Shown here piece after piece: positions 1 through 34,545 of a stretch of 34,545 nt of DNA. A program made the position numbers and the translations under genes. Source of the stretch: Actinosynnema sp. ALI-1.44 (GTDB lineage: Bacteria > Actinomycetota > Actinomycetes > Mycobacteriales > Pseudonocardiaceae); the NCBI RefSeq assembly GCF_001984155.1, contig NZ_MTQO01000017.1:1-34545 (forward strand). Direction: 5' to 3'. Position 1 is the first letter of the stretch. Every line of letters begins with the position of its first letter. Under the pieces are notes generated by a model. That model was not told where the DNA came from, did no database searches, and saw only the letters and a program-made list of their open reading frames with translations.

Positions 1-640
1 CCCGTCCGTTCCCACCCCGAACTGCAGGCCCCAGTTCGTCAGGATCCGCAGGTACTCCTCGACCACGAACTCGTCGAGCACGTCGGTGAACGCGGGCAGA
101 GTGATGTGTTCGTCCGCCTTGTGCAGGTACACATCGAGGCTGCCGCCATGCGCGTCGTCGCTGACGGCCTTGAGCACCCAGGATCGGTCCTCTGGTGCCG
201 CCGTTGCGAGTTGCGCACGCGTGACGATGTCGCGCTCGGCTTGGAAACGTGGGTCGACCAGGGTGGTGATGGTGGCCTTGTTGTTCAGGTAGCCCAACGA
301 GGTGCGCGCTCTTGAGCGAGTTCTCGTCCGGGCACAACGTGGTCGGGTGTGGATACTCCATCGAGATCACCAGGCCGTCGGCGATCGCTTCCTTCACGCG
401 GCAGGCGAAATCCGCCTCGCCGCCGAAGTCGCGCAGGTCAGTGCCGACCGGAAGTCCGCTGTGCCGGAAGTGCGCCAACAAGTCCGGGTCGGTGCCACCG
501 GCACTGCAGATCACCGGCGTGTCCGCCGCGACAGCGATCGGCCGCGCGGACATCACGTCGCGGGTGTGCTGATGCCTGTGCACCGGTTCAGTGGCGGCCA
601 GTTCCGGCCGCGCGCACACGGCGGCTCCCGGACCGTACAC
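1..640 (-). pseudogene. ATP-grasp ligase, frameshifted and cut by the window edge
   Basis: The minus strand encodes an N-terminal pre-ATP-grasp-like segment (AVAADTPVICSAGGTDPDLL, later MEYPHPTTLCPDENSLKSAH). It continues in another frame with GYLNNKATITTLVDPRF, then a Lys-containing strand (WVLKAVSDDAHGG) and an acidic strand (FVVEEYLRILTNWGLQFGV). Spacing and order of the last two match the ATP-binding core of ATP-grasp carboxylate-amine ligases. The frames join smoothly if one G is removed from the GGG read on the minus strand at 293-295, giving SAHLVGYLNNK. Codons are open across both parts. The start is unclear; GTG at 640 is one option. The C-terminal part lies outside the window. It follows the 52-aa gene on the same strand, suggesting one operon. 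Ligases of this kind join amino acids or peptides, but the substrate cannot be read here. Family assignment is from motif shape only. Confidence 0.5.
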
Positions 641-689
641 ATCGGTAAGTGAACGAGGTGCACCGACAGCGGGCCCACGAGTAGTCTGT

Positions 690-848
690 TCAGCGAACTT
701 CTTCGGGGATGTGGTTGAGGACGTCCAGGATGCGCTCGGCGAGGTCGAACGAGGACTTCTCGTCGAGCTTCGAGTGCTTTCGCAGGGTGTCCTTGATCAG
801 GGTGACGCGTTCGTCGTAGCGGGACACGTACTTCGCGGTAGTGCTCAT
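690..848 (-). CDS. 52-aa conserved-looking small protein
   Basis: A 52-aa protein beginning MSTTAKYVSRYDERVTLIKD and ending LDVLNHIPEEVR. The ATG at 848 has a good ribosome binding site (AAGGAG, five bases away); longer in-frame starts upstream lack one. It is charged, predicted helical, has no signal peptide and no Cys. It lies about 50 bases upstream of the possible start of the broken ATP-grasp gene on the same strand. Small genes of this type next to pre-ATP-grasp ligases can be peptide substrates, as in pheganomycin biosynthesis, where a ligase extends a ribosomal peptide. Here that role is only inferred; a small regulatory or structural protein is equally possible. Confidence 0.6.
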   Translation of the reverse strand: MSTTAKYVSRYDERVTLIKDTLRKHSKLDEKSSFDLAERILDVLNHIPEEVR

Positions 849-1167
849 CGGGTCTCCTTGTTGGTACAGACGCAATTGCGACTGCTCGTGTTGGATGCGT
901 GGGTGGTCGCGATGCAGTAGCGGACGGCGATCCGATCGTGGGCGTGCCAGGGATGTGGGCACGTGGCACAGAGGGGCACTCAAGTCTTTGAAGCCGAGTT
1001 TCGTCGAGCCTGACACGAGCCAGTGCTCCGTCCCGGCCGCCGCACGACCAGATGGGGGACACACCGAGGACGGCGCCAACCCGGCTGCCTGCGCGCGAAA
1101 TGCTCTCGGTATCACCATGATACGCCAACAAGGTCACCAGTGGTGCGGCGGGAGCCGGGTCTGTTCG
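849..1167. other. intergenic, no gene seen
   Basis: Lies between the start of the 52-aa gene and the stop of the first GAF-ANTAR gene. No reading frame with convincing codon use or ribosome binding site. It probably holds the promoter of the 52-aa gene, but I cannot point to -10/-35 boxes. Confidence 0.5.
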
Positions 1168-1935
1168 TCAACCCCCGTCGGACGGTGGTGGTGACGAAGC
1201 CAGGACGGCATCCGGCCGCAGGTGGCCGGTCACGAGTTGGTTGGCGATCTCGCTCAGCCGGATGTTGTTGTTGCGGCTGTACGCCCGCAGTGCTCGGAAG
1301 GCGTCGTCGACGTCTAGGTTCATGGCGTAGCTGACGATGCCCTTCGCCTGCTCGACGGCAATCCGGTTGTTCAACGCGGTCTGCAACTGCTCGGTGAGTA
1401 CTTCACCGCGGTGGATGGCCCGTTCCTGCAGGATCCCGATCGTCGCGGTGTCGGCCAACGCGCGTGCGACACGCACATGGTCGGCGGGTAGCGGGACCGG
1501 GCGCAGGCCGAAGAGGTTCAGCGCGCCGATGGTGTCCCGCCTCAGCCGCAGGGGGATGGCGTGAACGGACGCGAAACCGGCACGGAGGGCTTCGGCGGTG
1601 AACCGCGGCCACCGGTCGACCGCGGCGCGCAGGTCGGTGATCAGCACCGGCTCGCCGCTGTGCACGCAGTCGACGCACGGCCCTTCGTCCTGTTGGATCT
1701 GGATCAGTTCCAGCTGCCGGATCTGCTCGGTCGACCACGCGAACAGCCGCAGACCGCCGCGTTGGTCGATCAGCATGAGGCCGGCTCCGTGGGCGTCCAA
1801 CAGGTCGACGCAATGGTCAACGAGCTGGTGCATCAGGTCGATCACGTCGTAGTCGTCGACGAGAGTGTCCGCCATCTCGACGAAGGCGCGCAGCAGCCTG
1901 GCTTCGCGTTGTGCGCCCGACGGTGACGTGGTCAT
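1168..1935 (-). CDS. GAF-ANTAR response regulator, type A
   Basis: A 255-aa cytoplasmic regulator with a GAF sensor domain (about residues 20-170) and a C-terminal ANTAR RNA-binding domain (about 180-240, with EQAKGIV and a following three-helix pattern). The GAF domain carries a Cys pair, C87 and C90, in GPCVDCVHSGEPV, and the RWPRF...HAIPLRLR signature shared with three other proteins here. ATG at 1935 follows CGGAG by eight bases. It lies 54 bases downstream of the type-B gene at 1990-2721 and is likely co-transcribed with it. ANTAR proteins act as transcription antiterminators by binding paired hexaloop hairpins in leaders; the target here is unknown. The tail is short, acidic and Pro/Ser-rich. 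Confidence 0.93.
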   Translation of the reverse strand: MTTSPSGAQREARLLRAFVEMADTLVDDYDVIDLMHQLVDHCVDLLDAHGAGLMLIDQRGGLRLFAWSTEQIRQLELIQIQQDEGPCVDCVHSGEPVLITDLRAAVDRWPRFTAEALRAGFASVHAIPLRLRRDTIGALNLFGLRPVPLPADHVRVARALADTATIGILQERAIHRGEVLTEQLQTALNNRIAVEQAKGIVSYAMNLDVDDAFRALRAYSRNNNIRLSEIANQLVTGHLRPDAVLASSPPPSDGG

Positions 1936-1989
1936 CTGGTTGCTCCGGTTTCTGTCATCCCAGCATCGAGGGTAGTGCGCCCGGTGCGG

Positions 1990-2721
1990 TCATGGCTCAT
2001 CGACCAAGTCCTGCGGGGAGAGGCGGCGGGCCATGATGTCGCGTGCGACGTCGTCTACGAGCTGATCGTTGGCGAACGCGTAAGCCCGGAGTCTGGCCAA
2101 CGCCTCCTCGGCGGACATGTCGAAAGCCGCGATCAGCACTCCGGTGGCCTGGTGTACTTGTTCGTGGTCGAGTCGCCTCGTGGGCCGGTACAGCGCGGTG
2201 GTCGTCCCGGACTGCGCGTTGAGCAGCAACAGCGTTGCGATCTCCACCACCTCGAGCGCGGCGGCGAGTTCGCCGGGGGACAGCCATCCGGGCCGCACGC
2301 GGTAGAAGTCGACCACTCCGATCCTGATCGCCCCCCGCTGCATGGGAAAGGCGAAGATCGCTCCGATCCGCATCCGCGCCAGCTCCGTGGCGAACACGGG
2401 CCACTCCCGCGTGGTGAAGTTCGCCAGATCCGGCACCAGCACGGGCCGACGGAATTCGAAGGACTCGAAGCAGGGTCCTTCACCCAGGCTGAACTGCAGG
2501 GACTCGATCCGGTTGCCCACCGCGTCGCTGGCGTGCAAGGTGTTGCGCAGCTGCGGTCCGAGGGAGATCGAGATAGAGGCGCCGTCGATGGGAAGCAGTT
2601 CGGTGCTGGCCTCGCACAGTTGCTTCACCGCGTCGAGTTCGTCGTGGTGGTCCCGCACGATGGCGAACAACGCGGCGCGTACCCTCTCAACCAATTCATT
2701 GATGTCGCCCGGGTCGCTCAT
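1990..2721 (-). CDS. GAF-ANTAR response regulator, type B
   Basis: A 243-aa protein with a GAF domain (about 35-170) and an ANTAR domain (about 183-238; EQVHQATGVL, EEALARLRAYAF). It differs from type A in having the LQFSLGEGPCFESF motif with one Cys (C84) and FAFPMQRG in place of HAVPMRLR. I chose the ATG at 2721, where homology to the other type-B proteins begins. The frame stays open upstream to about 3372, but that stretch reads as antisense of the neighbouring HPF-like gene. The ribosome binding site is weak. It is the first gene of a B-then-A pair with 1168-1935. GAF ligand unknown. Confidence 0.9.
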   Translation of the reverse strand: MSDPGDINELVERVRAALFAIVRDHHDELDAVKQLCEASTELLPIDGASISISLGPQLRNTLHASDAVGNRIESLQFSLGEGPCFESFEFRRPVLVPDLANFTTREWPVFATELARMRIGAIFAFPMQRGAIRIGVVDFYRVRPGWLSPGELAAALEVVEIATLLLLNAQSGTTTALYRPTRRLDHEQVHQATGVLIAAFDMSAEEALARLRAYAFANDQLVDDVARDIMARRLSPQDLVDEP

Positions 2722-2911
2722 GTGATACGGCCCCGAGCTGCCACAGGGAACCGCACAGCTCACCTCCGCCGCGTTGACAGCGCCATCTCCGGACGCAGCG
2801 GGGTCATGGCCCACGTCGAGAAAGAACATCGGGACGTTTGTGACCCTACTCCAGTCGTCGACGGAGCGCGCAGGGCGCCCGGCCTTGTCGCCGAGGTGTT
2901 CCGATGATCCC

Positions 2912-3313
2912 TTATGGGCTTTCGAGGGGCGGCTGCTTCGGCTCCGGTGTCGAGGGATGCCTGAGCGCACGGTTGCTTCGTGGTTCGGTTCGCGTCTTGG
3001 TGTCATCGAGCTGGCGGATGAGGTGGACGCGGACCTCGTTGAGCGCCGCCGCGATGTCTGAGGCCGACGACATGGAAACCAGGTGCAGCCTGCTGGAGCG
3101 GCGAATCCAGCATTCCAGCGTGACCCGCTGGTCCGCGCCGCCGCGTTCCTTGAGGCTGATCTCCAGATCGACATGACCGTACGGGAAGGACCGCAGTCTG
3201 GGGGCGAGTGCCGCGAGGCGCCGGATGATCCAGTCGCGCTCGGACGAGTGGAATCCGGTGATGAGGCGGATTCGTTGGACGATGGCGGTTGCTTCCTCCG
3301 GCGTGCCTGGCAT
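2912..3313 (-). CDS. HPF/RaiA-like ribosome-associated protein
   Basis: 133 aa. The region around residues 35-105 has the beta-alpha-beta-beta-beta-alpha pattern of S30AE/HPF proteins: a strand with alternating residues (GHVDLEISLKER), two further strands and a helix with the DIAAALNEVRVHLIRQL signature. Such proteins bind the decoding centre and silence ribosomes in stationary phase. It lacks the long C-terminal dimerisation domain of long HPF and ends in a Pro-rich, probably disordered tail. ATG at 3313 follows AAGGAAGG at good spacing; an upstream extension lacks conserved content. It lies 190 bases upstream of the type-B GAF-ANTAR gene on the same strand, so stress-linked co-regulation is plausible. 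Confidence 0.72.
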   Translation of the reverse strand: MPGTPEEATAIVQRIRLITGFHSSERDWIIRRLAALAPRLRSFPYGHVDLEISLKERGGADQRVTLECWIRRSSRLHLVSMSSASDIAAALNEVRVHLIRQLDDTKTRTEPRSNRALRHPSTPEPKQPPLESP

Positions 3314-3932
3314 GGTTTGCCTTCCTTGGTCACCGCCTCGTGACCTCGTCGCAGGGCCGCGGCAATCTCCACGATGGACCATCAGCGGCGGGTGATTCCG
3401 GTTCCCGGATGTTCGGGTTCGGCTCTCGAGTCCGGTGGCGCGCCCACGGCGCGTCTGCTCGACATACTCCCGATAGAGCGAGTATACGCCGGTATGGCAG
3501 CGAAAAGCGGGCCGCCGGAGCTTTTCCCGTCCAGCGATCAGCGGGAATGTGGAGTACAGTCAGCGCAGTCGAGATATTTCGGCGCCGGTGTTGGGTCCGG
3601 TGCTCTCGATATCGGAGAGGCCAGATCCCCGGCCCTGACAGGGGTTACCGCTCGTCGTCGACTCGAGGTGCAGTCGTAGCGACCCGAACTGCTGTCGTGG
3701 CGGTTGAGTAGCCTCGGCCGTTGGAGTGTCGATGGCGCTCATGCGGGGCGTTTCCGCCCCCGGCGTGGCCGCACCCCTGTCTGTCGGTTGGGCCTGTGTG
3801 CAGCCGGTGACCCCCGGAGCGGGCGGGCTCAACCAGGGCGACATTCAATCGTGCAGACGGGCCGTCATGCGACGAGGTCAGCCGCCCTGCATTGACCTAT
3901 TAGGACTTGTGAAGAACCTCAGGAGAGACGAA
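3314..3932. other. intergenic, no gene recognised
   Basis: About 620 bases between divergent genes. Several frames are open but show no domain, ribosome binding site or consistent codon bias. It should hold promoters for the HPF-like gene (minus) and the small membrane protein (plus). Confidence 0.4.
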
Positions 3933-4250
3933 ATGACGCGAACTACGCGTAGACGGACGTCCGACTGGACGCGGGCGGCGGCTGGACGCGCCCGTGACGT
4001 CAACAGCGGCGTGCGCGGGCGGATTCACCAGGCGGGCGACGCACTGCTCGGGCGACGAGCACGACGCCACTGGCTCACGACCCTCGCGATATTCGTGATG
4101 GGCGGCATGACGGGTGCGGCGGTCGCCGTGTCCGGCCTTCGTCGTACCCCTCCGCCGCTTGGACCGGGATTCGCGGAAAACGAAGGCGGGGAAACGGGTT
4201 CGGACTCGACTGCGCCGCGCGAAACGGTGGGGGCGAATCGATCTCGGTAG
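3933..4250 (+). CDS. small single-pass membrane protein
   Basis: 105 aa. The first 50 residues are Arg-rich, followed by one hydrophobic segment (WLTTLAIFVMGGMTGAAVAV, about residues 50-70) and a Gly/Ser/Thr-rich polar tail. Positive-inside would put the N-terminus in the cytoplasm. ATG at 3933 is preceded by AGGAGA at good spacing; longer frames upstream are not supported. No domain recognised. The gene ends right at the left edge of an IS5-type relic, so its native 3' neighbour may be lost. Confidence 0.68.
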   Translation: MTRTTRRRTSDWTRAAAGRARDVNSGVRGRIHQAGDALLGRRARRHWLTTLAIFVMGGMTGAAVAVSGLRRTPPPLGPGFAENEGGETGSDSTAPRETVGANRSR

Positions 4251-4610
4251 ACCAAGAGGGCATCTGATCTTGGTTGGGGTATGTCCGTGTCCGGTGTCGG
4301 CTGATACCTTGATCAACTTGGGGAGTTCCGGTGTGCGTATCGCGGCGACTTGTCCGATGCTCGGTGGAAGTTGATCGAACCAACGCTGACGGCGTGGCGT
4401 GCCGCCGGGCGTGGGCCGGGCGCAGCGATGCGTGTGCATGACCTGCGAGAGATCGTGAATGCGATCCGGTGCGTGTGCGGACCGGATCGCACGGGAGTAC
4501 CTGCCGCACGACGTCCCGCCGTACAAGACGGTTTACGACTGCTACGCCAAGTGGGAAGACGATGGTACAACGGAAACGCGGCATGACCCGTTGTGCGACC
4601 GAGGCCTTCC
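4251..4610 (+). pseudogene. IS5-type transposase relic (N-terminal part)
   Basis: From a TTG at 4350 the plus strand reads LSDARWKLIEPTLTAWRA and VHDLREIVNAIRCVC, then continues in another frame as REYLPHDVPPYKTVYDCYAKW and DDGTTETRHDPL. This is the N-terminal helix-turn-helix part of actinobacterial IS5-group transposases. At least one frameshift (near 4480-4490) and loss of the whole catalytic DDE part make it non-functional. The stretch 4251-4349 resembles a non-coding IS end, but I found no matching right-hand inverted repeat. The 3' limit is approximate. Confidence 0.72.
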
Positions 4611-4869
4611 GAGCCGGTTCCAATCGACTTCGTCACCCGTTAGTGGCGTCACCGTCACCATCAGAAGATCGTTCCGCTCGAAGGCATTGAACATGCCCAA
4701 GGCGGTAGTGACTCTGACTGTGCTTCAGCATGTTGACCGCCTTTGAACGCGACATCAGCAACGGCCACTTCTGCCCTCTTCGGACCTCGGTCTGTGTTGA
4801 GTCAGGCGTTGCGCGCTGCGGAGCACGTCCTTGACCCTCTGGTGAGTCGGTAGGCTCGACAAGCCCCGC

Positions 4870-5114
4870 AGGTGGCATAGGTCAATCGAAAACAGGTTCG
4901 TTCGTCAGTAGGTGGCCACCAGCAATACCCGGTCGGCCAGGTCCAGGCGCCACTGCCGTCCCGGGCGGCCGTCGGTGATCGTGTCACCGCCCCGGTGGGC
5001 CACCAGCCGCACCAGCTTGCGGAACTGGCCAGGCTGCAGCCCTGTGAACGGGACGATCCACTCCGACCGGGACGCCGAGTTCACCACCTGACCATGATCA
5101 ACCATGAACTCCAC
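4870..5114 (-). pseudogene. IS5-family transposase relic
   Basis: Minus-strand frame with SEWIVPFTGLQPGQFRKLVR, AHRGGD, WRLDLADRVLLVATY and then, after a TGA stop, RTNL. In intact relatives the stop position is a Trp (TYWRTNL), so a TGG to TGA change broke the gene. Only the N-terminal 80 or so residues remain; the DDE catalytic core is absent. The sequence differs from the relic at 4251-4610, so it comes from a second IS. Edges are approximate. Confidence 0.68.
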
Positions 5115-5679
5115 CAGGATGTCCTGTCCGGCCGAGCTCTGCGGGCGAGTATCTCAGCAGAGTGCCCGTGCAGCGGCTGCCCATCGCCGTGAATTGGCGT
5201 GATGCGCCTGTCGATGTCTGACAGCCTTTGCGGCATTGCAAGTGATCGTGCCGCGAGGTCGCGGTGCAACACGGTTCCCGGTCGTGCACCACGACGCTGG
5301 CCGTGATGTGCGCGGGCGCGTTCGAACTGCCGGAAGGTGCGCCCCCTGAAGGTCCGGACGGAGGCAGGTGGAAGTGGTCAGTGACCTGGTGGGTTGCTGT
5401 TGTACGCGGACGATGCCCTACTGTCACGCTCAGTTACCACGCTGAAGGGCCCGGCTGTCGTCGCCGCGGGAGCTGATCCGGGGCGTCCGGCGCCGCGCTC
5501 CGCCAGGCACTCGTCGTCTTCCGGCACTGGGTGCGACACGCGATCTCTCAGCGGGCACGTTCCGTCACGGACCAAGCTGTGGCCACCACATCGTGAAAAG
5601 TGTCCGGACAGCCGGGGTGTGCGGTGGGTGGGAGGGGGCCTAGGGTTGACCGGGTACGACGGCGGAGCACGGAGGGTAG
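5115..5679. other. no recognisable gene
   Basis: Between the transposase relic and the first gene of the plus-strand GAF-ANTAR cluster. A 70-codon plus-strand frame (5264-5476) has no ribosome binding site and no family resemblance. The stretch probably contains IS flank debris and, near its right end, the promoter for 5680. Confidence 0.4.
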
Positions 5680-6414
5680 ATGGTGCAGAACCGGCGTCAG
5701 TGGTTGCTGGATTTGCTGGCCGCCGATCTGGCCAACACACCCGCGTCGATGGTCGCGCTGGTGTGTGAGCGGTGCGTGTTGGAGGTTTCGGTTTCCGGGG
5801 CGGGTGCCACGGTGTTGAGTCATCTTCCCGTGTTCGGCGGCGGGGGAGAGGCTCAGCCGAGCCGAGGATTGGTGTACTCCACCAACGTCGTCAGCGCTGG
5901 TCTCGAAGATCTGCAGCTCACCGTGGGCGAGGGCCCGTGTTTGGACGCGTTCGCGTCGGGTGGTCCGGTGTTGGTTGCCGATTTGGCGGCGGAGCGGACG
6001 CGGTGGCCGGCGTTCACCCCCGCCGCGTGTGAGCTGGGTGCTGCCGCGGTGTTCTCCTTCCCGCTGCAGATCGGTGTCGCGCGGCTGGGATCGTTGGACC
6101 TGTACCGGGACGTGCCTGGTCCTCTCACTCGGCTGGAGCTGGCCGACGCGTTGATCTTGAGTGATGTGGCTACCGATGGCGTGGTAGCTGACCTTGACGG
6201 TCACAGCACCGAGGATGTGAGTTGGCTGGCTGACCCGCACCTGCAGGTACACCAGGCCGCGGGCATGGTGCAGGTGCAGTTGGGGGTGAGCACCGACTTG
6301 GCGTTGCTGCGCATGCGCGGTTACGCGTTCACCCGCGGTATGACGCTGGCTGAGGTCGCCGGGCAGGTGGTGGCGCGCTCACTGCGTTTCAGCCACGACA
6401 TGGACGGGCAGTAA
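5680..6414 (+). CDS. GAF-ANTAR response regulator, type B
   Basis: 244 aa; GAF domain (about 25-180) with GLEDLQLTVGEGPCLDAF (single Cys, C87) and SFPLQIG, then ANTAR (about 190-240: HQAAGMVQVQLGV, ALLRMRGYAF). ATG at 5680 follows GGAGGG at good spacing. First gene of a run of three GAF-ANTAR genes with gaps of about 25 bases, so almost certainly an operon. It pairs with the type-A gene that follows, as in the other two clusters. Signal unknown. Confidence 0.92.
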   Translation: MVQNRRQWLLDLLAADLANTPASMVALVCERCVLEVSVSGAGATVLSHLPVFGGGGEAQPSRGLVYSTNVVSAGLEDLQLTVGEGPCLDAFASGGPVLVADLAAERTRWPAFTPAACELGAAAVFSFPLQIGVARLGSLDLYRDVPGPLTRLELADALILSDVATDGVVADLDGHSTEDVSWLADPHLQVHQAAGMVQVQLGVSTDLALLRMRGYAFTRGMTLAEVAGQVVARSLRFSHDMDGQ

Positions 6415-6436
6415 TGGTGGGAGAGGAAAGGTCGTC

Positions 6437-7189
6437 GTGATGAGCAACGCCCGGGACCAGCGATTGGCGCGCACTTTCGTGACCTTGGCCGACACCTTGG
6501 TCGCCGACTTCGACGTGCTGGACTTCCTCGGGGTGTTGACCGAGCGGACTGTCGAACTGCTCGAGGTCGATGCCGCGGGTGTGATCCTGTCTGATCAGCG
6601 TGGTGGTTGGCGTCCGGCGGCAGGTTCCTCCGAGGACGCCGAACTGGTCGAGGTGTTCGCCGCGCAGACCGAACAAGGACCGTGTGTCGATTGCGCGCAC
6701 TCCGGTGAAGTGGTCACCAGCGATGACCTGATCGTGGACACGGGCCGTTGGCCGCAGTTCACTCCTGCCGCGGTCGGGGCCGGGTTCCGGGCCGCGTGCG
6801 CGGTGCCGATGCGGCTGCGCGACGAGGTGATCGGCGCTTTGACCCTGCTCAACACCCATGCCACCGCCATCGACGGGGACAGTATCGAGCTGGGGCGGGC
6901 CTTGGCTGACGTGGCGACGATCGGGATCTTGCAGCAGCGCGCGGTGCAGCACGAGCAGATCGTGTCGGAGCAGTTGCAGGCCACGTTGCATCATCGGACC
7001 GTCATCGAACAAGCCAAGGGAGTTCTCGCGGAATCCGGCGGCTTGGACATGCACCGGGCGTATCTGGTTTTGCGCGCCTATGCCCGAGCTCATCACCGAC
7101 GCCTGTCCGACGTCGCGCGCGACGTGGCTACCTCCGCCGTGGATCCGGCAGTTCTGCTCAGTGATCCGGCGATCGTGCCGCAAGGATAG
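6437..7189 (+). CDS. GAF-ANTAR response regulator, type A
   Basis: 250 aa from GTG 6437; an ATG at 6440 directly follows and is the more likely initiator, with a purine-rich GAGAGGAAAGG upstream. GAF domain with the Cys pair GPCVDCAHSGEVV and CAVPMRLRDEVIGALTLL; ANTAR domain with EQAKGVLAES and AYLVLRAYARAHHRRLSDVA. Second gene of the operon. Closest in pattern to the type-A proteins at 1168, 7219 and 12789, suggesting in-genome duplication. Confidence 0.92.
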   Translation: MMSNARDQRLARTFVTLADTLVADFDVLDFLGVLTERTVELLEVDAAGVILSDQRGGWRPAAGSSEDAELVEVFAAQTEQGPCVDCAHSGEVVTSDDLIVDTGRWPQFTPAAVGAGFRAACAVPMRLRDEVIGALTLLNTHATAIDGDSIELGRALADVATIGILQQRAVQHEQIVSEQLQATLHHRTVIEQAKGVLAESGGLDMHRAYLVLRAYARAHHRRLSDVARDVATSAVDPAVLLSDPAIVPQG

Positions 7190-7218
7190 CCGCAGGGCTG
7201 TTGGGAGGAAGCCGTTTC

Positions 7219-8004
7219 ATGTCGGACACACAGGATACCGCCTCGCGTCAGCAGCGGGTGTCGCGCGCGTTTGTCGCGCTGGCTGACACGCTCGTGACGG
7301 ACTTCAACATCTCTGATGCCCTGCACATGTTGACGGAGCGGGTGGTCGAGCTGCTTTCGGTGTCCGCCGCCGGGGTGATGCTGGTCGCCTCTGACAGGTC
7401 GTTGGATGTCATGGCCAGCTCATCGGAGCGGGCAGAGCTGCTGGCGCTGTTCGCGGCTCAGACGGCGGACGGGCCCTGCGTGGAGTGCGTACGCACTGGG
7501 GAACCGGTGACCTGTGACGACATCGAGACACACAGACAACGATGGCCACGGTTCACCGCCGCAGCGGGGGATTGCGGTTTTCGTGCTGTGCACGCAGTGC
7601 CGATGCGGCTGCGTGACCAGGTCATCGGTGTGCTGACCTTGTTCGATACTCGCTCTGGCGCTCCGCACGACGACGACGCGCAACTGGCGCAGGCCCTCGC
7701 CGACATCGCGACCATCGCGATCCTGCAGCACCGCGCTATCGAACACGGCGAACGCGTCACCGGGCAGTTGCAGAACGCGCTCGACACCAGGATCGTGATC
7801 GAGCAGGCCAAAGGGATCCTCGCCGAACGCGGCGGGACATCACCGGATGAAGCCTTCAACCGGCTGCGGGCCCATGCCCGCTCCCGTCAGCAGCGCCTGA
7901 CCGACCTGGCCCGCGCCGTGATCGCGGGAACAGCGGACCTCCACGAACTATCGGCGGAGGCTCCTGCGCCGGGCAGCTCCGACGGCGGCCGTACCAAGGA
8001 ATAG
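7219..8004 (+). CDS. GAF-ANTAR response regulator, type A
   Basis: 261 aa from the ATG at 7219, which follows GGAGGA; the frame is open from TTG 7201, but that codon lies ahead of the ribosome binding site. GAF domain with C87 and C90 (GPCVECVRTGEPV), HAVPMRLRDQVIGVLTLF; ANTAR with EQAKGILAERGG and AFNRLRAHARSRQQRLTDLA. Third gene of the operon and an extra type-A copy next to the B-A pair. Its last 57 bases overlap, tail to tail, the convergent small membrane-protein gene at 7948-8106. Confidence 0.92.
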   Translation: MSDTQDTASRQQRVSRAFVALADTLVTDFNISDALHMLTERVVELLSVSAAGVMLVASDRSLDVMASSSERAELLALFAAQTADGPCVECVRTGEPVTCDDIETHRQRWPRFTAAAGDCGFRAVHAVPMRLRDQVIGVLTLFDTRSGAPHDDDAQLAQALADIATIAILQHRAIEHGERVTGQLQNALDTRIVIEQAKGILAERGGTSPDEAFNRLRAHARSRQQRLTDLARAVIAGTADLHELSAEAPAPGSSDGGRTKE

Positions 8005-8106
8005 CACAATCCCGATAATCCCCAGCCACACCAACCCCTTGAGGGCGAACCCGACGACCGCGAGAACCAGCCACATCGCGAGCAGGACGATGAGAAGAAC
8101 AAGCAT
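7948..8106 (-). CDS. 52-aa hydrophobic membrane protein
   Basis: Starts at ATG 8106 after a clear GGAGG. 52 aa with two hydrophobic segments (LVLLIVLLAMWLVLAVVGFA and LVWLGIIGIVLFLGTAAVG) separated by a single Lys, and an Arg-rich C-terminus (AARRRSLRR) that should face the cytoplasm. Resembles the short hydrophobic proteins common in actinomycetes, which have no assigned function. Overlaps the end of the convergent GAF-ANTAR gene, so the two transcripts would be antisense to each other over at least 57 bases. Confidence 0.72.
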   Translation of the reverse strand: MLVLLIVLLAMWLVLAVVGFALKGLVWLGIIGIVLFLGTAAVGAARRRSLRR

Positions 8107-8277
8107 GCGTGTGCCTCCGTGTGGTGAGAGCCGACGCGGGCCTTGGCCGAATCGGGTCCGAACAGGCACAGTGGACGGACTGTGCTGTGACATGGGTTTG
8201 GCTGTGGGCCTGGCCCTGGAAAGATTCCCGACGTGGGGCGCGCTTAAACGTGTGGGAAGCGGGAGATGAGCTCGTGG

Positions 8278-8304
8278 TGCACAGGGTGATCATCGCCCTG
8301 TGCA
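8278..8304 (-). terminator. hairpin after the SpoIIE gene
   Basis: Nine-base perfect stem TGCACAGGG/CCCTGTGCA with a nine-base loop, starting eight bases beyond the stop codon at 8312. There is no U-run, as is common for actinobacterial terminators. Confidence 0.55.
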
Positions 8305-8311
8305 AGCCGGA

Positions 8312-10192
8312 CTACTGGTTGTGGGCGTCGGGTGTCCGGACAGCGAGGAAGGCGATGTCGTCCTCCGGGTGCGGGCCGCCGACCTGATCGGCGATGCTGT
8401 CCAGCAATTGCGGCAGTGAGTACTCAGGATGGTCGGTTATCCACTCCGCAGTGCGGGCGATCCCCGCGTCGATGTCGTGACCGCGTTGGTCCACCAGGCC
8501 ATCGGTGTACAGCAGCAACGTCGATCCGGGCGGTAGGAGTGTCCGATGTGTGGTGCGGCGCTGGGGTACGAGGCTCGGATGGAGCAGGATCTCGTGTGCG
8601 GCGTCCAGGCGGTCGACGGTGCCGTCGGGGGAGCGCAGCAATGGCGGCGGATGCCCCGCATTGCTCCACACGAGTTCCCAGTGCCCGGACCGCATTGGGC
8701 GGAGGTGACCGTGTACAAGTGTGCCGGATGCGCCGATGCGCAGTGCCCGATTGGCATGTTCGAGAGCGCGGACCGCCGTTGCCGGATCGGCACCCAGGTG
8801 GTCGAGATCGGCTTGCCGCAGCATGCTCCGCACCTGGCCCATCAAGGTGGCGGCCTCGATGTCGTGACCGGTGATGTCTCCGATCGTGACAGCGACACCG
8901 CCCAGTGTCGACGAATTCGGTCCGCTCTTCACCGCGGGAAGCGAATAGGCGTCGTACCAGTCGCCACCCACCAGTTCCCCGGCTGCGGCTGGTCGGTACA
9001 GCGCCGCGATGTCCAAGCCGTCGACCTCGGGTAGTTCGGTGAGCATGGCTTGCTGGAACTGATGCGCCACGGCGATTTGGCGATCGACGAAGAGGGCGCG
9101 TTCGACGGCGCGGGCGGTGTACCCGGCCAGGGCTGTGACGACCGCGCGCTCGACCACGTCCAGTTCGTGGTTGGTGTCCCAGCCGATCACCAGCGTACCC
9201 AGCGGGATTCGGGTGCCGGGCAGAGGAACGCAGATCGCGGAACACAAGCCCAATCTGGTCCACGCTGCCACTGCTTGGTCGCTGTAGCCGCCGGCGACCA
9301 GTTCGTCCGTGTTCTGGATGACGATGGTGGTGTTGTCGCGAGCGGCGCGGGCGGTGGGCCAGGCGTCGTCAAGGTGGTAGGTCTCGTAGTGTCTCTCCAC
9401 CGCCCCTGCGGGGTCGTCGTCGACGTCGGTCAGGCGTCGCAGCCGCCCGTCCTCGACAAGGACGAGACCGACGTAGCTGGGCTTGAGGTCACTGGTGACC
9501 AGCTCACGGACCTGTCGGCGCACCTCGGCCAGACTGGTGGTGTCGGTCAAGTCCTCCGCGGCCCGCAGCAGCAACTGCGAGCGGCCGAGCGCGATTCGGG
9601 TCCGTTCGGCGTGTGCGTCGGCGCGCTGACTGGCGTCTTGGGCCACAGCGTGCGCGTGGGCCATGCGCCGCGACAGGATCCGTAGCCGCAGTTCGGCGCT
9701 GCACGCGGCGGCCAGGTCGGCCAGATCGTCCAGTTGGGCTTCGGTCCATGCCCGCGGTGCGGTGTCGACAGCGCACAGCGACCCTAGGATGTGCCCTTCC
9801 TCATCGGTCAGCGGCATCGCCGCGTACGCGGCGACTTCCAAGTCGACGACGGCTGGATGCGTACACCAGCGCTGGTGCGCCGCGGTGTCGTTCAGCACCA
9901 GGGGCTCGCCGGAGAATGTCACCTGGTGGCACAGGGAGTGCGTCAGGGGCGTCGTGCGGGTGCGGGCCCACGGGTCGCCCAAGCCGACCAGCCCTGGAAG
10001 GATCTGACGGTCCGACGTCACCAGCGCCACCAGCGCCACCGGTGCGTCCAGCACGCGGGCCACCAGACGCGCGAACCGGTCCATCCCGGGATCTGGTCGC
10101 GCGGACAGCCCGGTGTCCCGCAAGGCCGTGTCCCGGCCGCCGTCTGCTGGTTCGAACCGCGTGTCAATCGAAATCGCGTGGTCATCGCTCAC
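8312..10192 (-). CDS. GAF-GAF-SpoIIE (PP2C) phosphatase
   Basis: 626 aa from GTG 10192. GAF domain 1 (about 30-175), a helical linker, GAF domain 2 (about 205-370) and a PPM/SpoIIE Ser phosphatase domain (about 390-620). Phosphatase motifs: GGDWYDA (409-415), GDITGHD (438-444), SNAGHPPPLL, YTDGLVDQRG and PEDDIAFLAVR, so the Mn/Mg-binding Asp residues are present. No transmembrane segment: a soluble sensor. Such enzymes dephosphorylate STAS anti-anti-sigma proteins and so release sigma factors. The STAS gene at 11047 and the kinase-type gene at 10455 lie close by, but the STAS protein lacks the usual Ser (see there). Start has a weak ribosome binding site. Confidence 0.93.
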   Translation of the reverse strand: MSDDHAISIDTRFEPADGGRDTALRDTGLSARPDPGMDRFARLVARVLDAPVALVALVTSDRQILPGLVGLGDPWARTRTTPLTHSLCHQVTFSGEPLVLNDTAAHQRWCTHPAVVDLEVAAYAAMPLTDEEGHILGSLCAVDTAPRAWTEAQLDDLADLAAACSAELRLRILSRRMAHAHAVAQDASQRADAHAERTRIALGRSQLLLRAAEDLTDTTSLAEVRRQVRELVTSDLKPSYVGLVLVEDGRLRRLTDVDDDPAGAVERHYETYHLDDAWPTARAARDNTTIVIQNTDELVAGGYSDQAVAAWTRLGLCSAICVPLPGTRIPLGTLVIGWDTNHELDVVERAVVTALAGYTARAVERALFVDRQIAVAHQFQQAMLTELPEVDGLDIAALYRPAAAGELVGGDWYDAYSLPAVKSGPNSSTLGGVAVTIGDITGHDIEAATLMGQVRSMLRQADLDHLGADPATAVRALEHANRALRIGASGTLVHGHLRPMRSGHWELVWSNAGHPPPLLRSPDGTVDRLDAAHEILLHPSLVPQRRTTHRTLLPPGSTLLLYTDGLVDQRGHDIDAGIARTAEWITDHPEYSLPQLLDSIADQVGGPHPEDDIAFLAVRTPDAHNQ

Positions 10193-10454
10193 TCTGGCAC
10201 CACCCGACGGTCAGGATCTCGACCGCAGCCTATCCGACCTCCGCGCCCTGGCTACCGGCCGTCGAACGATGCGTCCGCTCCGGAAACCGGTTGGGCGGGA
10301 TGTCGGCCACCGCACTCCGGCGCGGGCGGCGTGATGCGTGCCGACCAGGAGGGTGCGCGTGGTTAACGTGACGGGCGCGGGGCATCCCACAAAGACGACA
10401 CCTGGCGTTGCCGGTGTCATCCTCAGGAAATGGTGTAGGAGCGTGATCGCAGTC

Positions 10455-10862
10455 ATGCCTGAGCGCTTCGATGAACACGAGAGCGCTGTCTGGAACTGTC
10501 CCCTCGATGCCCACCCGGCGTTGACCGATGTTCGGTCATGGGTTCGGCAACGACTCGACACTGTGGTCACCGCGAACAGTCTGGAGGACATCCTGCTGGT
10601 GGTGATCGAGCTCGTCACCAACGCCGACTTGCATACGGCGAGCCCGGAGATGCTGGTCATCAGCTGTGGGTATGACGCGGTACGGGTTGAGGTGACCGAT
10701 GGGGATCCCGAACCGCCGGTGCTCCTGCCGCCTTCCGCGACGCGGTCTGGTGGGCGCGGGATCGCTCTTGTCGACGCCGTGTCGGCGCGGTGGGGAATAC
10801 GGCAGTGCGGACGGGGCAAAACGGTGTGGTCCGTGGTCCACTTCGCCGGTCCGGCGCACTGA
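10455..10862 (+). CDS. HATPase_c anti-sigma factor (RsbW-like)
   Basis: 135 aa from ATG 10455; the frame is open from GTG 10338, but conserved content starts after 10455. GHKL ATPase fold: N-box IELVTNADLH (E52, N56), G1-region VEVTDGDPEPP, and G2-like SGGRGIALVDAVSARWG, ending in KTVWSVVHF. These small Ser kinases bind and inhibit a sigma factor and phosphorylate a STAS partner. It is divergent from the SpoIIE phosphatase gene and points toward the STAS gene. Its 3' 45 bases or so recur, inverted, at 11662-11719. Confidence 0.88.
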   Translation: MPERFDEHESAVWNCPLDAHPALTDVRSWVRQRLDTVVTANSLEDILLVVIELVTNADLHTASPEMLVISCGYDAVRVEVTDGDPEPPVLLPPSATRSGGRGIALVDAVSARWGIRQCGRGKTVWSVVHFAGPAH

Positions 10863-10872
10863 TTCGCATTCC
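10815..10872 (+). repeat. left copy of a 58-bp imperfect inverted repeat
   Basis: Matches the reverse complement of 11662-11719 at 50 of 58 positions by my count. It covers the 3' end of the anti-sigma gene and about 10 bases past its stop. Confidence 0.8.
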
Positions 10873-11046
10873 GATAAGGAGACTCGTCGGCGTTCACTTC
10901 GACTGGTCCGGGAGCCGGTGTCGAGGTCGACGTGTGTGGGGGGCGAACCGTCGGCCAGTTGCTCCAGCACCGGCAAGAAAACCGAGCACTGGCAGAAAGA
11001 AGTCATCCGGCAACCCGGGACCCAGCCGAACAGGCTGAGACTCGAG

Positions 11047-11520
11047 CTAATCCGGTACCGGTCGAAGTAGGCGTCGGCGACTGCCCGCACCGGAGGGTGG
11101 CGTCGCCGCTGCGAGGTCTTGCCAGGGGACGTTTGCCAGAACGTCGCGGGCGGCGTTGACAGCGTGGCGCAGCGTGCCGCGGACGTCGAAGATCCGTGCG
11201 AGATCGGTGATCACGAGCAGTCGCACAATGCGCGGGGACGCGACCAGGGACAGCGCCGTCCCGGACAACTCGGTTCGTCGGTAGATGTCCAGGAGCAGCG
11301 TGAGTCCGGCCGCACCGAAGAATGTCACCCCGGTGAGGTCCACGAGCAGCACCGTCGGATCCGATCGGCACACGCGGCGGACATCCAGATCTATCGTGGG
11401 GGTGGACTCGGTGGTGACCTCACCGAGAACCCGCAGGACGATGATGTCCTCATCGTATGCCTCGCTGGTGACTGCCACAGTCTGGTGTCCCTGACGGGAT
11501 CGGGCCTGGTGGTGGTTCAT
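11047..11520 (-). CDS. STAS-domain anti-anti-sigma-like protein
   Basis: 157 aa from ATG 11520 (GGGAG upstream). STAS fold at about residues 13-125: VAVTSEAYDEDIIVLRVLGE, then LLVDLTGVTFFGAAGLTLLL, and a C-terminal helix. In SpoIIAA/RsbV relatives the Ser that is phosphorylated sits in D-S-S-G-L; here the corresponding residues are G69-A70-A71-G72-L73, so the phospho-acceptor is Ala. Such a protein could not be switched off by phosphorylation, or could work in a non-kinase STAS role. The tail after residue 130 is Arg/Pro-rich. It lies between the anti-sigma gene and a relic of a second anti-sigma gene. Confidence 0.88.
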   Translation of the reverse strand: MNHHQARSRQGHQTVAVTSEAYDEDIIVLRVLGEVTTESTPTIDLDVRRVCRSDPTVLLVDLTGVTFFGAAGLTLLLDIYRRTELSGTALSLVASPRIVRLLVITDLARIFDVRGTLRHAVNAARDVLANVPWQDLAAATPPSGAGSRRRLLRPVPD

Positions 11521-11661
11521 GTGGTGCTCCCGCGACGGAAGACCACGAGTACCTGAGCGAGAGCGCGGGGACTGGGCGTTCAGGATCAGCTCCCGTAGTG
11601 AAGGGCTGATGACGGATTCGACTGTAGGCCCGCTCGGGTCGATGGGCAACCAACATGAGAG

Positions 11662-11719
11662 TGAATGTGAATCAGTACGCCGAGCTGGCGAAGCGGACCA
11701 CGGACCACACCGCTTTGCC
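11662..11719 (-). repeat. right copy of a 58-bp imperfect inverted repeat
   Basis: Inverted partner of 10815-10872; see that entry. Coding sense on the minus strand. Confidence 0.8.
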
Positions 11720-11731
11720 GAGTGCCCGCAT
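11672..11731 (-). pseudogene. 3' remnant of a second HATPase anti-sigma gene
   Basis: Minus-strand codons ending at TGA 11672 read GKAVWSVVRFASSAY, matching GKTVWSVVHFAGPAH at the end of the protein encoded at 10455-10862. Nothing upstream (towards 11766) continues the HATPase fold, so this is a small leftover of a paralogue. It sits 3' of the ECF gene on the same strand, where an anti-sigma partner might once have been encoded. Confidence 0.6.
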
Positions 11732-11766
11732 GGCGACACGTCTCGTTGAGTGTGGTTCTCAACTGT

Positions 11767-12324
11767 TTACGCGCGGTCGCGCAGTCGGATCAGCGCGTCG
11801 CGGAGGAGGGATTTCGCACGGTCTGCCGCGACGTGGTGGAATTCGCCGATCTCGGTGTAGGTCATTCCGCCGTAGTAGGCTAGTTCGAGCGATTCGCGTT
11901 GCATCGGAGGAAGGGCGCCGAGTCCGCTGTGGGCGACGGTCGAGTCAGGTTTACTGTTCGTGACCTGTCGCCAGCTGCCGCGGGCCGAACGGGCCTCGCC
12001 GGTCGACCGAAGGCGGACCACAGCATGGCGGTGGGCGATCGCCATCACCCATTCGAACCCGCCACCGTGATGATCGGGCGAGTACTGGCCGGCGGTCCGC
12101 CACACGTCCACGAAGACGACCTCGGTGACTTCCTCGGCCCGGGTGGCATCCCGCAGGATCTCGCGTGCGATACCGAAGACTGTTCCCACTAAACGCTGGT
12201 AGAGCTCGGCGAACGCATGTTCGTCGCCAGCGCCCACGGCAACGAGCAGATCGCTGGAGATCTTCGACTCCGTCGGGAGTAGCTGGGCGGAGACGAAGTG
12301 TGGACGGGACGACGAGTCAGGCAT
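11767..12324 (-). CDS. ECF sigma factor (SigK-like)
   Basis: 185 aa from ATG 12324, preceded by GGGAGGGG at eight bases; a GTG or ATG further upstream is less likely. Sigma region 2 about 37-105 (FAELYQRLVGTVFGIAREIL, RAEEVTEVVFVDVWR, WVMAIAHRHAVVRLR) and region 4 about 133-183 (LGALPPMQRESLELAYYGGM, TYTEIGEFHHVAADRAKSLL). No anti-sigma gene follows directly; only a 60-base HATPase relic remains. The leader carries the C-rich box at 12420-12435, shared with a relic of a second ECF gene at 29106. Confidence 0.92.
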   Translation of the reverse strand: MPDSSSRPHFVSAQLLPTESKISSDLLVAVGAGDEHAFAELYQRLVGTVFGIAREILRDATRAEEVTEVVFVDVWRTAGQYSPDHHGGGFEWVMAIAHRHAVVRLRSTGEARSARGSWRQVTNSKPDSTVAHSGLGALPPMQRESLELAYYGGMTYTEIGEFHHVAADRAKSLLRDALIRLRDRA

Positions 12325-12419
12325 GGCCGTGTCCCCTCCCATCTGGGGGTGGCGTGTCACCGAACAACGGTTTCTGGCCCATCACTTGGCTCCGGGCATC
12401 GACCGTCGGACACGAACCA

Positions 12420-12435
12420 CCGGGGGCTGGGGCGA
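12420..12435 (-). promoter_or_regulatory. C-rich leader box upstream of the ECF gene
   Basis: TCGCCCCAGCCCCCGG in the sense of the ECF gene, about 96 bases before its start. Identical 16-mers occur at 25238-25253 and 29048-29063, with variants at 14629, 18106, 19949 and 20835. Against the 29048 copy the similarity extends to about 32 bases (12414-12445, four differences). Function unknown. Confidence 0.7.
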
Positions 12436-12788
12436 CAACACGAGCTTGACAACATCGCGCGGACAGCATCCCGTTCCCAGTTGCGGCAGCAGCTCCGTCG
12501 TGCACGTACAACCGTCCGCACATGCTTTGTGTAGAAGCAGCGTCATGAAATCCACGCCGGATGCGGGGGCGCGGACGAGACGTATCGACGACTGCGCGAC
12601 AACCGACCACACAGGACGGAGCGGTTCGTGGTCCGAGTGGCTCATGTTCCTTGTGCATCCATTCTCTGTTGGTTGACTGGCGTTGCGCGAGTGGAGAAGG
12701 AATGCCGGGCTCATGTCTTGAGCCACGGGACACCGCGCTGGTGCTGGATGCGTTTCTCTGGTCTCGGGGGGCTGACCCAGCAGATGGT
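12436..12788. other. intergenic, no gene seen
   Basis: Between the ECF leader box and the stop of the next GAF-ANTAR gene. Probably holds the ECF promoter. The long plus-strand frame across it runs antisense through 12789-13337. Confidence 0.4.
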
Positions 12789-13550
12789 TCAGTGCAGCGC
12801 CTGTCCGTGTGGGGACACCTGTTTGTGCGCCACGATGGCGTCGATGTCAGCCTCGCCTTCGGCGACCATGCGAGCGACGTCGGACAGGCGCAAGTTGTTC
12901 GATCGGCTGTAGCCGCGCAGCGCGACGAACGCGGTTTGCATGTCGACGTCAGCGTGGGCGGACAACACACCCTTGGCCTGCTCGATGACGATTCGCGAGT
13001 TCAGTGCGGTCTGCAACTGCCTGGTCAGGATCGCGTTGTCGTCGATCGCGCGGTGCTGCAACACGCCGATCGTCGCGACGTCGGCCAACGCTTGGCCCAG
13101 GTTCACGCTGATCTCGTCCACACCGTTGGACTCGGTGTCAAGCAGGTTCAACGCGCCGATCACGGTCTGGCGCAGCCGCATCGGCACCGCGTGCGTGGCG
13201 CTGAACCCCGCCTCGCGAGCGGCCAGGACGAACCGGGGCCACCGGTCGCCATCGTCCGCGAGGTTCGCACTGGACACGGGCAGCCCGGTTCGCACACAGT
13301 CCAGACATGGGCCGTCATCTGCCTGGACGGCGAATAACTCGACCAGCCTGGCCCGCTCGGAGGACGCGGCGGCCATACGCAACCCGCCCTGCTGGTCCGA
13401 GAGCACTACTCCGGCCGCGGCGACATCCAGCAGTTCCACGCAACGCTCGACGAGCATGTTCAGGAACTCGATGATGTCGAACTCGTCGATCAAGGTGTCC
13501 GCCAGTTCGACGAACACCCGCGCCAGTCGCTGTTCATGACGGTGGTTCAC
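12789..13550 (-). CDS. GAF-ANTAR response regulator, type A
   Basis: 253 aa from GTG 13550. GAF domain with Cys pair C82/C85 in GPCLDCVRTGLPV and HAVPMRLRQTVIGALNLL; ANTAR domain with EQAKGVLSAHADVDMQTAF and RGYSRSNNLRLSDVARMVA. Follows the type-B gene at 13579 by 28 bases on the same strand: the third B-then-A pair of the window. The ribosome binding site is modest (GCAGG). Confidence 0.92.
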   Translation of the reverse strand: MNHRHEQRLARVFVELADTLIDEFDIIEFLNMLVERCVELLDVAAAGVVLSDQQGGLRMAAASSERARLVELFAVQADDGPCLDCVRTGLPVSSANLADDGDRWPRFVLAAREAGFSATHAVPMRLRQTVIGALNLLDTESNGVDEISVNLGQALADVATIGVLQHRAIDDNAILTRQLQTALNSRIVIEQAKGVLSAHADVDMQTAFVALRGYSRSNNLRLSDVARMVAEGEADIDAIVAHKQVSPHGQALH

Positions 13551-13578
13551 CGGTGCCTGCTTTCCTTGACTGTCCGAA

Positions 13579-14283
13579 TCATTCCTGTGTACCCAGCAAG
13601 AGCTGGCGGCTCACGATCCGCCGGGCCACCGCGGCCAACGGTATGTCGTTCGCGTAGGCGTGGGCGCGGATCCGCAGCAACGCTTCCTGCATGCTGACGC
13701 CCAACTGGTCGCGGACCATCCCGGACGCCTGGTGGACCTCGGCGTGGATGTCGGAGATCCACCCGAGGTCGTCCGGAGGGTGCCCGGCGATCTCGTCCAG
13801 CACCGCCTCGAAGGCCAGCTCGGCCAGCACCAGTCCGTCGACCGCCTGCGGCTGGCTCAGCGAACCTGTGGTGGCCCGGTGGCAGTCAAGTGTTCCCAGC
13901 CCGATCACTCCCAGCTGCAGGGGGAACGCGAACACCGCTGCCGCACCCAGGGCCAGCGCACCTGAGGCGAATGCGGGCCACCGCGCCGTGGCCAGCGCCA
14001 GATCGGGCACCATGACCGGCACGCCGCCGGTGACCGCGGACAATCCTGGCCCCTCGCCTACCGTGAGCTGCAGTTCCTCCAGCCCGGCGGCGACCGCGTC
14101 GGTGGCGTGTGCCAGGCGCTGCTGCGCGTCGGGAGCCCCCGGCCGGTCCATCAACGTGATCCCGGCACCGCTGACCACGAGCTCCGACACCGCCAGCATG
14201 CAGATCCTTGTCAACGCCACAGCCTGGCCGTTGTCGTTTGCTGCCAGCAGCGCACGCATTCGCTCGCGGCGATTCTCGGTCAC
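13579..14283 (-). CDS. GAF-ANTAR response regulator, type B, Cys-less
   Basis: 234 aa from GTG 14283, placed to match the other type-B proteins; the frame runs further to 14358. GAF domain with GLEELQLTVGEGPGLSAV and FAFPLQLG, ANTAR with HQASGMVRDQLGV and EALLRIRAHAYANDIPLAAVA. Unlike its two paralogues it has Gly where they have Cys in GEGPC, so any role of that Cys is lost here. Probable first gene of an operon with 12789-13550. Confidence 0.9.
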   Translation of the reverse strand: MTENRRERMRALLAANDNGQAVALTRICMLAVSELVVSGAGITLMDRPGAPDAQQRLAHATDAVAAGLEELQLTVGEGPGLSAVTGGVPVMVPDLALATARWPAFASGALALGAAAVFAFPLQLGVIGLGTLDCHRATTGSLSQPQAVDGLVLAELAFEAVLDEIAGHPPDDLGWISDIHAEVHQASGMVRDQLGVSMQEALLRIRAHAYANDIPLAAVARRIVSRQLLLGTQE

Positions 14284-14461
14284 AGCGTCACCGGCTTGAG
14301 TTCGCAGGCGCTGCTGACCCGACTGCCGTCGTGGAACCAGCGGTTCTCGGCGTCGCACCGATGGTTCGGCACCGGGCGCCGGGCATGCGGTCGCCGTTTC
14401 CCCGAGTCGGCGGGCGAGGCGCTCTTCCCCCGGACCAACGGTCGCCTCGCGCGATATCGAG

Positions 14462-14590
14462 GTGGGGGACGCACCTGGCGGTGGTGGCCGCGATCAGCTT
14501 GACCACCACCATCTGCATCGAGGTCTTCTCACCAGGCAGGATGTCCATCGCGAAGCGAGGATGGGGGGAATTTCGAACGACGGTAGTCAC
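14462..14590 (-). pseudogene. N-terminal relic of a fatty-acid desaturase gene
   Basis: From GTG 14590 (GGAGG eight bases before) the minus strand reads through LPGEKTSMQMVVVKLIAATT, which parallels MLAGEKSRTEMFLVKLFAIV near the N-terminus of the intact desaturase at 24224-25198. Homology stops after about 35-40 residues; no His boxes follow. The leader box at 14629-14644 lies 39 bases before the start, the same distance as in the intact gene (40 bases). Confidence 0.68.
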
Positions 14591-14628
14591 AGAAATCGCC
14601 TCCGAGCGTCGGCCATGGAACTCAACCG

Positions 14629-14644
14629 CCGAAGTCTGGGGCGA
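14629..14644 (-). promoter_or_regulatory. C-rich leader box, variant, upstream of the desaturase relic
   Basis: TCGCCCCAGACTTCGG, matching the box upstream of the intact desaturase in 12 of 16 positions by my count, at the same distance from the start codon. Confidence 0.6.
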
Positions 14645-15164
14645 TCAATGCTGATCGGCGCGCCACTGCGTCACCGGATCGCGTGCCTCTCATGGTAACC
14701 CGGTACCCGCTCTCGTTCATGATCGAACGGCGACAGGTGTAGCGGAGGCATCCAGCGCAGTCGGTCACGACACCATCATGCCCCTGCGGTGCCCGCGTTG
14801 CCGTCTCCTCCACCCACCAGCGGTCCGCCATTCGCGCGGCTGAGGGTGCGTTATCGGTCCGCCGGATCTACTGTTGGTTCCCCGAAGATGCCGATGCTGC
14901 TCCGTTCCCTGGTGGCGTCCATGCAAGACGATCAGGAGCTGCACGTGTCGATGACCCATGAGCTGACCGCTACCACCCTCACCGACTTGTCGGTCCTAGT
15001 CTCACATCCCACTTGGCGCGGATTCGCGTTGCACAGCCTCGTGATCGCCGCCGTGTACAGGTGCGGTGTGCGGTCTCTTCGGCTGCCGCGAGGATTGAGG
15101 GAGACATCGTGTCCACGATGGACCCACGACGCAGCCGGGCTGATCTATGCGGGGCCACACCGGC
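14645..15164. other. decayed region, no intact gene
   Basis: Lies between the desaturase relic and the DUF5994 relic. A plus-strand frame is open from 14789 into the relic, but its first 120 codons show no family resemblance and no good ribosome binding site. Confidence 0.4.
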
Positions 15165-15295
15165 GTCATGACACAGCGGCTCCTGGCAACGTTGACGGAG
15201 CGTGGTGGCCTTGGTCAACCGACCCAGCGATGGAGTTTCCGGCACTGGTCATGGCGTTGAGCTCGTGGGTTGGACCGGCACGTCACGTGGCCTAG
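15165..15295 (+). pseudogene. DUF5994 gene relic
   Basis: Plus-strand frame with TAAPGNVDGAWWPWSTDPA and MEFPALVMALSSWVGPARHV, then a stop. It matches NAAPGHVDGGWWPRSTDSAT and EFPALVATLTSTWGPISRVG of the DUF5994 protein at 23652-24227. Only about 40 residues of a family usually 150-190 aa long remain. It lies on the opposite strand from the desaturase relic, unlike the intact pair, so a rearrangement took place. Confidence 0.68.
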
Positions 15296-15507
15296 CGCCT
15301 CGAAGACAGCACAGCCGCGGAAACCCTTTTTCGCCGATGGTATTTCGCACGGAAGAACGACCTAACACGGGGATTCACTCATGACACCGCCAGTTGTGAC
15401 GACCACACCGGACATCGAGACCCGCGTGAAGCTGAGACGCCGTCACCGCATCTTTCTGAGCTGCGGTCAGATCAAGACCCCAACCCGCCGAACTGAGTGC
15501 CATGAAG

Positions 15508-15537
15508 CCGGGCCACCTCACGAACGAGGCGGCCCGG
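15508..15537 (-). terminator. hairpin downstream of a beta-helix gene
   Basis: Stem CCGGGCC..CTC / GAG..GGCCCGG with two unpaired bases on each side and a six-base loop, starting about 29 bases after the stop codon at 15566. No clear U-run; it may end transcripts from both sides. Confidence 0.65.
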
Positions 15538-15565
15538 TTTGACTGTTGTGGTCGAACGGCTTCTG

Positions 15566-16396
15566 TTATCCGATGCAACCGGGAACGGGGGAAGGGCTGC
15601 TGACGCAGTTGGTCGGCGTGTTCGCTGTCACCGTGGAGGTGTTGAGCGACGCCGATCCGGCGACGTAGTAGATCCCACCGGGGTTCACGGTCGCGGTGTT
15701 GGTGTTGACCACGCTGCTGGTGAGGGTGAGCGTGCCGTTGACGCTGGCGATACCGGCGCTCTGATTCGCGGTGTTGTTCTTGACGGTGCTGCTGGTGAAC
15801 GTCGTCGCAGCCGGGGTGCCCGTGCTGTAGAGGGCGCCGCCGCGGCCGCCTGCGGTATTGCCGGACAGTTGACTGCCGGTCAATGTGACCGCACCGAAGT
15901 TCAGGATGCCGCCGCCGTCGTTGTGGCCGGTCGTGACGGCCTGGCCGCCGCTGAAGGTGATCGCCTTGAGCGTGGTTCCGCCGGTGGGACCAACCTGGGC
16001 GATGCGGAACGCGGGCGCCGCAGCGGAGCGGGCGATGGTGTTGGCGTTGCCGTCAAGGGTGATGGGGGTGGTGATGATCGGGAGCCCTGCAGGGCCGTTC
16101 ACCCCGTCGTCGCCATGGCTGGCTGTGAGGGTGTACGTGCAGCCCGGGGTCAGGGTCACTGTCCCACCACCGGCCGCGTTGGCCGAGGTCACCGCAGTGA
16201 CCAGTGCTGATTCGGTGCACGGGACGGACGCGTTCTGGGCATGGGCCGCCGCGGGGAGAAGGAGAGCCGTACCGGTGGTCAGAATGGCGACCCCGGTAAG
16301 GGCAGAATTGTGCGATTGTGTCGCATGATGACTTTCATGGAGCTGAGACCGATGGTGGTTGAGTGAAAAACTCAAACGTCCCACAGGAGCGGTCAC
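15566..16396 (-). CDS. secreted right-handed beta-helix protein
   Basis: Up to 276 aa. Hydrophobic signal segment (GVAILTTGTALLLPAAAHA) with cleavage after AHA; the mature part is Gly/Asn/Thr-rich with repeating short strands (NFGAVTLTGSQLSGNTAGGR, SSTVKNNTANQS, LTLTSSVVNTNTATVNPGG) typical of parallel beta-helix proteins. Cys pairs sit near the mature N-terminus (VPCTES, PGCTY) and at the end (NCVSSPSPVPGCIG). The GTG at 16396 gives an unusually long N-terminus; an ATG near 16339 in another frame (MKVIMRHNR) suggests a possible frameshift in the signal region. Related to 18898-19767, including the terminal NCV...VPxCxG motif. Function unknown. Confidence 0.8.
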   Translation of the reverse strand: MTAPVGRLSFSLNHHRSQLHESHHATQSHNSALTGVAILTTGTALLLPAAAHAQNASVPCTESALVTAVTSANAAGGGTVTLTPGCTYTLTASHGDDGVNGPAGLPIITTPITLDGNANTIARSAAAPAFRIAQVGPTGGTTLKAITFSGGQAVTTGHNDGGGILNFGAVTLTGSQLSGNTAGGRGGALYSTGTPAATTFTSSTVKNNTANQSAGIASVNGTLTLTSSVVNTNTATVNPGGIYYVAGSASLNTSTVTANTPTNCVSSPSPVPGCIG

Positions 16397-16661
16397 CGGC
16401 GGTCATGAACAACCACTCCAGAGGCTACACCAGAATGTCTGAAATAGCTAGACCCACGGCTTTTTGCCCGCGATTGTCGCATAGAATTTGCGAATGTGCG
16501 CGATATGTGACCTAGTCGGCTGCTTTGTTTTTCCAGCTTCTGCGGCCGCTCGGTGAACGCTTGCTCCCGTCGACGTACAGATCGTGTCTCACGGGTGCGT
16601 GGAGGTGCCTCCTGCGGCGGTGAACTGGTGAACAGTCCACCGCCGCACCGGCACACCGCGG

Positions 16662-16715
16662 CTGCTGACCACCCCACTGGAGGCGCCGCGGCGCCTCCAG
16701 TGGGGTGGTCAGCAG
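16662..16715 (-). terminator. 54-bp perfect palindrome at the end of the Gly-rich gene
   Basis: Two 27-base arms (16662-16688 and 16689-16715) are exact reverse complements with no spacer; the centre is GGCGCCGCGGCGCC. The stop codon of the Gly-rich gene (16709-16711) lies inside the right arm. As RNA this is a very stable hairpin and probably the terminator, although no U-run follows. Confidence 0.8.
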
Positions 16716-18040
16716 GAGCAGACGCCGCCGTTGTTGACTCCGGCGACGCCGTTGGCGCCGACGATTCCGTTGGCGCCGAGGACGATGTTGATGACGTTCG
16801 CGCCCGTTCCGCCGTTGATGCTTCCGGAGTTTCCGGCTCCACCGGCACCGAGGGCGCCGCCGAGGCCGCGGGCACCGCCGGGTCCGGCGCAGCCGGTGCC
16901 CCCGTTGCCCCCTGCGCCGCCGTTGCCGCCTTTGCCGCCGGTGGTGGTGATGTTGTCGGCGCCCGCGTCGCCGTTGACGGTTCCGGAGTTGCCGATTCCA
17001 CCGGCTCCACCTGCTCCGCCGACGCCGCCCGCGCCGCCAGGTTGGGTGGCGCTCATGCCGTTGCCGCCCTTGGCGCCGATACCGCCGTTGCCACCCAGGC
17101 CACCGGTGGCCTTGAGTACGTCGGCGCCGTCCCCACCGTTGATGGTGCCCGAGTTGCCGACGCCGCCGGCGCCACCGGCACCGCCGATGCCACCACCGCC
17201 GCCGCCGTACCCGCAGCCGCCGACACCACCAGCGGCGCCCAGACCACCCGCGCCGCCGGTCGCGGTGAGAGTGTCAACGCCTGCGTCGGTGGTGCCGCCC
17301 CTGATGGTCGCGGAGTTGCCGACACCACCAGCGCCGCCCGCACCACCGATCCCACCGGCTCCGGCTCCGCCAGCGATCGCACCGCTGGAGCCACCGACGC
17401 CGCCCAGGCCGCCGTTGCCGCCTTTGCCGCCGGTGGTGGTGATCGTGTCGTTGCCGGTACCGCCGTCGATCGTCCCGGCGTTGGCGCCGCCGCCGACCCC
17501 GCCGACCCCGCCGTTGCCGCCGGCACCCCCGGCGCCACTGGCGAGACCAGTCCCGCCGTTACCACCGTTGCCGCCGTTACCACCTGGGCCGCCGTTCACG
17601 GTGATGGTGTCCGTGCCCGCACCACCGTCGATGACTCCGGTGCTGCCGACACCGACACCGCCGGTGGCCCCGACCCCGCCGTTGCCTCCGGCGGTACCGG
17701 CTGGGGTGCCCACGGTGCCGTTCGCACCTGGGGCACCGGTAGTACCGGCGGCGCCGGTCACCCCGGTGACCCTGATCGTGTCGTTGCCGCCGAGTGCGTT
17801 GACCGTGCCGTTGACGGGGCCGCCGGTGATGGTGATGATGTTGGCGTTGCCCGTGCCAGTGAGCGTTTCACCGGCGGCGATACCGGCGGTGCAGACGAAG
17901 TTCTCGCCAGTCTGGGTGCACCCGACCGGTTGGGCGTGGGCCGTGCCCGGTGCTGCCAAGGCGAACCCGGCTATGGTGCCCAGACCGATCAAAGCCTGGC
18001 TGAGCCTGCCCGTGATTGTGCTGTGCGCTGTCGATCTCAT
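16709..18040 (-). CDS. secreted Gly-rich protein with RTX-like and PGRS-like repeats
   Basis: 443 aa; signal peptide with cleavage after TAHA (about residue 36). A Cys pair (GCTQTGENFVC) follows, then a run of units in which an RTX-like strand (GGAGTDTITVNGG, GGTGNDTITTTGG, GGDGADVLKATGG, GDAGADNITTTGG) alternates with GGN/GGA-rich PGRS-like spacers (GGNGGNGGNGGTG). The C-terminus is Cys-rich (NNGGVCSC). GGxGxDxI repeats bind Ca2+ in beta-roll proteins, so a secreted Ca-dependent fold is likely by inference. ATG at 18040 follows GGTGGAG. There is no PE domain, so it is not a mycobacterial PE_PGRS protein. It lies between the two beta-helix genes and has the leader box at 18106. Confidence 0.85.
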   Translation of the reverse strand: MRSTAHSTITGRLSQALIGLGTIAGFALAAPGTAHAQPVGCTQTGENFVCTAGIAAGETLTGTGNANIITITGGPVNGTVNALGGNDTIRVTGVTGAAGTTGAPGANGTVGTPAGTAGGNGGVGATGGVGVGSTGVIDGGAGTDTITVNGGPGGNGGNGGNGGTGLASGAGGAGGNGGVGGVGGGANAGTIDGGTGNDTITTTGGKGGNGGLGGVGGSSGAIAGGAGAGGIGGAGGAGGVGNSATIRGGTTDAGVDTLTATGGAGGLGAAGGVGGCGYGGGGGGIGGAGGAGGVGNSGTINGGDGADVLKATGGLGGNGGIGAKGGNGMSATQPGGAGGVGGAGGAGGIGNSGTVNGDAGADNITTTGGKGGNGGAGGNGGTGCAGPGGARGLGGALGAGGAGNSGSINGGTGANVINIVLGANGIVGANGVAGVNNGGVCSC

Positions 18041-18105
18041 AATCCAACTCCACCCGTGGGGTGGGTCCGGGCCGATGCCACGAACCCCGGGGAGTGGTGT
18101 GGTGA

Positions 18106-18121
18106 CCGGGGGCTGGGGTCA
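18106..18121 (-). promoter_or_regulatory. C-rich leader box upstream of the Gly-rich gene
   Basis: TGACCCCAGCCCCCGG in the sense of the gene, 66-81 bases before its start; 14 of 16 bases match the copies at 12420, 25238 and 29048. Confidence 0.62.
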
Positions 18122-18644
18122 CTGCCCGGTGCCGCTACCTGAAAGGGCACCGGATCCCACCAACACCCTCGACGTCACAGCGTCCACTTCCCCCAATCGG
18201 ATTTGAAGGCGCACATCCACGAGCCACTCGAACGCCACCCCTTTTCCCCTCAATGCGAGCCAACCGCTGCCATAAAGTAATTGCCCCTCCTTGAAAGGCG
18301 CCCAGATCGAGCAATAGTCGCCGTCCGGCGAAATTCAGTCGACGAGTACGAGAAAACTGAAAACCCAGTCGACGTGTCACTCGAACCCTGAACCCATTTC
18401 GCCGATCGGCGACATCGACTACCAACAAAGTCGCATTGTCGAAACCGACGTGCACGCACGTCACCGGGGAAGCGATGCACCGCACTCGTCAGAAGAAGCC
18501 AACTCGACGCTGATCACCGTCAGCCAGAAAGCCGCCCAGGTGTTGTCGGGTTCCTCGTTGGCTTCACCGGCGCCGTGTCCGTAGGGACGATCGTGACGGC
18601 ACCGCTCCGACCGTGCCGAACCCGGGCGGTCTCGCACTGCGAAA
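18122..18644. other. long leader/intergenic stretch, less GC-rich than its flanks
   Basis: About 520 bases 5' of the Gly-rich gene. A 116-codon minus-strand frame (18135-18485) has no ribosome binding site or domain. Base composition is closer to even than in the surrounding genes, as expected for a promoter or untranslated region. Nothing else identified. Confidence 0.4.
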
Positions 18645-18689
18645 GGCACGACCGCTCGCCAGGTGTGAGGCCTGGCAAGCGGTCGTGCC
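18645..18689 (-). terminator. strong hairpin after the 38-aa peptide gene
   Basis: Arms of 19 bases (18645-18663 and 18671-18689: GGCACGACCGCTCGCCAGG and its near-perfect complement, one G-T-type mismatch) around a seven-base loop. It starts 17 bases past the stop codon of the small peptide gene, which supports that gene being real. Confidence 0.8.
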
Positions 18690-18705
18690 GAGTCGGATTC
18701 TGGGA

Positions 18706-18822
18706 TTAGAGCGGCAGGAGGGGCCGGACGACGGCGCTGGCGGCGCCGATGATGCCCGCTGCGGCGCCGTTGACGATGCCGACCACGGAGTCGATCAGGC
18801 CGCCGATGATGACAATGCCCAT
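18706..18822 (-). CDS. 38-aa amphipathic hydrophobic peptide
   Basis: ATG 18822 follows AAGGAG at nine bases; TAA at 18706; a strong terminator lies just beyond. The peptide begins MGIVIIGGLIDSVVGIVNGA and continues with Gly/Ala/Ile-rich sequence to AVVRPLLPL. It has one Asp, one Arg and no Cys, with polar residues spaced as on one face of a helix. It has no separate leader, so it resembles small surface-active or membrane-active peptides (phenol-soluble-modulin-like in character, not in sequence) rather than a processed precursor. It is 75 bases downstream of the secreted beta-helix gene at 18898-19767 on the same strand, so probably co-transcribed. Function not known; a structural partner, toxin-like or biosurfactant role is inference. 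Confidence 0.7.
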   Translation of the reverse strand: MGIVIIGGLIDSVVGIVNGAAAGIIGAASAVVRPLLPL

Positions 18823-18897
18823 GAGGGAGTGCTCCTTACAGTGGGGTGAAACAGATTCAGGCTGTGCGCCTGACGTGATGTCACCGGGGTGGTGGGT

Positions 18898-19767
18898 TCA
18901 TCCGGTGCAGTTGGGGACCGCGGGGACGCTGCCGACACAGTTGTTGGCGGTGTTGGCCGTGATCGGGGCGTTGGTGGTGGTCATGGTGCCGCCCTGGCGA
19001 TAGACGCCACCGGAATTGCCCAGCGTCAGCAACGCGTGGTTGTTGGTCACGGCGGTCTGGGTGAGGGTCGTCGCGGTGGAGTTCACCGCGGAGATCCCGC
19101 CGCCCCGCCCCGCGCTGTTACCGGTGATGAACAACGGACTACCGGTCACCCCGGTGACCGTGAGCGTGCCCCGCAGACCGTTGTAGACGGCGCCACCGTC
19201 ACCGAGCAGAGTGAGGTTGCCCGACAACGGGCTGTTGGTGAACGTCGCCGCGGGCGCCGTGCCCGACGGAGTGTCCAGATTGGCCAGACCGCCACCGTTG
19301 CCCGACGCGGTGTTCCCGGTCAGGGAGCTCCCGGTAAGAGTGACCGCACCGCGGTTGAGGATGCCGCCGCCATGACCGAGCACATTGCCGCGGGTGAACA
19401 CCACCCCGGTGGTGAGCGTCAGGCTGCCAGTCGGGCCGACCTCAGCGATCCGGAACAGTCCCAGGCCCAACGGTGAGGCATTGGCGACGGTCGCCGGGCC
19501 GATCATCTCGATCGGAGTCGTGATCACCGGTAACGCGTTGGCAGTGCCCCCATGGGCAGTGGTCATCCTGTACGTACAGCCCCCGGCCAGAACGAGAGTG
19601 TCGGAGATGGGAGTGGAGTTGGCCAGATTCACCGCCGCGACCAACGCATTCTCACTACACGCCACCGGGATCGTGATGGCCTGGGCCGCCGGAGCGAGAG
19701 CGACCAGCCCTCCGGCGGCGACGGTAGTCGCGAACAAGCACTGGACAACGGCGCGGATGCGTCGCAT
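18898..19767 (-). CDS. secreted right-handed beta-helix protein
   Basis: 289 aa from ATG 19767 (GAAGG upstream). Signal peptide MRRIRAVVQCLFATTVAAGG, cleavage after AQA near residue 30. The mature protein starts with a Cys-containing cap (IPVACSENALVAAVNLANST, GGCTYRM) and then has short beta-strand repeats (NRGAVTLTGSSLTGNTASGN, FTNSPLSGNLTLLGDGGAVY, SPLFITGNSAGRGGG) as in parallel beta-helices. The end NNCVGSVPAVPNCTG parallels that of 15566-16396. About 180 bases upstream lies the hairpin with the C-rich box (19900-19964). Likely secreted and disulphide-capped; target or enzymatic activity unknown. Confidence 0.83.
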   Translation of the reverse strand: MRRIRAVVQCLFATTVAAGGLVALAPAAQAITIPVACSENALVAAVNLANSTPISDTLVLAGGCTYRMTTAHGGTANALPVITTPIEMIGPATVANASPLGLGLFRIAEVGPTGSLTLTTGVVFTRGNVLGHGGGILNRGAVTLTGSSLTGNTASGNGGGLANLDTPSGTAPAATFTNSPLSGNLTLLGDGGAVYNGLRGTLTVTGVTGSPLFITGNSAGRGGGISAVNSTATTLTQTAVTNNHALLTLGNSGGVYRQGGTMTTTNAPITANTANNCVGSVPAVPNCTG

Positions 19768-19899
19768 AACGCCTTCATTTCCTGAAACACAATAGCGATG
19801 GACCGACTCGGCGCGGCGCGCCGACAGAAGGGACAACACGATGGCCGCACATGCCAAACCGATCGATGCGGGCGGCCGCGTACGATGCATCAACGCAAA

Positions 19900-19964
19900 A
19901 GACCTCGGCTCGTGATCCGTATCCGCGATTATCGCGATACGTCACGCACCGAGGTCTGGGGTTA
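19900..19964 (-). promoter_or_regulatory. terminator-like hairpin containing the C-rich box
   Basis: On the minus strand TAACCCCAGACCTCGG (19949-19964) begins a long hairpin: AGACCTCGG pairs with CCGAGGTCT at 19900-19908, and inner segments GCGTGA, CGTATC and GCGAT also pair with small bulges. A UUUU run follows directly. It could end the small-gene operon above it (20000-20827), or act as a conditional terminator in the leader of the beta-helix gene 133 bases further on. The presence of the box that elsewhere sits in leaders favours the second reading. Confidence 0.65.
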
Positions 19965-19999
19965 CAACAATCAACGTAGCCCCTCCACCCAGATGATCG

Positions 20000-20254
20000 C
20001 TACCTCGGGCCCCCAAATGGACGCATCCATCCGCCGGTGCAAACTGGCACCCGACAGTCCGGAGGGCATCGAAGCCGGACGCCGTGCATCGAACCGATCC
20101 ACGACGACCCCGACGCCAGCGCGGTCGAGCTGTCGTTCAGTCCGCTGTGGACTTCCCACTGGGCAGGCCGGCGCACCTCGGCGCGCCGAACCGGGAACAC
20201 ATGGCGGGCCGCCACGACGAGTTGCTGTCGCCCGTCGGACCCAAACCGTGTCAC
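20000..20254 (-). CDS. 84-aa hypothetical protein
   Basis: From GTG 20254, 22 bases after the stop of the previous minus-strand gene; codons are G/C-rich in the third position. Starts MTRFGSDGRQQLVVAARHVF; contains two Cys near the end (RCPPDC, PVCTGG). No family recognised. An overlapping frame (19971-20258) is an alternative. Context (third gene of a small operon, hairpin 40 bases downstream) is the main support. Confidence 0.42.
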   Translation of the reverse strand: MTRFGSDGRQQLVVAARHVFPVRRAEVRRPAQWEVHSGLNDSSTALASGSSWIGSMHGVRLRCPPDCRVPVCTGGWMRPFGGPR

Positions 20255-20276
20255 CCACTGTCGGGAAACGGCCGTG

Positions 20277-20549
20277 TCAGGCGAATTCGCGCCCGGGTCG
20301 CAAGCGCACGGGTGTGTGCCGTCTGTCGATGCCTTGCTTGCCGTTCACCGGCAACAATCCCGCCACGCCGTCGTCGCTCGGCGACCGGCCGTCGGCCGGA
20401 TCGAGACCGAGTGCAGCGAGTAACTGCACGCAGTCAGCAGCGTCGTGGGCCGCGGACGCCACCGCACGGACGCCGCGATGCCGCTGTTCCCGATTCAACG
20501 TGTCGAGGTCATGCACTGATGCGGTGCGCAGATTGTCAGCACGGTCCAT
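20277..20549 (-). CDS. 90-aa hypothetical protein
   Basis: ATG 20549 preceded by AGGAG at ten bases. Begins MDRADNLRTASVHDLDTLNR; the first 55 residues look like two helices (RGVRAVASAAHDAADCVQLL), followed by GLDPADGRSP and a basic tail. No named domain. It starts 18 bases after the stop of the Cys-rich small gene, so the two are probably co-transcribed. Confidence 0.66.
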   Translation of the reverse strand: MDRADNLRTASVHDLDTLNREQRHRGVRAVASAAHDAADCVQLLAALGLDPADGRSPSDDGVAGLLPVNGKQGIDRRHTPVRLRPGREFA

Positions 20550-20566
20550 TGTGGCGTTACTCCTGT

Positions 20567-20827
20567 TCAGCCCAACCAGTGGTGATCGCCGCTGCAGGGA
20601 GCCCGGTGCGACAGTCTTTGGCTCGGGGAAACGCCGGCGTCGGCGGAGCACACGCAGCCGCGGTCGTGTCCCGCGGCAGCTGTCGCATTGCAGAACCTGA
20701 TCCCGATCGGATCGTGCGCGTTCCACGGGTGCGGACATACGAGGCAGATGATGTCGATTCCCGGCTCGGAGACGATCGGTTTGGCGTCTGCTGTGATAGG
20801 TATGGGCCCGTCCACTCGGTTGTTCAC
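20567..20827 (-). CDS. small Cys-rich protein, possible metal binder
   Basis: 86 aa from GTG 20827. Central pattern CLVCPHPWNAHDPIGIRFCN and, a little further on, RGCVC: a CxxC, a single Cys and a CxC that could bind zinc. A second GTG (20815) is also possible, since the C-rich box at 20835-20850 lies only eight bases before 20827 and leaves no room for a ribosome binding site. A 30-codon minus-strand frame (ATG 20916, MASTVSASAVERA) ends with a GTGA overlap at the start, which could couple translation. Function unknown. Confidence 0.62.
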   Translation of the reverse strand: MNNRVDGPIPITADAKPIVSEPGIDIICLVCPHPWNAHDPIGIRFCNATAAAGHDRGCVCSADAGVSPSQRLSHRAPCSGDHHWLG

Positions 20828-20834
20828 GCGGCCG

Positions 20835-20850
20835 CCGAGGTCTGGGGCGA
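20835..20850 (-). promoter_or_regulatory. C-rich leader box next to the Cys-rich gene
   Basis: TCGCCCCAGACCTCGG in the sense of the downstream gene. The last 13 bases are identical to those at 19949-19961. Confidence 0.62.
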
Positions 20851-21133
20851 TTGCTCAACCTTACTCCCTGGCCGCTGAGCCCGCTCGACAGCCGAAGCGG
20901 ACACCGTGCTCGCCATTTCCCGAACAACCGCGATCCGGAAGTGTCCTGACGCCAAACCCGGCTGACCGCGCACCCCTCCCGCAGCAGCCCGGTTCACGCA
21001 CCCGTTCGTGATCAAATGCGGGGGTGTAGACTCGGCATTACCGAGAGCACTTCGCACGCTGACAGTTGAGTCAGCGTCGTCCTCGGCGAACGCTCACGCC
21101 GGTTGCGTGACGACCGGGGACGGGAGCACCGAC

Positions 21134-21655
21134 ATGCCGTCGGGCTCACACACAGACACCGCTCAACAGACCTCCGTGAACGCACCGCGTCTGCCGTTGC
21201 GCCTGCGGCTCAAGCCAAAAGCCCCTCCGACAGGGTACGTCGACGGTGGCTGGTGGCCACGTTCCCGGGAACTCGCCGACGAACTCACGGCGCTCACCGA
21301 CGTGCTCGCCTTCCGCTTGGGCCCGGTCGTCCGAGTGGCGTTCAGCCCTGCGGAATGGAATCCCGTCGACGAAGCGGACGACCTACCGATTCGACTGAAG
21401 CCCCTGTGTTCCCAGGAAAAGAACATCGTTCGAGTGTCCGGATCGGACGGACGGCAGATCACGTTGCTTGTCGTGCCACCGGAAGCCACCGATGAAGCAG
21501 GCCACGCCGCCATCATGCGGGCGGCCAGGCGGGCCAATGCGGACGAGCCGGCCGATATCCTGGCCGCCTCGGGCGTGGTTCTCGCCGACGCGCGGAGGAA
21601 GAACAAGCGCCACGTGTTGCGACCTCGGCTGCGGACGCGTCACCCGCAACGCTGA
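21134..21655 (+). CDS. DUF5994 family protein
   Basis: 173 aa from ATG 21134 (GGGAG at eight bases). Core signature RLRLKPKAPPTGYVDGGWWP near residue 25, followed by RSRELADELTALTDVLAFRL and RVAFSPAEWNP, then ITLLVVPPEATDEAGHAAI. These match the DUF5994 protein at 23652-24227. The C-terminus is basic (RRKNKRHVLRPRLRTRHPQR). No signal peptide. The family has no known function; its strong WW-P motif suggests a conserved surface. Transcribed toward the transaldolase gene 141 bases later. Confidence 0.85.
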   Translation: MPSGSHTDTAQQTSVNAPRLPLRLRLKPKAPPTGYVDGGWWPRSRELADELTALTDVLAFRLGPVVRVAFSPAEWNPVDEADDLPIRLKPLCSQEKNIVRVSGSDGRQITLLVVPPEATDEAGHAAIMRAARRANADEPADILAASGVVLADARRKNKRHVLRPRLRTRHPQR

Positions 21656-21796
21656 TCGCGCTTTCCCGCGTTGGAAGAGCACCATCGAATTCTCGATGCG
21701 TCGGTGTTCACGCCGAGTGGACGCCGCGGCGACCACCGCGCTGCCCGGACAAACCCGGATTGTCCAACCACCTTCCACCGAGCTCGGAGGTTCCTC

Positions 21797-22921
21797 GTGA
21801 CTGCCACGCCCATCCACGACCCACTCGGTGAGCTGTCCGCGGCCGGGGTGTCGATCTGGCTCGACGACCTCTCCCGCGAACTGCTCGCCAGTGGTCAACT
21901 GGCCGAGCTGATCGCCGAGCGGCATGTCGTCGGTGTCACCACCAATCCCACGATCTTCGCCGCCGCCATGGCCAACGGCGATCGCTACACCGAGCAGTTG
22001 AGCCTGTTGTTCGGTGCGGGCACGGACGTTGATGACGCGGTAGTCGCGATCACCACCGCCGATGTGCGCGCCGCCTGTCAAGCGTTACGGGACGTCTACG
22101 ACGCCACTGGTGGCGTCGACGGCCGGGTCTCGATCGAAGTCGACCCCCGTCTCGCCCAGGACACCGCCGCCACCGTGGACCAGGCCAGGGTCCTGTGGGA
22201 GGACGTGGACCACCCGAACCTGTTCATCAAGATCCCGGCCACACGAGCGGGGCTCACCGCGATCACCACGGTGATCGGCCAAGGCATCAGCGTCAACGTC
22301 ACGTTGATCTTCGCGTTGGACCGTTATCGCGAGGTCGTGGACGCCTACCTCACCGGGCTGGAACACGCCGCAGCCGCCGGACTGGATCTCTCGGCCGTTC
22401 ATTCTGTCGCGTCGTTCTTCGTCTCGCGCGTCGACACCGAGATCGACGCCCGTCTCACCGCGATCGGAACCCCCGACGCACTCGCCGCCAGGGGCAAAGC
22501 CGCGCTGGCCAATGCCCGCCTGGCCTACCAGATGTATGAGGAGGTCATCGCCGGACCACGCTGGGCACGGCTGGCAGCCGCGGGGGCACACGCACAACGA
22601 CCGCTGTGGGCCTCCACCGGAGTCAAGGATCCGGTCTACCTCGACACCATGTATGTCTCCGAGCTCGTCACACCGGGTGCGGTGAACACGATGCCCGGTG
22701 CGACCCTCGCCGCGTTCGCTGATCACGGGAGGGTCACCGCGGACACCGTGCGCGGCAGTTATCCCGCGGCCCGTGCTCACCTCGACACCCTGGAACGCCT
22801 CGGCATCGACTACCTGGACGTCACCGACACCCTCGAACGTGAAGGCCTCGCCAAGTTCGTGACGAGTTGGAACGAGCTGAGCCGTACCGTGAGACGGGAA
22901 CTGCACGCAGCCAGGTGCTGA
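21797..22921 (+). CDS. tal: transaldolase
   Basis: 374 aa from GTG 21797, with GGAGG six bases before; the frame is open further upstream but without homology. This is the length of the actinobacterial Tal. Motifs: [13 protein letters not shown] (about 47-59), active-site strand NLFIKIPAT with the Schiff-base Lys K145, [32 protein letters not shown] and [10 protein letters not shown]. The enzyme moves a dihydroxyacetone unit between sedoheptulose-7-phosphate and glyceraldehyde-3-phosphate in the non-oxidative pentose phosphate pathway. In most actinomycetes tal sits beside tkt; here no transketolase gene is near, so this looks like an extra, accessory copy. Confidence 0.96.
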
Positions 22922-23341
22922 TGCCGACTGACTCCAAATGGTCCCTTCCACCGTTGGACACAGTGGTCAGTCCTCGTCGGCGTACATCTCCCGTGGAAGT
23001 CCCTGAGCCAGCTGATGTACCCCGTCGTCGGCCTGGTCGGACCACTGGACGACAGGATCAACTTCAAGGCCGAGTTTCGGTGGGATGAGGCGGTGGCGGT
23101 GGCCGGGCGTACACGGACCGCCGCGTCCGCCGCGAGTGGCAGGCAGGTTGCTGCTTCAGCCCGAACGTTATCGGCACCTCGTGCTGCGTCAGCGTTCGGG
23201 CCACCATGATCGCGCGGCATGGAGTCGGAGCGCGAAACCGAGGAGCGGGCGGTCATCAGCGTTCCAGGCGAAGGTGCGGCCTCTCCGATTGATGCTCGTG
23301 ACAGTACTTTGAGGACAGAACGCCGCTTCGGAAGGTTGTCG
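22922..23341. other. no recognised gene
   Basis: About 420 bases between convergent genes. Open frames on both strands lack ribosome binding sites and known motifs. No clear terminator found after tal. Confidence 0.4.
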
Positions 23342-23641
23342 TCACCTCGTTGGCCACTTGTCGAGTGCTTGTCGTAGCGCCGAAGCGATGCCTCGGAACG
23401 TGCTGCCGCTGTCGTACTGGTCGACGAGGATGTCAGTCACGCCGACGATCGCCTCTGTCGCCCGGTGGCTGGCCTTGACGAGAGCCACGGTCACGTTGCC
23501 AGGCAACTGGGATGAAGCGGTGGTGTCTGTCCCGGTCGGTTGCGTGGCCTTCCAGGCCGCGTCGACCTGTTCGAGCGCCTCGACCAGGTCTCTCCACGCG
23601 GTCAACTGGTTGGTGCTTTTCTCCGGCTCGATTCTGGTCAT
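23342..23641 (-). CDS. 99-aa hypothetical protein
   Basis: ATG 23641 with GAGGA upstream, ten bases after the stop of the DUF5994 gene. Mainly helical, begins MTRIEPEKSTNQLTAWRDLV and contains QVDAAWKATQPTGTD and STFRGIASALRQALDKW. No signal peptide or membrane segment. Last gene of the desaturase-DUF5994 operon, so linked by context to lipid or envelope work. Not recognised. Confidence 0.66.
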   Translation of the reverse strand: MTRIEPEKSTNQLTAWRDLVEALEQVDAAWKATQPTGTDTTASSQLPGNVTVALVKASHRATEAIVGVTDILVDQYDSGSTFRGIASALRQALDKWPTR

Positions 23642-23651
23642 GATCTGGTCC

Positions 23652-24227
23652 TCAGTGCGCGTGGTGCTGGGCGAGGATGTGGCCTCCCTCGGCCTCCCAG
23701 CGTTCCTCGGGCGTCTGGTCAGCGGTTCGTGGTTGAGGGGCAGTGGCGGTGTCGGCCTGAGCCTGTTCGGCGGATATGCCGTTGCTGGTGAGGATGTCTT
23801 GGACGGTGGCGGTGGTGCCTGGGTCGGCGGCTGACCTGAGTATCGCGCGTGCCGCACCGCCGGGGGTGTCCGGTGGTACGACCAGCAGGGTGATCCGCTG
23901 ACGGTTGTGCCCCGTGAGGGTGACGGTGTTGGGCTGCATGGTGCGGAAACCGTCCATTCGTACCACCCGGTCGTGCACGGTCAGTTTGCGTGCCGTGGCG
24001 GTCCACGCGTCGAGGTTGTACCCCACTCGGCTGATCGGTCCCCATGTCGAGGTCAGGGTTGCGACCAGCGCGGGGAACTCTGTCGCCGAGTCGGTCGATC
24101 GCGGCCACCAGCCGCCGTCCACATGTCCAGGCGCGGCGTTGTCCGGTTTCATCCGCAACCGGACCTCGTTGCGGGCTGGATCGTTGGGCAGTCGGAGGGC
24201 CATGTTGGCCAGGGTGTCCGTAGTCAT
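23652..24227 (-). CDS. DUF5994 family protein
   Basis: 191 aa. ATG 24227 overlaps the desaturase stop as ATGA, so translation is coupled. Contains VRLRMKPDNAAPGHVDGGWW, WGPISRVGYNLDAW and ITLLVVPPDTPGGAARAILR; the C-terminal 40 residues are Gln/Thr/Pro/His-rich. The same family occurs at 21134-21655 and as relics at 15165 and 30540. The recurring link with a desaturase suggests a shared task. Confidence 0.86.
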   Translation of the reverse strand: MTTDTLANMALRLPNDPARNEVRLRMKPDNAAPGHVDGGWWPRSTDSATEFPALVATLTSTWGPISRVGYNLDAWTATARKLTVHDRVVRMDGFRTMQPNTVTLTGHNRQRITLLVVPPDTPGGAARAILRSAADPGTTATVQDILTSNGISAEQAQADTATAPQPRTADQTPEERWEAEGGHILAQHHAH

Positions 24228-25198
24228 GCCGCGCTCCCGGTGGTGTTGAGTTTGCGGGCCAGCCGTTCTGGCCGGGGCCAGCGAACTTTGGTGGCCCAGC
24301 CGAGCTTTTCGAAGACCCAGATCAGCCGCGCGGAGATGTCGATCTGGCCACGGCGGACGCCGTGGCGTGCGCAGGTGGGGTCGGCGTGGTGGGAGTTGTG
24401 CCAGGATTCGCCCATCGACAGCAGTGCCAGTGGCCAGAAGTTGGCGGACTTGTCGCGGGCGGTGAAGGGGCGGTCGCCGATCATGTGGCAGATGGAGTTC
24501 ACCGACCAGGTGACGTGGTGCAGGATCGCGACGCGTACGAGACCGGCCCAGAAGAACGCGGTCAACGCCCCCCACCAGCTCCACGTGATCAACCCGCCGG
24601 CCACGGCAGGGGCGAGGAGCGATACGACTGTCAACGCGGGGAACAAGCGGTTCACGCGCTGGATGTCCGGGTCGGCGAGCAGGTCAGGAGCGAACCGGGC
24701 GGCGTTGGTGTGCTCTCGCTGGAACATCCAGCCCATGTGCGCGTGCCAGAACCCCTTGGCCAGCGCACCCGCCGAGGTCCCGAACAGCCACGGGGAATGC
24801 GGATCGCCCTCGCGATCGGCATAGGCGTGGTGGCGGCGGTGGTCGGCGACCCAGCCGATGATCGGTCCCTGCAGGGCCATGCTGCCGGTGACCGCGAGCG
24901 CGACGCGCAACCCGCGGGTAGCGGTGAACGCCCCGTGGGTGAAGTACCGGTGAAACCCGACCGTCACACCGAGGCAAGTCAGGGTGTAGAAGAACGCCGC
25001 GATCCCAACATCGGTCCAGCCAAGGCCCCAGCCCCACACAAGCGGGACCGCCGCGGCCAGAGCCACCGCTGGAACGATGGCGAACAGCTTGACCAGGAAC
25101 ATCTCGGTCCGGGATTTCTCCCCCGCCAGCATCGGCTGGGGACCCGCGTCCGTGTGAGCGTGATCGCGGGATGGGCGGTCGTGGACTGTAGTGCTCAC
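24224..25198 (-). CDS. membrane fatty-acid (acyl-CoA) desaturase
   Basis: 324 aa from GTG 25198. Three His boxes of the stearoyl-CoA delta-9 family bind the di-iron centre: HRYFTH (83-88), HRRHHAYAD (120-128) and HNSHH (267-271). Four hydrophobic segments (about 38-60, 63-81, 185-205, 207-227) fit the known topology. It introduces a cis double bond into a long acyl chain at the membrane with O2 and an electron donor. No ferredoxin reductase is near. The leader box at 25238 lies 40 bases before the start. Two desaturase relics exist in the window (14462-14590, 30540-30903). Confidence 0.93.
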   Translation of the reverse strand: MSTTVHDRPSRDHAHTDAGPQPMLAGEKSRTEMFLVKLFAIVPAVALAAAVPLVWGWGLGWTDVGIAAFFYTLTCLGVTVGFHRYFTHGAFTATRGLRVALAVTGSMALQGPIIGWVADHRRHHAYADREGDPHSPWLFGTSAGALAKGFWHAHMGWMFQREHTNAARFAPDLLADPDIQRVNRLFPALTVVSLLAPAVAGGLITWSWWGALTAFFWAGLVRVAILHHVTWSVNSICHMIGDRPFTARDKSANFWPLALLSMGESWHNSHHADPTCARHGVRRGQIDISARLIWVFEKLGWATKVRWPRPERLARKLNTTGSAA

Positions 25199-25237
25199 GT
25201 GTTCTGCCTCCGGGAAACGACGACTGGTTCTCCGCCG

Positions 25238-25253
25238 CCGGGGGCTGGGGCGA
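25238..25253 (-). promoter_or_regulatory. C-rich leader box upstream of the desaturase
   Basis: TCGCCCCAGCCCCCGG, identical to the copies at 12420 and 29048, 40-55 bases before the desaturase start codon and in its sense. Confidence 0.7.
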
Positions 25254-25529
25254 CCGCTGTGGGATCGGAATGGGTGGCCTGGCCACGGAATCGGCGCCAC
25301 ACGGTGCGGGGTCCCGTCAGGAGCCGCTGATCTCCACATTTGTTGTGTACCCGGCATCACTGGCGACAAACTGCCGATGAGGGGCGGGAAGGGCACATAA
25401 GCGTGGCTCTACACCGTGCACAGGCAGCGCTATCGACGTCCACACCCGCTGGCGCGTGATCGCAGGACAGCCAGATCGAATCGCTGATCGGATTGTGATC
25501 GATGCTCGCCCTCGGCACGAGGGATACCG

Positions 25530-26293
25530 ATGGCGGTGCACATCGCGGGTGAGGTGCCCGGATAGAGCAGGGCCGGTGGCAGGTCGGTGACGTGCTCCCC
25601 ACTGAGGTCGACCTCGCGGAGGAGTTCGGGGTCAGCCGACCGACCCTGCGTGAGGCGTTGAGCGCGCTTCAGTTCGCGGGATATGTCGAGTCTCGGCGCA
25701 GGCGGGGCACCGTGGTGCTCAGCGCGTCGCCGGTGCCCGGTGTCGCGCGGCACGTGGGTGCGGCCGGTTCGTTCGCCGAAGTGGTGGATTTGCTGGAAGC
25801 GCGGCTGGCCGTGGAGCCTGTCGTGCTCGCGCTGGCAGCCGCGGATCCTGATCCCGCCGCGCTGGACGAGGCTCAGGACGCGCTGTCCGGGATGGCACTC
25901 GTGGTCGGTGCGGACACCATTCCCGCGGATACTGATCACCGGCTGCATGTGCTGATCGCGCGGGTGTGCCGCAACCCGTTGCTCCGCGAGCAAGTCATCG
26001 CTCTGCTCGACCGCGCTTCGGGTCCGTTCTGGCAGCAGACGCAGGCCGTGGCCTGGCAGCCGGATGCGGCCTTGTGCCGGGAGTGGGCCGAGGACCACGC
26101 CGGGATCCTGGCGGCGCTGGAGCGGGGCGACGGCGTGGCGGCGGCAGCGATCTCGCGACGTCACCTGCTGACGGCTGTGGCGAACGCCGCGAACTGCGCC
26201 CAGATGCCCGCGTCGGAGCGGTGGCGCGTGCGGCGGCTGGCAGAGCGCTTCCACGCCGGTCGTGGACCGGCTGATCCTGATCCGGTGCCATGA
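25530..26293 (+). CDS. FadR-type GntR regulator with a probable frameshift
   Basis: The main frame gives GDVLPTEVDLAEEFGVSRPT and LREALSALQFAGYVESRRRR (winged helix-turn-helix) and an all-helical C-terminal effector domain (VVDLLEARLAVEPVVLALAA to about residue 200). Its first start codon is GTG 25592, which removes the first helix of the DNA-binding domain. From ATG 25530 (GAGGG upstream) another frame reads MAVHIAGEV; joining it to RIEQGRWQVGDVLPTE needs just one base added near 25552, and gives a normal GntR N-terminus. So either a one-base deletion broke the gene or the assembly is wrong. The ATGA overlap with the transporter gene shows they belong together, and it probably controls that operon in response to a small acid. 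Confidence 0.8.
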
Positions 26294-27057
26294 TCGGAGT
26301 CCTGCTGCTCGCGATACCCGTGGGCCTGCTGATCGGCACTGTCGGGGTAGGCGGCGTGCTGCTGCCGCCCGCGCTGGTGCACCTGCAGGGCCTGGACATC
26401 CATGCCGCGGCGGGCACGAGCAGCTGGTGTTTCCTGTTCACCGGAGTGGTCGGCACGCTGGTCTACGCCCGTCGGCACGCGATGCCGTGGTCGCTGGTCG
26501 GCAGGCTCAGCTTGGGCGCGGCACCTGCGGCGACACTGGGCGCACTGACCAACGGCCTCGTTCCCGCCAGCGTCGTCTGGCTGCTGCTGGGAGCGATCAC
26601 TCTTGGCGCGGGCGCTTATCGGCTGTACTCACGGCACCGTTCCGGCGGTGATCACACCCAGTTGCCCACCGGCACGGCGGTGGCGACCGGGGCGGTGGTC
26701 GGGTTCGGCTCGGCCCTGACCGGAACTGGTGGGCCGGTGGTGCTGGTCCCGGTGCTGCTGGTGCTGGGCATCGCGCCGTTGACCGCCGTCGCGGCCAGCC
26801 AGGTCATCCAACTGCCACTCGTGGGATTCGCGGTCCTCGGCTATTCGACCACCGGATCCGTCCACTACGGACTGGGCACAGTGCTCGGTGTTCTCGCCGC
26901 GGTCGGCGTCTTCGTCGGTGGGCTCATCACCTCGCGGCTCGAATCCCGCAAGCTCCACTCGATCGCGGCGGTGACCCTGGTCGCCGTCGGCATCCTGCTG
27001 CTCGTCCTGCCCGTCATCCCGATGCCCGGCGCGGATATCGAAAGGACAGTCCCATGA
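26290..27057 (+). CDS. TauE/SafE family membrane exporter
   Basis: 255 aa; eight or so hydrophobic segments in two halves, each starting with the family's Gly-rich pattern (GTVGVGGVLLPPALV; GFGSALTGTGGPVVLVPVLL). Family members export sulfite, sulfoacetate or other organosulfur anions. ATG 26290 overlaps the GntR stop (ATGA) and its own stop overlaps the ATG of the next, broken gene. A sulfur-related substrate would fit the PLP enzyme downstream (D-cysteine desulfhydrase-like), but the substrate is inference. Confidence 0.9.
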   Translation: MIGVLLLAIPVGLLIGTVGVGGVLLPPALVHLQGLDIHAAAGTSSWCFLFTGVVGTLVYARRHAMPWSLVGRLSLGAAPAATLGALTNGLVPASVVWLLLGAITLGAGAYRLYSRHRSGGDHTQLPTGTAVATGAVVGFGSALTGTGGPVVLVPVLLVLGIAPLTAVAASQVIQLPLVGFAVLGYSTTGSVHYGLGTVLGVLAAVGVFVGGLITSRLESRKLHSIAAVTLVAVGILLLVLPVIPMPGADIERTVP

Positions 27058-27589
27058 CCACTCTTGTTACGAGACTCGGGGCGGTTTCCGCGGGTCTCGC
27101 TCGCCCTGACCCCGACACCACTGGACGCGTTGCCCCAGCTCAGCGACAGGCTCGGGCCCAGTGTCCTGCTCAAACGCGAGGACCTCACCGGGTTCGCGCT
27201 GGGCGGGGACAAACCGCGCAAGCTGGAGTACGAGATCGTCCACGGCCTCCAGAGCAACGCGGACATCATCGTCACCTGCGGTTCCATGCAGAGCAACCAT
27301 GCCCGGCTGACCAGCGCCGCGGCCCGCAAACTTGGCCTCGACTGCGCGGTGGTGCTCAGCCGCGACGACTACGACGAGTTCCAGGGCAACCTGCTCACGA
27401 TGCGGCTGCTGGGCACCGATGTGCACATCGTTGACACCGACGACCACTGGGCGCTCGAACCGCACGCCCTGCGACCAGGTCATCGTGCTGCACTCCGGCG
27501 GCGTACCAGCCCTGTTCGCCTACCACGACGCACTCGAACAACACCTCAACACCAGACACGAGCACCGCTCGGACACCCAGCAGCTGTGA
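27054..27589 (+). pseudogene. D-cysteine desulfhydrase / ACC deaminase-like PLP enzyme, broken
   Basis: ATG 27054 (AAAGGA upstream) starts MTTLVTRLG, then the reading moves to another frame giving RFPRVSLALTPTPLDALPQL, LLKREDLTGFALGGDKPRKL (PLP-binding Lys) and TCGSMQSNHARLTSAAARKL. One extra G in the GGGG near 27076 explains the shift. After HWALEPHAL about 150 residues are missing and a different frame gives the normal C-terminus VIVLHSGGVPALFAYHDALE. Intact enzymes are about 330 aa. The gene cannot make a working enzyme. It ends the GntR-exporter operon. Confidence 0.85.
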
Positions 27590-27807
27590 CGATCGCAGAG
27601 TGCTGTCGAGCCGCATTCCACGAACAACCTCGACCTGGTGGCCGGGCGCGTCTGTTCCGCTGGAACCGAACAGCTTCTGCTCGCAGGGTTTCTGCCGGGT
27701 GCCACCGATTTCGCTATAGTGGTAAGCACGCCGCTGCCCGCGGTCGACCCGGTCGGGTTTGCTGGATGGATCAAAGCGTGCCAACCACGGAAGCCAGCGG
27801 CAAAACG

Positions 27808-27840
27808 CGGGAGCATGCCACAGAAGAGGGCATGCTCCCG
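27808..27840 (-). terminator. terminator of the CHRD gene
   Basis: Perfect 12-base stem CGGGAGCATGCC/GGCATGCTCCCG with a nine-base loop; on the minus strand it is followed by CGTTTTG. It starts 18 bases after the stop codon at 27859. Confidence 0.85.
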
Positions 27841-27858
27841 CAGAACGAACCGGCTGGA

Positions 27859-28581
27859 TCAGCGGCGGTTCAGGCCGAGGTCGAGACCGAGGCTGAGGCC
27901 CAGATTGCGGTCATAGCCGCCCTGGTGCGGTCGGAAGGTGCCGCAGGCGGCCGGTGAGGTCGCTTCCAGTGGCAGGGACGGGTCCAGGTCGCTGGGAGCG
28001 GCACCGTCGTACTTGCCGCTGTGGTTCGGATCGATGCCGTGCACCACGAGGACTGCCTTGCCCGTGCGGATGCTGGCGGCTACGTCACTGGTCACTGTGA
28101 TGGTGCGCTTGTAGGTATAGGAGGTGTTTTTGGGGGTGGGGAAGCGGTCCACCGCCAGGCCGCTGGCGGGACTGGTGTCTCCGCTGGTGGTCAGTGAAGT
28201 GCCGATGTGGCCGTAGAAGGGGTGCCCTTCGGTGGTGTTGACGATGCCGTCTCCGCTGGTGTCGGCCTTCTGCGATGGGCAGCGACCCTGAGCGCCGATG
28301 TGGATGTGCTGGGCGTGCGGGGCCTTGGCCAGAACGCCGCGGGCAGTGAACGCGATTGTCGCCTGGTTACCACGCAATACGAGCACGCCGTGACCTCGGG
28401 CACCGCTGTGGTTGAGCTGGCGAAGCTGCACGCTGGCGGCAACGACACCTTTGCCCTTGTCAGAGTTGCCATGGTCGCCGTGGCCCTCGTGTGCCGAGGC
28501 GATTCCGGGGGTAACGAACGCCAGTCCGAGCGCGACCGCTGGAACAGCCACGCGGGCCGCTTTGGTCTTGAACGTCGACAT
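27859..28581 (-). CDS. secreted CHRD-domain protein
   Basis: 240 aa from ATG 28581 (AGGAGGAAC upstream). Signal peptide to about residue 30 (cleavage after ASA), then a His-rich stretch HEGHGDHGNSDKGKG. CHRD-like motifs: HAQHIHIGAQGRCP (about 90-103) and VLVVHGIDPNHSGKYDG near residue 190. A possible acidic loop, DTSGDGIVNTTEGH, resembles a dockerin/EF-hand Ca loop. The last 12 residues form a Gly-Leu repeat (LGLSLGLDLGLN). CHRD proteins are extracellular; role in bacteria unclear, metal binding likely from the His content. Confidence 0.85.
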   Translation of the reverse strand: MSTFKTKAARVAVPAVALGLAFVTPGIASAHEGHGDHGNSDKGKGVVAASVQLRQLNHSGARGHGVLVLRGNQATIAFTARGVLAKAPHAQHIHIGAQGRCPSQKADTSGDGIVNTTEGHPFYGHIGTSLTTSGDTSPASGLAVDRFPTPKNTSYTYKRTITVTSDVAASIRTGKAVLVVHGIDPNHSGKYDGAAPSDLDPSLPLEATSPAACGTFRPHQGGYDRNLGLSLGLDLGLNRR

Positions 28582-29047
28582 TGATCGTTCCTCCTGTTGG
28601 TTGGTGCGTTTGTGCCCAACACCAGGAATTCGGACTCGACGCCGCTCCGGATGGGTGGTGCTGGCACCGCATCTCCACGCCTGCCCACCGGTGACGCCCG
28701 GATCCCCAGGATGTTTAAATCAAACCCGATACGCACGAGTAGAAAACGACGTCGACGAGCGTGGCGGGCGTTGGACGGGAGTGTGGTGGCCCGGGGACCG
28801 GCCACTCCAATCGCGTACACCGTCGCCGTTACCCATACGCACCAACACTCTGATCATCATGGGGCATCCTCTGGGTGAAGTGCACCCTCTTTCGATCATG
28901 CGGGTTGTGATCGATGTAGCGGCCACCCTGGTGACAGCCTCCACGCACGCCAGGTAGTCCGAAACGGACGGTTGCGCTCTCCGTTCGAGTTGCCGCTGAA
29001 GACTGAGAGTGGCACGCTAATCATGCGATACTTACATGCTCGCGTCA
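28582..29047. other. intergenic with possible relics
   Basis: Between the divergent CHRD gene and the ECF relic. On the plus strand around 28770-28810 RWTGVWWPGD and, in the next frame, RALDGS faintly recall the DUF5994 VDGxWWP motif, but the match is too short to call. No intact gene. Confidence 0.35.
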
Positions 29048-29063
29048 TCGCCCCAGCCCCCGG
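29048..29063 (+). promoter_or_regulatory. C-rich leader box upstream of the ECF relic
   Basis: TCGCCCCAGCCCCCGG, the only plus-strand copy, in the sense of the relic that follows. Similarity to the 12420 copy extends over about 32 bases. Confidence 0.68.
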
Positions 29064-29105
29064 CGGTTCCCTTCAGGACAACGCACGAACAGCATCTCCG
29101 AGCAG

Positions 29106-29267
29106 AACGGGCTTGGCGCCCTTCCTCCGCTACAGCGTAAGTCGATCGAACTGGCCTATTACGGCGGATTGACCTACACCGAGATCGGCGACGTTCACCA
29201 CATCCCGGCCGGCACGGCGAGATCCCTTCTCCGCGACGCGCTGATCGGTCTGCGCGACCGCGTGTGA
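29106..29267 (+). pseudogene. C-terminal relic of an ECF sigma factor
   Basis: 53 codons reading NGLGALPPLQRKSIELAYYG, GLTYTEIGDVHHIPAGTARS and LLRDALIGLRDRV, then TGA. This is sigma region 4 and matches the end of the ECF protein at 11767-12324 in most positions, with a more usual IPAGTARS turn. Region 2 is missing: the leader box at 29048 is now only 43 bases upstream, so the 5' two-thirds of the gene was deleted while the leader stayed. Confidence 0.8.
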
Positions 29268-29481
29268 ACTCCGGGCATCAGTACCCAGCGCGAGGGGTTG
29301 TGCCCACTGAGGTGGTGTACGACAATTCCACAAGGTAGCGCCCGGCGACTCCATACGGGACGGTCACAGTGTGTTCCGGCCTGTTGGTCGTCGATGCCGA
29401 TCTGGGCAACGGCCTGCTCCAGCACGGGCCGCAGAATGAGACGGTTGGCTGGCCCGACGCACACCGCCAGGACTGGCCCGA

Positions 29482-30492
29482 TCAGGTGGCGTGTTGCGGG
29501 CTGTTGTGGCTTAGCCAACGGTGTATGGCGTTGTAGACGCGGTCGTGTCGCAGCAGGTGGAAGTGATGCATGCCGCCGAGCCATTGATGGTCGGCGTTCT
29601 GGTTGCGGTCGCCTGAGCTTGATGGGAGCACGAGCAAGTCACCGACGAGACGGCCGTAAAGGCTGCCTTCTGAGCGCGACAGTGTGACGGAGATGAAGTA
29701 CTGCCGGATGCCGGCGGGCAGTCTGGTGGGCCACGGTTCCACAGCGGATTTACTTTTTCGCCATTGGGCTTCGTGCAGGTAGCCTTGTGCGAGATCTTTG
29801 ATGCCATCGCTGCGCAGAGCTAGCACCCGCGAGAGTGGGCCGGCGATAGCGAATCTGCTCAACAAGGCTGTTATCCGGGTGACCGCGCGTTCCAGCGGTG
29901 CACCGGTGTGCGGACTGCCCAAGCACACCAGCCGGTCCACCTTGTGCAGCCAGGGGGTGGTCTGGCGCTGCGCCTGGTGGAGTGCGCTACGCGCTACCAA
30001 GCCGCCCATCGAGTGTCCGATAAGGACGACCTGGGTCACCGGCACCGGCCAGTTCTCGACAAGGGCGGAGAGCAGGGTGACGAGTTCGCGTCCGTTGTCA
30101 GAGATGTGCCGTCCCGTGTTGTAACGCAGATACACCGGGCTGTAGGACAGGTCCGCAGCCAACCGGCCGCCGAAATCGATACGACTTCGCCTCTTCGTGG
30201 CCCTGGCTCGGTGGAACCACGATAGTTCGGTATCGATCAGTCCGTGCAGGAACACGGCAAGACGCCCGGTCGCTGTCGGATACGCTGCGGCGAGTGACCT
30301 GGTGTCTGGCTCGATCCGGCGCTGGTCAAGTCGTATCGACATCTGCGCGGGCCGAACCTTACCCCGCAGATCGGCACGTTCCCTGAACGCTCCGTTGGCG
30401 AACCCGATCGCGCGCTGGCCGACCGCGGACGTCGTCAGCGAGTCTGTCCATGCCTTGATCGGAGGACGGACCTTGGTGGGAACGGGCTTCAC
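29482..30492 (-). CDS. alpha/beta hydrolase, lipase/PGAP1-like
   Basis: 336 aa if started at GTG 30492; the frame is open to 30903, but that part is a relic of other genes (next entry). Hydrolase fold: oxyanion strand RLAVFLHGLIDTELSWF (about 78-93), nucleophile VVLIGHSMGGLVARSA (Ser 161), CLGSPHTGAPLE, probable acid in GDLLVLPSSSGDRN and His in MHHFHLLRHDRVY. The GHSMGG elbow and the SPHTGAP segment are typical of lipases acting on esters in lipids. No signal peptide, so cytoplasmic. A protein made from the longer frame would carry a useless 137-residue extension. Confidence 0.82.
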   Translation of the reverse strand: MKPVPTKVRPPIKAWTDSLTTSAVGQRAIGFANGAFRERADLRGKVRPAQMSIRLDQRRIEPDTRSLAAAYPTATGRLAVFLHGLIDTELSWFHRARATKRRSRIDFGGRLAADLSYSPVYLRYNTGRHISDNGRELVTLLSALVENWPVPVTQVVLIGHSMGGLVARSALHQAQRQTTPWLHKVDRLVCLGSPHTGAPLERAVTRITALLSRFAIAGPLSRVLALRSDGIKDLAQGYLHEAQWRKSKSAVEPWPTRLPAGIRQYFISVTLSRSEGSLYGRLVGDLLVLPSSSGDRNQNADHQWLGGMHHFHLLRHDRVYNAIHRWLSHNSPQHAT

Positions 30493-30539
30493 GATATGGC
30501 TCTCAGATGGGGGAAGGGTGATCACCGACAGGGCTGCCC

Positions 30540-30903
30540 GATCTGTTGCCTTTGCTCGCCAGGATGTCTCGGCATCGACTGGACTGTCCTGATCGGACGC
30601 TGTTCGCAGAGTGGCGCGCGTGGTGTCGCCCGGAGTGTCCGACCGAACCACAAGCAGCGTGCCATGCAGGTAGCCGACGACATCGTTGCGGCGTCCTGAG
30701 CGGAAAATCTGCTTGTGCCCGGCATCGTGGCCAACGCAGGCCACCTGCCGCGAGCAGTAGAACGTTGATCGCCATCCGGGCGATGTGGTGCCCGCGCCGC
30801 AGCTGCAACAGGCTGGCTGTTTGACCTCACGGGAGAGCCAGGCGAAGTCACTGCCTCGCCGAGGATCTGCGACGTTCGGCAGTGGTGTGTCCACTGTCGT
30901 CAT
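30540..30903 (-). pseudogene. fused relics of a desaturase and a DUF5994 gene
   Basis: From ATG 30903 the frame reads TPLPNVADPRRGSDFAWLSR, moves to another frame for RRGHHIARMAINVLLLAAGG, and returns for VACVGHDAGHKQIFRSGRRN and DVVGYLHG: the N-terminal third of a DesA3-type acyl-CoA desaturase (GHDAGH is its first His box), with two frameshifts and an internal deletion. It then runs into TLLVVRSDTPGDTTRATLRT, which matches ITLLVVPPDTPGGAARAILR of DUF5994. The desaturase-DUF5994 order is the same as in the intact operon at 23652-25198, although this desaturase is of a different subtype. Confidence 0.7.
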
Positions 30904-31240
30904 CAGGTAGCATGCCTTCCGAAAAGGTGATACGTGGCCCCAAGTTTCCAGTTCGCGATCTGAGCCGACGTCGACATGATGAGGAGCCGAGAGGGCGTTG
31001 ATGGGCTGTTGTGCTCAAGGTCCAGCTCCGGGCGGTGGTTCGGTTCCGTCGGCGAGATCTGGGTCGAGCAGCAGGCCCGGCGGGCACCCGGCCCTTTGAT
31101 CATGGGATTTCCTGGCGCGACCGGGCTAACCTGCATACTCGTTGTCATGCCGACAGGCCGGTGGCCTTCAACCGGAACACGGCTGAAGACCACCGGGTCG
31201 TCTGCCCCTGTCGGGGTGGTCGCTGACAGGGACGGGTTAT
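30904..31240. other. intergenic with a weak hairpin after the cold-shock genes
   Basis: No gene. CCCTGTC/GACAGGG at 31206-31212 and 31225-31231 could form a short terminator hairpin ten bases after the stop of the second cold-shock gene; no U-run. Confidence 0.4.
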
Positions 31241-31468
31241 TTAGCCGACCGGTTGAACGTCTGCGGCACGCAGGCCATCGGCGTGCGTTTCAAGCGTGAA
31301 CCGCACCCGATCGCCTACGCAGACGGGATGGCGGGACGTGCCGCCGCTGATCTGGGACTGGTGCACGAAGATATCGGCGCCACCGTTGTCGCGGGAGACG
31401 AAGCCGGCGCGAGAGATGAATCCGTAGCCGTGTTCCGCGTCGAACCAGGTCACTGTTCCGTGTGCCAT
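31241..31468 (-). CDS. cold-shock domain protein, divergent
   Basis: 75 aa, MAHGTVTWFDAEHGYGFISR with RNP1-like HGYGFI and RNP2-like DIFVHQSQI. Compared with the upstream paralogue it has an insert of about eight residues (GFVSRDNGG) between the two RNA-binding motifs and a Cys in HPVCVGDRV. Single-strand RNA/DNA chaperone by family. Starts 17 bases after the stop of 31486-31686: a two-gene operon. Confidence 0.88.
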   Translation of the reverse strand: MAHGTVTWFDAEHGYGFISRAGFVSRDNGGADIFVHQSQISGGTSRHPVCVGDRVRFTLETHADGLRAADVQPVG

Positions 31469-31485
31469 GTGACTGTCCGTCCTGA

Positions 31486-31686
31486 TCAGACAGCGCGGAC
31501 GCTGATGGCGTGCGGGCCCTGGGGACTCTGGCCGACTTCGAACTCGACGCGCTGGTTGTCGTCAAGACTGCGGTAGCCAACGCCTTCGATCTGCGAGTAG
31601 TGCACGAAGACGTCCGGGCCGGCCTCACGGGAGAGGAAGCCGAAGCCCTTCTCCGAGTTGAACCACTTCACGGTTCCCTGTGTCAT
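31486..31686 (-). CDS. cold-shock protein (CspA family)
   Basis: 66 aa, the standard length: [20 protein letters not shown] with RNP1 KGFGFL and RNP2 DVFVHYSQI, ending [18 protein letters not shown] 31686 follows GAGGAAAA. Nucleic-acid chaperone that melts RNA structure. First gene of a tandem pair; the gene-free stretch upstream may include the long 5' untranslated region usual for csp mRNAs. Confidence 0.95.
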
Positions 31687-32170
31687 TTTTCCTCACTTGT
31701 CTGGACGGAGATGCGGGTGCCGCAAGGCGCGGTGCCCAGGCCGAGCTTCAGACGGCAACTTCTCCAGCTTGTTTCGCAAGTAAAGAAAGAGACGCCCGCA
31801 ACTTCGTTTCCGCGAGCGTGCTGTGACACGAACACAAAACTCTACGACCACCTCGCACAACGCACCTGGTATCCGATTCGTTCCATAAATCATCCTCCGG
31901 TGTCTCATATCACCCTGGCGCACGGCGGCACCGGAGCCAGCACGGCTCTGGCTCGTACCGGTGGTGACGACGGCTCGGCCACCTATGCCGAGACTGTCCG
32001 ACGTGCGCTGCCCGACGTGGTGCAGGGTCAGTGACCGATGGCAGTTGTGGCGCAGTCCCGTGATGAGACATGGCGGCAGGTGAGTCTGCTGGCCTGCATG
32101 GGTGATCTCGGGTGGCACGTCGTCATGCTCGACGTGCTCGCAGGTCTCAGATGGCATGTGCGGTGTGTGA
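31687..32170. other. csp promoter and leader region, no gene
   Basis: About 480 bases between the csp start and the left end of the IS3 element. Some of it is less GC-rich (31780-31900). The plus-strand frame that crosses it has no known motif. It does not contain the missing catalytic part of the integrase, so the IS insertion was accompanied by a deletion or rearrangement. Confidence 0.45.
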
Positions 32171-32203
32171 TGGACCGTCACGGATTTGGGACCGGCTTCG
32201 GGG

Positions 32204-33125
32204 TTAGACCAGCGCCGGTCGGCGTGGTGGTTGTTGAGCGTAGTAGAGCGCTTCGTGTTCGGCTGGGGTGCGGTAGTCCAGTCGGGAGTGCAGGCGGGCG
32301 TTGTTGTATCAGTCGACCCATTCCATGACCGCGAACTCGACCTCGGCCAGGGTGGTGAACGGGCCGTGCTGGCTGACGACCTCGGTCTTGAACAACCTGA
32401 TGATCGACTTCGCCAGAGCGTTGTCGTAGGCGTCACCCACGGACCCGGCCGATGCCGTGAGCCCTTGCAAGGCAAGGGATTCACTGAAACGAGCCGACGT
32501 GTATCGACTCCCGGCATTGGAGTGGAACACCAATCCCGGCTCGACTGGGTGCCCGTGGTGATCACGTCGCCAGACCGCCGTCGTGAGTGCCTTGGACACC
32601 AGGCCGGTGGTCTTCGTGCTGGACACGGTCCAGCCGACGATCGCGCGGGAGTAGACTTCGAACACGAACGCCACATACGCCCACCCCGCCAGGGTGGACA
32701 CGTAGGTGAAGTCCGCGACCCATACCCGGTCCGGCGCGGCCGCGGTGAAGTCACGGTTGAGCCGGTCAGCGGCGCGGATCCCGTTCTTGGACGGGATCGT
32801 GGTCCGCGGCCGTCGTCCCCGCACGACACCGTGGTGGCCCAGGTCGCGCATGATCCGGTCGACCGTGCAGAACGCCACGTCATGGCCGTGGCGGCGCAGG
32901 TAGCGGGTCATTGTCCGGCGCCCGTACATCTGTTCCGGCTTCCCGCTGAGATTCCGCAGCACGTTCTCCACGTGAGCGTCGGCGACATCGCGAGGTGAGG
33001 TTGGCCGGTGGCGGGCCTTGCGGTCGGTCCGGGGCGCGATCTGGATCCCGTGCTCGCTGAGCGCGTGGCAGATCGACTCGACGCCGTAGACCTGGCGGTA
33101 CTGGTCGATGATACCGACGATCAGG
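32204..33125 (-). pseudogene. IS3 orfB transposase, inactivated
   Basis: rve-type integrase: NLSGKPEQMYGRRTMTRYLR (HTH_21 region), VWVADFTYVSTLAGWAYVAF (first catalytic Asp), then VFHSNAGSRYTS, where the family has HSD(R/A)GS, and DNALAKSIIRLFKTEV, where it has LAES. So the second Asp is Asn and the Glu is Lys. TGA at 32307-32309 replaces the Trp of WVDWYNNARLHS; the frame continues to TAA 32204. Two catalytic losses and a stop mean no activity. Confidence 0.9.
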
Positions 33126-33446
33126 GGTGTCGCGGGTCGAGTTCCCGCGCGAGAAAAGCCGAGGCCAGCTTCAGGATCTCGGTGGCCTGCTTCAGGTGCC
33201 GGACTTCTTTGCGCAGCCGCAGCAACTCCTCCCGCTCCGCGGAGGACAGATCAGACGCTGTCGGTGTGCCGGGCCGGTTCCCTCAGCGAGTGCCTGCTTG
33301 ATCCAGATCCGGAGTGTCTCGTGATGGACATCGACCATCGGACCGAGCGCCCGGGCAGCCGCGTACGGCGAGCCATACTCCTCCAACCGCTCCAGAGCCA
33401 GCCGCACGGCCTTCTCACGAACCTCAGGCGGGTAACGCTTCTACAT
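33121..33446 (-). pseudogene. IS3 orfA, inactivated
   Basis: Helix-turn-helix OrfA: KRYPPEVREKAVRLALERLE, ALGPMVDVHHETLRIWIKQA, then a one-base deletion and, in the next frame, ASDLSSAEREELLRLRKEVR and LKQATEILKLASAFLAREL (leucine-zipper part). The apparent ATG at 33446 is followed at once by TAG. The OrfA stop overlaps the OrfB frame, the place of the usual -1 frameshift in IS3 elements. Confidence 0.85.
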
Positions 33447-33499
33447 GATGACGACCATCTTCCTCAAAACGGAAGCGGCCTCAAATCCGTGACGGTTCA

Positions 33500-33986
33500 A
33501 CCTCGTTGATCTCGGCCAGCTTGGGGTGTCTGCCACAGCGCGTCGGGTTGACGGCAGTCGGCGTGGTTTGGCGACCTTCTTGGCTGGGTTGACCGTCGGG
33601 CTGATGAGTTCGTCGTCTTCGGCGTGGCGGTAGAGGCAGCGCAGGGCGGCGATGAGGTGTCCGCCTGCGCTGTGTCCGCCGCGGGCGTTGCGGCGGGCGA
33701 CGACGTTGACTTTGACGTGCTCGACGAGCTGTCTGATCTGGGATGGTGTGGGTTCGTCGAGTCTGCGGTCGCCCCAGTGGTCGAGGATCCGGTTCCAGTA
33801 GGAGGCGTAGACGCGCCGGGTGCCGTCGGTGACCGCGGCGGACACAATGGGGATGTACTCGTTGAACGTCGGGATTGTGGAGCGTTCGACTGGCGCGGTG
33901 AGGAGGTCTTGTGGGCTGATGCCCATCCGGCTCAACAGCAACCGGGCGGCGTCCAGTTCGGCTGATGTGGACGGTGTGGCGGTCAT
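33500..33986 (-). pseudogene. tyrosine recombinase/integrase, N-terminal part, cut by the IS3 element
   Basis: From ATG 33986: SAM-like core-binding domain (FNEYIPIVSAAVTDGTRRVY, YWNRILDHWGDRRLDEPT, IRQLVEHVKVNVVARRNA, LIAALRCLYRHAEDDELI), then NPAKKVAKPRRLPSTRRAV. A frameshift near 33525 precedes KLAEINEV, where the IS begins. The catalytic R-H-R-Y domain is absent from the window. ATGA overlap with the AbrB-like gene shows translational coupling. Before insertion this was probably a site-specific recombinase of an integrated element. Confidence 0.8.
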
Positions 33987-34420
33987 GGGAAATCACCCGC
34001 CAGAAGGACATCGAGGACTGCGGGTGGGTAGACCGTGCGGACCTGCCGGTTGAGGTCGGCGGCGAGCAGGACCCGGTCGCCCAGTCGGAGGCCGACTCGG
34101 TGACGGATTGCTGCGGGCAACCGAAGATGGCCGTGCTTGGTGATCATGGTCACTGAGCACTCGTTGGGGTGAATCGTCAAGCGGCCCTTGGCTTCCTGGA
34201 TCGCCAGACCGGTGCCGCAAGGCCAGCCGATCGCGCAGATCAGGGCTTGGTCGGCGACGCGGCCACGATCGTCCACCACGCCCAGTCGGTAGAGAGCTGT
34301 GCTTGACCGGGTCAGCGGGGGAGCGATCGGGGAGGGCAACGGGAGCCGCGCAGCCGGTGTACGCCCAGGTACTGCGACCGTGGTGGGGAGGACCACTGGA
34401 GAAATGACTGAACCGGTCAC
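33983..34420 (-). CDS. AbrB/SpoVT-like DNA-binding protein
   Basis: About 145 aa from GTG 34420 (start uncertain; TTG 34432 also in frame). The N-terminus is Pro-rich (LPLPSPIAPPLTRS), then a small domain (ALYRLGVVDDRGRVADQALI) and a C-terminal swapped-hairpin AbrB-like motif (TKHGHLRLPAAIRHRVGLRL, GDRVLLAAD). Such genes often precede an integrase gene in actinomycetes and probably control it; the coupling with 33986 supports this. Its 5' end abuts an IS end at 34433, so the native promoter may be gone. Confidence 0.72.
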   Translation of the reverse strand: MTGSVISPVVLPTTVAVPGRTPAARLPLPSPIAPPLTRSSTALYRLGVVDDRGRVADQALICAIGWPCGTGLAIQEAKGRLTIHPNECSVTMITKHGHLRLPAAIRHRVGLRLGDRVLLAADLNRQVRTVYPPAVLDVLLAGDFP

Positions 34421-34432
34421 AACGACCAGCAA

Positions 34433-34545
34433 CTAAGAGCTTGTCGCATGTGGCTGCTTTTCGGAGTTTCTTGTAGCAGGTGAGCGTGGCGGCGAGGGTG
34501 AGGAAGGCGCAGAAGTGGTTGGCGTAGCGGTCGTAGCGGATGTTG
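34433..34545 (-). mobile_element. right-hand fragment of an IS5-family element, cut by the window edge
   Basis: Minus-strand codons read NIRYDRYANHFCAFLTLAAT and LTCYKKLRKAATCDKLL, the C-terminal tail of IS5-group DDE transposases. The terminal GAGCTTGTCGCATG resembles the usual IS end, but the codon where relatives end with TGA is TGC, so the frame reads on into the neighbouring gene's start region. Confidence 0.65.

Follow-up and report, generated by a model that had tools for sequence, protein, structure and literature searches.

A covarying leader hairpin linked to tandem ANTAR genes in Pseudonocardiaceae, candidate core of a two-state cis-acting RNA

The window analysed here, a whole contig of 34,545 nucleotides (NZ_MTQO01000017.1) from the 11.7 Mb genome of Actinosynnema sp. 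ALI-1.44, which lies near Kibdelosporangium aridum, carries seven copies of a short box, each contained in a small hairpin, denoted P1. The leader of an ECF sigma factor ORF (11767–12360, −, probable start 12324; Pfam Sigma70_r4 and r2 above cut-off) contains UCGCC-CCAGCCCCC-GGUGG (12417–12435, −; R2 34.1 bits), followed by a Shine–Dalgarno (SD)-like partner, CCCGGAGCC (12388–12396, −), that precedes a small upstream ORF (12317–12385); this ORF overlaps the probable ECF start. A fatty acid desaturase of 324 aa (24224–25198, −, likely start GTG 25198; Pfam FA_desaturase 1.1e-19) has UCGCC-CCAGCCCCC-GGCGG (25235–25253, −; R2 51.5 bits) in its leader, together with an SD region, CCCGGAGGC (25206–25214, −), complementary to the 3′ half of the box. 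P1 is also found before the gene for a Gly-rich protein (16709–18040), as UGACC-CCAGCCCCC-GGUCA (18103–18121, −) with the two arms altered together, and before that for an RGCVC family Cys-rich small protein (NF038206 71.5 bits, cut-off 35), as UCGCC-CCAGACCUC-GGCGG (20832–20850, −). The Gly-rich protein is called secreted from the label given in a preliminary description of this DNA and from a reading by eye. The same description names as beta-helix the protein whose leader holds UAACC-CCAGACCUC-GGUGC (19946–19964, −), a weak P1 of about 3 pairs and −1.6 kcal/mol; there, the 5′ arm of a competing helix, AGACCUCGGU (19948–19957, −), shares bases with the P1 loop and the 3′ arm of P1, and its own 3′ arm, GCCGAGGUCU (19900–19909, −), is followed by UUUG in a terminator-like arrangement.

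Two further copies stand before gene relics that were said to have kept the box, and both relics were confirmed. UCGCC-CCAGCCCCC-GGCGG (29048–29066, +) precedes an ECF relic (29064–29261) with 62% protein identity over 66 residues, and UCGCC-CCAGACUUC-GGCGG (14626–14644, −; R2 46.5 bits) lies in the leader of a desaturase relic with the SD GGAGGC (14598–14603, −), near which GGCGAUU is also complementary to the box GAUCGCC. The desaturase relic, which by eye retains its leader and about 35 N-terminal codons, gave no tblastn match at 1e-3; it is recognised by a 53-nt DNA repeat at 72% and by the close similarity of its leader to those of intact desaturases on contig C19 of this genome and in K. 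aridum.

The window also encodes three tandem pairs of ANTAR proteins. In the first, a divergent member (13579–14358, −; ANTAR 27.7 bits, cut-off 27.3; ‘div’ clade), with no GAF match above threshold in the window copy and a weak GAF_2 in relatives, is followed by a canonical GAF–ANTAR protein (12789–13550, −; ANTAR 57.5 and GAF_2 55.8 bits; ‘can’ clade). The second pair (1168–2721, −) comprises a divergent gene at 1990–2721 and a canonical gene at 1168–1935, and the third (5872–8004, +) a divergent gene at 5872–6414 and a canonical gene at 6437–7189, with a further ANTAR protein beside them (7603–8004, +).

The three exact copies of TCGCCCCAGCCCCCGG reported previously, at 12420–12435 (−), 25238–25253 (−) and 29048–29063 (+), were all found again, and six of the seven boxes were recovered at up to three mismatches to this 16-mer; the copy at 19949–19964 (TAACCCCAGACCTCGG) has more than three mismatches and carries the core. 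Seven window matches at this threshold compare with 1.68 expected (sd 1.19), a number reached in 0 of 100 shuffles; the seventh, at 22365 (+) with three mismatches and within a called gene, looks like chance. Boxes are thus clustered in the window far above chance, and all seven copies are directed toward the downstream gene or relic, as the preliminary description held. A genome-wide scan, which it had proposed, found the core plus one flank (CCCCAGMCYYCGGNG) nine times, versus once for the pattern read backwards: six in the 34.5 kb contig, two on C19, which precede paralogues of the window's boxed genes, and one on contig C47. A copy of the Gly-rich-protein leader is present in another genome of the genus.

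Leader position holds well beyond this genome. Among 89 matches to a sequence-only model in 475 kb, 67 were assigned to leaders in sense orientation by an automatic rule, 14 lie near small or uncalled genes, five in called genes and three were called antisense, two of which precede ORFs missed by gene calling; this is far from the equal abundance inside genes and in both orientations that had been named as contrary to the proposal. Of 80 stretches upstream of desaturases, 28 score 18 or more of 21 against the consensus on the sense strand, and none does so antisense or reversed. Box leaders precede both homologous and non-homologous genes in other genera, and the leader RNA occurs across the Pseudonocardiaceae, with R2 matches in 137 of 390 genomes. 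In 296 genomes of the class, five have an R2 match at E ≤0.003, the source genome included; of the other four, all outside the family, one (L262) appears leader-like and three coding-like by eye. Matches to R1 and R2 judged by eye to be coding sequence (e.g. L194, L196, L198, L202–L205, L207–L211 and L257:4499) were removed from the leader sets.

The hairpin P1, of five base pairs and a nine-base loop CNRGMCCYY, is well supported. Its alignment, A4, comprises 81 unique sequences collected with the sequence-only model, which lacks structure; two leaders with eight-base loops and the five matches in called genes were excluded, one of the latter was restored since its mirror copy is a leader, and two duplicates were lost. 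L074 was dropped from alignment A1, the shifted or eight-base loops of L074 and L118 led to their removal from A2, and L092, a chance match, was left out of all alignments. Counting sequences rather than evolutionary events, 95.8% of the 405 stem cells are paired versus 90.6% in shuffles, 16 cells are altered on both sides versus 3.4, and the covariation score is 0.378 versus 0.265, each value being reached in 0 of 500 shuffles; the number of pairs altered on both sides in A4 is not above shuffles (2 versus 1.4, 169 of 500). Columns 8 and 22 hold GC 61, AU 12 and GU 7 times with one mismatch, and columns 7 and 23 hold CG 69, UG 6, GC 3 and UA 1 times with two others, while sliding the partner by one to three columns leaves 20–63% paired. 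Each of the five stem positions includes G–U pairs, four of them at least six times, and U–G is the commonest outer pair, although the outer pair is unpaired in 14 of the 81 sequences and the stem totals just five pairs. In the loop, four of nine columns are at least 95% a single letter. The arms covary, with all but one of five measures above shuffles, and the recognition fold is conserved with covariation, as in riboswitches and two-state leaders.

Alternatively, RGMCCYYGG, made up of P1 loop bases and the first part of the 3′ arm, can pair downstream. RNAalifold on 32 leaders found P1 alone, and the downstream helix required reading leader by leader: the partner is the SD region (CCGGAGGU and variants) in many leaders, and in ten it is CCGRGGU before a short U-run, forming what we call the T helix. 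Eight of these ten T-type leaders precede repeat-rich, apparently secreted proteins. The T helix is clear in these ten leaders and has ten pairs, with 99 of 100 cells paired (again counted as sequences), and its segment folds at −21 to −37 kcal/mol; exchanges of U–A (7) for C–G (3) and among A–U (5), G–U (3) and G–C (2) are present, although pairs altered on both sides do not exceed shuffles (2 versus 1.5, 286 of 500) and the U–A/C–G exchange may be a single event within one genus. The ten T-type leaders alone show no P1 covariation beyond shuffles; P1 has about 3 pairs in two of them, and the isolated fragment favours another small hairpin in three. A terminator scan, whose loop limit excludes so long a loop, did not flag the T-type site. 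For the SD partner, the stem score between loop and SD was 12.19, against 11.15 (sd 0.30) when loops were permuted among 68 leaders, with 1 of 2000 permutations as high, in a test that ignores relatedness and includes 16 starts set by hand; a bulge or mismatch is often needed, and the score is 0 in six of the 68. P1 and the downstream pairing use the same letters and would be mutually exclusive, and switching between the two folds is likely. Pairing of GATCGCC, the 5′ part of the box, to GGCGATC close to the start codon was also considered; desaturase leaders of Kibdelosporangium and part of those of Amycolatopsis show it, but it is not general.

ANTAR is the commonest protein family in the 29 box sources, where 51 of its genes are spread over 20 of 24 genomes. 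The 49 longer members fall into two clades, both of them represented in every one of 23 tandem pairs, always with the divergent gene first. Among the R2 matches and divergent members listed, 58 of 99 matches fall within 10 kb of such a member, with 0.33 expected, and in genomes outside the tree and alignment the figure is 17 of 41, with 0.12 expected. In one genome (G025), a box stands immediately before the pair and another before the desaturase that follows. One box source (L250) holds a single gene of this ANTAR family, and eight hold none. The divergent family extends far beyond the detected box, being present at 1e-20 in 323 of 390 genomes, versus 137 for R2, and a presence/absence profile test was uninformative because the family is nearly ubiquitous; ANTAR matches in eight genomes number 4 to 24 per genome. 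Linkage of the box to the pair need not imply binding.

From this linkage, the tandem ANTAR pair is probably the factor that reads the box, and with moderate confidence we regard the box as the core of an undescribed two-state cis-acting leader RNA; switching, the direction of control and the protein effector are what we infer. In one state, the mRNA would fold at its 5′ end into P1, engaging the GG of the 3′ arm and leaving unobstructed either the ribosome-binding site or the path of transcription. In the other, RGMCCYYGG would pair with the SD region, or with CCGRGGU before the U-run in the ten T-type leaders, an arrangement expected to attenuate translation or transcription. Although P1 is the weaker fold, it can form earlier as the RNA is made, and the outcome should therefore depend on a factor that holds P1 in place, most likely the tandem ANTAR pair encoded in most box clusters, sensing being assigned to GAF and RNA binding to ANTAR.

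The alternative that survives best, though we think it unlikely, is that the two-state leader senses a small molecule or temperature directly, or that a different protein reads it, with the ANTAR genes as neighbours or regulon members. The conserved nine-base loop, the two alternative folds and the translational and terminator-like outputs would all suit direct sensing, a membrane or temperature signal might make sense for desaturases, eight of the 29 box sources (L193, L195, L197, L201, L206, L254, L256 and L261) have no gene of this ANTAR family in the stretch examined, and the ANTAR pair of G025 has a box leader of its own, as expected of a regulon member. However, the aptamer would be just 19 nt, and the linkage to one specific pair in many genera would need a separate reason.

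That the box is instead a DNA operator or initially transcribed promoter element, bound by a transcription factor at the start site, is improbable. TCGCC-N9-GGCGA is an inverted repeat, the usual operator form, and the box often begins near a predicted start: over 106 unique upstreams, there are 21 cases of a TANNNT that ends 4–7 nt before it, where 500 shuffles gave a mean of 2.4 and a maximum of 8, and P1 is thus often the predicted first part of the transcript. Against this, the box has a conserved, asymmetric centre and keeps one orientation, features not expected of a dyad operator, U–G is the commonest outer pair and G–U pairs are spread over the whole stem, the T helix and SD complementarity employ the same letters as RNA, and the distance to the apparent −10 varies, −10-like hexamers appearing by eye to lie further away in many desaturase leaders. 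The preliminary description had offered an operator, a promoter element, an RNA leader motif or a dispersed repeat; because −10-like hexamers stand upstream of the box, the promoter element is unlikely, and the RNA leader is favoured by the sense position, the compensatory and G–U stem changes and the competing downstream helix. The box was also rejected as a −35 or −10 element of the ECF sigma factor, since no second element was observed at a fixed spacing from it.

It is very improbable that P1 is solely a 5′-terminal hairpin protecting the mRNA from decay, without switching: roughly one in five of the upstream stretches examined place it at the predicted 5′ end, but stability alone would conserve neither the loop sequence nor a downstream partner. 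A dispersed repeat or mobile element that moved the box between leaders, to which the exact copies and box-retaining relics might point, is hardly credible, because the part common to different gene families is the 19-nt hairpin itself and its arms covary, and since desaturase leaders keep the box in four genera (Kibdelosporangium, Lentzea, Saccharothrix and Amycolatopsis) and few matches are in called genes or antisense.

If the two-state leader read by the ANTAR pair is correct, it adds a class of cis-regulatory RNA to the Pseudonocardiaceae and gives concrete RNA targets for ANTAR proteins, whose recognition would not be restricted to hexaloops and of which two unlike members may act paired. 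More tentatively still, this would be a new class of ANTAR target, a single 5′-terminal nine-base-loop hairpin read by a divergent and canonical GAF–ANTAR pair, acting across the Pseudonocardiaceae as a regulon switch with SD and terminator outputs that controls desaturases, NsdA-family and ECF regulators, STAS, AI-2E and secreted repeat proteins. As the boxed genes include membrane desaturases and regulators of the NsdA family, a “transcriptional repressor” according to family names, the box may bear on membrane adaptation and differentiation.

Considering known systems, the box was assigned to no Rfam family: Rfam 15 gave seven window matches at E up to 5, none over the box, and none at gathering score in 127 kb of seven sources from relatives. 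LicT/SacY-type RAT hairpins, which are protein-bound and overlap the 5′ half of a terminator, resemble what is proposed for the box, but they have internal loops and LicT/SacY are another protein family. Riboswitches and SD-sequestering leaders set a small conserved 5′ fold against an expression platform, in translational and terminator-like versions, as the box leader would, whereas the recognition part here is just 19 nt, with no known ligand and no Rfam match; no report of a riboswitch in Pseudonocardiaceae was found in the open-licence literature. A dyad DNA operator has conserved half-sites and free orientation, whereas here the arms covary, the centre is conserved and the orientation is fixed. 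ANTAR-target RNAs are described as two stem–loops with a 2–25 nt linker (PMC8164766), each loop a hexanucleotide with A1 and G4, a single hexaloop being the minimal site (PMC8934654); such dual stems (at least 3 bp, 1–25 nt apart) were found in 0 of 84 box leaders (shuffled mean 1.98, maximum 6), so the box leader is not this published target. The box differs in having one hairpin with the nine-base loop, and would resemble these RNAs (the eut, nas and ami leaders and an actinobacterial set, PMC8164766) as a leader hairpin that excludes a terminator or overlaps a ribosome-binding site. Further likenesses would be an RNA-binding regulator and regulon-wide spread, and the box is associated with ANTAR proteins by linkage, though not in every source.

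The C-rich box that the preliminary description had placed in gene leaders of the window, as three exact copies and further variants, was found again at all of its positions, and a scan of the whole genome (11.7 Mb) returned the core nine times, against once for the reversed pattern. Six of these nine copies lie on the contig that constitutes the window and two precede paralogues on another contig of the same genome. Across 390 genomes of the family, an exact-pattern scan gave 21 places against two for a control pattern; several of the 21 were judged by eye to be coding, and the true leaders comprise desaturase leaders, the leader of an ECF sigma factor gene (L155; Pfam Sigma70_r2 and r4_2, both above cut-off) and a TPR-type leader (L156). 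The structure-bearing leader model R2 matched, at E up to 0.05, in 137 of the 390 genomes, spread over 26 of the family's 46 genera; some of these matches are false positives in coding sequence. Among 296 genomes from the class, five had an R2 match, the bacterium itself being one, and of the remaining four matches one is leader-like (L262:1505, +). It comes from a genome of 3.5 Mb that belongs to another family, reads CCACC-CCGGACCCC-GGUGG and is followed by a GGGAGGT Shine-Dalgarno (SD) sequence. No Rfam family overlaps a box. The window also contains an ALIL pseudoknot (RF01497, 51.7 bits) near the contig end at 33032-33160 (-), a motif that serves IS3-type elements as frameshift signal, and a perfect, spacerless 27-nt inverted repeat where the Gly-rich gene ends (16662-16715). 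Another inverted repeat, CCGGTGCC / GGCACCGG (18126-18153), lies immediately upstream of the box at 18106, and its copy in another genome (L055) has a different loop length.

When aligned, the box is a hairpin, here termed P1, with five pairs enclosing a nine-base loop. In a first set of 38 sequences 96.8% of cells were paired and three of the five pairs were changed on both sides; in a wider set of 52, 96.5% of cells were paired. Since structure-bearing models favour paired matches, a sequence-only model, R3, was built and run over 475 kb from 29 sources. These sources had been chosen for matches to the models R1 or R2, so the leader counts describe a non-random sample while the pairing test is independent of the choice, and within that sample the box proved, as first described, to belong to leaders in sense orientation (67 of 89 R3 matches by an automatic rule). 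The remainder were 14 matches near small or uncalled genes, three called antisense, four within genes in sense and one within a gene in antisense. Two of the three ‘antisense’ matches precede open reading frames, one of 310 aa that the simple gene caller had overlooked and one of 102 aa; the third (L255) resembles a desaturase leader (L250), and no intact desaturase reading frame was found behind it. Among the 81 unique R3 sequences, 95.8% of cells were paired versus 90.6% in shuffles, and 16 cells were changed on both sides versus 3.4; counted by pair, such double-sided changes (two pairs in this set) do not exceed shuffles. Exchanges at the middle of P1 are GC 61, AU 12 and GU 7, and CG 69, UG 6, GC 3 and UA 1, and the arms vary (UCGCC/GGCGA, UCACC/GGUGG, CCGCU/GGCGG, UGACC/GGUCA) around a constant loop, CNRGMCCYY. 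One R1 match with an uncertain gene (L260, 5685, +) has the arms GGUUAC/GGUAACC.

The genes behind the boxes are diverse. They encode desaturases of two kinds by Pfam (for the second kind the searched fragment scored below cut-off), ECF sigma factors, NsdA-family TPR regulators (NF053720), RGCVC Cys-rich proteins (NF038206), AI-2E-type membrane proteins, STAS proteins, small membrane proteins without family, beta-helix and Ca-repeat-like proteins and, in one case, a pair of ANTAR proteins. A weak box match in another genome of the genus (L193:3219-3245, -) stands before a gene for a WhiB protein (81.9 bits to Pfam Whib). Between box and ECF gene in the window lies a small upstream reading frame of 22 codons (VMGQKPLFG..., 12317-12385, -) with its own SD-like site, and because its stop codon and the probable ECF start (12324) overlap, translational coupling is suggested.

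Desaturase leaders allowed the box to be sought from the protein side, at 80 loci gathered by protein similarity whose upstream stretches were searched with the box consensus only. At least 16 of 21 consensus positions were reached in 33 of the 80, including one doubtful match 339 nt upstream (L114), and at least 18 in 28; antisense and reversed controls on the same stretches gave two each at the lower threshold and none at the higher. The other 47 loci have no good match. The records come from Kibdelosporangium, Lentzea, Saccharothrix, Amycolatopsis and others, and in most of these leaders 20-26 nt separate the box end from the SD. In the window, where the desaturase has its closest named match in Kibdelosporangium aridum, the 390-aa reading frame extends upstream through the box; homology and the SD place the start at 25198, and thus the box in the leader.

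In 21 cases over 106 unique upstream stretches (shuffle mean 2.4), a gap of 4-7 nt separates the end of a TANNNT element from the box, with ten cases each at gaps of 5 and 6, and in such leaders P1 would begin at about +3. Many desaturase leaders carry, by eye, a GTTT-N15-17-GGGTAT-like pair slightly further upstream, presumably of SigB/F type.

A second fold competes for the same bases. Ten leaders have in common a ten-pair helix, T, in which box columns 13-22 pair with a downstream site at a distance of 12-40 nt; pairing holds in 99 of 100 cells, and loop and partner change together, ACCUC with GAGGU and, in one genus group only, ACCCC with GGGGU. Eight of the ten precede beta-helix or Ca-repeat-like proteins, secreted-looking by eye and without a match above cut-off in family searches; the remaining two leaders are L072b and L200 (10270). 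The T helix is terminator-like, as a short U-run follows it and, in the cases examined, the likely start codon lies more than 100 nt further downstream; a general terminator scan, limited to eight loop bases and so excluding this helix, did not flag the site. In the non-T leaders this half of the box shows complementarity to the SD region instead (ACCCCGG with CCGG-A-GGU, UCCCGG with CCGGGA, CGGACCUC with GAGGUCCG). The mean stem score over 68 leaders, 12.19, fell to 11.15 when loops were permuted among them, with one of 2000 permutations as high, a statistic that ignores the kinship of the leaders; six of the 68 score 0. Folding predictions make the long-range helix stronger than P1, and for three of the ten leaders of T type they give the isolated P1 fragment another small hairpin as its preferred fold. 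P1 and the second helix use common bases and are therefore mutually exclusive.

As to what might read the box, an all-against-all comparison of genes from the 29 sources (24 genomes) ranked an ANTAR family first, with 52 entries, one a duplicate, near boxes in 20 genomes: 23 tandem pairs, singletons and partial copies. The divergent member is transcribed first in every pair. In eight genomes Pfam ANTAR scores 25-34 bits in divergent members and 59-74 in their partners. Both GAF and ANTAR domains are clear in the canonical member; in the divergent member GAF is weak (two proteins score 27.5 and 29 bits, cut-off 28.6), with no match reported in the window's protein. A tree of 49 longer ANTAR proteins splits 24/25 with full support, each pair having one from each side. 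These eight genomes have 4 to 24 ANTAR matches each, so the density near boxes is not general. The divergent family was then searched in 390 genomes and R2 matches were counted in those with a member among the 150 rows listed; among the matches listed, 58 of 99 lie within 10 kb of a divergent member (0.33 expected for 9 Mb genomes), and with all 24 tree or alignment genomes excluded 17 of 41 do so (0.12 expected). Eight of the 29 box sources lack a gene of this ANTAR family. The window, a 34.5 kb contig, has three tandem pairs and a further member (1168-2721, 5872-8004, 12789-14358); two of the three pairs are most closely related to genes of another genome in the genus (G005), not to one another within the window, so the three are not a recent triplication. 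A family weakly like the ribosome hibernation factor HPF/YfiA (below cut-off) recurs near boxes in nine genomes (L245:7856-8239, L246:15415-15798 and seven further sources). From the linkage we infer that the ANTAR pair is the probable effector.

None of the listed open-licence papers on actinobacterial RNA motifs and ANTAR RNA describes the element by title or abstract start, and no such paper came up on ANTAR with desaturase, Mycobacterium and RNA-binding together, or on Pseudonocardiaceae with riboswitch; the main text of PMC8164766 does not mention desaturase, Amycolatopsis, Saccharothrix, Lentzea, Pseudonocardi- or GAF. By its RNA features the box leader does not belong to the described family of ANTAR targets, in which a pair of loops, each of six bases, carries A1 and G4, an arrangement seen in none of 84 box leaders. 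ANTAR proteins are known to stabilise a hairpin in the leader at the expense of a terminator, and actinobacterial ones to act at the ribosome-binding site (PMC8164766, PMC3369931, PMC8934654). Such action is what the box leader appears to need, and its mode of operation may resemble that of an ANTAR system.
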